From Leuctra nigra (taxonomy: Eukaryota; Arthropoda; Insecta; Plecoptera; Leuctridae), in the NCBI GenBank assembly GCA_934045905.1, contig OW203766.1, forward strand, positions 17,602,309-17,666,308: a stretch of DNA of 64,000 bases, in the 5' to 3' direction. Positions 1 to 64,000 of the stretch are shown here, one piece after another. The notes under the pieces were generated by a model. That model worked only from the letters and a program-made list of their open reading frames with translations, did not search any database and was not told the DNA's origin. Within the stretch, counting starts at the first letter, position 1. Every line of letters starts with the position of its first letter. The position numbers and the translations under genes were made by a program.

Positions 1-1173
1 GCAGAACAATCAATCCTTCAATCCATGCTCATCAAATGTTCATGCTGATTCCAGATGACGACATAAAAATAACCACGTACCTAGGTAGTTCCCATCCTAC
101 TTACATCTTTAACCCAACTTAACCACCAGGTAGGTATCTACTATCTAGGTACCTAGAGGTATTGATTTTCAAAACTTTATTTTGGGTGTAAAAATAAAAT
201 GCCTATTGACTGCAAAGAAAATATAGGTATCTTTAGAAAAGAAAGATCTTGTATCATTCGAAAAAAAAATATGGTGATCAGCTTTAGCAGCCACTAGTCA
301 CCAAGTACCTAGGTACACACCAACTTCAAGTATAACCAAGCTCTTTCTCTAGTCCCAGAAACTGGGTAAGGGTCTGTCCAGCATTTCTCCTATGACCACT
401 TCTAGCTAAATTGTGTATATTTTGGAGAATATTCTTTTTTTGGGATGCAACTTGCATACTAGATATTTTTTTGGCAATAACAACTTGATGAAATATATTA
501 ATTTGGTCAACTTATTAGCTAAATATATTATGATGATGGGTAATTAATGAATATACTCCATTTCTCCTGTGATATTTCTCCTGTGACTTCCGAGTGCACA
601 ATGTTAAAATCCATGCTGAGTTGAAATTCACAAACTAAAATATTTTTTATGGTATGAAGACAAATTATATTTACCTAATGTTTTGAAGAGTGTCACAAGT
701 AGCTATAACTATAACATATTTAATATTAAAAAATCAAAAATATAAATATATATTTTTTTTTAAATGCAAAAAAACAGTCCTGGTTTTTGGCCACTTTCTC
801 CTGAACAGACCCTGAAGCAGAACAATCATTCCTTCAATCCATGCTCATCAAATATTCATGATGATTCCAGATGACGACATAAAAATAATCACCTAGTTCC
901 CGTCCTACTTACATCTTTAACCCAACTTAACCAGTTATCTAGGTACTAGTACCTAGGTAGGTACTACCTACCTAGGTAGAGGACGTATTGATTTTCTAAA
1001 CTTTATTTTGGGTGTAAAAATAAAATGCCTATTGACTGCAAAGAACATATATCTTTGGACAAGAAAGATCTTTATCATTCTACCAAAAAAAAAAAACATA
1101 TCAGCTTACCTAGTAGGTACACCAAGTAACTACCTACCTAGATGCTCTTTCTCTAGTCCCAGAAACTGGGTAA
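1..1173. repeat. Direct duplication, two copies about 816 bp apart
   Basis: Bases 1-370 and 817-1173 are diverged copies of one sequence. Both begin with GCAGAACAATCA, share the run TTTATTTTGGGTGTAAAAAT, and end with TCTAGTCCCAGAAACTGGGT. Between them lies AT-rich sequence with no recognisable gene. Both copies are rich in the short word CCTAGGTA. The left copy starts at the first base of the window, so it may extend further. The right copy ends about a dozen bases from the stop codon of the acidic-protein exon on the minus strand. Confidence 0.85.
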
Positions 1174-1184
1174 ACGGTCTAATT

Positions 1185-1510
1185 CTATGGAGGTAAGTAG
1201 TGAAACACATGGGAGGAAACATCTAAGCATATCCCACCTTCATCGTGTTCACCCCCTTCCTCTCCCAAATCCTCGTGTTCTGCTTCGGTCAATTCGTGCG
1301 GCTCTCCTTCTTCGGGATCACCCTCCAACTCTTCCGGCTCGGCTTCAGGGAGATCTCCTTCCTCCAGGTCTTCGTGTTCTTCCCCGGGATCCGCCTCGGC
1401 CAAATCGTCGTGATCTCCTTCCGCCAGTTCTTCAGGCTCCGCTTCAGCTTCGTCTGCACCTTCCAAGTCCGGATTCACGGCAGAATCCTCCCCCAGATAT
1501 TCATCACCAC
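1185..1510 (-). CDS. Terminal exon of an unrecognised, highly acidic protein
   Basis: Minus-strand exon with a good acceptor (CTGACTTTTACAG, AG at 1512-1511), entered in phase 1 and closed by TAG at 1187-1185. It encodes about 108 residues. After GGDEYLGEDSAVNPDLEGAD, most of it is degenerate repeats of Glu/Asp with Pro, Ala, Leu and Gly, such as AEPEELEGDPEEGEP, and it ends in a less acidic tail, CLDVSSHVFHYLPP. The GC-rich, strongly codon-biased exon contrasts with its AT-rich surroundings, which supports real coding. The phase-1 entry matches the phase-1 exit of the exon at 1644-1724. No family is recognised. Acidic low-complexity stretches occur in many nuclear and secreted proteins, so no function is given. 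A weak internal donor (GAAGGTGGGA) could end the exon early. Confidence 0.6.
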
Positions 1511-1643
1511 CTGTAAAAGTCAGAGTTGTTACAAGAATAAATGTTGCTGTGCAGTATGACATCAAAACCAGCACAATTCCACAAGTTAATTAGGTATTAG
1601 TTTCATTCACACAAAGAGAAAGAAAATTAGGGTGAGAACTTAC

Positions 1644-1724
1644 CAAGCATATTTTGATTGTTTTGTTGTGTAGATTGAGATAGAAGAAGTAGATCAAATG
1701 AACTGCTATTTTCCTCAAGAAAAT
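1644..1724 (-). CDS. Internal exon joined to the acidic-protein exon
   Basis: An 81-bp minus-strand exon bounded by a strong acceptor (TTATATTTTTCAG) and a strong donor (CTTG|GTAAGT). The only open frame enters in phase 1 and leaves in phase 1. It reads FLEENSSSFDLLLLSQ and then a Gln/Asn-rich stretch ending NQNMLG, and it splices in frame into GGDEYLGEDS of the exon at 1185-1510. The other two frames are less plausible: one has a stop at the third codon, and the other is phase-incompatible. No upstream coding exon could be linked, so the start codon is unknown. An ATG near the exon's 3' end could in principle start a shorter protein. Confidence 0.5.
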
Positions 1725-2205
1725 CTGAAAAATATAAACATATTCGTATAGTTTTATGTATTGAAGAGCTCAATATGATAAACCTCCTGGAATCATTTGC
1801 ATAGATAGTTTGACAGTGGGTGAAACATGAGGCGCCAAGCGCGGCAGCACAAGTACGATCCTAACCTTCTTGCGGTCGAATGCCGGCTAAATCACGGCAT
1901 ATAGGATTTCCTTTCGTATAAGAATAATATATAAATCGTAATTGATTAACTTAAACTATCGTAAGACTATTTACAAGTTATCATACTAAAGAGTTACAGT
2001 AAAATATCAAAAATCAAAATACAAACATACCTACAAACAACAAGACTCCTTCCTTTACCTCCACTTGTGTGAAGTTAGCAAGTGCAAGCAAGCACAGCAC
2101 GCACAACTGTCAGCCATGCACACGGTCGCCATGCACTTGGCGCAAGTCGATAAAGCAGTTGATAATTTAAAAACAGCACGGCACCTCCAAATGAACAGTG
2201 AACAC
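1725..2205. other. No gene seen
   Basis: AT-rich sequence. A minus-strand stretch around 2055-2160 ends in a donor-like GTAAAG at about 2057 and has Cys-rich frames. Its phase-2 exit does not fit the phase-1 exon at 1724, so it was not accepted as part of that gene. Confidence 0.5.
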
Positions 2206-2208
2206 TCA

Positions 2209-2275
2209 TGAATGATGATGATGATGACGATGATGATGATGATGATGACGATGATGACGATGACGATGATGAATG
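2209..2275. repeat. (GATGAC/GATGAT)n microsatellite
   Basis: An imperfect trinucleotide GAT/GAC run that flanks AT-rich unique sequence. It has no coding meaning; the isoleucine/valine-rich frames across it are artefacts of the repeat. Confidence 0.9.
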
Positions 2276-5200
2276 AGTTCACTTTAAACTCTAGGTTCTT
2301 AGTTAGGTAATTACAGTAAATCACGGAAACTTGTCGAGTACATTGAGAGACAAAATTTGTTTTGCTTGCTGGGGACCATGTTGAACGTTTGGAGGTAGAA
2401 GACCGGAAGTCCATTTAAATTATTTTTGAGGTGAGCTCAAAAAGGTTGGTCTGCTCAGAACTGTCCGAAACAAGCATAATCCAATATCTTGAAGCAATGC
2501 CGATCGGCTCACTCTCATCATTCAAACAAAGAATACCTAATGTTTGAAGAAACATGATTGAGAATGATGGGATTGAGAGTTGTGAGATAGGGAAATGGAA
2601 AGAGCTGTTAAACAAACCACAAATTTAACCAAATTGCATCCCATAAATTTACTCGTTTCTTTGACTGCAAAATCCAATCTCGTTTATTTATCATGTTAAT
2701 TGCTCTTTGACCTTTTTACTATAAAGAACTCATGTCTAGGTATTCATTCTTCCGTCCTAGATTCTTCATTGAGTGCTCGGACTATTTTCTTTTCTTGTGT
2801 ATAATTTCTGAAAAGAGCCCACACACTGATGCTATTAGGTCCCCATTTTGCTTTTCGCGTTTCTTTTCTTCTTTTTTGATAGATCTTATATGACGTACCC
2901 GGTACCTATACACCCAACAAGAGATAAAACGGTATTCGAAAGAAACGGGTTAAGAGGCTACGATACTTGATGAAATTCATGTTTAATGAAACACTAAAAG
3001 GCGTCCCCTACTTTTTTCTAAACGGCTTTACCGATTGTCTTCAAATTTTCACAGGTTATTCGAGAAAATAAGGAACACAACTGACCTCTGGTAGATTTTG
3101 TGGTACTAGGTAAATGGCGGCTATCAAGAGCGCATTTGCATAAATATAAATACAAATATTTGATATAGTTGTTTGTTATGGCCAAAAAAGTAAATTTATA
3201 GCTAAATATCAATTTCATTTTTTTGGTTTTTCACTGCTTTATGGAAACACGAAATTTAAAAACAAACAAATTAATATGTGGACCTGATAGTAGCCATCTT
3301 GCCAGAAGTGGCTCCATCACGTATCACTTATTTGTGGGAATAGATAAAGAGTAGATCTGTGTCTCTAGTGGCCCCAAAGTTTAATTTTTTGTTTAGTTAT
3401 TTCGGGGCAGAGATGCCAAAAAGACTCGTATATTGCCCATGTTAGCACTTCCTCAAAACGAGAAAAAATATTTTTTATTATTTTTTTCAATCACTAGAGA
3501 CACAGATTTACTCTTTATCTCTATGCTGTTAAATTTTGAAAACAATCAGTCAAGCCGTGAAGAAAAAAGTATGGGCCGCCTTTTTCAGTTTTTTTTTGTG
3601 TTTTTCAATATTTGAATTAAAATAACTTACTTCATAGCAGTATATGCAACATGTAACACACGATTAAATGTCACAAATGTCACGTACAACCCAGAGCTAA
3701 TGCATTTTCAAGCATTTCTAAAAAAAAATTGCATCGGAATCGAAATTTTCTGCGAGTCCTGTCGCCTCTTTAACTGAAAAAATTTGATGCGGCATCATCC
3801 GATGAAGTCTATGCTAACTCGTTATATCTATAGTATGAGCTCTGATCTCACTGACAATAGATAATAGCAATTGGCAAGGAACCTGACCAGCAACCAATCC
3901 GTTTTGTTCAAATACCGCTTTATGGTTTGTTGAGTTTACCTCTATGACCTAACTAACAATTTTTTAAAGGTATTGCACTTTAATTTAAAATGTATTTGAC
4001 AATACATTTTCTAACATAGGTCTAAATAAATACCATAAAGAACAAAGAGGTATTTGATATTGAAAGAAAACTGTGAACCCATGTTTACATCTTCTTCAAT
4101 TTCTGGATTATTTGCCACTTTTATTCCCATTTCAAATTTTAGTTAATTTTTTCGGCAATGATGAAACTGCTAATTCTAAAATATGACTGTTTTTGTCCAG
4201 AATGCTCTCGCTAAAATAATTTATGACAAGAGGAAGGCTGAAACAAAGCATCTGTGGCAATATGGAATATCATACTTCTGTCACAAGACCTCACATTTTA
4301 AAATAATTATAGAAAGTGATATTTAAGTAAAGCATCAACATCAAAAGCCAAATATCTATGTAGTCTGCATGCTATGTATAACCCCTCTTTGATGCATATT
4401 TCGTATTAGTTTTATATATTCTCGTTACTAAATTGAACGGGCTTTAATCCTTTACAACCAACACGTCCTTTGATCGTAACTGCCAAAACTTTCTCTTCTG
4501 CGGACCACTCTTTATAAAAGAGTTCCCTTTAATCAGGAATATCAGAACTCTTCAACTGAATCGATTACAGATTGGTAAAACAACTATAGCCGGTTTTCTA
4601 CACAAAAACAGAAAAGAAAATTGTATCGTACTCGCATAAAAATATTATTTTCGGCTCTGAGATATAATTGTGGGACTGCGAGTCATTTTCCTTACTTTTT
4701 ACTGTTCGTTGCCCCAAAAGGTAAATTTCCTGTCAAATGAAATCTGAAGTAAGGAAGACGTCGTTCAATATTTTCTTTTTGACGAAAAGAAGATGCCCCA
4801 TTATACATGTTTTTAATAATTTTTTATGTAAAGTGTTTACTGGGTCCCTAGACTGTTTCTCTAATCAAAATGAAATTGAAAAAGTCTCAGTGCAATATTA
4901 TTAATTTATTCTTGAAAAAATCAAATGCACCAAGATTCTATTTATTATTAAAAAAAACAATATGCTTTAAAGTGGGGACATCGAATGCCACACCCCGAAA
5001 ATATTTTTTATTGAAATTAGCAATATTTAATAACTTTTCCAATATTTCAACTATATTTAAGTATGAAGGATTCATAAAATGTCATGTAACTTGCAACCCA
5101 TGACTTATATTGAGTTTTCAATTTGATGCCTTCAGAAGATGAGGAAATTTTTAACACAGGAGGTATAGGAAAATGATTTAGTTTTTGCTGTCTAACTTTT

Positions 5201-6660
5201 AAAATAGTTCAGGGTGGTATCGTTTTATATTTTTTTACTGATAATATATCCATATGTCTACTAGAAAATAAGTTTTTTGTTGAAATGTATCGACACAAAA
5301 AAATTACATCTTCATTTTAGGGTAAAAATTGCACGATTTTTCTTGGCTGCCATAAGCTAATATTGGGAGACATATGGGTTTATCTCAAAAACTAGTTCAC
5401 GATGCTAGTTTTTGGGGGCCATATTCTGGTGTAGAATGAAATTGTCTATAAGAATGCAAAGTTACAGCGAATTCTATCGAAGTGGGGGTTACGCTCTTCC
5501 CCCCTTAAGTAAAGACATTGCTTTAATTATTGACGCCATAGTTTTCAGCACTAATTTTTTATTTTTCAATGAAGGGAGATGAAGCGTTTGCACGCCGGCG
5601 AGACGCCGAGCAGATAGAGCATTGAGTCTTATGGGAGCGAACACACGGGACGCGCAAAAGACGCGCGTGGAAAATTCGCGCGACTAGGCATGAAAAAACG
5701 CCCCGTGTGTTTGCAGCCTAGAAACTGTTGTTTTTTTAAACGGGAAACAAAAATAATGGATAAGAAAATACATCTTGAAAATGAAATACTTATTAGGCGT
5801 AAAAAATATGTTATATCTATTGATTGGATGGCAATGAAACTTGGTTCTGGAGTAATTCTGTTGAATCTTGAAAAGTAGGTTGCATTTCAGCTGTCATTCT
5901 TTACACTAGTTGTAAAAACAAGATACATAACGTCAGCATTTTCAGCTCAGCGCAGAGATTTGGGGCGCGTTTGTGGGGGGTGTAGGGGAGGGGGGGGGGG
6001 GAGGATCATGTCAAAATAAGAATAAGGCCAAGTAGTTATATTGTTTTTGTTTCCAACGAAATCAGCAGAAAAGGTTACAGATCAGATGTCATTGAATGAA
6101 TGGATGTAGTTTTGTGTTTTCTCCGACGTTTTATTTGTAAGATGTACAATTTATCATATTTTTTTTTGTTATAGACTAGATTTTGGATTAGGTATAACAT
6201 CTATGTGGATTTGTCAACACCAACAATCAGCCTGATTCTCTGATATGCCATTCCTTAAAAAGTACCATCCATAATTTACTACCTCCTTCAGATTCATCAC
6301 ACTATAATCACTGTAGAGAGTTTTGTATCTTTCAAGAAATTTGTCCACGACAATCGGAAGAAAATATCTTGGAAATCAGGTGGCAAAAGTCTGAAATTAT
6401 GATCACTGAAAAGTATTTTCAAATGAGATATTTTGATGACAATCTGGGAAGTAGAATAATGTATTATATTTATATTACACATCAATATCTTCGAACAACA
6501 GATATATTTTATGGAAAGTGGCTATTTGGTATTACTAAGAAAATGCTCCATGAAGCGTTGAGCGAGCCTTCGAACTACATGAAAATAATATACTACAAGT
6601 TCATAAAACATGTTGAACACCAGGAAAATTAGCCATCAGTAAAGTACAAATAAACAATAA
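2276..6660. other. AT-rich region without a recognisable gene
   Basis: No splice-bounded coding exon was recognised. Two 29-bp inverted arms (3342-3370 and 3492-3520, both with GAGACACAGAT-type sequence) form a hairpin of about 180 bp that looks like a small TIR element. A stretch near 2340-2420 resembles 30895-30965 and is a dispersed repeat fragment. A poly-G run lies at about 5990-6001. Short open frames at 5690-5878 and 6369-6632 on the plus strand have no family signature. Confidence 0.6.
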
Positions 6661-6667
6661 AACAATT

Positions 6668-6768
6668 TCCGGTGACACCAAGACACCGATCCTGTTAGAA
6701 ATCAACATGCAATTGGCCTGGTTCGTTATTTTATTTCATTTGACCTGTAAAGCGTAAATAACACACAA
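6668..6768. repeat. Short dispersed repeat fragment, also at 12614-12720
   Basis: Both copies share CCGGTGA.AC.AAGACACCGATC near the start and CGTTATTT..TTTGACCTG further on. The second copy lies just downstream of the receptor TM6-TM7 exon. Origin unknown. Confidence 0.6.
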
Positions 6769-6824
6769 AAAAGCCTAGATTCGTGTCATAAATTTTGAAT
6801 GGGCTCTAATCTCCGTGCGTTTGT

Positions 6825-7351
6825 CTGTGTTTTTGCCACCATTGCCCAGGTCAAACCGTTCAAAACAATCAATGTTGCATTTTGCACACTCACTAATGTC
6901 ATTAAAGCGGTCACGCAGGTAGATTACAGGTTTTGAACAGGATACTGTGATGTTTTGAAAATTATAAATGGAACCGTTTGACAATGGTTTGACCAATCAA
7001 TTCAAACTTTGAATGTTCATCGGGACCTAACTGATCTCTATTTACTAACAAATAGAGATCAGTGGGACCAACATTTTAGGAATTTTTCTCAATTTTCATC
7101 AAAATTGGTTAAGAAATTCACGAGTTATTGACATTTAACTTTATTTTATGCTTGTTTTGAAATTTTCGTCAAATTTATTTAAATAAAATTCAGATATTTT
7201 ATCACTACTCGTTTGACGCGATTCGTTAGATCTTCAAAAAGGTTTCCAATGCCTGTAGAGCAGCAAATTTCACAAGCATATTAATTAGCATGTAATACGA
7301 ATGTTCGCTTATCAACGCGTTACACTATAATAAGGAGTATTTTCCTAGTTA
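6825..7351 (-). mobile_element. Dispersed repeat family A, reverse copy
   Basis: The right end reads TCAACGCGTTACACTATAATAAGGAGTATTTTCCTAGTT in sense, which is the reverse of the family start TAGGAAAACGCTC..GTAACGCGTTGATGAGCGAGC. The left half holds the family core, CCCAGGTCAAACCGTTCAA. The element has no coding capacity. See the copies at 18826, 20844, 32968, 40254, 46346, 53750, 56145 and 63152. Confidence 0.75.
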
Positions 7352-8205
7352 ATCACGAAAGGCAAAATAAAATTGATAACTTTTGAAATTCGCACATCAA
7401 TACGTTAAGTGGGCAAGCCAACAAATTGACAATATAAAAAAGGTTCTGCATTTAAACAATCTAATCTTTCGACTTCCATATCCATTGGTTACGAATTATT
7501 CTTATAAATGCCTTTACCATACGACAATTAATATTACTTACACTTTGTCTAATAACATTTTCATTTGTTACCTTGTAAGCAGTGCATAAAAATATGACAA
7601 TCAATGAGATTTCAACATATATACATAAATAGGAACAATAAGATGCCATAATTATATTATATCCTGTGGCCAGCCCCAGGTTTTACACAAATCACAGAAA
7701 AAAGCCAAATATTTGATAACCATCGATACATATTTAAAACCAATACTCATCTGTATACTTGGACTGGATACAATTGATTACACAAGCGAAACATAGATGC
7801 TTTCACGATATTAAAGAATACATATAAAACAACCCGCCTCGTACAAGAAATCGGCAGAATTCACAGTTTTGCCTTCCAGGCCTGTACGTACATGTGTGCT
7901 TCAAAATATTTCTCTCGTCTTCAATTTCTATATATTCCTGTTCCTCATTTCACACCCACTCACACTATTGAATATTGTTTCTCGATATTCTCTTCACCAA
8001 AAGATAAATCATTTTCATTTTTTATACACTTCTTATCGCACAGAATGCGAATATACACTTGTACTAAATCGATTTATAAATATATATATATAGGTATATA
8101 ATAGAGATACCCTGTCGACTCGCATCAATCCGATATAAATTCAGTCGTTTTCTTCTTCTTCTTTCCGATGTTATTTCTTTCATTGTTTCCAAGAATTTAG
8201 TCGAA
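7352..8205. other. No gene seen
   Basis: AT-rich sequence with only short random open frames. A TA-rich run lies around 8080-8100. It may be 3' flank or UTR of the candidate exon at 8211-8416, but nothing proves that. Confidence 0.4.
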
Positions 8206-8210
8206 GTTTA

Positions 8211-8416
8211 TCAGGGCCCACAAAGCAATTCATAATGTAAGCTTCTTTCAATACTGGATATATTTGAACTGAGTTTGATCAGAAGAACTTTAGTAGCAGT
8301 TTGTTGTCTTCTTGGATTGCTGAGATTTCTCCAAGTCTCATATTGTGAATATTGTGTTGATCCAAAGCGGCACCTCCACCAAACTTGTCCGTTTTGACAA
8401 TCAACTTGTGTATTAG
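8211..8416 (-). CDS. Candidate terminal exon, unrecognised product
   Basis: On the minus strand a good acceptor (TATTTTATTTAG, AG at 8418-8417) is followed by two open frames. A phase-0 entry gives 45 residues with natural-looking codon use, including TDKFGGGAALDQHNIHNMR and ending KLLLKFF and a stop near 8279. A phase-1 entry gives about 67 residues ending HYELLCGP with a TGA at 8213-8211. Neither fits directly onto the CCAP-receptor TM7 exon, which ends in phase 2 and has its own matching tail exon at 10245. This is therefore either the last exon of another minus-strand gene or chance. No homology is recognised, and the coordinates given cover the longer frame. Confidence 0.3.
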
Positions 8417-8419
8417 CTA

Positions 8420-9366
8420 AATAAAATACAATTAATTTGTGTTACGTATTGATACCATTTCAACATTTAATATGATTATAACTTAATCGACATTAACGAC
8501 TCGGATAAACTTTGTTATCAAATAGTTTTGCATATTTTGTTTGAATACAGCTAAATGGAACCACACAAATATATCGACATTATATAACTTGTCCATCTAT
8601 CTTAAATTACTATTCTTAAATGGCAAATGCATTTGGACTTTGGTTTTATATTTTGATTGTACATGTATTTTTTTTTTCGTAATTTGCTAACTATAAAAAC
8701 GACATAACAAATGAATACATACATTTTTACGAAATTGAGCTTTTTCTTTTGTCAATCTTTTGTCATTTTTCAGTTACATCAAGAGAAAATCTATCAGTCA
8801 CCCACGTTCAAATCAGATAGTATAATTTGTCTAAATTTTACAATATTTATCACCGATATTGTTGAACGTCAGTTTACTAAAATATTTACTGACAAAACAA
8901 CATTTTCAATTGTGAACTGGCAAGTGGCACATCACAAAAACACGATGCAGTATTGAAGCACATTAACTCTCTTTAAAACAGCAAAGAGAACCTTTCGAAC
9001 TTTTTCAACAACCTACACATTTATTCTGATGCTTTTACTCAATGATTTCTTATTTTATGTGCATCGTTCACTTCTGTTCTCTCGCTGTTTACGAGAAAAC
9101 GAAGAGAGCGGTTAAATGGCACAACATTCATGTCAATGTAGAGAGCTTGGCAATAATAACGACAATGCACAGCGGCATGATCAACTTTATACTTTGTCAA
9201 AAGTTGCACCTTTGACGAAGTCGAGAAACTGAAATAGAAAAAGATAAATGCACCACTTCACGTTGAAAGGAGTTGATAATACTGTTCATAATGTTTCCTG
9301 TATGTTCAAAGAAATCACTTCATTGATCGGGTTTTAATAAGCAAAGAATAGAAGAACACAAAAATG
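8420..9366. other. No gene seen
   Basis: AT-rich sequence downstream of the receptor gene on its strand. No exon, RNA gene or clear element is recognisable. Confidence 0.5.
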
Positions 9367-9371
9367 GTGTA

Positions 9372-9377
9372 TTTATT
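9372..9377 (-). terminator. Candidate polyadenylation signal for the CCAP receptor
   Basis: AATAAA on the minus strand about 640 bases after the receptor stop codon, just past the tandem array. If used, the array would form most of the 3' UTR. The hexamer is common in AT-rich DNA, so this is tentative. Confidence 0.3.
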
Positions 9378-9439
9378 TTTTTTAAAAAGAGCTCCTCTAC
9401 TTTATACAAAACATCATTATAATAAGTATGTCAGTGTGA

Positions 9440-10016
9440 TTCCGAGTTTTCCTCTTGATGACGACGTCGTGAGCCTACCACCACCGCCAACGACGCCCAC
9501 GACGCCTTAAACCGACGTCGACGACGCCTAGTGACAGAGGTCAGGACGCCTACACAACGTCTTGATCTGACTCTCAGTCGTCGGCTTGACGGCGACGTCG
9601 TGAGCCTATCACCACCGACAACGACGCCCACGACGCCTTTAACCGACGTCGACGACGCCTGTGACGGATTTCACGACGCCTACACATCGTGTTGGTCTGA
9701 CTCGTGAGTCGTCGGCTTGACGGCGACTCACGCCACCGCCAACGACTCCAACGACGGCCTTAAACCGACGTCGACGACGTATTGTGGCGGAAGTCACACA
9801 ACGTATTGGTCTGACTCGTGAGTCGTCGGCTTGAGGGCGACGTCGTGAGTCAATCACCACCGCCAACGACGCCCACGACGCCTTAAACCGACGTCAACGA
9901 CGCCTGTGACGAAAGTCAGGACGTGACTTGTCGACTTGATGGCGACGTCGTGAGCCTATCACCACCGCCAACGACGCCTACGACGCCAACGACGCCTATA
10001 TTCTACGCCATGACGC
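9440..10016. repeat. GC-rich tandem array abutting the receptor stop codon
   Basis: About five units of roughly 100-131 bp, each built from GACGACGCC-like words. Landmarks ACCACCGCCAACGAC or variants recur near 9478, 9610, 9732, 9860 and 9960. Several units contain GGTCTGACTC..GAGTC, which resembles the last coding bases of the adjoining exon (GGTCTGACTCTGACTCTGAC on the plus strand at about 10040-10060). The array therefore seems to have grown from the exon's 3' coding end. It is strikingly GC-rich and CpG-rich against the AT-rich surroundings. Arginine-rich frames across it are repeat artefacts. Confidence 0.85.
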
Positions 10017-10245
10017 CTACACCACTGTGATCGCCATCTTGGTCTGACTCTGACTCTGACGGCTGCCCTGCGGCGGCATGCGCAGCTGCACGTGATGATG
10101 ACGCAGCGACGTCGAGTGTGCCGACGCCGTGCGTCGCGACGACTGCGTGAGAGACTCGGTGACCGTGCAGCTGTGGTCAGTGCGTGAACTACGACCTCGC
10201 TCACTGGGCAGGCGCGGCAGACACCAGCTGAAGGGAGGCACCTTC
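10017..10245 (-). CDS. CCAPR: CCAPR exon 8: cytoplasmic tail and stop
   Basis: The acceptor TTATGTTTGACAG (AG at 10247-10246) supplies G to complete the Arg codon left by exon 7 (phase 2), giving [19 protein letters not shown]. The tail is Ser/Arg/His-rich, with many potential phosphorylation serines ([20 protein letters not shown]), and ends [11 protein letters not shown] at TAG (10019-10017). PPFSW just after TM7 suits helix 8 of this receptor class. The last four residues, ITVV, fit a class-I PDZ ligand (S/T-x-hydrophobic). The exon is GC-rich and abuts the GACGACGCC array two bases beyond the stop. Confidence 0.85.
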
Positions 10246-13200
10246 CTGTCAAACATAACGAAAAACATAAGAGAACATTATTTATCTAATAAATATTATA
10301 GGAGTCTCAAAGATTAAACCCAGAATATATTTGAAAGTAACGCTCAATGATTTCATGAAGTTATGTTATAGGATTTTGATTTCATAATAAAAATGTCACT
10401 TAAATATGTTGTTCCGTATTTTCCATAAGCAATTATTACAAGTTCGGAGGAACATAAAACGTTGTTTAAAAACTTAAAATTCCGGCAATGGACAGCAGTC
10501 CAGGGTCGACCTATTCCCATGCCCTCCCCAAATTCGCGGGCCCCTTGGGCCGGTCTCTCCCCTCGAGATGGATACCCCCTGAAATCGGGTCCCACCGGCC
10601 CCCCCCCCCCCCCCCGGCCTGTCAACATTCTGAACTGGCTTTGCCACCAGTGTCAGACTCCCCCGGATCGGGCCCGTGAGGTCTACACCTCCCCATGTCC
10701 TCCCTAGAATTCAACGAAGAAATCCTAATTTGCGCAAAATTACCTCACTATTATACTACTACTACTCTACAATAGTGGACGGATTGAACAACACACGAAT
10801 GAGATATGACATGAGAAGTGAGGAACTCTGATTTAAACAAGCGTTCAATTATTTCAAGTTCAATTAGAATCAGCGGTAGTAGTAATGAGACGTTTTTGTT
10901 GGCCAACGCAACTAAATACGCCCTTGCTCTCAGTAATAAGTCATTTCGTCTTGTAAGGATCTTTACCATGGCTCATTAGAGATGTCAAAAACAGCTTTCT
11001 CGGAGAATATTTTGTGAAATGTCAGAAACAGTAATATTGCTGTCGAATGTAATGTACATTCATTGCACATAAAGCAGCTTTAATAAGGCGAGTGTGGGTG
11101 AGGAAAGCTCTTGGTAATGAAAACGCCTCCGGAGATCTTCAAATGAAACATGGCGTTGACAAAGTGGAGCAACAGTAATTACCTCGCACAAAATACGTGT
11201 AGGTTATTCGTCAAATAGTTTCTTAAAAGTAGAATATGAACGAACATTTTCAGGTTTTAGCACTCGCAAAAATTATATGGTGTGTTTATGAATATTTTTT
11301 ACGCGGCATCTTCATCAAAATCGTTACGTGAAGGGCCCTGAATACATAAATCATGTACACTCCGCCAAATAATAAACGGTACTTGGTACAAAACGTATTG
11401 GCTGCTGGGCCGGTTCCTTGACAATCAATCCTTGTTATTATCAATGAAATCAGAGCTCACCTAAAAGAGTTAGATAATGCGTTAGCACTGACTTCATGGG
11501 ATGATGCCATCAAACCTTAATCAGTCAATTCATTTTCTTTCGAGTACCGTTTATTATTTGGGGGAGTGTACATTGTATGAATACCTAGAGATGTATCTCA
11601 TAACTATAATTCGTGATTTTGATGTCGTCCAAAACTTGAAGCATTTTCTTTCAGGTGCATTAAAACAAATGAACTTGATGTAGCCTCGAAACTTTCATTT
11701 TTAGTGATACTGCCAGAGAAACCATCTTAATGATGGTTTAAGATGTTCAAATTCCCCCCCCCCCCCCCACCCCCTTCCTCCCCATTAATGCAATCCTGGA
11801 TACTCCACTGCCGTCAGCGAAGAATAGGACATTTCAAGACAAGATCATATATTTCCCGTTCGATGGAGCCACAAGAAAGCTTTGGCGGAAGAATGATGAT
11901 AACGTAAAGAACTTCACATTCTTACCGCCTCTCGTTCCACAAACCAGATGCAGAGATGAAGTTTGAAATGTTCTTCCTACAGACCCGAGAGAATCAGTGC
12001 AAGTGACTCAACGTCCAATCCTTGATATCGAATCAATATCAATATCAAAATCAAGGATAATCAATGAACATAGATTTTACAAATGAAAACAACTTTGTGA
12101 CGTGCAGCGCCAGTGACATGTGAGTGGGGTTTCGAGGAACTAATCATTTTCATTCAATTTATTCAAATTTACTGAAGTTCGAAAATTTCGGAAAATTCCT
12201 ACCAATGAGAGGTTACCTAGTATCTGTGAGCGACCGACTCATTTGATTGTCTTTCTTCTGGAAGATAGCGACACTGGTGCGCATTCCAAACGTTTCTCAG
12301 CTTGGAAATGTAGAATTAGATGATTTTTCTTGTCGGTAGTTTTATTCGGCATTCCGCTTTTCATCAGCAATTTAATATTGTAAATTATGTTGGTCGCTTT
12401 TCGTCATTATTGTGATCTCACAAGCCCGAGATATTTTTCAGGGGCATTTAGATCCATTCCAAGGTCGGTCTGTGATTATTCGTGACAAGTTTCATTCGCG
12501 AGTAGGAAATGCTTAGTGACGAAGAGCCCTCGAAATGCATGAAATGGAGCTTCACCCCAACTCTCTTTCCTGATTATACATAAATAAGCCAAAAAAAAAC
12601 ATAAAATATTACTCAATTTGCCGGTGAAACAAAGACACCGATCTTGCTATACAAATAACAAACTTTTGTGAAACTATTTGACTGACGCGTTATTTCGTTT
12701 GACCTGCGGCGAAAAGAAACGCATAAACAAAAGAAGTATACTTTTGTGATAGTTTTGTTTACCTGAGCGTGCGGCAGATCTGCGTTGAGAAGAGGCAGTA
12801 GATGACGGGATTGGCGGCGGAGTTTAGTGGAGCCAGACTCTGGATGAAGGAGGCGACGGCGATGAGCGTCTGCGTGCGTGGGATGTAGTCGTACACTTGC
12901 AGGAGGTTGAACACCATGAACGGCGACCAGCACAAGACGAACACTAGAACATGAGATGGAAGTCGATGACGGCGTCGACAGACTCTGGATTACGGCGATG
13001 AGCGTCCGCGTGCGTGGGATGTAGTCGTACACTTGCAGGAGGTTGAAGACCATGAACGGCGACCAGCACAAGACGAACACTAGAACATGAGATCAAGTCG
13101 ATGACGGCGTCGACAGACTCTGGATTACGGCGATGAGCGTCTGCGTGCGTGGGATGTAGTCGTACACTTGCAGGAGGTTGAACACCATGAACGGCAAGAT

Positions 13201-16200
13201 GAACACTAGAACACGCCATTGGAACTAGTCCAGCATTTGTCAAGAGTCATGCGGAACGTAATACCCAAGAAGGTTACATAATGTTCGTTTGCAAGTCTCT
13301 GCTCTACAGACTTTGGAAAGAGCCGAGAAATCGTCAAAGAAGAAGTGCTAAAATATTTTATCTATCCGTCAAGAAAATTGTCAAATATTTCCCAACACGC
13401 ATAAAATGTCCGTATAATGTAAATAACTTATGAAGTTAATGACATATTGCTCTGAAAATTGCCAAAAACACCTAAAATATTGGTCCCGATGACCATGCAA
13501 AATTTGAAGTGATCCGTCAAACAATTCCATGGTTTAAACTTCAAAAACTTATCATGAGACTACTTAGATACCATTAGTATGTCTTCAAAATTTCAGATAA
13601 AAAATTAAACAAAACAAACACGCGGATAATCTGCATAATAGTACCGTGGTGACGCTCACTACGCTAGTTGAATAAGTAATTGCTGTTTGTGTTGTGTAAA
13701 TTATTTATTATTATACCTAATTGATTAATTAATAATTTACACACAGAATAAACCGCAATTTCTGACATTAATAATCTGATATCTCCCATGAACATAATTT
13801 TCTCTAAATTTAATTTTGAGAATTGTTTGCATTTGAAATTGCTAAATTAAGTGGTTGCTATGTAGATAGCTTTCACTACTTACATGGAACTAATAACTCA
13901 GGCTTTGGAGTATCGAAGATGCCTGCCACTTAATCAGCTTCATATCATGCTGAAGAAAAGCTTTTTCAAATCTGACAACTCCTTTATTCTTTATTGATCA
14001 GTGACAACAGAACCCCTTTTGTCCTTTCCCATAATATTTTACTCTGAAAGAATTTCGCAGAAACACAGTGTAATTTAATTTAGATGGACAATTAATACTT
14101 TATCCAAGTGGTAAAAAACAAAAAAAACAATTAGGGTAATTAGGTAAAAAAAAACAGATAGAATCACTTCAAAAAATTTAATTGTGTGAAAATTAAAAAA
14201 TAAATAAAAATTAAATGAAAAATCTAAAAATACAAAAAAATCACTTCAAAAAATTTAATTGTGTGAAACTTAAGAAATAAATTAAAATGATAATGAAAAA
14301 TCAAAAAGTGCAAAGACGAAAAAAATAAAATATCACAAAAATCAATATAAAAAACATTTAAAAGTAAAAGATGTCAGGTATACACTGATCTGAAATGGCG
14401 AATTGTTGACCCCTCAACTGTATGTATTCTGGAAAGAATTCAAGTCTCCAAACATCTCTCTCCGCCACAGATTTGTACCCGTGCGAACCGTTGAGCCGCA
14501 CGAATGTCTGAACAATTGCTCATCCTCGCACCTAACACCATCTGACAAGGTGGAAACTGAAAAACTCCCAAAGTTCTCGCACCTCCCGTCTGTCTGGATG
14601 AGGTAAGAGCGAAGAAGATTCCGGTCCAGAAGACTCACCGAACACTATGACGAACGTCATCTTGACAGTCTTGATCTTGGCTTTGGGAATAAGTCCGCGG
14701 GAGCTCGCGCGCCGACTGTCGTTGTCGTCCATGTTGCGCAGCATCCGATGGTCATCTGAGGGAAGAGATTCATCTTAGTCACTGACGTCAATATTCGATA
14801 CAAGGGATTACGTTGTTTTTAATTGGACACTGGTGATTTCTCTTGGGACATGTTTTATCAAAAATATTACATTGTTTGTAGCAGCTATAAAAGAAATTAT
14901 ATATTGGCTTCGGTGGAACATTATAAGTCTTTCGTCATAAATAGAAAAAAGATGGTTCGGTATTCATGTTTGTTATTCTATGTTATTCTTATGATTAATT
15001 TAGGGCTGTTTCTATCAACTAAAATTTAAGGTGGTTGGTGGATTAACTGACTTTTCTATAAATTCAACTGTTAAAATTTATTCAGTGTGTTAAATTTTAA
15101 TTTCGCGATGCAGTATCAGTGAGAAACTGGATGAAAATCTAATGTTATTTAAATAAAGTAAAAAATAAATACTGAAGTTTGCCTATTACTTTTAGGCAGC
15201 AATGATCTGTATTTAAAGATGCAATTTAATTTATGTATTGAGCTTAATTTTTCGTTTCAGCAATATTCTCCTTCCTATACCTACCCTATAAATTGTGTAG
15301 AATTAGTTACTTGAGTATACGATAATATGTTTCAAATGAATTTGTTCTGATCGTGTACCCGACAAGATACACGTAACTTAAGTACGGATAGCTAAAGTTT
15401 AGCGTTGCCGTGTTCTAGACCGCTGGCCAATCAGCGATGCCGTACACCAGAGCGTTGTTCTACAGAGTCTGTTTGAACGTCAACGTCGAACTATATTCAC
15501 GAAATGTAATAGAGAACTCTCTCTATAGTTTGAGATAACTAAAAACGTGAAATATTGACATGTCTAGGATGTAGACAAAAAATATTGTGCTGGGATAGTC
15601 ATCAAGGAATCTTTATTCAAATTCTGAATAAAACAAAAGTTGATTTTAAAACGCGGAAAACTATTCTATGGTACTTTGACGTCAAAAGGGCAGTTATAAA
15701 TACATAAACACAATGTTAAACCATGATGTCTCTGGGTCGCAAACAATGCTATTGCTGTCTACGTCATCAAACGTCGACTTATCAGGGGTGTCATTCCTGC
15801 ACACGTTAGCTTAAAACTTGTTCATGCTACTCTCTTAAAATTTAAGATAAGAGAGTGAAAATGCGTACTGGTATGCGCCTCCCCCCCCCCCCCCCCCCGG
15901 GTTTTCACTCTGTTTTTTCCCGCCAAAATGCTAGATTTTATTTCAATGCGAGAGTTATGAATGAAAATGTCGATGTACACCCGCGGTCACATAAATTGCT
16001 TGCAAAAGTCAAAGTCCTTTCTCGAAAACTTGGTTAACCAGACATTAACACAGAGGTGAATTCAGATTCGAGCATGTGGGGTTGGAGGGTTTGATTATGA
16101 GAACCAACCTCATACCTAATAATTATTCCTTCATTCAACAAATATTGACGGTAATTCGAGCTCCAACTTAGCCGGTTACCGTCAAATTTTCTGACCGTGG

Positions 16201-19200
16201 GTCAGTGGCGGCTTGAACCCATAAAAACATGCGGGGCCAATCATTTTCTCATACACCCACCACCCATTTTGAAAGGGGGTTTGGGGGCGAAGCCCCCAAG
16301 AAAAATTTTCTCAAGGTCATTCGTTTTGATGCATTGTAACGATTTTAATTAACCCTTTTTGCTGTAATAAAGGCACAGCAAAAAAGTTAATTATTGTGAA
16401 TTATTTTAGTTTTAACTACTTTAAAACTGGTTTAAATTGATTACACATTAATTGAAGGTAGAAAAACTGGGAAGTAATTAATTTAATTCTTAAAGGGATT
16501 GTACCCTCACAATTTGCCGTGCAGCGAATTTTTTTATTTTGGTTCTAGACGGAATTACAATGAATTTACAGGCAGGTGCGATATTATTGAAGAAAAACAG
16601 AGCAGTCAGTAATTTATATTAGAAATAAAATCAAACAAAAAATGCCGCGAAGCGAATTTTTTTGATTTGTCTACATCAGAACGAGTTTAAAATGATTGTA
16701 CAAGTAGGTAGGTACGACATTTTTGAAAGAAAGCAGGAAAGTCATTCAGGTATAAAAATCACAACATAAAAATGCCGCGCAGCGATTTTTTGGTTTTCGA
16801 CTGCATTGGAACAGGTACTATAATTTTGAAGGAAAACAGAAAAGTTTTTGTTTTTGGCTTCATTAGAACGGGTTCAAAATGATTTTGCAGGTAGGTACTA
16901 GATTTTTGAAAGAAAAGAAAAAGTCATTAATGAATAGAAAAAATGCCACGCTGCGAAGTTTCTGGTTTTTGGCTACCTTAGGACGGGTTTAAAATGATTT
17001 TACATTACTCTGTGTTAAAGTGATAAAACTATGCATAAAAAATCAACGCAGCTAAATTTTTTGTTCTTGGTTACATTAGAGCAGGTTTAAAATGATTTTA
17101 CAGGTAGTACTATATTTTTGAAAGAAAAAATAAAAGTCTATAATTAATAAAAAGTAATTACGCATAAAAATGCCGCACAGCGATTTTTTATTTATACCTT
17201 ATAGCCAGGACGGGTTTAACAGGATTTTACATTAGCAATAAATCACGCCTATAAAATAGCCGCGCAGCGAAATTTTTAGTTTTTGGTTACATTAGAGCGG
17301 ATGTAAAATGATTTTACATGTACTATTTTTGAAAGAAAACAAAAAAGAGTCGATAATTAATAAAAAAAAGTGTACATAAAAATGCCGCGCAGCGAATTTT
17401 TAGTTTTTTGGCTCTTAGGACGGGCTTAAAATGAGGGGTTTAATTAACTCCCCCATTTGGGGGGTCCAAGTGGGGTAAGGGAAGTGAAGTGTGCTCAAAG
17501 TAAAAATAATATTATCAAAATCGTTTTCAACCAATTTTTACCTGATATCACACCAACTGGCGGATTCAAAGGAATTTCTTCCCAAAAAGGAAGTATCACA
17601 CTGGGCTGCAACTTGTCGCTGGAACCACGTGTATTTCTCACGTAATCGTTCTACATGTGCAGAGACCAATTTTAGTCTTTGCACAAGTGCAATTGATAAT
17701 TTGGTCCTTACGAGGGTTCCACCTAAAGCCCCATTTACACGGTGCAATTTCTTGAACAACTTCTGTGCCACAGTGGTTCTGCTCGTGCGCAGTGTCACTT
17801 TTGAGATGAAAAAGTGACTGACATGTGCAGAACTTATGTAGCACAGTAGTTGTTCAAGAAATTGCACCGTGTAAATGGGGCTTAAGGGTTGCAGCCCATA
17901 GTGGCAAGTGTGATACCCCCTTGTTCCTTTTTTCAAAATACACAAGTATTTTAACCTGCCTGCAGCCTGCATGCATGCATGCATCAGCCGAGGCTAATGC
18001 ATTAGGTATGGCTGTGGCCATGTCGGCCATACCGCCCTGATTCTACAACTGCATTTGATAATCTTAACTTACTGTCCTTTTTGGCTTACGTGAAATCGAC
18101 AACATTATCACAATAAATAAAGATCACTGCTATACTATTTCCACCAACAGGAAACCGGCTTTATAAAGGCGGCAATTTCAATCTAACTACAGCGCGTATT
18201 CTGAATTTTTTTCATTTGAACCCACTCAATCGTCTGGAACATGTACAATGATTAGAATGTACAAAGAACTCTATTACTATATTCAATTAATACATATTTA
18301 CAGCTTTTATTTTATTATAATTCACTAGATGTTTAATACCTTCATACCTTCATCCCACCCACCCACCCAACCACCAGCCTCCTACCGACCACCCACCCAC
18401 CCACCACCCTTTTCTACCGGGGCCACGGCCCGGATTGAATATGGTCAAGCCGCCACTGCCGTGGGTGTACCTACAAAAGTAAAACAAATGTTTCTATTGA
18501 TTATTTAGGATATATAGTTTTTTTTTGGAGGAAACAAATGAGAGAGAGTTTCCTATTTTCCCAGAATCTTCTCTGTGGATGCGATATGCTTCCACCTGGT
18601 TGGTCCTAGTTGAACTAATGACCGTGATTCCTAGCGCGTCCATTGGTGCCTGCAGCGCCCCACCGCCGGTCGCAGCAACTAATAGCTATTATATTCACGT
18701 TTCACTTCTCCACGTGTCCAGTGATCTTCTAATGATATCTGCAGAGGAAGCAGGTCAGACGACAGAGAATCATCTCAGCAGACCGGATGCAGACCAACTA
18801 ATTGAACTAATCATATTTCTTACTAGGAAAACGCTTAGTGTACCGCGTTGATGAGCGAGCACGGGGACGTGCAAATTCTCGAACCGGAAATGCGTACACA
18901 ATGCACAGAAAACATATGCCTACATTCATATTCAATTGAAATATGAGCCACTCAATCAACATAAAAGTATACGCTTTTCATCGAAACTTGAAAATAGCAT
19001 CTAAGCACCTGGTACATAAAACAAATCAAATTCAATTCAATTGGCACTGGAAAACATTCATTTCGATACTTCATCTCTGACAGCTATTAGAAATGTCAAT
19101 AAGTTCATACGTTCTTAACTGATTGGGATGAAAATTTGTAAAATAAGAGACAATGTTGGTCTTATGACCATGCAAAATATGAGTTTGATCAGATTTATCG

Positions 19201-22200
19201 AAGACCATTTTCATTTTTCAACCTATCAGGAGATGTTTATTTAAATTTTAACCAATGCATGGTTTAAAAAAAATTATGGTCTGCAAACAGAAAAGGTTGT
19301 CTCTACATGTGTGCAAAATTGCAGATCGATCGGTGAAACGGTGCGACTTCTATTGCTCCAAATAGAAGCAAAAAAAGAGGTCCGTGTCAAAAGAGTCAAA
19401 AGGAGCCGCTCCCTTCGCTCGCTCAAAAATGTCGTTACGATGAACCATTTTCTTGTAGAATGTAAGAAAATATACAAAACCAGAAGAAAAAAAACAATTC
19501 AGAGACATTCAAGAAATCTTTGCAGTTAGTGAAACGTATATTCAAGTAAAAAGATAGTATGCAAATTTTTGGTAGCATAGTCTGGGTTCTTCCCCAGGCC
19601 CACCCGTCGATCAATTCCTCCACAATTTCCTTTATTTCCAAAATTGTATGACAATGGGGTATTTTAGGTAACATTTTCGAAGAATTTGAAAGTGTCATAT
19701 CAGAAAATTGACATTCGATTTCATGTGCGAAAATACTTAGGTCTTCCAGTATTCTCCAGTGTTTTCCATGCGCGTATGTGACATAAGAAAATCTTGTTCC
19801 ATTTTTAAATTTCATATTACCTATACGAGATATAGATAGACAAAGACATAGCCAAATAGACACACAGTTATGATGTGTATTGCATTTTACAAGTTGACGA
19901 TCATCGGTTTTTAAGGATAGTTCCATATTTCAAAATTGGCGCCCGAAAACTGATGTTTTCGGAAAGAATAGTTTATCAATATCCGATCGTCAATGGTAAA
20001 TTCTTCATAAGACTCGTCGTCCGGGTGTTCCTTGGTATACCGATCGTCTCATCCACTCATTGACGCTTGGCGTCCTGATTTCACTGCCTCCTACATGACT
20101 GGTCGCTGTAGGAATGTTCAGACAACTGACATCCTTGACATCCACCAGGCCGTGTCCAAGATGGCCGATGTAAACAAACGATAAGAACTGTCAAATGTGT
20201 TTTTAATTGATAGTTCACGCGAATCCACAGTAATACATAATTATATGGGTATGTACAATTAAAAACATTATAAAAGTATACTATAAGTATAGTTTTGTTT
20301 TGTTGAAGTGTAAATCATTGTATGGGGTAAGTCGTGTTGTTATAAACTAAACAAGGGAGCTGTTGTTCTCCCATGATTAGTATGCTCATATGACTGTAAA
20401 ATAATATGCAAACTGCAAAATTCTGGTCAAATGACAGCCTAATCGATTTACCGTCCATATTTTGTTGAACGGTGAAATAATTATTGTTATGTGTGGTGGT
20501 TGGTTGGTTCTTATAATCAAACCGTCCAGTACCACATGATCGAAATCTGCGTTTACCTCTGCGTTTTCGTCTGGATAATGCAATTATGAGCAATTTATGT
20601 GACCATGGGTGTTCATGCTTAGCCTCTAAAGTACATACATCTAGATGTTCGTTAATTTGTGTCGCACGTTTTAGTATATTAATTGCTTATGAATTTTGTC
20701 ACAAAGGTTTTCAGAAATTTCAAATTAATCGTGTACATTAGGTAGTCGTAGCAGCCATTATGTACAAACACTTCAAGGTATCAAAAGTACCTACATGCAC
20801 TACTCCTGGCCCAGGAATCTGGGGCAGGAATTAATTAAAACTAGGAAAACGCTCTGAGTAACGCGTTGATGAGCGAGCACGGATACGCGCAATACCTCGA
20901 ACCGAAAATCTGTTTATCGAAAATGTCCTTAAAAGCCAATAATTCTTGAATTTCGTCACAGACTTGTGTGAAAATCTCCAACAATTCCTAAAATATTGGT
21001 CCCAATAACCATGCAAAGTTTTAAGTTGATCGATTGAACCTTTATGACTGAACGATTCCTTGTTAATTTACAAAAATCACAGGATCTAGTTCAAAAAATA
21101 ATTAAACGGTCATATCAGTTTCATAATAATATACGTTTGAAAGTTTCTGCTCTAACAACCTTGAAGTGAAGATTCGAAGATGCCGTGAAATGTGAAATTC
21201 GAGAAATATGACAGCCAACACGCAAAATATCCGTAAACTGTCAATAACTTTTGAATTTAAACACAGTTTAGTCTGAAAATTGTCAAAAATACAGATAATG
21301 TTGGACCCGATGACCATGCAAATTTTTAAGTTTATCGGTCAAACGGTTCTGGTTTAAATTTCAAAAAGCACATTAAATATTTTTTTAAATTTTAACCAAT
21401 GGGACGATTTGGCTGAAAATTTGTAAAGTAAGAGACAAAGTTGGTCTTAATGACCATGCAAAATATAAGGTTGATCACATTTGTCGAAGACCATTTTTAT
21501 TATTTAGCCTATCAGGAGATGTTTATTTAAATTTTAACCAATTGATAGATTTCAAAAAAAATTGAGGTCAGCAAACAGAGAAGGTTGTCTCTACATGTGT
21601 GCAAAATTTCAGATCGATCGGTGAAACGGTGCGACTTCTATTGCTCCAGATAACAGCCAAAAATATATAAAAAAAAAAAAACAGAGGTCCGTGTCAAAAG
21701 AGTCAAAAGGAGACGCTCGCTTCGCTCGCTCAACAATTACCTCCTCGCTATGACTGGTAAATATATTGTACGCAATATTAGTTTTTTCAAAGTTACACTT
21801 ACATACGTAAAACTTTACGATTGCAATGTGCTTCCAAACTCCACTGATGACAACCACTATACCTACTCCTAGTGTATAAGCGAGCCCGGATGACAAACAC
21901 AACTTACTTCTAGTGTAAAAACGAGCACAGACAACAACAACTACTAGTGTCTAAGCGAGCACGGATGACAACCACTACCTATACTCCTAGTGGAGAATCG
22001 AGCACGGATGACAACCACTACTTACTCCTAGTGTATAAGCGAGCACGGATGACAACCACTTCTCACTCCTAGTGTATAAGCGAGCACGGATGACAACCAC
22101 TTCTCACTCCTAGTGTATAAGCGAGCACGGATGACAAAAACTACTTACTCCTAGTGTATAAGCGAGCACGGATGACATGCACTACTTACTCCTAGTGTAT

Positions 22201-25200
22201 AAGCGAGCACGGATGACATTCACTTCTAACTCCTAGTGTATAAGCGAGCACGGATGACATGCACTACTTACTCCTAGTGGAAAAGCGAGGTCGGCCGGTG
22301 GAAGTGAGCGTCTTGCTCTTGCTCCAGATGGTGACGACGATGACGGCGTAGCACGCGGAGATGATGAGCGTAGGGATGACGAACAGGACGATGGCGACGA
22401 CTGTCATGTGCACACGCCACTGCCACGGCTCGTCGAAGTCGATCCAACACTGCAGCTTGCCTGGGACAGGGAATACAGCATTCAGTGGCGTGCGGTGGGG
22501 GTCATTTTCCATAGGCACTGCCTAGGCCCATTTTTTTTTGTAACTGATGAAAAGTAATGGACAGGAGTTTGAATTGTACCGATAATGGTACAGACACAAT
22601 ATCGTATCAAGAAGTATAAAACATGAGTGTATCTGACCTTGAATGTTCTTCTCCTCGTAGAAGATGAAGATTGGAATTGAGAAGATGACGCTGAGGAGCC
22701 AGGCGACAGCCACTAGCGCCCTGGCGCGGCGCCCTGGCAACAATCACAAGACAAGGTCATCTTGACACTAGCGCCCTGGCAACAATCACAAGACAAGGTC
22801 ATCTTGATACTAGCGCCCTGGCAACAATCACAAGACAAGGTCATCTTGATACTAGCGCCCTGGCAGTGTCACAAGACAAGGTCATCTTGATACTAGCGCC
22901 CTGGCAACAATCACAAGACAAGGTCATCTTCATACTAGCGCCCTGGCAACAATCACAATACAAGGTCATCTTGATACAAGCGCCCTGGCAACAATCACAA
23001 GACAAGGTCATCTTGATACTAGCGCCCTGGCAACAATCACAAGACAAGGTCATCTTGATACTAGCGCCCTGGCAACAATCACAACACAAGGTCATCTATG
23101 ATACTAGCGCCCTGGCAACAATCACAAGACAAGGTCATCTTGATACTAGCGCCCTGGCAACAATCACAATACAAGGTCATCTTGATACTAGCGCCCTGGC
23201 AACAATCACAACACAAGGTCATCTATGATACTAGCGCCCTGGCAACAATCACAATATAAGGTCATCTTGATACTAGCGCCCTGGCAACAATCACAACACA
23301 AGGTCATCTTGACGTCTATCACCATTCACCACGTGGCTCCATGTAGTCACATGTTTAACCTACGATCACCACACTTTATAGGGATTGGAAACGGTCTGCG
23401 CATTGTGACGTAGTTCCCATAAGACCCATGCTAAAATGAAGGCGGCCCAGGGTCTGGTTCGTCGATTTTTGCTCCGACTTACTTCCTGCTCCTGCTTACT
23501 TCCGGTGCACCGGCGCAAAGGACGCTTTTGGAGCTTTGCGCAGAAGCGAAATAGTTCCTGCAGTTTGCCGCCAGATTCAAAAACATTCCAATAGTCTTTT
23601 GCACCTTACTTGAAAGTTGAAACACGAAATTAAGGAAACGTTTCCATGATATTTGATTAATAAATCAAGTAATTTATTAAATTATTACCTTTATTTTCTC
23701 AAGCTTCGACATATCGTGTCGTTCATTGCTATAGGTATTTAGTTTTTGACAGATGAAAGTTTGACGTTTGAAATTGCTGCCATTAGAGTCGGTGAGCAGG
23801 ACCCATGGCCAGCTGGTCAGACCGTTTCCAATCCCTGTTAATTGTGGTGGTCGTAGGTTTAACCATGTAGTGGAATGTGAATACTGGAGTGGTTGAACAG
23901 TTTAACCTACCCGATCTGCAGGAATTGATTGACCATGCTGAGCTTATCATTTGATTTGGCTATTTTTCTTATAAAGATGGCAGGTCTGCTAGGCGCATAC
24001 GCATTTTCACGGTTCACATTTTCTTTTAGTTTTATCTTCACTCACATTAATTTATTTTAAATGAAGAGGCGTTTGCTTAGAGTTCAATCTAACTCAACTA
24101 AATAATGTCACATGCTTGAGTGCTTGGCGACATTTTGTGAGGTTAGACTTCAATTAAGATTTTACAAAAAGTTAACGTTTTAAGGAAGAGGTTCGAGAAA
24201 CTCGTAAATTAAATTTTGTGGTAATATTTCGATCACAAGAGTCTGAATTGAGCACAAATCTTTTTCAAATTGTTTTAAATATGAATACCAATTCAAAACC
24301 TTGCTTTCGAGACCAGCGAAGAAATAGACGCACCAGACGTAAATTCGCTACTCAGAAAATGTTTTAAAGAAAATACGATAAGTCAAGCCTTAATCAGTAA
24401 TGTTTGTAAATTTATTTATAAACAGTAGTTACCAAGGTACGTTAGGTTGTAAATATGCTTCGCAAATACTTGCAGTGAAACGAGATGGGCTCCGCAGCTC
24501 CGCACTTAGAGCACTTATCACTTTAATACATGAGAAGATACACGACGCTAATTCGCATTAAAGCTCGAAATATCACATCGGTTCAATACACTAGAAAGTT
24601 TCAAAGTTCACAAACAAGTTCAAAATGAATTCCATCTTTCGCAACGGGGCAAACGCGTAAGTAAAAGTTTACACAGTTGTCAAGTCTCATATCACGGTTC
24701 CGCCTTGTGACAAACTGCAATCTGACAACACCGCTTTCAGTCATCTACCACCAGAGATTTTGCGATTATTTTTCAATTCATTCTTGAATTTCTCACTGCG
24801 AAAGGCTGTTGAAGCCATGTTAGGGAATTAACATGAAAAATCTACATATTTATAGCGCTAAATGTGTGAGAGGACCTCCCCTTACTCCTCGTCCGTGCAT
24901 GCTTTACATGGCCGCAAGCTTTGGAATACGCAAATCCTTAGGATTTTACATTTTGTACTAGATCCGCTTTCAGCAGGGGCTATACGCTATGTCAATTCTA
25001 ATTGTGGCATTTCAATTACCATTGTTAAATCGTGTGGATCGAGCTTCAAACCAGAACTTCGCCATTGAACTTGATAGAACTTTTTATTTTGTTTTGGTCA
25101 ATTCTTAAGCCCGCATTCTATTGGATTAGAATTACCAAGTCAACAAGGAATAAACTTTTGTTTCAAACAGTCAGCTGGAGAAATCTCTGTACCAAAATCC

Positions 25201-28200
25201 ATGAGTAACAAAACCTAAAGACAACCGATTGTATTACTTGTACGCAGCCTAAACACGTTTTTTGAAACCCAGTAGAATACGGAGTAATTTGCGGAAAGCG
25301 GATTTGCGGAAAAATAGAATATAAAAACGCAATTAAATTGAGTGAACATTGAACAATCGTTTTAAATTTAACTTCAATCTCTTACAAATTCTATACAAGT
25401 TGATGGAAAAGGTTGAAAGGTACGATTTTCTCTGCTGTTTAATTGTTAAATAAACACTCCCCTTTGTCGTGGAATTCGTTTTGTTAAACAGTAATTGAAT
25501 GCTGTGCCGGAAGAACCATGAAACCAACACTTTTTTCGAAATAGATGTTTTTGTGGAATTAGCATGTGCACTGCCTATCTATCCATGTCTATCCACTGCA
25601 GTGTTGTGACTAGATAATTTTATTTTTATCTAGATAAAGATAATAGATAACTGCCAAAAATTTATCTAGATAAGCTAATAGATAATTGTTTAAAAAATTA
25701 TCTAGATTATAGATAAAGATAAAAAAAAATTATCTAGATAAATATTAAAAGATAAAAGATAATTTTCTAAAATCTCGTCTAATTTCATTTTACATAGGTA
25801 TTATAATAAGGTATCTATAAACATTTACTTTATAGGCATATCTAACCAGATTATTGATGTTCCTACTGCCTGTGATTAAAATTTACTAAAAGGGAAGGGA
25901 CTATTTTTATTATACGGGATTATAATTTTAATTTTCTAATGCGTAAATTTGGAAACGTCGCATATGCCTCATTATCTATCACAGATTTCATTATAACATT
26001 ATTTTCTAACAAATGTTTTGAAAAGTATTGGCGGATAGGATACAGTATTTTTGGTAGGAACGATGAGGTACCTAAGTAAGTAAATAGAATGTAAGACATA
26101 ATATTAAGTTAAGCTTCTTTCCTTAATATACCGGGTTGCGCAAAAAAAAACACCCTGATTGAGAAGTCAAAACTATTATAAATAGGATTCTGAAATTTGT
26201 ACACATATTAGAAAACATATCAAAATGTAATATGTGCAAGTTTCAAAAACATTTCTATAGTAGGAAAAAAGTTACAGCTGTTCAAATTTTGGTTGTCAAA
26301 AAATTAATTATACGGAGCTCAAATAGCTCGCGTCCAGAAAACTTCCAATGGCCGGGACGCTGTTTCTTCAAAACTACGTACGATATCTAGCTGAAAATTT
26401 TAAAATATATCGAAATTATAAGATCAATTGTGTACAAATGTCAATCAATTTAAATGAATTGATTGAAAGTTATGTGATCTTGAAGTTGAGCGTAAAATCA
26501 GAATAATGTAGATTATTTCTAAATTTTACACACGTTATAAAAGTGATTTTTCCCCCACTATTCTGTTTTCATGCTCAACTTCAAGATACAATAACTTTCG
26601 TTACATAAATTGATATTGATTGAAATTTTTACACAATCGATCTTAATCTATTTTGAATTTAATTTGAAATTTTCAGCTTGATATCTTACGTAGTTTTGAG
26701 AAACAGCATCCCGGCCATTGGAAGTTTTCTGGACGCGCGCTATTAGAGCTCCGTATAATCAATATTTTGGCAACCAAATTTGAACAGCTGTAATTTTTTT
26801 CCTACAATAGTAATGTTTTTGAAACTTTCACATATTACATTTTGGTATGTTTTCTTATAGGTATGTGTACAAATGTCAATATCCTATCTAAAATAGTTTC
26901 GATATAAAACCGTCTCAATCAGGGTGATTATTTTTTGCGCCACCCGGTATTATGAATTCTAATCTAGTGGAGCGGTCGCTCCACCCAGCCAAGTCGTACT
27001 GTACACTCACAGTTACTCAACATACCGTAAAAGACTATATAAACTGAGGAGCAGACCAACCACTTTTACTGTAAGCAACAACATAGCAGTTTCGGCCTAC
27101 TGGATCTCAAAATTGAAAAATATCACATTGTTGCGAAATATCTTAATTTCGAGCATGAAAACAGAATTCAGATGTCAGGAAACAAACACCGCTGTCACCA
27201 CCGCAGCCTAAACGGCTGAGCCGATCGATCTGAAATTTTTACCACATAAGCACTTTTGGCGTCTGAGGTGCCTTTTTATAAAACCAACCGGAAGCCGCCA
27301 TTTTGAAACCGGAAGTGACGTCATATCTCAAAAACGGCTAGACCGATCGGATTGAAACAGCGCCAAATGATTCAAACGGTCATATATATGGAATATCAAT
27401 AGTTGAAGTAGAAATCTACTATAACTGAAACCGGAAATGACGTCATAATAATGAAGAATCAGACTTTCATAATCTTTTACTAGAATAACTACATATTTAG
27501 AAGGCTTATAATGATGCATATCATTTATATAAATAAATTCTAGGTGGCAGTTATTTCAGCCGCCATTTTGAAAACCGGAAAAGATGCCATATCTCAAAAA
27601 CGGCTGAACCGATTCGATCGAAGCTTTCGCTATACTTCATGTACTATCATTAATAGCATTATTTAGTACCAAACGCAACTTTTCTTAGTTACCAAATCGG
27701 ATTGCTTATTATTTTTAAAGAAATTAGTCATTGTTGCCCCGATAAGTGTTACACGTTGTGAGAATAATCTAAAAAAGGAGTGATATCCCCATAAAAAACA
27801 CTCCGTGTAAAAATACCAGCCAAGTCTCTTCAACTATAAAAAAATAGAAGAAATCTAAAAATTCAGCACTGAAAAGTAGTGATATCAAAAAATGGGCCAA
27901 GTCAAAACTTAATTTTAAAAACCAAAATATACTTGGCCATCGTTTTTTAAGGCATTATAGGTATATTATATATATTTAGGCACAATGATTTTTGGCACTT
28001 CTATAATATACACGATGCGCCAAGTATATTTTGGTTTTTAAAATTAAGTTTTTACTTGGCCCATTTTTTGATATCACTACTTTTCAGTGCTGAATTTTTA
28101 GATTTCTTCTATTTTTTTATAGTTGAAGAGACTTAGCTGGTATTTTTACACGGAGTGTTTTTTATGGGGATTTACATTACATGGTATTTTAAAATTAAAA

Positions 28201-31200
28201 TAGATAAATATTTTTTATCTAGATAAAGATAAAGATAACATGAAAATTATTTATCTAGATAAAGATAAAGATAAAAAATAATTATCTAGATAATTATCTA
28301 GATAATTTTATCTAGATAAGTCACAACACTGATCCACTGCCACCGTAAAATGTTGATTTTTTAAATGTTGGCATTCTATAAATTGAACATGAATGTTGGC
28401 TGCCATGGAAGAACCATGAATGCGATTCTAGATAGCCGACGGTGCGGACTGCAATTGTGTCATTAAGACTGTTAATTCATTTAAATAAAAGGAATAAAAC
28501 AAAACTGGTGGATAGATAATCAACGAAAGTATTTGAGGAACTTGGAGGAAAAGTTACAAACCGAAAGGATACTGTAATATTACCCTTTCCAAATAAATAA
28601 GTTTTTGTAATACATTTTATGTTCATGTACCCATGTATTGAATGAAACCTATATAATATCATCCATATATCTTCTAAACTAAGTATTTGTGATAATATGG
28701 CCTTGAAATAGTTTTAGGCTATTTACTCAGAATAATGAAATTGTTGGTTTCATGGTTCTTCCGGCCCAGCATTCAATTATTAACGCCAGACCTGGTTTGA
28801 ATTAAGGTCAAACGACACGGGGACATTTGAAGATACATTCAAGGGAATCGTATAGTAATAATAACGCCTAAGGATATTTCAAAGAACATGAGTCTGAAAG
28901 ATACTCACAACTTCCTGAGAAGTTCATTGGATGTGTAATGGCGTCGTAACGGTCTATAGACAGCGCCACCAGCACGTAAGTGGACGAATACGTAACCACT
29001 GTCTGCAACAAAACAATACATTATTCGTAGAATAGAATTCATTTACATCTTCAAACTCCCTGGTACTGATATTAAAGTGGAAAGAGAAAAATGGAGGAGC
29101 AGGGAAAATGCTTATACAATAGCAATTTCAGAGACGGAAGTGGAAATTCTAGAGAAAAAAATATCTTGAGTGTGATATAGTTGTTATGTATCTACATAGA
29201 TGTAAGTACATGGACTACAAAAAATTTGCACACATAATTCAGAACGTAGTTTACCATGGAAATGATATTTACGAATGCGTGTAAAGAGCTAGAATCTATA
29301 AAGATAGAATAGTAGAATACCTGCATGAATCTGACGAACTTGCAAGCAAGGTTGCCAGCGTGCCAATCTACTGTCGTGTGCCAGATGATATCAGTCAGCA
29401 CGTTGATCAAGCCCACCGTCAGGTCTGCAACATCGCATCAACCAATCACATTACTTAATGGCAACATCGCATCAACCAACCACATGACTAAATGGCAACA
29501 TCGCATCAACCAATCACATGACAAGCTGGCAACATCGCATCAACCAATCACATTACTAAATGGCAACATCGCATCAACCAACCACATGACTAAATGGCAA
29601 CATCGCATCAACCAATCACATGACAAGCTGGCAACATCGCATCAACCAATCACATTACTAAATGGCAACATCGCATCAACCAATCACATGACTACATGGC
29701 AACATCGCATCAACCAATCACATATAGATGGAAACAATAGCATTCCTTTAGCATGTACGATGTAAATTGATATCAAAGTTTTAGGGCCAGTCTTTCAATA
29801 CTCTGCTAACTTTAAAACTGTTGATTAGGACTGCATTGTCATGGCAACAACCAATGGCATTCCTAGAATGACCACTAACTAACTGTTTAGAGCTAATTGG
29901 GACTTTAGCAGAATATTGAAAGACCGGGCCTTAGTTTTTTTTTTTTTTTTTTTAATTTTTATTTATTTAGAAAAGTACAAATTACATATTATTGTAGCCC
30001 CGCTAAACCAATAGGATGGCTTGTCTGCGGGGCTACACACTAATAATAAACACAATAAAAACACTTAATACACTAAAAAAACTAAAAATACATTTATAAT
30101 ACACTCAAGGGAAGAATGCACATATACAGTGACAAATATTCAAAAACTATATATACTAATTTCAGCAATCAAGGGAAATTATGCATTTGGAAGATTTGAA
30201 ATCACCCATTAACATCACCCATCACCCATCACCCATCACCCACTACATCTTACTTATAGTTACCCAGTTCTGTCTATCTGTGTGTGTGTGTGTGTCAGGA
30301 ACGGTTGCGCGCTTCGATTTGACATTGGTATTTATTGAAAACTATAACTAAGATGGTGGCGTTACATTGCCAAACATGTCTAAAATTACGTCTTCTGCTT
30401 TTGAATAAAGAAATAACCAAAACTTACCTAAGACGCACACTTTATGCTTTTGTATTTGTAACAAATCTACTCTAATGTATAATTACTGTCAAATCAATTA
30501 CTTTACATAGAAAACGTCATGCCGACAACTTCGTTCAAACTGACATATTCAAATTTTCTTCTCTCTGAGTTATACATGGGCCGTGAACCTGAATAGTGAA
30601 TACCAACAAACCAAAGCCGATTGAATTGAACATTTGTAATATATTTTATTTTGTTAAATATGTACTTTTCCATCGTTTCTTATTAGTGGTGTCATGTTAC
30701 TGAAGGAATGTGCCTATTGATACTGTTTTTAGCATCAATGTTTAGTTTTTACAATATACCTATCATGTGAAGCCGAATATAGCACCGTGAAGAATGTGCT
30801 CTCATTGGTTGACAGCTGTCACGTGACCGTACATACCTCTCTGCTATTCGGTCATAATAAAAAAAGCAGATGGGGTAAACTTGATAGTTTGTCCGTGTTT
30901 TAGAAGTAGAAGGTCGGAAGTTCATTTCAATTATTCTTGAGTTGAGCTAATAAACCAGGTTTTCCGACTTCATCAAACCATAATTTTGTAAAGGGGACAT
31001 GAGTCATTAGAATATAATATAACATAATAGAATAGAATATAATCATATTAACAGTTTAGGAATAAACTGTACTTTAGTAATAAGATATTAAGAAAATACA
31101 CATGTGGATTTTCCAGTGGCTGAAATAGTCAGCTGTTGTAGCATCAAGTTTCAGTTCAGTGAAATGATCAGATTCTAATCTATTAAAATGAACATTTATA

Positions 31201-34200
31201 ATGAAGAATTTCAGCTACAGTTCTAATGGGTGATCGGTAATTATTTGATTGAATGCGTTGGGGTAATGTAAGAGAATATTTCAATACAGCTGTACTTATT
31301 GACATCAGTCAAATAGTAATTGGAGGAGCTTGATTATATCATTCCAAAAGGGTGCAACGGAAAATTGAGAAAATGTATTTCCACCCTTCTACCTCGGAGA
31401 GACAGATATAATGATACCCAACCCCCACACACTAAGTTATCCTTCTTTCTGGGATAGCAAACCTCTATGTATCATGAATCGACACAATGCAAAAAGGCTG
31501 GCGTTTTTTTCTTAATTTGTTTTACTTTGTAAACTCATTTGAAATGGCTTTTCCATAATAGTTATGGTTAAATTACTTTCCTTCGTAACTCATTTTCGTA
31601 TTCTGTTGGGCATTTTAGTCATGCTAACGACGTTATGTGTGTAGTGTATTATAACTATAAAGTTATCAACAACGCACACTCTGCTGCCAAATATCTCAAC
31701 TCATGCTAATTTACGCATACCCCACTGGTGCGCATTGGTCATGTTTTACATGACGGGTCCCTCTAGTTATATTAATAATTGTATAGATTTACTAAATAAT
31801 AAGTATGTGGTTTAGGTCCAGTTTTTCAATACTCTGCTAAAACAAGTAATTAACTTAACAGAGTCATTCTAGGAATTTCATTGGTTGTTGCCATGACTCT
31901 ACAGTCCTAATCAACCGTTTAAAAGTGAGTAGAGTATTGAAAGACTAGTGTCTCAATACTCTACTAAATTTTAAACCATTTGATTAGGACTATGTTGCCA
32001 CGGCAACAACCAATGACATTATTTGAATTACCATTACTTAACTACTGGTTTTAGCAGAGTATTGTGGCCCTTAGGGCCGGTTTTTCAATGGCCTGCTAAA
32101 CCAGTAGTTAAGTTTTACACGGCCATTCCAGGATTGCCATTTGGTTGTTGCCATGACAATATATTCTAAATCGACTTTTTAAAAGTTAGCAAGGTATTTT
32201 AAAATCTATACCTATTTATATAATATGAATAAAAAAGCCGCGCATGATTTTACCTCGCCTCAAAACTCAAAAGTGCTGTAGCTGTTAAATTAGATGAGAG
32301 ATGGAAATATCTCTGGTTGAAATCTCTCTTCAGATTAATTCACATCTAATTAATTATATCTTCTTTGGTCAGATGTTATGCGTAAGAGGATTTTGTGCCC
32401 GCTTAGTTTCGCACCCGTCATATTATAATCAGTATAGTTAATTAATTAACTCGAGTCAAGTTAACGAAGCTTGAGAATGCGAGGGAAGTAATTAAAAACT
32501 AACTTAGCTTGCATAATTAAGCGAATCGGTGTTTTTCTTTTCCCAAAGTAGACTTGAGCTTCATAACGTATTAAGAAAAGCTTCAAAGAAGCGTAAATGA
32601 CGTGTTTTTTTACGCTTTGGTTTATGAAGTTAGAGTATTTAGTTTTTGTAAGAGATCTATTTCTTTACCTACATCAAAAATTTTATAACTCTTAAGAAGT
32701 AATTCTGAATTAGATCTGAGAATTTTAAATCATGTTTTATGATATGAAAAAGATTTTATGAGATACTCTGCTTTATGGAAAATTCCAGAGGTGCTTTGAT
32801 GCACGTAAATGCCCGACTAACTAGACTCGAACCTCGAGTTTCAGGTGACGCCACTTCATCGTTTCATCTCATCTGGTCCTTCCACATCCTGAAGAGCCTT
32901 GCTCGAGTACCAGGGCAATGTTTCACATTCCTGTATTCGAATAATTTCAATTGAGTTTCTATTACACTAGGAAAACGCTCTGCATAACGCGTTGATGAGC
33001 GAGCACCGAAACGCGCAACATCTCCAACCGGAATATCGTAACGCACAGAATATGCATCCATAGTGCATTGAAATATGATCCACTCGATCAAAATAAAATT
33101 ACCAGACTTAATTGCAACTGAGAATAGCCATCTATGCACTCTGATCCATAAAGAAAATCTAAGTTGCACTGGAAATTAAATGTCGATAAGATTTCTTTTA
33201 ACATTCTATTTAAATGTCAATAAGTTTATACATTCTCTACCGATTAGTCTGAAAACTTTATAATAATAGAAAATTGTAGTCTTAATGTCCATGCAAAATT
33301 TTAACTTAATCTGAACATTTTGATTTTCGATCAATCAGGAGATATTTTCATTTTTGAACCAATCAGCGGGCAGCTCTAACACGATAAAGTTAGAATGATA
33401 TTAGTATGTGTGCAAAATTTCAACTTGATCGGCAAAAATTGTGACCTGTGGTGGCATAGGGCCAAACACAAAAAACAGAGAAGTTTCCACAAGTGCAGAA
33501 TGGAGTCGCTCGCTACGTCGCTCAACAAGAAACACTCGGCCACTCAAAATTCAAAGGTTCTTCCACAGTACAAAAATATCCTTGAACAAATTACCAATTC
33601 AACAAGTGTTCTACATCCACACATGTTGTATGTGATACAAGTGGTAGATTGCCACACGTAATATAAAATAAATTCTGCAGCTAAATTGGTACAGCGACAG
33701 AAATACAAGCACACTCTTTGCATACTTTCAATTCTAAATCCAGGAAACGTATTTCTGTGACGGAAATTAGCTTTTTTCAAAGCGACAATCTCGTATTCCG
33801 TTTTTATCTGTGTTTCTGTCTAGCCATGAACGAAGCGGAGGAGAGACAAGTAATTAAACCTGTCTTCTTTGTTTCTTTTCATTGTTTAGAATAATCCACC
33901 TCATTATGCAATGTTTAATGGTACAAGAAGCTCTGTATAAGATGCTGGATAATACTTTTTTTTTAGTTTAAAAATGCCTTCAAACTTATATGCACTTTTA
34001 ATGAGGATGACATTAATTTTCTACTAAATCCACAAAATTGTAAGAACTAATTATACACTAAATTTTAATAAGAAAGATAAATTAGTTACAATATTCAGGA
34101 AGGTTCAAACCTGAATAAAATATGACTTTGTATAGATTTATCGCTCTTTATGTGCATTACGCTCTAGGAATAATCACAAATCTGTTGCTTTCTCTGGCAT

Positions 34201-37200
34201 GAATCAGGCCTTCATATGAATTCTGATTTTCATATGAATATGAATATGAATTCTACTGTTTTAACGAAAAGTTGAGAATCACAAAACTAAACACATTCTG
34301 TAATCAAAAACTAATCTATGCAATCTTGAAATACCAGATTTTCACAATAATATTTTATTAAATTTTCTTTCGGTTTGCAGAATATTCTGCGAACGGTTTC
34401 GTAAGATTCCGCTCATTTGAAAAGGAATTCGGCAAACATTTTTCCCCGCACGAGATTCTTCAACCTATCCTCAATATCCTCAAAGCAACCAATCGAAAAC
34501 GACACATTATTACTTTTCGCCATTTTCGTCTTCCCGAAGCCGCGCCACCGAGGCCGTGTAAGAAACACGCTTTGATCTCCGAGGATGAAACGCAGCCTCA
34601 CGGTCCAGTGAATCTGTTATCAATTAGCTCAGCCTGGTCCTGACGGAGGATGAAATGACAATTGATGCGTCACAAATCTCCTGCACATGACGCTGATGTC
34701 ATTGATGACTGCAACATCGGCGCTTGCGTAGTGATAGGTACACTCGGTAGAACATAAAACGATGTGTGAATAAATTTGAATGACTAGTGGTGATGTTCTT
34801 TGACAATCTATCAATATAATAATTAGGGCTAGGATGTTTAGCACCTTTAAAACGTCCAAAAAGGCAGGCAAATAGTACTTAAAAACTATTAAAAAAGGAC
34901 CACAATATCCCGAAAAAGGACCAATGAAATTATATGTTAGTAATTTTCGTCAACATGTATCAATTGTCAATTGTTTTGATGACCATCCAAAAGGTGGATG
35001 GAAATTTTATGAATTGTGGTATATTCCAAAATTCAGAAAATTGTTGTAACATGCAACAAGCATTTCATATTATTTTCTTTTTTTATAAAAAGGACAAAAG
35101 TACCTTAAAATAGCAAGAAAAGGAAAGGCATTTTCAAAAAAACTAAAAAAGTATATGTCCTAAACATCCTAGTCCTAATCATTATCAATGAAATGAGGGC
35201 TCACCTACTAGAGCTAGATGCCGAGTTAGCATAGATATTTCTGATGGGACGATCAATTATTCGAATGTACTTGTCTTGATCACTGAAAATAAGCGGTTAT
35301 GTTGTATGGTCAGCGTCAAAGAAGCCGGCCAAATCCTCATGTTGGTATATGGGAAACCGGTATAGGAACTATTGGAAGTGGGTGTACCTCAAGAGCGTAT
35401 AAAATGGCTTACAAAGTTGTGCAATGAAAATCAGATATGGGTAGTTACTTAGTGTTCTTGTTATGCTTTTAACTGTCTAATTTATGTGGAGGGATTTTGA
35501 TTTCAAGAAGCACGTAACGGTGCTCGCTCGTCAACGAGTTCCATTGAAATAGGAAATATTATTTTTTCAATACATGCCACTCTTCAAAATATCAATCTTG
35601 ATTTAGAATGGTTTGTATACTAATCAAGTCATTGAGCTCAAGTCTAGAATTACATTTTTATATTATATTTAAATTAAACTTCGTATCTCTGTGATACAAA
35701 CGAATTTTAACTAAAATTCTGAGAGTTGATTGCTATTTTTATTATGTCTTCTTCATTGTAAGATATTCAGTTATTAATCTATTCACATTATTTGTTTTAT
35801 TAAATTATGACTGGAACGAAAGCTTTGAGAAATTTAACGATTAGGGAAACTCAAAAGTTTCAATATAAAAGAGTGTTATTGTAAATTTTGTAACCGTCAT
35901 TTTACTCTCAACACATTGTGAATATGTGCCACAGTTTTCTGGTAAATCTTTAAAATGTAATTAAAAACCTTATAAGTTCTTAAATATATTTTTTTATAAG
36001 AACTTATAAGAGATTAACAAGACCTGCTTTTCTAAAAAAAATTATTGGTGGCATGTACTAATACACTTTCCCAAATATTTTCTAGCGATTAGTGGTTATT
36101 TGATCTCAAATTATATTATTATTATTTATGACGATTTACTCGGTATTTGAACTGCTATTTAGCAACATGGCAGAATTACGATATAAATAATTAACAACAC
36201 TGTTGAACTCCCATGAGGCAACAGCGCAAGTACATCGCCATCTTGAAAATCAAGTACAAAGAGAATGCACTGGGAAGATAATCACGAATATCTTCAAGAA
36301 CGAAACTCTTTGAACATTTTCAATTAGATTCAAACACCTTGTTCGTTGTAAATAGAGCGTTAAAGCAGTTGACAATCATCCCTTGTGGAATTCTCACAGG
36401 GCAGATGTAGCCACTCTTACTGACAACGTAGAATAGAGCAGATTTCTCTCTCTAGAATTTAAAACAAACTAATTGTTTACAACTTCGTTACTCTTAAGTG
36501 CAACTCTGTTGTTAACTACATTCTCTGTAGTCAGACAGAACTAAGTTGGTACTTGTATTACCTCCTAGCCCATTAATTATTTAATGACAGATTGATTACA
36601 TTCTTGTCCTTTTTCTAATACGATGTGATCATATTGGATTATCCTATTTGTTGATTTCACAATTGGTGGCAGCGGCACGGTATCAAATTAAAAAAATTAA
36701 CAATTAAATTATCTTTCAAGAAAGTATTGTATAAACATTGGTCTTAGTTGTTCGTCAAAATTATAATATATTTTTATCGATCTCCGAAACATAAGCAATA
36801 TTACAATTGGTGACAGAAGTGGGACTAAACGAAAAAAAAGTTTTTCGGTGTTATCACTCACAAATCACAATTTTGGTTACATTAATTTTATGCAATATTA
36901 AATTATTTTTATTTTTATTTTTGAATAAAAATACTAACAAAGTAACAAAATGAGGTGATAATGCAATAATTGATATAAATATTATTTATTGAATGAAATA
37001 TTATTTTAATGTGATTTAAATATCTAGCAAGCGATGCTTACAGAGTTTGTGAATCAGATAGACGGTCAAAGATTAGAACTAGCCTAATATCAAAACACAT
37101 CCAATACTTTTCAAACAATCAAACACCATCTCAGTTCTTGAAGACTCCAGGTTTAAATCAAACGAACATCACGTAGACGTCTGTTTGATCTTATGCAGAG

Positions 37201-37638
37201 CTGCCCCCTCTATCGACTACTTCAACTATCTACTTTGACCCTCTGCTAAGCGGTCACAGGACTCCTTAACAACCAGTTTAATTAATAATTAATCACTAGT
37301 GATGGGTTAATAGCAACCACCACGGGACTACACTCTTAAGAGAGCATTACGAGACCACCCTGAGGTGTTTCACTTCAGTCTCTCATCAGCTATGTGAACA
37401 TCCAATCATTGACCGCCCTCGCGGCTCGGAATCAAACTTTTCACTCTCACTCACGAACTATCTTCAACATGTGTCGAGTATAAAGTTCTTCGGAACTCTA
37501 ATTAGTCACCAAAAACATAATTTAATCCACATTCTGAGCGATCATCGAATTAATGTGAGAGTAGTTCGGGAAAATATTTTAGTGGTGAATAATGTCGTAC
37601 TGTTCTGAAACTAAAGCCAATGACGACGGATAATAAGG

Positions 37639-37669
<31 letters not shown>

Positions 37670-40600
37670 AGATGGTAAGGATGGACGGTGGGAAGGAGGC
37701 GGTCGTGGCCTATTAGTAGGGAACCTTCCCAGCATTTGCCACTCGACTGTGGGAAACCACGAAAACCCGCTGTTAGTGAGGAAAACCGTGGGAATCGAAC
37801 CCGGGACATCCGGAGTTTAAGTCTAGAGCGTTACGGCCTGAGCCAACTTGCTCCGTGAAAATGCCGTTTAATAAGAGTGAAACCGATGTTTAAAGGTTAA
37901 ACATTAGCTAAGTACCTATAGGTATGTTAAAATATACAAGAGTTAAATTTAGTTTACAAGTTTTTTCTCTTTCGATCATCCATTCAGTTTTGTTCTTTAA
38001 AAAAATTGTTTTGTGGGAATAACTTTGATTCAAAGAACAATTTATTTAACTAATTTTTCAATTATTTCGTCTAAAATTAAACGGCTTCTAATTCGCTTTC
38101 CACGTAACTTTGTCACCTAACTTTGCAACCCCATTCAGTAAACCAATGTCACATTGTCTCTTGTACAGCAACCCAGTGATTAAAAGCCCTACGCTTCATC
38201 TCGTTTGAGAACAACGCTGGCGCCACCATTGGCGCCACCCTCGATCGCGCGCAATCAACTGTTCACGCCGAGCTTGCCATCGTAATTGGCTAGACTTTGC
38301 TCACACTTTCACCTAATACACAAAAACACAACGAGCAGAACTTAATTATTGAAAGCGAAGGACCAGGTAAAACGTTTCGCATTAGTGAAAGCAAAAGTAA
38401 ACATCGTTGAAAGGTTTTTAAGAAGTCGCAGCAGAACTTTGTGATGGAGTAGAGAAGCACGAAAGAGAAACGAAGCCGTGTTAATGGCGAACAAAATCAT
38501 CGTTAGGTCTTCTTCATCTCTTTGAGATTCTGAATCGATTGCTAATTACAGCGGGGACGATTGTTATAAAGAATGGCATAAAAAGGACCGTGGGCGCCGA
38601 CTTTCGTAAGAACCGAGAGGGGTAAGAAAATTAATTTTGAGACGAATATAATGTGAGTCTTCGGCATATGCGGGTTTGGGGCTCGAACCCCGGAATATGT
38701 TTGAATATCAGCATTATGTGTGGCGCGTGCTGGTGGGATTTGGTCGTGATTTTGTACTTTGCCCTCACTGAACTCTAATCATCATGCTCTAATTCTCCAA
38801 AATACTAGTAGCTAGAATATTTAAACATACATTATCAAAATTTAAAAATATTCCAAATTGAAGGCTTATTTAAACTATGAAAAAGGATTTAAGTGATTTT
38901 CAATAAGATAATAAATCTGTACCTTTGAGGCAGAAGGGCGAATGTATATTTCCATGATGAGGCAAGCGCATAAATCCTTCATCCGATCATGTTTGTAATG
39001 GTGACATGAATCATTGTGTAAGAAAATACTTTAAGGTAAATGTATTTGTCAACATCTTTAAACATCTTTTATACTTATACAGAGCTTTATACATCATTCC
39101 AAAAGTGTGCAACGCAAAATTGAGAAAATGGAGTTCCGCCCTTCTACCTCTGAGGCCTGAGGTACAGAAATATTCTTTCCAGGCTTTTCAAACTCTACAA
39201 ACATTGGATCGGCAATTCAGGGGACATGGGTTCGAATCTCACAGGTGGAAAAATAAAATACTTTTTAATACAATCTTCAATCTTCTCAAATCTTCTAATT
39301 TTTTAAAATCATTTCAATAAGCTCAAGCTATCTGGGCTCAAGCTCACCAGGCTCACCAATATCTTAAAGTCCATGCCAAAAAACCAAAAAGGGAAGCTGA
39401 AAGACTATGCCTCGAGCAACCATGTTGTCGGCACCCACTGAAAACAACGACTTAACGTTCTCGACGCTTTTAGTACTCTAAAAAACACTCACTTCTTGTC
39501 CTTGTGAAAACATTGATTTACATAATGTAAATGTAACAAAATGATACTCTAAGGCCGACTGTCAACTTCTTTATCAAGAGATGGTTTAAATGTTAGAATT
39601 AACGACGCACTCTTCTACAGCAAGTGAATGACAATGAGTCTGCGACGACAAGACGGTTGTTTTGTTCATCCAAAGCTGGCTTATTTCTAATGACGAGGTA
39701 ATTAAAAATTGTTGGGCAATCATGTCTGAGACAGAAGCTCAACAATTGTGTTTGTGTAAAAAGAAAAAAGCTTTTATAGAGAACGCTGTAGAATCCTTTG
39801 TGTGATTCTTTTTAAAAAGCGACTACGTACTTTTTTTTAAACTAAATTCATCAATTGGATGTTGAATAACGCCACAAAGTACTTGTGAATATACACTCGC
39901 CCAATCCACTTTTACTCACTCACTACTTTTTACATTACAGAATCACAAAAAATTCTTCATGAATATAGTTGTTAATTCTCATATCATTCCATAATATACA
40001 TAACACAAATACATTTCTAGGTTTGGCTTACAGATACTATTCATAATTAATTGAATTTTTGCATCGTTACATTATTTTTACATTCATGTAACATTAAAAT
40101 AATTAGAAATATGACCGCAGGAGGATGTAAATGTGAGGTTCGAGTTTCGAGCCCCGTGCGGCCGAATATTTTTCACTTTACAGAGCTTGAAGAATTGTAC
40201 GTGTAGGTCCTTTTTAATTGTTTTAAGAAATGTATGATAAAGAAACAAATTATTGAGCGAGCGTAGCGAGCGTCACCACGGTACTCTTATGGCACTTTCT
40301 CTGTGTGTTTGTTTGTTTGTTTTTTTGTTTGTATTTTTTTTTGTGGTCACAGCCCAGGTCAAACCGCTCAAGCAATCAATCTGAAATTTTGTACACATAC
40401 TAACGTACTCTATGCGGTCCCTGGGATCGTTTTTAAACGGGATCCCGTGATTGGTTCAAATTTTTAAAAAAAATCTTTCGATTGGTTTGTTTTATCAATT
40501 TGAAATTTTGACAAGTCATTACCACTAACATTTTACCGAATCATACAAAGTTTCAGCCAAATCCTCCCATTGGTTAAAATTTAAAAAAATCTTTCATATG

Positions 40601-43600
40601 ATTTTTGAAATTTAAACTAGAACCGTACGACCGATCAACTTAAAACTTTGCATGGTCATTGGGACCAACATTATCTGTATTTTTGACAATTTTCAGACTT
40701 ATCTGTGTTTAAATCCAAAAGTTATTGACATTTTACTGACATTTTGCGTGTTATCTGTCAAATTTCTCGAAATTGTTGATCACGGCTTCTTCGACTCTTT
40801 ATAGTTCCAAGGTAGTTAGAGCAGAAACTTTCAAACGTATGAAACTGATATGACCGTTCAACAGATCGTCTAATATTGTGTAAGTACACACACTTTTATC
40901 ATGAGTGGTCTCAGGTATAATTTTTTAAATATATCCTATGATTTTTGAATTTTAACAAGGAACATTTTAATTATAAAGGTTCAATCGATCAACTTAAAAC
41001 TTTGCATGGCTATTGATACTAATACTTTAGGAATATTTGGAGATTTTTATACCTACAAGTCTGACGAATTTCAAGAATTATTGGATTTTAATGATATTTT
41101 CGATCGACATATTTTCGGTTCGAGGTGTTGCGCGTGTCCGTGCTCGCTCATCAACGCGTTATACAGAGCGTTTTCCTAGTTCTAAAATATATACAATTTC
41201 ACTATCTACATTGTGCATCGAAACTGTACGAAAAAAAATACGAAGACAAGTGAATGTGAGTTTTATCTTATATGACAAAATATGACATCACAAATGTCGG
41301 ATATGTGTTGTAAATATCCTGTCATAAACAGACGTGAAGAACCTCTCTCTCTCCCCTTTCTATCAAGCGTGAAGTAATTTAAACTGTCTCCCTTTTGCGT
41401 GACGTTCTAAATCTAAAGAGCGCGCGAATCTTGGCGAACCACACTCAGTACCGGCTGTGTCTGGACTCGAACTGAGCCGCATCGCGATCAAAGGGTCGCT
41501 ATTCCAATCATCTGTGATGAGATATCACGTGGGCGGACCGGACCGGGAATCGAACCGGGATGAAAAGAACTCGAAGCGATGGGGGACGTTCAATGCTCGT
41601 GGAGGTATGAGGACGACGGAAATGAAGGACGAAGTAAATAATTACTCCACTCCTCGCAGAATTCAATAAAACAGGTCAGCTTATTGTAAATCATATAGGT
41701 TTGCTTGAAATTGGAACATTTGTTCTTCCAGATTAGAAGAAAATTTTTCTCAAACCTACAGTAGAACCAAGTAGAACTCAGAATATCTGTTCGATATTAT
41801 AAAGTAGAACGTCAGTCTGTCTTTCTGTCTGTCTGTATGTTCTTCATACTCCCCCTACACCCTTTGACCGATCTCAACCAAACATTCTATGGACATACAC
41901 ACATTCGTACATATGGAAAATAACCCAGGTCATAGGGTTCTTACCCCCTTCGCCAAACAACCCTTAATTGAAAACAGCACCCCTAAATCCTCCCCACCAG
42001 CACGAGCAACGCCGGGTGGGTCAGCTAGGCAGTAATATATTCTGAAAATACGCAATTTTAAATACTATAAAATTATTTAGATATTACAGGAATTTGTGGG
42101 TTTTCTTTGTAACTGTTTGAGCTTGCATATTAGCTGTAAAAAAGTAACGCATTCCGATACTTTGAAAAATATAAAAATACATTTCAAACATTAGAAAATG
42201 TTATTTTGATACTAACAAACTTTTGTTAAAGTAAACAGAGTTACATGAAAGCATTTATGTAATTTAATGGGGCGTTTCAAATCATGTAAATCATGTAAAT
42301 ATTTCTCTTCGTCTATTCCATATACTTGCAATGACGAGAAACGTGACTGTTTTCCAAGTGGCATCAACTCAATCACACAGCGAGAAGTTCATTACGTCAC
42401 AGAGCGTGAAAAAGTCATCAAAATGTGAAGTTTCAGTCACGATGCAGCGATACGTATCCAATAATACATTACACGTTCTACTTCATCATGTAAATGGAAT
42501 CCGTGCAAATAAAAGCATTTGTTGTAAAAATGTTATCATGACGTGTTTTCTTTTATCTTCCCGTAAATGCCGCTCTTGGCACACTTTCATTATTAACATT
42601 TATTTCACAGTTCCAATTTGCTTCTGTCTCTCGGTATACCTAGCCATTTGCTAGGCTAGGCAACACTAGTGAAAAGTGTTAGTGGAAACTAACACTGCTT
42701 ATGATGTTCGCAATATTATTAAATGTTATATTTTGTGTCATCATTCAAGTTTTTATGTACTACCTATGTTATGTGTATTATTCTATCCCCATAGAAAACA
42801 CTCCGTGTAAAAATACTCAGCCAAGTCTCTAAAGGGGTCCGTTAAGGGGTTGAATACGCAATCCACGCAACGAAGTGGAAGTATATTGAGATCAGTTGGA
42901 CAGTCAGATACAATGTTGATGTCTTGCTAATACTTCAATACTTTCTGTTGATTCACACTCAATGAGCCAAGTTTTTTTTCTAATTTCAAAAATATTTTTT
43001 AAATTAACATTTGACATAAATATTTAAAAAATCAAGTTTTCGCGTTTTCGTTTTCGCTCACACTCCAGTGTAAGAAAGTATTGATGTTATCAATGTCATT
43101 TTGATCAGAAAGGCAGTATTTATAATCTTCGGAAATGAACCACAAATAAGGTAAGGAATCTGGTGGAAATGATAAAATGAAGTAATAACAAAGTAATAAC
43201 GTAAACAACACAACTCACAAGTTATTACACCTTCACTGACATTTAGAATCCGCCATGACACCATGACACCAAACAACGTAAACAAACCAATGCGCGTTAC
43301 TGCGCATGACACTTAAGTGTCATGGTGGTTATAGCTGTTAGAAATTATGTTACCTGTTGCAGGCAAGGTCCATTGATTTAGGTATTTCTAAGCCTTGTGT
43401 ATATGTATTATTGTTTTCTGTGAGAAATAGTAGAAAGTGTGTTTCATTATAGTTAACTGCAGATACAATAGCAGATTTGGAACAATTATGGGTGGACTGT
43501 TTTCGAAAAATGTCGATGACAAAATACCAAGAACAAAAGAAGACAATGAACAAATCGTCAAGTCCGTGTTTGAGATCCTGGAATGTCGTGCTTGTCTGGA

Positions 43601-46600
43601 GTCCTGCCAAGCTCCGATCTTCACGTGCGTGATCGGGCACGTGCTCTGTTCCGACTGCAAGGAGAAGGTGGAGCAATGTCCGGTGTGCGGTGTACCAGGA
43701 ACTCCTTCCACCCGCAACCTCCCCTTGGACACCCTCAGCGACCGAGTCCTCACCGTCCCTTGCAAGTTCCAGCCGAAGGGATGTGGAGTCAAGAGAAGCA
43801 GAGAGGAAGATCTAGAGGTTCATTATCGTAACTGCAGATACAAGTCTTCTTACAAATGCTTGGTGCAGTCTTATTGCGATTTTGTTGGGAGTGGCGACGA
43901 ACTTTATGAACACGCTCAAATTGAACATTCAGGGAATGTTTTGGTTATCCCGAAGAAATGCGGGGTTGTGCTTAATACGTTAAGAAATGAAAGAGTCACA
44001 GTTATCTTCAAGAACGCTGAGGACGAATACTTCTGGATATGTGTCAGATGTATGTTCAGGCCCACGGTGAAGATCGTCGTGTACTCGAAGTACATCGGGC
44101 CCGATGTACAAGCGTCTAAGTTCAGCGTCCACCTGAAGATTGAGTCGAGGGCGACGGCGACGACCATGCAATTCAACAGGTCTCCGCTCACATTGGATGA
44201 AGATGATCTGACCTCACTCTGGATGGCAACATTACTTTCACGATTTCTGTGCAGGACGTAACCAAGATACACATTTTATTATAATTTTATATCAAGCTAC
44301 ATACCTACTTGTTTAAATACTTGCGTACTAAATTTTTTATCCTAAATAAAAATGTCGGTTACTCTCCACAAAATATTTTGTAATTAATTAATATATGTTA
44401 TGTATTATAGTATTATAGTATTTATAGTATAGTTATTATACTTATTATAGTTCCATATTATACCGTCTCAACTTTCTTGTAGTCTCATCAAGATTCATGG
44501 ACAATGGACATCATTATTACATTCATACTAGTAGTAAGGCAAGGTTCGTTTACTCCTATAACATTGGCTAAAGTGAAGCCTAAACAGACCTGATTTTCTA
44601 CTAAATTCGTTTATCATATATAGGCTCTCTAGTTTATCAGATGGCGCAGCTCCATCTATTATCTCCAAAGTGAACTATACTTGCAGTGTATATGCATACG
44701 CAATATAAGTTCATATGTTTACCACCACTCACCAGTAGCTGAAAGCAGAATTAGCGTGTGATAATTTCACTTTTTGAAAAGACTGGGTGTAAATAAACTT
44801 AGAAAATGATACTCTGCTTTCAGATTCAATTTCAGGACATCATAACTTTCGATCCATTGATCCAAATGTATTGAAGTGTTTACACAGTTAAAAGCAATAT
44901 ATTTTGAATACAATTTTAAATTTTCAGATTAAAAATCTGAAATATCGAGAATATCTGAATCTAAGTCTATCTCTCCCATAGTGCGTTTTTTTGCGCCACC
45001 CGATAAACTCGTCATATCCAGGTTTTAAATAATTTAAAACATCAAACCAGCACGCAACTTCTTCTTTTTCACATGTTCACAATAAAAGTGATCAATATCA
45101 AACAGAAAACGATGTGTATGTTCTTTATACTTTGAATACACGTAGCATCAGTTGTATTGTAATTCAACAGAGCTTAACGTCGGTGCAGTCAAAATATTGC
45201 GGTTGAACATCGGAATTTTGAAACGTATTCTTTGCAAGCGAATAAGAGTGAAGAGACATGAAGACAGAAGTAAAAGCTAATTTTACATTCGTGAGGAACG
45301 CATATTTTTACACAGGTTTGCGATGCCTTTATGGCCGAAATTAATTACCAACTATAAGTTAAGGCCGATTATGTAACTTTTTACTTAAATTCAACTATTT
45401 TAGTTATTTTAAAAAACCAAATCTGATTGGCTGTGCCGCCAATTTAATCCAATATTTAGTATATCGAGTACAATCGTTTGTACCTAATTCACAATATGTT
45501 ACAAATATTTATTTTTTGAATGTAGGTTATAACTTAGATCCCTATAAAATACAGTCCGTGTAAAAATCTTAACCACTCTTTCCACTCAATATCTCATTAA
45601 AAAAAATTAGATTTTTAAGAAATTTTAAAAAGATTTTGAAAAATCTTGGCGCATTCTATTTAATAATTTAATCTTGACCAGATGTCAGATTTTTTTTATG
45701 AGATGAGATTTGACTATGGTGAGGATTTTGATGGAGAACATGGTGATGGAGACTTATGACACATTATTATCAGGCAGATGATAATTGTCTCATTCATTTA
45801 TTTACTCGTATCTTAATAATATATCTTATACCTTAAAATAATGTGTCTTATTTTGACCAGGTATAACGCCTAACGAGCCCGAAGATGCACCTACGCTATT
45901 TTCCCGAATACGACGAGCTATTCCAATACTTGCAGTTGCTTATTACATCTACTGCATTCTCATTCTACTCGTCAGCATCTATCAGAAGAGAGATGACGCG
46001 GAAAAAGTTACGATCTATGTGGGCAATTTATGTATTAGAATTTTTGTAATTTTCAAGTTTGGAACTCTGTATAGAAATGAAGAAAGGGCAAGAGAAGCGC
46101 TAATTGAAATGGAAATACTGTTCAACGACCATGTTCCTAGAGATGACATCAAGATTCGCATGGGAATGTGGTTACTGAAGGTGTTAGAGATAATGTCAAT
46201 TGTGTTCTGGATACTAATTGACATTCTTTTGCTGATCCATCTGCCAGAATTTTTTGCTACAAGAAGGTTGTATTCATTGTAAGTTTATACAAATTATTAT
46301 GAAAATATTAAAAATGTACACGAAGTATCAAGGAGAACCACCTTGTTGAGCGTGTGTAGCGAAGGTTACCGCGGTACTCATATGGCACTTTCTCTGTGTT
46401 TTTTGTGTGTAACTGCCCAGGTCAAACCGTTCAACCAATCGATCTGAAATTTTCCACACGTACTTTTTTAATCTCTGATGTCTTTGTGATCGTTTTTAAA
46501 CAGCAGCCTGTGATAGTGGGTGTTATAATCCTAGCTGTGATTAATACATTTATTACCTATGTGATTTTTGAAATTTAAACTAGAACCGATTGACTGATCA

Positions 46601-49600
46601 ACTTAAAACTTTGCATGGTCATTGAGACAAACATTTTAGGCATTTTTGCTAATTTGAAGATTAATCTCTATTTATTTTCAAAAATTATTGTCATGTTAAG
46701 GACATATTATTCTATAATCTTGAAATATTTGAAAAACGTATACTAAATTTTCATCCCCGCCTTCTTGATGCTTCAGTTCCAAGCCCTGTATAGAGCAGCT
46801 GATACGTGCAAACACATCAAAATAATCGGATGCAGTACGAAGGCTCGCTCATCAACGCGTTACACTGAGCGTTTTCCTAGTTAAATAATAAGTTAACGTA
46901 TATTTTATTACAAGTTATATAATTCCAGTCACTATACCACCCCTATTCCCTAACGATATATGTTTCATTCCAGTCACTACCACCCCTACGACATCACGAT
47001 GTCTCCAATGTGTGAAATCACGATAATAACTGAAACGATATTTATTACGTTTGGATTTGGCTACATCATATTAGCAGACTATACTTTCATTGCCATCGTT
47101 GTTCATGGGATTGCTATTTTCACATCATTGAGGTACTTACCAATCATCAGGTTTGCTCCGGTTGGGATGTGTTCCTTTCGAAATAGTTTATCTTAAGACG
47201 GCTTGGTAGTGAGTTTGACCTTGAAGAGTTTTTTAATCGATTTTTATCAATATCTTTTTCCAGTGTAATTGTTAACAAAATAGGGCTATGGACGTGAATT
47301 CAGAACAGTTCAATGAAAATAATTTCATAGTTTGGAATAAGATATTAGTTTTATTGTGTCCAACAGGTGTTTAGAACCCGAAAATTTAGTAAATTTCGGA
47401 TAAGATAGTAAATTTCGGATTCGGATAATTTTAAGATATTAGTTTTATTGTGTCCAACAGGTGTTTAGAACCCGAAAATTTAGTAAATTTCGGGTTCTAA
47501 ACACCTGTTGGACACAATAAAACTAATATCTTATTCCAAACTATGAAATTATTTTCATTGAACTGTTCTGAATTCACGTCCATAGCCCTATTTTGTTAAC
47601 AATTACACTGGAAAAAGATATTGATAAAAATCGATTAAAAAACTCGTCAAGGCCACGCTCACTACCAAGCCCTCTTAAGCCTGATTTACACTGTTCAAGT
47701 TTACTTTCAAGTCCTTGAATTCAACCCTTGAATTCAACCCCTTGAATAGTCTAAACGGATAACTTGAAGCGTTCAACCCTTGAATTCAAGACTTGAACCT
47801 ATTTAGAACATGTCCTATTTTCCTTGAAGACTTGAAAGACTTGAACGACTTGAACCAATCAGAACCCACGCCACAACTCTGGCTCCGCCCCTCTCTCCAG
47901 TATCTTTCAAGATTTTCCCGCCAATTCCAGATTTTAACATATTCTAGCAAATATTAATTAGTTACCGATATGTCATAATCACGAGAGACAACTGTTTCAT
48001 TAAATACACAATATGTGTCTATGTGGCATCCAAAATCTAGCACAATATTAATAACATGTTCTTTGCAAGAAGTTACTATTTTAGGTTATGTTACGACTTG
48101 AAGCTTGAACAGTGTAAATGCCCATTCAAGTGGTTGAATTCAAGGGTTGCGTTCAAGGGCTTGAATTCAAGGACTTGAAAGCAAACTTGAACAGTGTAAA
48201 TGAGGCTTTACAACACTTTTCTATAAAACTAAATTTCCTCAACAGCAAACGCATTGAGAATATTCGTGACATTCCTGGCCCAATGGCAATACAGGACGAC
48301 GATCGAGTGTTTAGTTCGTTGGTAGAAGTCAATGATCTGAGAAAATGTGGAAAAGAAGAACCTCTGTTCTTGGCTGTGCAACGAACACCACCCCCACCAC
48401 AAGGACACCCGAATGCCAAGGTCATTGTGGTTCATGCAAGTCGATTGACAAAGCAACGTGAAGCTATCAACATGGCCATGGATCGTATTTTGGGCAATTG
48501 TATTCAACAACATCAACACATAATCAGGTGAGATGATATTATCTGAAGTTATCTGTACATGTTTTGAAGTTGTATGTCAAGAACAGATTTCAAATTATAT
48601 GTAATTTTTTATGTGTAAATTATTTTTGTTTGATTAATTTTTGTATTATTTTTAATCTTTTATCTATCTAGTGGAGCGGTCGCTCCACCCAGCCAAGTCG
48701 TACTGTACACTCACACTTACTCAACATACCGTAAATGCCTAATAAACTGAGGAGCAGACCAAACACTTTTACTGTAAGCAACAACATGGCATTTTCGGCC
48801 TACTGGATCAATTAAAATTGGAAAATCTCACATTGTTGCAAAAATCTTAATTTCGAGCTATGGCCCACCCCACACCATATACCAAATTTGAGAACAACAG
48901 TTTATGCCGTTTGCGAGCTAGAGGGCCGTGAAAACAGTGAAATTACACCCCTTTAAAAGTTATCTGATTATTATTCTCCTGGTCAGGAAACGTTGATATC
49001 ACCGCCACAGCCTAAGCGGCAAAACCGATCGCTCTGAAATTTTTACCACATGTGCACTTTTGGCGCCTGAGGTGCTTTTTTATAAAACCAACCGGAAGCC
49101 GCCATTTTGAAACCGGAAGTGCCGTCATATCTCAAAAACGGATGGCCCGATCAGGACGAAATTAGCGCCAAACGATTCGGATGGTCATCTATATAAAATA
49201 ACAATAGTCGAAATAGACCCGTACTATTATCGAAACCGGAAATTACGTCATAAAAATGCCAAATCTGACTAAAATCATCTCTTATAACAATATCTACATA
49301 TTCAGAAGGCTTATAATGTTTCAAAACATTTATAGATACAAATTTTAGGTGGCTGTGATGTCAACCGCCATTTTGAAAACCGGAAGAGATGCCATAACTC
49401 GAGAACCACTGGACCGATTGGAACGATACTTTCGCTATACTTCATAGCATATTATTATCAGCATAAACATAGTAACAAGCGCAACTTTTCTTAAAAACCA
49501 GATCACAAAGGCGTATTTTTTAAAGGAATTTAAGTCTTGGTGCCCCAATAGATATATGTTACAAGTTGCAAGAATAAACTGAAAAAGGAGTGATATCCCC

Positions 49601-52600
49601 ATAAAAAACACTCCGTGTAAAAATACCAGCCAAGTCTCTTCAATTAAAAAAAAAAAGAAATCTAAAAATTCAGCACTGAAAAGTAGTGATATCAAAAAAT
49701 TGGCCAAGTCAAAACTTTTCAAAAAATACTTGGCGCATCGTTTTTTTAGTGCATTATTATAGATGTATAGATGAGTATATTTGATTTCCGGCCTACTTCT
49801 ATACTATTTATAATGCACGATGCGCAAAGTATTTTTTGAAAAGTTTTGACTTGGCCAATTTTTTGATATCACTACTTTTCAGTGCTGAATTTTTCGATTT
49901 CTTATATTTTTTTTAATTGAAGAGACTTGGCTGGTGTTTTTACACGGAGTGTTTTTTATGGGTTGACAATACCAGAGGAAAAAGTTTAGAAACTGTTTAT
50001 ATTTTAATAGTGTTCCTGGTATATTATCTTTTAAAGAACCGATTTCGTTGAGACTCAACAAACTGTTGACTTCCTTTTGGGGATGTGTTTCAATTTTTCG
50101 ATACTAATAATCTTATTTGCAGGTTGTTTGAAGAACTGAGTGATATTGTCAAATGGGTGTTAGTGGTACAACTCGGAGTCAATTTAATTACTGGTATTTT
50201 TGTGCTGTACCTAACAACAATGGTAAGTAAACATTCGATAATATTATAATTTTGTTCTGTATTTGTATTTTATTGTCGTCAAATTCATTATACAATGTAT
50301 TGTATTCAGTAATGTTTGATATCTTAAAATACTGTTTGTCTTTGTTTTCATTATAAGTTCACTGCGTTGCCTTTTCCCTGATCTCCTCTATACCTTAGAG
50401 GTGAAGGCACGAAGCCCATATTTTCATTTTACGTTGCACCCTATTGGAATGTTGTACATAATCAAACGAGTTCAGCGAATCAAACTCTTTCAGTTGTCAT
50501 TTGACGTCAATAAATAATTTTATTGAATGATACAAAATGACTCGTGCACATTCCCAAAGTGATTGAATGAAAGCAGAGTTACTAGTTTTACAAACACACC
50601 TCAAGAATCATTGGATTTCGGCCTTCCTTTTCGGAGGTACAGAGCTGTAGTTTAATTTATAGGTAATCGTCGTCTAGAAATATCATAAATGTTGCAGTGT
50701 CTTTTAGTTTTCAAGGTTTCACCCAGACAATCAACGATGCTTCATTACGGATGTATACATAAAATGAAATATTCAATTTTCCCTGTTCCAGGCTAAACAT
50801 TTCGGAGATGTAGAAATCTTGGTCGTGTTCCTCACGTTCTGCATATACATGGAACTTCTCTTTGCCTGCATCATGTCCGACATTCTTACACTCACTGTAA
50901 GTGTATAAATGTTTTTCATTGTTAGTGCAATCTATAAACTCTGGATGAAAAACCCGAGTTAGGTGAATTTATATTTAGATAAAGCAAACCCCACAAAATA
51001 TGCTTAAAATGTCAATAACTCATGGAGTTCTTCATCGATTAGGCTGAGACAAGTTTTTGAGTTCTCCTAAAAAATCTCTACCTTCCACCCATCTATACTC
51101 TCATTACTTGGAGATGAGCTAATGATAAGCCGGCATTTAAACTTATTTCAGAGCTTTCAGGTGGGCGAGGCTGCCTACTGCTGTGATTGGCTGAACGCAT
51201 CTCAACCCTTCAAGCATGCGTTACGCATGATCATGTCAAGGTCACAACGACCAGTGTACATCCGCGCTGCAGGAGTTCCTCTCTCCAGGAGGACCTTCAG
51301 GACTGTAAGTTACAACATGAGCATGGGCGTCTAAAGGGGGGGGGGGGGGGAGTTCCTCTTTCCCTATGTCCAGGAGGACCTTCAGGACTGTAAGTTACAA
51401 CATGAGCATGGGCGTCTAGAGGGGGGGGGGGGGAGTTCCTCTTTCCCTATGTCCAGGAGGACCTTCAGGACTGTAAGTTACAACATGAGCATGGGCGTCT
51501 AGAGGGGGACCCCCTTGGACACCCTCCTGGATGTCAGGAAAACATATCTTTTTGTGGTGATTTAAGTAAGTTTCATTTTCAAACAAAAACCCAAAAACCT
51601 CATTTCAATGTGTCAAAAAAACATTCCCTGCAGGGCAAGGTGAAGGCATGCCTTCCACCACCCCAAAGTGTAAAATTTTAAAAAATATTGAATATGTCAA
51701 CAAAATACACCTCATAACGTCTCAAAATTGATTTCAAAGTGTCCAAAAAACGCTGATTTATATTTGCAGGTGTGCCGAGCTGGCTACTACCTCTACATGA
51801 TGCTCTCAAACTTCTACTTCGGAGTGAAGATTCTACGTCAGCCGCAGTAGGCATTTACGATATGTTGAGTGAGTGTGAGTGTACAGTACGACTTGGCTGG
51901 GTGAGATAATTTTAATGTCAATATCAGAAAAACTGTCCGAAACGACGTATCGAATCGAATAAAACTTTAATCGAATTAATATTGTACACTATTCATGTTA
52001 ATTGTTGTGGAAAAATTATGTTTTAAATTATTTTATGGCTGTTTATATGAATAACATAAGTCGTGAAAGCTTAAACTTCACAAATTATTTTATTAATATG
52101 TATTAAAACTATCACCAGTTGCACTCCCAGGGAAGATCAAAGACATCAAGGACGACACTCACTTCAAGTCGAAAGTTAAAACTTTTCTACTAGACAACTC
52201 ATTCTACTCGATCGATGAGTTCTTATCTAATAGAAGGACTCCCTATTAATTTTAACCTGTTTTTTCACTTTGTTTTTAACTATGATTTTATTTAATTCCA
52301 GGACAAGTACGGAACAACCGTTTTTGTACACTACTCTTAATAATTGATGCAGCTCTGCTTCCTATCACTCTTGTAACTTAATTATAAATGTACTTATGGT
52401 TGTATTTTGTAATACTATTCTTATTATAATATTATGTTTATTTCACTTTATAAAATTGACAATGTTCATACAAGTATTATACTCTGTGATAACTGACAAT
52501 AAATAAATAAATAAATAAATAAATAAACATTCTAGGTTTTAATGAAACTTGTATTCCTCAGTATATGGTTCGATGCTCTGCGCATTTTCATGGCACCTCC

Positions 52601-52853
52601 ACCTCCAACTTGTATCTCTTCTATAATACAACCGCAGCCTCAATGTGATCAGACAAGAAAGTTTGAAAATGCCTCCCGAACAGATCCAAAGTGTGAAAAC
52701 TTAGCGTGTTTCTTTACCTGCCAGAGCGAGTTGCATGATGAAGAAGTTCATCCTGGATTTGCGGCTCTTGTTGACAAGCAGTGCTACCAACACTGCGGAG
52801 TTTCCCAACACGATCGCCACGAAGAGAATCCACAGGAACGTCAGCTGTTCGGT
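10017..52853 (-). CDS. CCAPR: Crustacean cardioactive peptide receptor (family A GPCR), eight exons, N-terminus missing
   Basis: This is a neuropeptide receptor of the plasma membrane. In arthropods the CCAP receptor couples the ecdysis and cardioactive peptide to G proteins. Joined exons 52853-52718, 29424-29321, 29002-28909, 22733-22638, 22460-22272, 14755-14639, 12943-12763 and 10245-10017 give 381 residues in one frame, with every junction phase agreeing. Visible hallmarks are TM1 LGNSAVL, TM2-ECL1 LTDIIW, the TM3 Cys in NLACK paired with the ECL2 Cys in [14 protein letters not shown] (DRY motif), TM6 FVLCWSPF and TM7 NSAANPVIY. The text around [11 protein letters not shown] and YEEK.IQG is typical of CCAP receptors and of the related vertebrate neuropeptide S receptor. 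The signal-bearing N-terminal exon(s) were not found between 52854 and 64000. Five of the eight exons touch tandem arrays. An odorant receptor and a SIAH-like gene sit in the largest intron on the other strand. Confidence 0.9.
10488..10708. other. GC-rich island with a poly-C run, in the receptor intron
   Basis: A sharply bounded GC-rich block in an AT-rich intron between exons 8 and 7. It contains a C tract at about 10600-10615. It starts near CAATGGACAGCAGTCCAGGG, a short inverted motif, and ends CCCATGTCCTCCCTAG. It may be a repeat fragment. Open frames across it are Pro/Gly-rich and unconvincing. Confidence 0.5.
10710..12600. other. Intron sequence, no exon seen
   Basis: Within the receptor intron 7. 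Bases 11430-11510 resemble 35180-35260 (both have ATTATCAATGAAAT and GCTCACCTA.AAGAG-like text), so they are a dispersed repeat fragment. A C tract lies at 11755-11768. Nothing else is recognisable. Confidence 0.5.
12614..12720. repeat. Second copy of the short repeat at 6668-6768
   Basis: Shares CACCGATC and a TTATTTCGTTTGACCTG-type motif with the copy at 6668. It lies 43 bases from the donor of receptor exon 7. Confidence 0.55.
12763..12943 (-). CDS. CCAPR: CCAPR exon 7: TM6-ECL3-TM7
   Basis: The acceptor TCATGTTCTAG enters in phase 1 and the donor CTCAG|GTAAAC leaves in phase 2. The 60 residues run [20 protein letters not shown] through [20 protein letters not shown] to [15 protein letters not shown]. 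The TM6 CWxP motif and the TM7 NPxxY motif (NPVIY) are both present. [14 protein letters not shown] is close to the CCAP/neuropeptide-S receptor pattern. If the donor were not used, a TAA would follow at once. Upstream the first half of this exon is repeated twice (see 12944-13225). Confidence 0.9.
12944..13225 (-). pseudogene. Two partial tandem copies of CCAPR exon 7 with their acceptors
   Basis: Copy 2 (about 12991-13083) and copy 3 (about 13126-13213) repeat the acceptor (TTCTAG) and the exon 5' half. Both stop after TLIAV, run into [14 protein letters not shown] text, and lack NPxxY. Copy 2 keeps [15 protein letters not shown]. Copy 3 has lost the bases for LCWSP (its acceptor side reads TTCATCTTGCCGTTC). 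The repeat unit is about 135 bp and includes a short linker (GATGACGGCGTCGACAGACT). Splicing from exon 6 to copy 2 would read into exon 7 out of frame and remove TM7. These are partial exon duplications, not alternative functional exons. Confidence 0.85.
13360..13560. mobile_element. Fragment of dispersed repeat family A
   Basis: Contains the family core text: AACACGC.TAAAATGTC, ATATTGGTCCCGATGACCAT and a GATC.GTCAAAC motif, as in the copies at 20844 and 40254. Both ends are missing. Confidence 0.6.
13561..14155. other. Intron sequence, no exon seen
   Basis: AT-rich intron 6 of the receptor. An inverted pair around 13690-13745 (GTGTAAATTATT and AATAATTTACAC) forms a small hairpin. Confidence 0.5.
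14157..14325. repeat. A-rich direct duplication, unit about 85 bp
   Basis: TCACTTCAAAAAATTTAATT followed by GTGTGAAA occurs at about 14164 and again at about 14240, with similar AT-rich sequence after each copy. Confidence 0.7.
14639..14755 (-). CDS. CCAPR: CCAPR exon 6: third intracellular loop and start of TM6
   Basis: The acceptor CTCTTCCCTCAG enters in phase 1 and the donor TTCG|GTGAGT leaves in phase 1. The 39 residues run [20 protein letters not shown] and then [19 protein letters not shown]. The basic segment [10 protein letters not shown] at the cytoplasmic base of TM6 is the usual G-protein contact region, and RRAS is a possible protein kinase A site. Joining to exon 7 restores [13 protein letters not shown] across the junction. 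Confidence 0.9.
14760..16190. other. Intron sequence, no exon seen
   Basis: Receptor intron 5. AT-rich, with a C tract at about 15882-15897. The plus-strand frame 14823-15029 is unsupported. Confidence 0.5.
16500..17430. repeat. Degenerate ~110-bp tandem repeats inside the hAT-like element
   Basis: About eight units carry GCCGCGCAGCGA(A)TTTTT, then a TTTTTGGCTACATTAGA-like stretch, GGGTTTAAAATGATTTTACA and a run of T, GAAAGAAA and AATTAATAAA. Units differ by point changes and indels, suggesting an old array. Confidence 0.8.
17727..17882. mobile_element. Harbinger-like MITE, 156 bp, nested in the hAT-like element
   Basis: The ends AGCCCCATTTACACGGTGCA and its reverse complement run inward for most of the element. 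It is flanked by TAA on both sides (17724-17726 and 17883-17885). A 3-bp TWA duplication suggests PIF/Harbinger. A close copy lies at 61635-61793. Confidence 0.85.
18467..18825. other. Moderately GC-rich stretch, no gene accepted
   Basis: A plus-strand frame is open from 18525 to 18851 (108 codons). It has no recognisable domain, no clear splice or promoter context, and runs into a repeat at its end. It is left unannotated. Confidence 0.4.
18826..19435 (+). mobile_element. Dispersed repeat family A, forward copy
   Basis: Starts ACTAGGAAAACGCTTAGTGT with GCGTTGATGAGCGAGCACGG, carries CAGATCGATCGGTGAAACGG, and ends near CCCTTCGCTCGCTCA. It has no coding capacity. It belongs to a family of about ten copies in the window and lies in receptor intron 5. 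Confidence 0.8.
19436..20843. other. Intron sequence with one long unsupported open frame
   Basis: A 163-codon minus-strand frame (19435-19926) includes [20 protein letters not shown] and [20 protein letters not shown], then turns into low-complexity Phe. It has no family signature, and its splice context was not resolved. The rest is AT-rich sequence without features. Confidence 0.4.
20844..21735 (+). mobile_element. Dispersed repeat family A, long forward copy
   Basis: From ACTAGGAAAACGCTCTGAGT to GCTTCGCTCGCTCAACAA. At about 890 bp it is longer than the 18826 copy because the internal motif (GATCGxxxxAAC..TTTAAATTTCAAAAA) occurs more than once. It ends about 130 bases before the donor array. 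Confidence 0.8.
21865..22271. repeat. 41-bp tandem array containing copies of the exon 5 donor
   Basis: About ten units of TCCTAGTG.ATAAGCGAGC followed by ACGGATGACA and then ACTACTTAC. On the minus strand each full unit reads CTCGCTTATACACTAGGA|GTAAGTAGT, a near copy of the last exon 5 bases plus its donor (CTCGCTTTTCCACTAGGA|GTAAGTAGT). The outer (left) units diverge most. The array starts at the donor itself. Confidence 0.9.
22272..22460 (-). CDS. CCAPR: CCAPR exon 5: ECL2-TM5-ICL3
   Basis: The acceptor CTGTCCCAG enters in phase 1. The donor AGGA|GTAAGT (GT at 22271-22270) leaves in phase 1. The 63 residues run [20 protein letters not shown], then TM5 [20 protein letters not shown], then [23 protein letters not shown]. 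The Cys in LQCWI is the conserved ECL2 cysteine, and the TM5 Pro is present. The last four codons (FSTR) and the donor are the part reiterated in the adjacent array, so exact use of this donor over the nearby copies deserves transcript support. Confidence 0.9.
22638..22733 (-). CDS. CCAPR: CCAPR exon 4: ICL2 end and TM4
   Basis: The acceptor GTGATTGTTGCCAG gives GG to complete Trp from exon 3 (T|GG), and the exon leaves in phase 1 at CAAG|GTCAGA. The 32 residues run [20 protein letters not shown] then [12 protein letters not shown]. The TM4 Trp is present. Intron 4 to exon 5 is only 177 bp. A second GCCAG|GGCGCTAG lies 12 bases inside the exon and matches the reiterated unit of the array upstream. 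Confidence 0.9.
22734..23318. repeat. 42-bp tandem array containing copies of the exon 4 acceptor
   Basis: About fourteen units of CTAGCGCCCTGGCAACAATC then ACAAGACAAGGTCATCTTGA. On the minus strand each reads GTGATTGTTGCCAG|GGCGCTAGT, the acceptor plus the first exon bases. Variants (GACAAGG, TACAAGG, CACAAGG) recur in a mixed order, as expected from local duplication and conversion. One unit near 22864 has a deletion. Cys- or Gln-rich frames across it are artefacts. Confidence 0.92.
23341..23875. mobile_element. TIR element of about 530 bp
   Basis: The left end carries GTTTAACCTACGATCACCAC and GGGATTGGAAACGGTCTG. The right end has the reverse complement (CAGACCGTTTCCAATCCCTG and GTGGTGGTCGTAGGTTTAAC). 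Arms are about 50 bp, with no coding frame. It is a MITE of unassigned class in receptor intron 3. Confidence 0.75.
23876..25590. other. Intron sequence, no exon seen
   Basis: Receptor intron 3. AT-rich, with only short random open frames. Confidence 0.5.
26129..26950. mobile_element. Foldback element with arms of nearly 400 bp
   Basis: It starts TACCGGGTTGCGCAAAAAAA and ends with the inverse TTTTTTGCGCCACCCGGTA. Inner matches such as CCAATGGCCGGGACGCTGTT against CAGCATCCCGGCCATTGG show that the arms run almost to the centre. Likely target duplication TA. Related ends occur near 44980-45005. Confidence 0.85.
26963..27786. mobile_element. Dispersed element B, copy 1
   Basis: Begins TCTAGTGGAGCGGTCGCTCC then ACCCAGCCAAGTCGTACTGT. 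The body has repeated CATTTTGAAACCGGAAGT and TATCTCAAAAACGGCT text. Copy 2 is at 48666-49596, and a fragment overlaps the odorant-receptor stop at 51848-51902. Both full copies end directly at a palindromic MITE. No coding capacity. Confidence 0.8.
27787..28169. mobile_element. Palindromic MITE (CCCCATAAAAAACACTCCG ends), copy 1
   Basis: The left arm CCCCATAAAAAACACTCCGT through CAGCACTGAAAAGTAGTGAT is matched by the inverted right arm ending CGGAGTGTTTTTTATGGGG. Arms are about 160 bp. Separate end fragments at 42789-42835 and 45541-45570 show that it moves independently of element B. Confidence 0.85.
28340..28908. other. Intron sequence, no exon seen
   Basis: End of receptor intron 3. The motif GGTTTCATGGTTCTTCCGGC at about 28746 also occurs inverted near 25505-25525 across the hAT-like insertion. 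Confidence 0.5.
28909..29002 (-). CDS. CCAPR: CCAPR exon 3: TM3 and ICL2 with DRY motif
   Basis: The acceptor GTTTTGTTGCAG enters in phase 0, and the donor AGTT|GTGAGT leaves in phase 1. It encodes [20 protein letters not shown] then [17 protein letters not shown] holds the DRY motif needed for G-protein activation. The exon has no adjacent array. Confidence 0.9.
29321..29424 (-). CDS. CCAPR: CCAPR exon 2: TM2-ECL1-start of TM3
   Basis: The acceptor GATGCGATGTTGCAG enters in phase 1 (G|AC = Asp), and the donor ATGCAG|GTATTC leaves in phase 0. It encodes [20 protein letters not shown] then [15 protein letters not shown]. The TM2 Asp at the junction and the TM3 Cys (NLACK) are conserved family features. 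The acceptor is the last copy of a 34-bp array. Confidence 0.9.
29425..29732. repeat. 34-bp tandem array at the exon 2 acceptor, with 102-bp higher-order pattern
   Basis: Nine units of GGCAACATCGCATCAACCAA then TCACATTACTAAAT. Three variants differ in the last bases (ATTACTAAAT, ATGACTAAAT with an AACC change, ATGACAAGCT) and repeat in that order, giving a 102-bp higher-order unit seen twice. The minus-strand acceptor (GATGCGATGTTGCAG) is the array's end unit. ATGACAAGCT units read GTTGCCAG|CTTGTCA, acceptor-like as well. Confidence 0.92.
29782..29933. mobile_element. Small palindromic MITE (family C)
   Basis: GGGCCAGTCTTTCAATACTC at the left and GAATATTGAAAGACCGGGCC at the right are inverted. 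The centre contains CATGGCAACAACCAATGGCA. Copies cluster at 31814-32205. Confidence 0.8.
29936..30125 (-). mobile_element. 3' end of a retroelement with poly-A tail
   Basis: On the minus strand, ordinary sequence leads to GTAGCCCCGCAGACAAGCC and its inverted GGCTTGTCTGCGGGGCTA, then TAAATAAATAAAAATT and a long A tract (T at 29936-29953 on the plus strand). A hairpin followed by a poly-A tail suits a truncated non-LTR or SINE insertion. No coding part is left. Confidence 0.6.
30126..31813. other. Intron 1 sequence with short repeats
   Basis: A run of (CATCACC)n lies at about 30210-30243 and a short (GT)n at 30280-30294. Sequence at 31340-31410 (CATTCCAAAAGGGTGCAACG) matches 39095-39165, and its inverse lies at 50395-50470. 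No exon seen. Confidence 0.5.
31814..32205. mobile_element. Cluster of three family C palindromic MITEs
   Basis: Three back-to-back copies (about 31814-31950, 31951-32070 and 32072-32205). Each has TTTTCAAT..CTGCTAA-type ends and a centre with GTTGCCATG or its inverse next to CAACAACCAATG. Confidence 0.75.
32206..32967. other. Intron sequence, no exon seen
   Basis: AT-rich, nothing recognisable. Confidence 0.5.
32968..33530 (+). mobile_element. Dispersed repeat family A, forward copy
   Basis: From ACTAGGAAAACGCTCTGCAT with GCGTTGATGAGCGAGCACC to GTCGCTCGCTACGTCGCTCA. The centre has AATTTCAACTTGATCGGCAA. The short frames across it are not genes. Confidence 0.8.
33531..34818. other. Intron sequence, no exon seen
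   Basis: Short frames only. A GC-richer stretch at 34430-34660 on the minus strand reads like random sequence, with no splice-bounded exon. Confidence 0.4.
34822..35177. mobile_element. TIR element of about 350 bp
   Basis: Left TTAGGGCTAGGATGTTTAGC and right TAAACATCCTAGTCCTAAT are inverted. The sides share AAAAAGGAC and AAAAGGCA-type words. The flanking sequence on the right resembles 11436-11510, so the element sits in an older repeat. Confidence 0.7.
35178..36200. other. Intron sequence, no exon seen
   Basis: Starts with the repeat fragment shared with 11436-11510. A short stretch near 35518 (GGTGCTCGCTCGTCAACGAG) resembles an end of family A. Confidence 0.5.
36201..36810 (+). mobile_element. 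Possible LTR remnant with primer-binding-like sites
   Basis: The sequence starting TGTTGAACTCCCATGAGGCA leads to TTCACAATTGGTGGCAGCGG (at about 36657) and again to ATTACAATTGGTGACAGAAG (at about 36803). TGGTGNCAG..GGGA-like words just after an LTR are typical of tRNA-Leu-type primer sites. There is no internal gag or pol frame and no second LTR in the window, so this is tentative. Confidence 0.3.
36811..37619. other. Intron sequence, no exon seen
   Basis: AT-rich, with possible leader sequence of the LTR remnant. Nothing coding recognised. Confidence 0.4.
37620..37860 (-). mobile_element. tRNA-like SINE copy with internal (GAT)n
   Basis: On the minus strand GGAGCAAGTTGGCTCAGGCC resembles an A box, and GGGTTCGATTCCCAC is a good B box. 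The body contains a (GATGAT)n tract (37641-37668) and GTGGGAAGGAGGCGGTCGTG text. A diverged copy is at 62215-62400. Confidence 0.65.
37861..40253. other. Intron sequence with repeat fragments, no exon seen
   Basis: 39095-39165 matches the fragments at 31340 and 50395. 39215-39245 (CATGGGTTCGAATCTCAC) and 40130-40170 look like B-box pieces of tRNA-like repeats. 38215-38290 is a GC-richer patch (GGCGCCACCATTGGCGCC). Confidence 0.5.
40254..41182 (-). mobile_element. Dispersed repeat family A, long reverse copy
   Basis: From TTGAGCGAGCGTAGCGAGCG with TCACCACGGTACTCTTATGG to CATCAACGCGTTATACAGAG then CGTTTTCCTAGTT. At about 930 bp it is like the 20844 copy, with several GATC.ACTTAAAACTTTGC words. 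It contains a GTTTG-rich tract near 40310. Confidence 0.85.
41183..41799. other. Intron sequence, no gene
   Basis: 41540-41565 (GACCGGGAATCGAACCGGGA) is an inverted B-box-like tRNA or SINE relic. No intact tRNA cloverleaf was found around it. Confidence 0.4.
41808..42029 (+). mobile_element. Possible Helitron-like 3' end
   Basis: A (GTCT)n start, CACCCTTTGACCGATCTCAA and the terminal GCAACGCCGGGTGGGTCAGC followed by TAG resemble insect Helitron-type ends (CTRR). The 5' terminus was not identified, so this is weak. Confidence 0.3.
42030..43430. other. Sequence upstream of the SIAH-like gene, no gene accepted
   Basis: Holds an end fragment of the palindromic MITE (42787-42835, CCCCATAGAAAACACTCCGT). 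The plus-strand frame 42331-42654 (107 codons) has no signature. A T/TTTTCG-rich stretch lies near 43030-43060. Confidence 0.4.
43488..44261 (+). CDS. SIAH/sina-like RING E3 ubiquitin ligase, intronless, frameshifted C-terminus
   Basis: Family members transfer ubiquitin to substrates bound by a C-terminal domain. The start at 43488 gives [11 protein letters not shown]. An in-frame ATG at 43437 would add 17 residues without family resemblance. The C3HC4 RING spans about residues 33-69 (CRACLE, then [10 protein letters not shown] and CPVC) and is complete. A SIAH-type double zinc finger follows at about 90-150 ([16 protein letters not shown].....C, HAQIEH), then a substrate-binding-like domain. 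The last 17 codons ([15 protein letters not shown]) do not fit the family. Reading one frame over from about 44211 gives [17 protein letters not shown], which does resemble a SIAH end, so a one-base indel or sequencing error is likely. The gene may be a recent retrocopy. MGGLFS also matches an N-myristoylation signal. It lies in receptor intron 1, antisense. Confidence 0.82.
   Translation: MGGLFSKNVDDKIPRTKEDNEQIVKSVFEILECRACLESCQAPIFTCVIGHVLCSDCKEKVEQCPVCGVPGTPSTRNLPLDTLSDRVLTVPCKFQPKGCGVKRSREEDLEVHYRNCRYKSSYKCLVQSYCDFVGSGDELYEHAQIEHSGNVLVIPKKCGVVLNTLRNERVTVIFKNAEDEYFWICVRCMFRPTVKIVVYSKYIGPDVQASKFSVHLKIESRATATTMQFNRSPLTLDEDDLTSLWMATLLSRFLCRT
44345..44350 (+). terminator. Candidate polyadenylation signal of the SIAH-like gene
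   Basis: AATAAA 84 bases after the frame's stop and about 50 after the end of the alternative C-terminal frame. Confidence 0.4.
44351..45257. other. Intergenic, repeat fragments
   Basis: 44820-45005 matches the inner part and end of the foldback element at 26129 (ends TTTTTTGCGCCACCCGATAA). 45424-45465 (CTGATTGGCTGTGCCGCCAA) recurs at 55470-55505. The odorant-receptor promoter is probably just upstream of 45258, but no motif is evident. Confidence 0.5.
45258..45315 (+). CDS. Odorant receptor exon 1 (start codon)
   Basis: ATG at 45258 opens [19 protein letters not shown]. The donor ACAG|GTTTGC leaves in phase 1, which is what exon 2 needs (G|GT). The short length and the frame match support it, but there is no independent proof of this start. 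Confidence 0.6.
45258..51850 (+). CDS. Insect odorant receptor, eight exons, apparently complete
   Basis: A ligand-binding subunit of the insect olfactory channel, expected to pair with Orco in the dendrite membrane of sensory neurons. Exons 45258-45315, 45861-46278, 46974-47150, 48246-48527, 50123-50222, 50792-50896, 51152-51304 and 51770-51850 join in phase to 457 residues, a normal length. Seven hydrophobic segments are visible (for example [75 protein letters not shown]). The C-terminal half carries the family features [12 protein letters not shown], the spaced [16 protein letters not shown] region, and a last exon [19 protein letters not shown]. The start codon and exon 3 donor are the least certain points. 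It is antisense inside CCAPR intron 1. Confidence 0.88.
45861..46278 (+). CDS. Odorant receptor exon 2 (TM1-TM2)
   Basis: The acceptor TTATTTTGACCAG leads to [19 protein letters not shown], then TM1 [20 protein letters not shown]. The second hydrophobic stretch [15 protein letters not shown] follows, and the exon ends with the third, [15 protein letters not shown], and FFATRRLYS. The donor CATT|GTAAGT leaves in phase 2. Confidence 0.88.
46346..46882 (-). mobile_element. Dispersed repeat family A, reverse copy in odorant-receptor intron 2
   Basis: From TTGTTGAGCGTGTGTAGCGA with GGTTACCGCGGTACTCATAT to CATCAACGCGTTACACTGAG then CGTTTTCCTAGTT. It sits 67 bases after the exon 2 donor and ends about 90 before the exon 3 acceptor, so it makes up most of this intron. 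Confidence 0.85.
46923..46991 (+). repeat. Duplicated acceptor and first bases of odorant-receptor exon 3
   Basis: TTCCAGTCACTA.ACCACCCCTA occurs at 46923-46945 and again at 46969-46990. The second is the real junction (ATTCCAG|TCACTACC). The 46-bp spacing carries an alternative AG upstream, and using it would bring in a TAA. Confidence 0.8.
46974..47150 (+). CDS. Odorant receptor exon 3 (TM3-TM4 region)
   Basis: Encodes [20 protein letters not shown], then [20 protein letters not shown] and [13 protein letters not shown]. Two phase-2 donors are possible: TTGAG|GTACTT (end 47131) and ATCAG|GTTTGC (end 47150). The longer form adds RYLPII. Both keep exon 4 in frame. Confidence 0.8.
47192..47679. 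repeat. 0.49-kb palindrome in odorant-receptor intron 3
   Basis: The left arm begins CTTAAGACGGCTTGGTAGTG. The right arm ends CACTACCAAGCCCTCTTAAG. Arms of about 190-200 bp match almost base for base (for example CAGTGTAATTGTTAACAAAA against TTTTGTTAACAATTACACTG). Near the centre a block containing TTATTGTGTCCAACAGGTGT is present in two direct copies. The left end is only about 40 bases from the exon 3 donor. Confidence 0.9.
47678..48207. mobile_element. Harbinger-like TIR element, 530 bp
   Basis: The ends AGCCTGATTTACACTGTTCA and TTGAACAGTGTAAATGAGGC are inverted, and TTA flanks both sides (47675-47677 and 48208-48210). The subterminal text is CTTGAATTCAA-type words. It shares the AGCC..TTTACAC terminus plan with the elements at 17727 and 61635. 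Its right edge lies only 38 bases before the exon 4 acceptor AG. Confidence 0.85.
48246..48527 (+). CDS. Odorant receptor exon 4 (long intracellular loop in insect OR topology)
   Basis: The acceptor AAATTTCCTCAACAG enters in phase 2 and the donor ATCAG|GTGAGA leaves in phase 2. It encodes [20 protein letters not shown] through [20 protein letters not shown] to [20 protein letters not shown]. The open frame begins upstream within the TIR element, but that part is not coding. The exon is hydrophilic and carries a Pro-rich patch ([10 protein letters not shown]). Confidence 0.85.
48666..49596. mobile_element. Dispersed element B, copy 2, in odorant-receptor intron 4
   Basis: Begins TCTAGTGGAGCGGTCGCTCC as copy 1 does and follows it to AAAAAGGAGTGATAT. 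Copy 2 keeps CCGTAAATGCCTAATAAACT, which links it to the fragment at the odorant-receptor stop. Confidence 0.85.
49597..49962. mobile_element. Palindromic MITE, copy 2
   Basis: Same ends and arms as 27787-28169 (CCCCATAAAAAACACTCCGT; CGGAGTGTTTTTTATGGG), again joined to the end of element B at the same base. The pair may therefore move as one unit. Confidence 0.85.
50123..50222 (+). CDS. Odorant receptor exon 5 (TM5)
   Basis: The acceptor TCTTATTTGCAG enters in phase 2 and the donor AATG|GTAAGT leaves in phase 0. It encodes [34 protein letters not shown]. The RLFEELSDI segment just before the membrane helix is common in these receptors. Confidence 0.9.
50223..50791. other. Odorant-receptor intron 5
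   Basis: 50395-50470 is an inverted copy of the dispersed fragment at 31340 and 39095. The rest has no recognised feature. Confidence 0.6.
50792..50896 (+). CDS. Odorant receptor exon 6 (TM6)
   Basis: The acceptor TTTCCCTGTTCCAG and the donor CACT|GTAAGT are both phase 0. It encodes [35 protein letters not shown]. Confidence 0.9.
51152..51304 (+). CDS. Odorant receptor exon 7 (conserved C-terminal motif)
   Basis: The acceptor AACTTATTTCAG and the donor GACT|GTAAGT are both phase 0. It encodes [20 protein letters not shown], then [20 protein letters not shown] and [11 protein letters not shown]. The E-A-A-Y-x-C-x-W pattern (here CCDW) and the RP..I.A.G..PLS..TF stretch are the best-conserved part of insect odorant receptors. 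The last bases plus the donor are repeated twice downstream. Confidence 0.92.
51305..51505 (+). repeat. Tandem copies of the exon 7 end and donor, with poly-G spacers
   Basis: Units of about 85 bp repeat GTCCAGGAGGACCTTCAGGA then CTGTAAGTTACAACATGAGC and ATGGGCGTCTA, separated by G tracts of 13-15. The real exon end and two further copies each carry the donor ACT|GTAAGT. If the second or third donor were used, the extra sequence would include the in-frame TAA that lies just after the first donor. Confidence 0.88.
51506..51769. other. Odorant-receptor intron 7
   Basis: AT-rich sequence after the donor array. No other feature. Confidence 0.5.
51770..51850 (+). CDS. Odorant receptor exon 8 (TM7 and stop)
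   Basis: The acceptor TTTATATTTGCAG enters in phase 0. It encodes [26 protein letters not shown] and stops at TAG (51848-51850). The stop begins where an inverted element B fragment begins. The ancestral C-terminus may have been longer, since many receptors have a few more residues here. Confidence 0.9.
   Translation: MCRAGYYLYMMLSNFYFGVKILRQPQ
51848..51902 (-). mobile_element. Element B fragment overlapping the odorant-receptor stop codon
   Basis: TAGGCATTTACGATATGTTG through GTACAGTACGACTTGGCTGG matches the inverse of 48683-48740 in copy 2 of element B. The TAG is its first triplet. Confidence 0.8.
51958..51963 (+). terminator. Candidate polyadenylation signal of the odorant receptor
   Basis: AATAAA 108 bases after the stop codon, just beyond the element B fragment. 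Confidence 0.45.
52112..52527 (+). mobile_element. 5'-truncated non-LTR retrotransposon (C-terminal tip of reverse transcriptase ORF)
   Basis: An open frame to TAA at 52247-52249 reads [20 protein letters not shown] and then [17 protein letters not shown]. This is the LP..I....F...K..LL pattern seen at the very end of Jockey/RTE-type ORF2 proteins. About 250 bp of 3' UTR follows and ends in (AATA)n (52498-52527), a typical LINE tail. Only about 45 codons remain. Confidence 0.7.
52718..52853 (-). CDS. CCAPR: CCAPR exon 1 of those visible: TM1 and start of TM2
   Basis: The acceptor GTATTGTTTCTTTCAG enters in phase 0 and the donor GGCAG|GTAAAG leaves in phase 1. It encodes [47 protein letters not shown]1 has the GN motif (LGNSAV), and [11 protein letters not shown] (Asp completed by exon 2) is the TM2 start. 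The upstream exon with the start codon and glycosylated N-terminus was not found. The plus-strand frame across this exon is a shadow. Confidence 0.9.
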
Positions 52854-53749
52854 CTGAAAGAAACAATACGCAGTTGGCAGCAATTACGAAGCATTCAACA
52901 CTTTTATGAATCAAGTCTTGTTGTTTAGTTTTTAGTTCAAGGCTTTACGGTACTGTTAATTTTACAGTTTCTAGGTCTGGGAATTATTTACTTACATTTT
53001 ACTAATTTTCAGTTTTACATATTACTTTCCTCTCGCATTTAAAGACTCGAGATCAAGTTTTGAACCAAACTTTTAACTAATAAATTAAGCATATTTTAAC
53101 AAACTTCTCCACATAATGTTGCTCTTTAGACACTTCAATTTCTGTTATTCAATTATTGCTTTCATTTAGTTGTCCTGCGGGACTGTATTTCAATTTGTTA
53201 AAATATGCATTGAGCGTGTCTTTATATTCAAAACATTCATCAGCAGAGTATTCATTTGATCTAGGATTATAACCCTACCAACAATCGTTCGATTGAGGCG
53301 ACGCATTCAGGAAAATACAGAACTATATTTCACCTCATATTATCGACTGACATTATTTATAATCCATTCCACTGATGTGCCATCCACTCAATTCTTACCT
53401 TTCTGCGAATAAACTTGGAATTAGCAATCACTACTAGAGATGGCACGAAGAATATTGGACATTTCGCTGTGACATTGTGAATGCATATTAAATACCAACC
53501 TGTCTCTTGAAGCGACTTCCATTCATGTTTCACCCACTTTGGGTTCTTGGAATTCTACAAACTAGCTTTTGTGACTGTCACTGGGAATGTAATTATTATA
53601 TCTGATTCGTTCCTTAATTGTTTTTGTATATTTTTCAAAATAATCTTAAATGAATGTTATTAGAACTTTTCATAGTTCAATGCAAATTTCCAATAACTAG
53701 AAATGATGTAGTCAGATTTCCGAATACTCGTTTATATTGTTAAAATTAT
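52854..53749. other. Upstream receptor intron, no exon seen
   Basis: No N-terminal receptor exon was recognised. Sequence is AT-rich. Confidence 0.4.
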
Positions 53750-54992
53750 GAAAACGCTCAGTGTAACGCGTTGATGAGCCAGCACCAATTCGTGCAAAAT
53801 CTCGAAGCGGAATTTCGTAAAGTACAGAAATCAAACACTCTTATTGAAATACGATTTACTCAATTAACATAAAAAAGTTTTTTTTAAACACCCATCTTTG
53901 GACTGACTCCGTATGCGAACAATTAAAATAAAATGCCACACAATACTTCGAATACGTGATACATTTCTATCTTCTTCATCAGGTGCACACTGACGTGAAA
54001 TCCACCTCGACCGCTAAGCCCCAGATAAAAACATCTGATGTAAACAAACCAACCGCCAGCTCAATCACAACACAGATAGCAGCTAACCGGCTAATAAACA
54101 CACAGTGACACAACGACAGAGAGACAGAAGAAAACTCCCGTCTCTTATCATAACAACAACAGCGCACTATTTATTATTTACAACTGGTAAGATGACGGAG
54201 TCAAAACTGAGTGCCTTGATTCCGAAAAGTAAAAACTGCTCTGCCTCAAAATACCATGTCACACGCTATGACAGCGGCCTCGACAAAATGTACGCTTCTT
54301 ACTGTTTACTAACACGAAAGATCCTCTCGTGATGAAGTAATAGAAACATCTTCGAAACATGGTGTGATTATATTTTAATTCTTTGACGATACCAGAGTCA
54401 GTCCGAAGATCGTTGTGTGGTTTTATGATTACCCGGTATAATATTTTCTTCCCGTTTATAAAAGTACATGTTTTTCATTGAATTCTATACACTATGGGTG
54501 CGTAGAGAAAATCAGATCTAAACTGCAGTGGAATTCTCATTTCGATAACATAACATCAGTTCTGATAGCTATTTCAAAAAGTTAGAAATGTCATACATCC
54601 GTTCTCTACTGATTAAGCTGAAAATTTGTAAAATAAGAGTTAATGCCAGTTTTAATGGTCATCCAAAATTTGATTTTAATCTGACCATTTTTATCTTTCA
54701 CAATTAACGGATTTCCATGAAATTTATAAACCATGACACGACCATGAAACCAAGAAACTATGACAAATTTCGATTTGATAGGTCAAACGATGTGAACTAT
54801 ACGTAGTCAATTTGTAAATAGGTAATCAGAGAGTAGCGCTCAAAAGCTATACACAATTAATTTAGAATGATATTAGTATGTGTGCAAAATTTCAGCTCGA
54901 TCGGAAAACCAAAGCGACCCGTGAAAAACAAAAACAAACAAAAATAAAAAGTGTCCAACAGTGCCGAATGGAGACTCTCGCTACGCTCGCTC
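53750..54992 (+). mobile_element. Dispersed repeat family A, forward copy with an insertion
   Basis: From AAAACGCTCAGTGTAACGCG to CTCGCTACGCTCGCTCA. The normal order is broken at about 53895-54415 by a segment with inverted ends (TTGGACTGACTCCGTATG and ACCAGAGTCAGTCCGAAG), probably another TIR element. The frames at 53979-54332 fall within that insert and are unsupported. Confidence 0.75.
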
Positions 54993-56144
54993 AATAACAA
55001 TAATCAGTGATTGAATTCGGTGGTCGAATAGCATTGTTCTTCTATTCCAAGGTTATTCCCACTATCTCCTACTAACGCCAATAACTATAATTCCCACGAG
55101 GCGCTAATACGGTTATAGTTAATCCGGTAATACCAATGCTGTCCAACATCTGGCCGTTAGGTATACGTAGTGTCTAAAGCCCTATTATGTTATTAAACAA
55201 CACCTACTCAATCCATACCAACGGGCCCGCGAGATACGAAGGACGGTAAAATAAGGCCCTCCTGAAAATAGAGTTGGACACCCCTGATTTAGCCAACATA
55301 TGCAATAATCAAGGGCCCTAACCTTGGAGTAGAAATACAACTAACCAAAGTCAAAGACTACGTGGATCTGTTCACAGATATCGAAGAACGGAATAACCAA
55401 AGTTAAATTGTGCTGGATTAACTAACTTTTGGATTAAATTTAATTGTTTCACTCATTTTGAGGTATCTGATTGGCTGTGCCGCCAATTTAGTCCAATATT
55501 TAGTTAATCCGGCTCAGATTAACTTTGGTTATACCGGCCCTTACTTTTCCAATGTAATTGAAATTGAATTATGACTCCTTAATTTCTACAAAACCGTGTT
55601 TTCCCTCCTTGTCTCTATTAATGTTAATATCTTATGTTTTGTAATGTCATCAAACATCTAACTACTTATGAACGGAGAGCCGAGGTAAGGTATTTTTAAT
55701 CAAAACAAAAGACTAAAAGCACGGACAAGGAAGTAAAAGGTTGTATTTTGAAAAAGTTTACATTCATTACAGAGCATATTTCTGTACTCTTTTTAATTAT
55801 GAACTCTATGAATAGAACGAGATTTCCGCATGAATGAAAAATATCATAACACAAAGACTTGAAATTTCTACTCTGCTTTCATCAAGTCCCTCGAGTATTT
55901 TTTCACTTGTTTTTGAGCATAATTTAAGATTCTAGTTTCAGAACACACACTGCTATGCAATATACTTTTTTTCTATGAATTGAGATATTCAAAGGCGGTC
56001 GAAAACTTTTTGATGAGAAGGATTTCAAGACACTCGAAGTCTTGTCGACCTCAAGACGTCTCGGATTTTGAGTGAATGCAGAAAATAATGAAGCTAGCGT
56101 CACTTGACTCTTAGGGGACATCATCTGTTATTCTTTGTGCTTAT
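54993..56144. other. No gene seen
   Basis: 55075-55560 has inverted TTAATCCGG and GGTTATA words and may be a degraded TIR element. Its CTGATTGGCTGTGCCGCCAA text matches 45424-45465. Confidence 0.4.
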
Positions 56145-56523
56145 GCAATGTCCGTTCAACAAATCGATCTGAAATGTTGCCAATACGCTGATGTCATAAG
56201 AGCGTATTGTTTTTGAACGAGATCCTGATTTGTTAAAATTTGTAAATGGAACCGATTGACCGATCAACTTTAAATTTAACATTGGTCATGGGACCAACAA
56301 TTTAGGAGTTTTTGACAATTTTCAGACAAATTGGTCAAGACTACAAGAGTAATTGACATTTTATTTACCAACATGTTTTGATTGTTTTGATATAATTGTC
56401 AAATTTATTAAAGAAATCAACGTTTTTCAATGTCTATAGCTGCAGCTTTCTCACGCTTATCAAATCGAATGCAAAACGAAGGCTCCCATATCAACGCATT
56501 ACACAGAGCGTTTTCTTGGCTTT
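56145..56523 (-). mobile_element. Dispersed repeat family A, reverse partial copy
   Basis: Carries TCCGTTCAACAAATCGATCT, GGAACCGATTGACCGATCAA and the end TATCAACGCATTACACAGAG then CGTTTTCTTGGC. Its GAGCGAGCGTAGCGA end is missing. Confidence 0.75.
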
Positions 56524-57095
56524 TCTTCCGATCAATTAGAGAAGCTGCGTCTTCTATCTGGGTCGAGCCATATAGTTTTGAATGTGCATATAGAACGTTT
56601 TGATTGGTTGTTTTGATCGAACTGTGGTGAGTTAGAGCCTATACTGATAAGCTCTCTATGGTGAGTAGCCCTCGACCTGCTTAAATGACATGTTGTTATC
56701 ATCATTACGTCATCATCATGATGTCAATGGGCTTATGTCGAACTGTTCGGAATCTGATAGAACGAGGGTAAAATGATAGGAATTAATTGGAGTCATACTG
56801 ATTATGGGTGTCCATAGTTGGAAATAACATTAAAAATATACTAAATAATTTGAGAACCTTTATATACGTTTCTACAACAGTTGATATGTTTGAACTATGT
56901 ATTATTTTTGTTTTGTACATAATACTGATATTTTTTTGTAAATTTCTATAAAGATCCACATGGTTTTAAAGTATTTTCTTCTTTTATAGCTTATAGACCC
57001 TAATTGGTTTATAAACCATTTCCTAATCGAACAAATTTGTACCAAATTGAATTAAAATATAACTTGTCACAAATAACATCAATCGTCATGGCTCT
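56524..57095. other. No gene seen
   Basis: AT-rich, with a CATCATCATGATG patch near 56710. Nothing coding recognised. Confidence 0.4.
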
Positions 57096-57097
57096 AC

Positions 57098-57205
57098 ATC
57101 ACATAATTTTCATTTGTCATCATAACATCATTTTCATTTGTCATTACATCATTTTCATTTGTCATCACATCATTTTCATTTGTCATAACATCATTTTTCA
57201 TCATC
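57098..57205. repeat. ~19-bp minisatellite, left block
   Basis: Units of ACATCATTTTCATTTGTCAT, five to six copies. The same unit continues at 57415, beyond a SINE-like segment. Confidence 0.85.
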
Positions 57206-57272
57206 TTCATTCCATTCTCCCCGGAGATCTCTAACCCTCATCAGTGTGTTGTGTCTAGTGTCCGTCCGTCCG

Positions 57273-57360
57273 ATCGGGTAGCTCAGTTGGTAGAACTCTC
57301 GCCCGGCAAGTGAGAGGTCCCGGGTTCGAGCCCGGTTCGGTCGGATATTTCTCACAACAC
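57273..57360 (+). mobile_element. tRNA-like SINE head
   Basis: GGGTAGCTCAGTTGGTAGAA (A box) and GGGTTCGAGCCC (B box) lie at tRNA spacing. The 7-bp acceptor arms (TCCGATC and GGTCGGA) and a 5-bp anticodon stem (CTCGC and GTGAG) pair. The anticodon loop CCGGCAA would give GGC, but position 33 is C and the T loop has six bases, so it is not a functional tRNA. It interrupts two blocks of one minisatellite. Confidence 0.6.
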
Positions 57361-57414
57361 ACATCCCTTCATATCATCCTGACTCCATGGAAGTTTTACA
57401 AAGAAACCTACATT

Positions 57415-57562
57415 CTCATCATTTTCATTTGTCATAACATCATTTGTCATAACATCATTTTCTTTTGTCATAACATCATTTTCATTTGTCATAACATCAT
57501 TTACATTTGTCATAACATCATTTTCATTTGTCATAACATCATTTTCATTTGTCAAAACATTA
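57415..57562. repeat. ~19-bp minisatellite, right block
   Basis: About eight units of TTCATTTGTCATAACATCAT with small changes, identical in kind to 57098-57205. Confidence 0.88.
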
Positions 57563-58640
57563 TTTACAACTTGTCTCAACAATACACTAATTCACCATAT
57601 GAATGTAGTTGTTTGCAATGCGAAACAAACCTACTTACGGGTTCATTTACCTACTTATGTGCTCCAGTTGTTGAAAATTAAATCAAAGACAATTATACTC
57701 CCTCATCCCATTCAACCCTCCTCCCTCCCACCCCTAGGCCATTCAGAAATATCCGCTGAGTTAATTTCCGTCTCCTAATTACTTCTCTGATTTATGTAGA
57801 GCATAAAATATTATTCAAATGTTTGCAACGGGCTTGAGGGAGTTCAAACGACGAGTGACTTTCTTGAAGTCTAGAGCAAACAATCCAAAGATACCAACCT
57901 AAAACAATGCAAGATTTCCACTGGCATGCAAAATGAATTACCAACAATGTCTCAAATTACTAATCAGACAAAGTCGGAGTAAAATATGTTGATAGAATTT
58001 CGTCGAAACTAAATTGAAAAGTCAAGATGAAAATTGTTTTTATTTGTAGTTATTGAATTACATGAGCAGTATTTTTAATCTATTTTTAATGTTCACAAAT
58101 CTGTCTTCAGATTATTAATCAAGGTATAAATGTTTCATCGCCTGAAGATGTTTTTGAAGGGTTCAGTGGTTGGTGGGTTTTTGATGAAATTTGTCATCCG
58201 TGATCTTTTGGCACATTATTGCTACACCTTTGAGCGCAGGAAAGCGAACTGTATAATGTCGTCGACACTTGAGATTTAGCAGAGCGAAAGTATGCCGGGG
58301 AAAATCTAATAAGGGAATTAATTCGTGGTCCAATGGAGTGGACGATTTGGTTGCCACTTAAACCTGGCGCCGTTCTAATTAGCAACAAGTGGAAAGGAAT
58401 TTTTCAATTTTATTTCTATGAAAATATTTCAGAGGAAATAAAACCGTGGTATTCAATCTATCTTATGATTAGGGAAAAAAAATTTGCTCATGAAAAGAAA
58501 TTAAATCTTTTTAATATTTTGGAAGTGAACGCTTTTCACAAACTTCGCGATATATTTGGTTAGTTTTACACTCAGAGACATGCATGCTATGCTATAAAAA
58601 AAAAAAAAAAAATAAAGTTGACTAATGAAATTAATTTTTT
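57563..58640. other. No gene accepted
   Basis: Overlapping frames on the minus strand at 58163-58388 and a plus-strand frame at 58333-58563 (ends KLNLFNILEVNAFHKLRDIF) are open. A TTCAG acceptor-like site at 58428-58432 precedes the latter. None has a family signature. Confidence 0.35.
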
Positions 58641-58645
58641 GTTTG

Positions 58646-59014
58646 TCATTCAACAAGTAAATTTAATATATACCTGCCCGATGTATACAGATATGTAGAT
58701 TTCATTGCTTTTATATGTCGTATAGCGCTAGTGTCGCTTTGCCATGTTAATTGATAGGTTTTACGACAGTTCTCGTAAAGGCCGCACACGAGATAATTAG
58801 TTGCTTGTCTCAATTTGTCATAGAATAATGCGAATCTGTGAGAAATGTTTTGGCGTATGTTCAACACTTTGTATTGTGCAGTCACCGGTAAATATGTCAT
58901 GTCATCTCTCAATCCAAACATTTGCCACGGTCCATAAGTTGCGAACATGTTTTGCGAAGTGAAGCCAAATATCGAAACGAACATAAACGTCGTACAAATG
59001 ATCTTGTGATTCAA
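58646..59014 (-). CDS. Unrecognised open frame, possible exon
   Basis: About 122 codons on the minus strand. It begins with a hydrophobic segment (HKIICTTFMFVSIFGFTSQN), then NMFATYGPWQMFGLRDDMTY, ALFYDKLRQATNYLVCGLYE and HIKAMKSTYLYTSGR, ending near TGA at 58646. A GGGCAG|GTATAT donor lies before the last nine codons, and the frame is open upstream to acceptor-like sites near 59030-59040. This is consistent with an internal exon of a secreted or membrane protein. Residue make-up is better than random AT-rich translation, but no family is recognised and neighbouring exons were not found. Confidence 0.35.
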   Translation of the reverse strand: MNHKIICTTFMFVSIFGFTSQNMFATYGPWQMFGLRDDMTYLPVTAQYKVLNIRQNISHRFALFYDKLRQATNYLVCGLYENCRKTYQLTWQSDTSAIRHIKAMKSTYLYTSGRYILNLLVE

Positions 59015-59047
59015 TAACTGTCCAAAAACCTCGCCAAAAGCAGTAGG

Positions 59048-61634
59048 TACAAAGGGTTATAAAACTTGTACCTACGTCAGGATGAATTGCACGGATTTGC
59101 TACAAACTAATTTCTGCTGAAATATATTTGGGCCCAAAGTCTATATTTTAAGAAATAAGTGGATAATTATATATCTCCATTTTGAAATCTTTAATCCGTC
59201 TTCACCTATAAAATTATTTATCCGCTGTAGCGTGTTCAACAAGATACGAGCTGTTATAGTTGTAATTTTTATAAGCAATTTTATTTCAAATGCACCAAAC
59301 CGATTTATCGAACAGTTTGACATTTTATGCACGTTCCACCAATACTTTCTATTGTGGTGGATAATCTTTCGATATCACTAATGGTATCAGTTGCAATGGT
59401 TTGAAATTTACTAAAATTTTATTTTCTACTAATTTCATATTTTTGTATTTTTATAATTTACCAGGCGTTCCTCAAATCTCCGTTGAAATATTAAACAAAA
59501 CAAAATCTTCAAGAAAACAAGGTCCACTTTTTTATGAGCTTGAGATAAAAGTGAATCTTGCGACAGTCGTACCATAAAGGTCGTACTAAAGAAATGGTCC
59601 AAATTCGTCGAAGCTTTGATAGTTTGACTACTAATCAATTTAGGTACTTTTTTTTTATTGAAAAACGTCATTGTCTATCCTTGAGAAAAAAACATATAAT
59701 TTCATCCAATTACTGTAAATTGATGAAATGAGTCCAGATAATTTCTTAACAATACACCATCATTACGTTTGTATGTTCAACATTTACAACTCTCTGCTTT
59801 TAAAATCACCTTTGATGTTTTAAGGAACACAATTAAAAATATGACAAAAGATTGAACATTTTGTGTTTCACAGACCGATGAACAGAGGGCGGCTCGTTAT
59901 GTATCCAATTATTTTATTAATGGAGTTGCATGTTTTCAGCTTCAATTGATTGCAGTTTATTCAAGCGTAATAACTGTTTGATTTGGTTCTCAGTTATTAT
60001 AAAACATATTCATACATCGTCTCACAATTATAATCAATTAATTAAAGCCGAACGCTCATTGACTTTATTTACTTGTCGAAACTTAATATTTCCTTTGATT
60101 TTGTCAGTAATGAAAATTAAAAAAATCAATAATGGTGTCATGAGTATAGGCTGGATTCAAAACTCCAATAAATATTATTTATTTTTATTTTATAGACATT
60201 GTAATTCTAAACGTGTCCTTTCTCTATCTTGAAAATGCAACGTAACGTTCAAAGAACTTGGACTGAAATCTCTTGAGCCCTGAAGTATGTATTACAGCGA
60301 GTTTCTCGGGTTTTCTCCAAACTCACGATGGCATGATAGCCGGTTTTGAGTATGCTATCATAGCAAATAAAATGGGAATAACAGTATAAGTCAATTTTTG
60401 GAGAAAACGAGATGGAGTTAGAGGATAGATACTGCAATCAACCATCTGGTAGTGGTTTGTATGATATGTCATGTGTTTTCTCGGTTTGATCCATACAATT
60501 CCTTAAAATACAACATGTTTAACAGGACTGTCAATGCATAATCATAGGACTTTCACTTTTCAAACGATAGTGTATCTTTGGATTATATAAATGACTTGTA
60601 TCGTTCTTACTTTTCGTACAGAAATGCGTGTACAACTCGTTTATTCAACAATTTTCAAATATTTGGCTGCGATAATGCCACAAGTTCAATGAAACTTTAA
60701 TGTCGTAACTCAAGTTGTAGCGGGAAGAAACAAAATTAAAAATAAAACAGAGTCGTTAAAACTTTTCCGCCCGATCGTGAAATAACCTCCACATAAATTC
60801 TTGCTATTCTAATCTGTGAATGAGATTCTCTCCGAAGTAATCTAAACAACAACAAATGTCACAGATGTAATTCCTGATCTAAACTGTCCTCACTGGTCCT
60901 AAACAATGAATTATTGTCAACTAACTTGGATTAGCACTTCATGAGTTCAAGCAATCCCTCACCGACACACCAACTGCTCGAAATCAACACTGTCGCAGTT
61001 TCCAACTCTCATACAAATCACATTCGCAGTGAAGATGGTGACAAATCACGAGCCGCTTGTTTTGGGAGTGATTTGTCTTCGTTTGCGCGAGCTGAGCTGC
61101 TTTTTGACAAACTAATGCAACGCGGCGATGTGCTCGCAGCGGTCAGGTTTTAGCTTCTAAATCATTTGTCGCATTCCGATTCCATTGCAACGACTTTGCG
61201 ATGAAAGTCGTTAAAACTTTAGAATTCGTCGTCAAAGAGATCCCAGGACGACGATCGTTTTCATTCGACACTTTGGTAATCACATCTGATTTTATAATGT
61301 CGATTATACTTTTATCTTGTCAGAGTTTTTGACGTTTTTTATCACCCAAATTTGTTGTAAATCTCCGAATTTCACTCTTCGCCAGAAATCGTTCAAACTC
61401 GGCATATAAATAGATATTTAGTTCTGCATCATAATATGGCAAGAAAAAGTGGTCAACGTGAACCAAATTCGAGATATATCACTTCAAAGTTACAGTTTTT
61501 CTCTCAGATTAACATTGCGACCACAGGGAAAATGTAATGCTGTAATTTTTAAAAGTGTTTGAAGCTGTTTTCCCACATGTAGATTTTTTTGAAAAACTGC
61601 TTTAGTGTGTTTCAGATGCAAAATTTAATTCTAA
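59048..61634. other. No gene accepted
   Basis: AT-rich. Frames at 59141-59332 (minus), 59930-60232 (plus) and 60941-61153 (plus) are short and without signature. The receptor's N-terminal exon may lie here, but it was not recognised. Confidence 0.35.
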
Positions 61635-61793
61635 AGCCCCATTTACACGGTGCAACTTCTTGTACAACTTCTGCGCCACAGAGGTTCTGCTCGTGCGCAG
61701 TATCACTTTTGAGATGATAAAGGGAATCTGCACATGTGCAGAACTTCTGTGACACAGAAGTTGTTCAAGAAATTGCACCGTGTAAATGGGGCT
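61635..61793. mobile_element. Harbinger-like MITE, 159 bp, second copy
   Basis: The ends AGCCCCATTTACACGGTGCA and TGCACCGTGTAAATGGGGCT match 17727-17882. Flanks are TAA on the left and TAC on the right. The inner TTCTGCTCGTGCGCAGTATC matches the first copy too. Confidence 0.85.
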
Positions 61794-62214
61794 TACCAGT
61801 TTCAAATACATTCGCGGATGTTTTACCGAGCTATGTGGGTTTTACTTGGGTTTTACTGCTATATTTTTACGTTTTTCGTTTTTCCTTCTGAAAAGTTCAG
61901 TTTACAAATAAAATTGTGTTGCCATGGTAAAACGGCATCCTAAAAATTCGAATTTCTTTTCAAATTTGTGTAAATTTACAGAATGTGTCTCGTGATTTGT
62001 CAGGAATTTTGGATTCACAGAAAGTATTTTGATTTTATTTACCAAAACTTGTGATCCATCTAGCGTTTTATCAAAAACTTACATCTATAAGTGCTGTTTA
62101 CAATCTTAAGTATCTTTGTTTTTAGGTAACTAGCACGTTTCAAGTATCATTTATTTGTTAGTAAAGCATCATAGGGTTGTTTTTTCAAGCAGTGTTTAAC
62201 GCCATTCTGCCCTC
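61794..62214. other. No gene seen
   Basis: AT-rich sequence, nothing recognisable. Confidence 0.4.
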
Positions 62215-62400
62215 AATTATAACGACGACGGATGAATGATTGTGTTGATGATTTGTAGATAATGGTGAAGAAAAGGTTGAGTGGTGGGAAGCAGGCTGTC
62301 GTGACTTCAGAAGAAAATCTTTCCGGCTTAACACTTAGGCATGAAAACCCCAGTCATGAAAAGCGGTTACAATTCGAACCAAATGAGTTTGTTTGAAGCA
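62215..62400 (-). mobile_element. Diverged SINE copy related to 37620-37860
   Basis: Shares ACGACGGATGAATGAT-like text, GTGGGAAGCAGGCTGTCGTG and an inverted B-box remnant (GGTTACAATTCGAACC). It is heavily mutated. Confidence 0.5.
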
Positions 62401-63151
62401 ACATTTTCTTGGAAATGCGAGGGTAGAAGTAGATATTACAGTTTAATTAAAAGCTGACTCGTTGAAATTATCCGTCTTCGCTCAACCAAGGGTTATATTT
62501 GAGAGTTCACATAAATTTATAAGAGTGATGCTTCAATTTATAAAATACAAACTGAAAGACTTTCTTTTGAAATATTGTTCATGGTGAGTTTGCCATCGCA
62601 TTGTTTTCGTGTTCAGGTGATATTTTGTTTCATATCAAATGAATCAGAATCTTCTCTTTGCGAAGGGAAGAGACAAAAACACAAACTTCAAATAAAAAAT
62701 CACTGTCAAAATTTTGTTTTCTGACAAGTTCTCGGGAACTCAGTTGTAATCATTATCTCTTGCTATTGCCTTCATTTTACATGAGTCGTTGACAAATTTG
62801 TAGAGAAAAATTCTTTTTGTCTCCTTGTTTCTCTGGATTTTCATATTCGACATTTTAGACAGTAAAAAATAGAGGTATAGTTTTTGTCAATAACTCCTGG
62901 ATTTAGGAGATTACAAGCTAACTTTTTGGGACTTTTTTGGCACTGTGTAGACCTGTCTGCTTTTGCTCTTTTGATTTTCGGTATGATTATTTAAATCTTT
63001 GAAGTGAAAATCATATCTGACTAAATTGATTAGAGTGGATGGGAGAGCCATGGGGAAGCCATACATATCACATTATTTATGTTGTTTAAAGACGACTCTA
63101 CAACTAGAACTTTTCGCATATCTGAATTATACAGACGATGATGAAGAAATG
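62401..63151. other. No gene seen
   Basis: AT-rich sequence, nothing recognisable. Confidence 0.4.
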
Positions 63152-63434
63152 AATTAGGAAAACGCTATTGAACGCGTTGATCAGCGAGCATTCAAAAAGT
63201 ATTACGTCTCACTTCACATACACTACATTCAGATTGTACATCAGTAAAGGAGAATTTCTTCTCTTTCAGATTACCCATAAGTAAAGCGGTGTAGAAATTA
63301 TCAAACAATGTTCATAACTTTTCAACTATTTAGAGACCATTTTGCATAATATCTATTCCTGTGGCCGCTGTTATGGCATTAGTGTGTGTGCAAAATTTCA
63401 GATCGACTGGTTGAACGGTATGATCTGGGCAGTG
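63152..63434 (+). mobile_element. Dispersed repeat family A, short forward copy
   Basis: Starts TTAGGAAAACGCTATTGAAC with GCGTTGATCAGCGAGCA and carries CAAAATTTCAGATCGACTGG. It is cut short and ends at an (AAAC)n run. Confidence 0.75.
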
Positions 63435-63436
63435 CC

Positions 63437-63490
63437 TACAAAACAAACAAACAAACAAACAAACAAACAAACAAACAAGCAAACAAGCAA
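63437..63490. repeat. (AAAC)n microsatellite
   Basis: About twelve AAAC units, the last few with G changes, at the end of the family A copy. Confidence 0.9.
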
Positions 63491-64000
63491 ACATGCAGAG
63501 AAAACGAGACAAGAGGCATTAAAAGTAGTTTTTATTGGAATCTCCCCATGTATTCGCCGTATGAATAGCAATACACAGAAAACGAAGAATTAAAGAACGT
63601 AGTATAATGAATGATACCCAATCGATGTATTTCAAAGCTTTTAAAAGCAAAGTAGAATTAAACCAACACACAAATCAGAGCTTGATGATATTGAGTGAAC
63701 AAACAGAGACTGAGTGTGTTCTCTCTTGCTCATTGCGTAGTCCATCTGCCATCCCACTTGCTCTCATTGCGGGAAAAGAGCGTCAGACGCAGGTAGTCTA
63801 AATACATGTAACAACATCATTTCATTTACACCCACGTAAAACGTGTTCCAGTGGAGTGGAATCAACTGGAAACCAACTGGAAAAACAATTTTAACTGAGT
63901 GCTTGGTAACTCTGAATTTACAATTGTTTTGTAATAACAATAAAAAGTGAGAGTATTTCTCTAGCTTTCAGGCATACTCAGAAGCATGGAAACGTTAGTC
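63491..64000. other. No gene seen
   Basis: A plus-strand frame at 63607-63801 has no signature. The window ends here. Confidence 0.4.

Follow-up and report, generated by a model that had tools for sequence, protein, structure and literature searches.

A minisatellite at a splice donor is known from the human gene IFI6/6-16. The minisatellites termed mirages in amphioxus have units of 10-72 bp in Adh3 and of 150-160 bp in the globin genes, and many of these units hold AG/GT signals. Regular splicing of the mirages is supported by RT-PCR, and both length and somatic instability have been reported (PMC3087553, PMC3902484). In human segmental duplications, exon-intron boundaries can carry variable internal tandem repeats (PMC2812944). 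Tandem copies at exon edges in the stonefly Leuctra nigra were considered undescribed in the initial annotation of the DNA analysed here, which could not be maintained, since the amphioxus mirages share their anatomy (PMC3087553, PMC3902484). No report of mirage-like arrays in insects was found in the open-access literature, in a survey that was not exhaustive.

The window, a stretch of 64,000 nucleotides, contains two genes that were rebuilt: CCAPR (exons 2 to 8, domain family 7tm_1) and an odorant receptor (six exons used, domain family 7tm_6). CCAPR exons 2 to 8 on the minus strand join in a single frame and align with the CCAP receptors of other insects; exon 1 was not located. The exons concerned and the tandem copies at their edges are the following, with unit lengths and copy numbers from TRF.

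29427..29723, minus strand: array at the acceptor of CCAPR exon 2, 34 bp x 8.7 (TRF)
29321..29424, minus strand: CCAPR exon 2
28909..29002, minus strand: CCAPR exon 3, no array at either edge (TRF)
22729..23312, minus strand: array at the acceptor of CCAPR exon 4, 42 bp x 13.9 (TRF)
22638..22733, minus strand: CCAPR exon 4
22272..22460, minus strand: CCAPR exon 5
21842..22289, minus strand: array at the donor of CCAPR exon 5, 41 bp x 11.0 (TRF)
14639..14755, minus strand: CCAPR exon 6, no array at either edge (TRF)
12856..13195, minus strand: array at the acceptor of CCAPR exon 7, 136 bp x 2.5 (TRF)
12763..12943, minus strand: CCAPR exon 7
10017..10245, minus strand: CCAPR exon 8, with the stop codon
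9966..9996, minus strand: 9-bp repeats 3' of the CCAPR stop
9454..9911, minus strand: array 3' of the CCAPR stop, 131 bp x 3.6 (TRF)
46922..46990, plus strand: two-copy duplication at the odorant-receptor acceptor (exon 3)
51153..51304, plus strand: odorant-receptor exon with the repeated donor GACT/GTAAGT
51284..51508, plus strand: array at the odorant-receptor donor, 83 bp x 2.7 (TRF)

The window also holds an apparently intronless open frame (43434-44261) whose domains, RING and zinc-finger, are SINA-like. Long near-perfect inverted repeats are located between odorant-receptor exons (47192-47679 and 49598-49962), with arms of 208 nt (95%) and of 96 and 56 nt (96-98%), and are probably foldback elements. 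The arms of a 56-nt inverted pair (48686-48741 / 51848-51903) are 3.1 kb apart and 96% complementary, the second one beginning at the odorant-receptor stop codon.

All seven edges named in the initial annotation were found to adjoin tandem copies, the seventh as a weak two-copy match. TRF identified six arrays at the named places, with units of 34-136 bp present in 2.5-13.9 copies. Of the six strongest arrays, five are at most 5 bp away from the end of a coding exon, and the sixth repeats part of the CCAPR end codons and the stop. This exon 8 array concerns the stop codon and no splice edge; by its TRF coordinates it starts about 105 bp past the stop, and a gapped local alignment with a score of 33, run without a chance control, matches its 131-bp unit to the final coding bases together with the stop codon. 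The odorant-receptor exon 3 duplication was absent from the TRF output. Its copies start at 46922 and 46967, 45 bp apart, and align over about 24 bases, interrupted by a gap of 2.

Splice signals were indeed present within the repeat units of exons 4, 5 and 7 and of the odorant-receptor donor. At the exon 4 acceptor, CAGGGCGC, comprising the acceptor and the first exon bases (GGCGC), occurs in 12 of the 12 decoy pieces listed, one of which is of double length. The exonic part common to these decoys is 13 bases shorter than that of the working copy. At the exon 5 donor, GTRAG follows ACTAGRA in 7 of 11 units, the working unit among them, while the exon 7 array carries the acceptor in every unit, together with about 88 bases of the exon. 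The donor is present three times in the 83-bp array of the odorant receptor, with G runs between the copies. The exon 2 array ends two bases before the exon, with an edge copy reading ttgcag/ACCTG. In computed frames, use of the first decoy would introduce a premature stop in exons 4 and 5 of CCAPR as well as in the odorant-receptor coding frame, and would shift the frame at CCAPR exon 7.

Units within the arrays vary by substitutions and indels. Between arrays, unit lengths and sequences differ, as had been proposed: upon comparison of 33 arrays or array loci by blastn, the sole cross-match was one pair of a dispersed satellite. The two copies of this 118-bp satellite (L010:2154-3068 and L017:4762-5306) are 92% alike and located on different chromosomes.

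Circular shifts within the window were used to assess the chance expectation. Five of the six arrays with a score of at least 400 lie within 5 bp of an exon end, for an expected 0.62 (p 0.00045); the test covers the 26 ends of 13 annotated exons, leaves unannotated exons uncounted, and is post hoc, the finding having been chosen for this very pattern. In twenty random 10-kb pieces (200 kb), about 9% of the sequence is minisatellite, a figure that includes expanded copies. A working edge occupies a single position, so that the fair chance expectation is given by the founding-unit share and not by coverage. For the random pieces this share amounts to 1.43% (29 clusters, bootstrap 0.8-2.2%), and array counts near exons need to be set against such a founding-unit null rather than against raw coverage.

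Within the random 10-kb pieces, arrays overlap the coding sequence of a kringle gene (L009, with one piece above and one below the Pfam cut-off), of an EGF exon (L018) and of a TRP-like channel (L006, below the Pfam cut-off, with PDB matches to TRPC4/5, E 8e-8). Tandem units of 70 and 38 bp lie side by side between the coding parts of the TRP-like channel (L006:9530-9817). An open frame of 1582 aa on the minus strand (L016:42-4787), which encloses a 69-bp repeat array, looks like a mobile-element gene.

The genome searched comprised 536,196,549 bases in 144 contigs; the ipLeuNigr2.1 assembly of L. nigra is given as 536,298,261 bp in 174 scaffolds in PMC10280035. The genome gave 149 PF00001 matches, from which a sample of 80 match ends was drawn: an initial 20 hand-picked down the list with several skipped, and another 60 out of 93 produced by rule. 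Eight ends were dropped before counting, leaving 72 splice edges: L037, L043, L044, L047, L058 and L086 had no clear splice edge, and L056 and L057 were paralog copies of L054 and L055. Among the dropped ends, L086 has an 18-bp array at its match end and the array of L056 is the same as that of L054. In these rhodopsin-type receptor genes, 13 of the 72 splice edges, called by a hand-made score and by eye so that individual calls may err, lie in tandem copies. They comprise five donors and eight acceptors (L024, L029, L036, L049, L052, L054, L061, L063, L065, L071, L078, L088 and L093), eleven detected by TRF and two, L049 and L078, added through self-comparison. Arrays at edges beyond chance, as claimed in the initial annotation, are thus confirmed for receptor splice edges, with a probability of 3e-11 against the expected 1.43% founding-unit share and of 2e-7 against 3%.

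In seven compact myosin genes (37 exon matches), a sample biased by its selection for compactness, none of the 74 match ends lies in tandem copies, which differs from the receptor splice edges with a Fisher p of 5.6e-5. In long-intron myosin genes, 2 of 20 match ends do (L121 and L124, judged by eye; P 0.03); all myosin ends are match ends and not confirmed splice edges. At L108, where an array is separated from a myosin match end by 8 bp and from the likely donor by about 90 bp, no hit was counted. Pooling of the receptor set and both myosin sets gives 15 of 166 (P 2e-8). The pattern therefore recurs elsewhere in the genome, at 13/72 receptor edges and 2/20 long-intron myosin match ends, but a uniform genome-wide trait is not supported, given the 0/74 compact-myosin match ends set against the receptor edges. 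The excess of edge arrays is real but uneven across genes, and receptor genes carry an extra excess.

Single-word counts of the donor word CAGGTRAGT and of its backward control are about equal in the genome (6197 vs 6365). Tandem pairs at a distance of 79-109 bp gave 367 matches for the donor word and 230 for the control. Among the matches listed, the donor word has 10 independent tandem loci in about 100 Mb and the control 12 in about 406 Mb, a 3.4-fold higher rate (p 0.006); restricted to the same 100 Mb, the numbers are 10 and 5 (p 0.15). One donor-word locus resembles a LIM-homeodomain exon end, as read from the letters. For the single donor word, two tandem cases were found among the about 85 loci represented in the first 100 places listed. 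These results weakly suggest a genome-wide edge excess of about 3-fold; the average excess is therefore modest and uncertain, and receptor genes stand out. A perfect-donor pattern with a period of 29-59 (35 matches, 15 backward) was discarded, with only about 4 independent loci: a single dispersed repeat accounts for 24 of its 35 matches and a single array for 8. The dispersed repeat behind these 24 of the 35 listed places has two perfect donor words 41 bp apart.

A break-prone process at exon edges, possibly linked to GC-rich exons, had been put forward as a cause in the initial annotation. Neither is indicated. Exonic sequence makes up a widely varying share of the repeat unit, from 0 to 0.91 across 18 arrays (KS p 0.41); in this run the units of exons 2, 4 and 5 and of L052 were multiples of the TRF period, which makes their shares too low, and odorant-receptor exon 3, having no match, was left out. 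The duplications, as a set, are therefore not cut at the junction, and junction-anchored breakpoints were rejected since the duplication ends anywhere in the exon. Two arrays, those of exon 2 and of L121 (the latter judged by eye), do start directly at the splice site. Exon GC was 0.577 at 11 array edges and 0.560 at 61 others (p 0.32), the latter still including two edges later recognised as array edges. GC was rejected as a driver because edges with and without arrays do not differ.

Unanchored breakpoints together with similar exon GC favour ordinary tandem duplication plus tolerance. The edge arrays are probably mirage-like minisatellites, generated by local tandem duplication and tolerated because the copy next to the exon is left unharmed. 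Local tandem duplications would arise throughout the genome by an ordinary process, either slippage during replication or repair. A duplication across one exon edge may be nearly neutral, because the copy that remains attached to the rest of the exon would still provide a complete exon. The outer copies would become intronic decoys, amplified and homogenised by unequal exchange; homogenisation is proposed because the decoys share features absent from the working copy. Splicing would be expected to stay on the exon-adjacent site. For the receptor genes, a higher duplication rate or weaker purging is favoured, and our guess is that exons and flanking DNA are duplicated more often in genes that pay little for splicing noise. 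A broader version, possible but rather doubtful, holds that exons and flanks are hot zones of tandem duplication, strongest in receptor-type genes, that the edge arrays are the part which selection leaves visible, and that the habit was reached independently in stonefly and amphioxus. If true, a plentiful standing reservoir of decoy splice sites would exist, from which new exons and introns could arise.

A uniform background, in which the edges of a minisatellite-rich genome are met by chance and the window and receptor sample were lucky, agrees with the array coverage of about 9% in the random pieces (200 kb), with the compact myosin genes (0/74 match ends) and with tandem copies at only 2 of about 85 donor-word loci among the places listed. 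It is nevertheless unlikely with 13/72 receptor splice edges against a founding-unit share of 1.43% (0.8-2.2%), and the shift test in the window (p 0.00045, post hoc) also argues against it. Creation of the duplications by a process aimed at the junction, such as breaks, R-loops or reverse splicing, is quite improbable: the exonic share of 0 to 0.91 in 18 arrays and the similar exon GC at edges with and without arrays oppose the spanning of both donors and acceptors (5 and 8 of the 13 receptor edges) and the start of the exon 2 and L121 arrays at the splice site, which would speak for it.

The arrays could also mark new introns that arose by tandem genomic duplication of exonic AGGT, as the 18-bp units of L052, containing CACAG/GTACT, and the TRP-channel stretch of L006, with 70- and 38-bp units adjacent between coding parts, might indicate. 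With CCAPR introns that contain other sequence, and each array on one side only, there is very little chance that this is so. No support was found for a single satellite or transposon landing at exon edges, and it is extremely unlikely: the units hold local exon or intron sequence, the 33 sequences compared include one related pair, the 118-bp satellite away from the named edges, and the exon 7 array sequence occurs at one genome place in a search that skips very common words. Tandem repeats are difficult to assemble, but ipLeuNigr2.1 is a PacBio HiFi assembly with a QV of 57.2 (PMC10280035), so that an assembly artefact has next to no probability; substitutions and indels between units and a like pattern at many loci also oppose it.

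In their anatomy, the stonefly arrays come close to the amphioxus mirages. Like these, they are minisatellite-like (six with units of 34-136 bp), the units of exons 4, 5 and 7 and of the odorant-receptor donor span the exon-intron boundary on the 5' or 3' side, many units keep AG/GT splice signals, and several genes of the genome are involved. They differ in belonging to an insect and not a cephalochordate, and in the presence of four such splice edges in one gene. RT-PCR-backed splicing and length and somatic instability are reported for the amphioxus mirages only, the stonefly being represented by the sequence of one haplotype. Unlike the stonefly arrays, IFI6/6-16 is a single human locus. 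The repeats in human segmental duplications are likewise minisatellites at exon borders, but lie in recently duplicated primate paralogs (PMC2812944). In intron gain by tandem duplication the duplicated segment also crosses the intron-exon boundary; there the new intron is spliced, whereas the stonefly case is known from genomic DNA only. We read the stonefly arrays as the insect counterpart of the amphioxus mirages in a distant lineage. The range of mirages would thereby widen from cephalochordates to include insects, and the L. nigra genome would offer many genes in which to study, side by side, how a splice site is chosen among nearly identical neighbours and how tandem duplications turn into new exons or introns.
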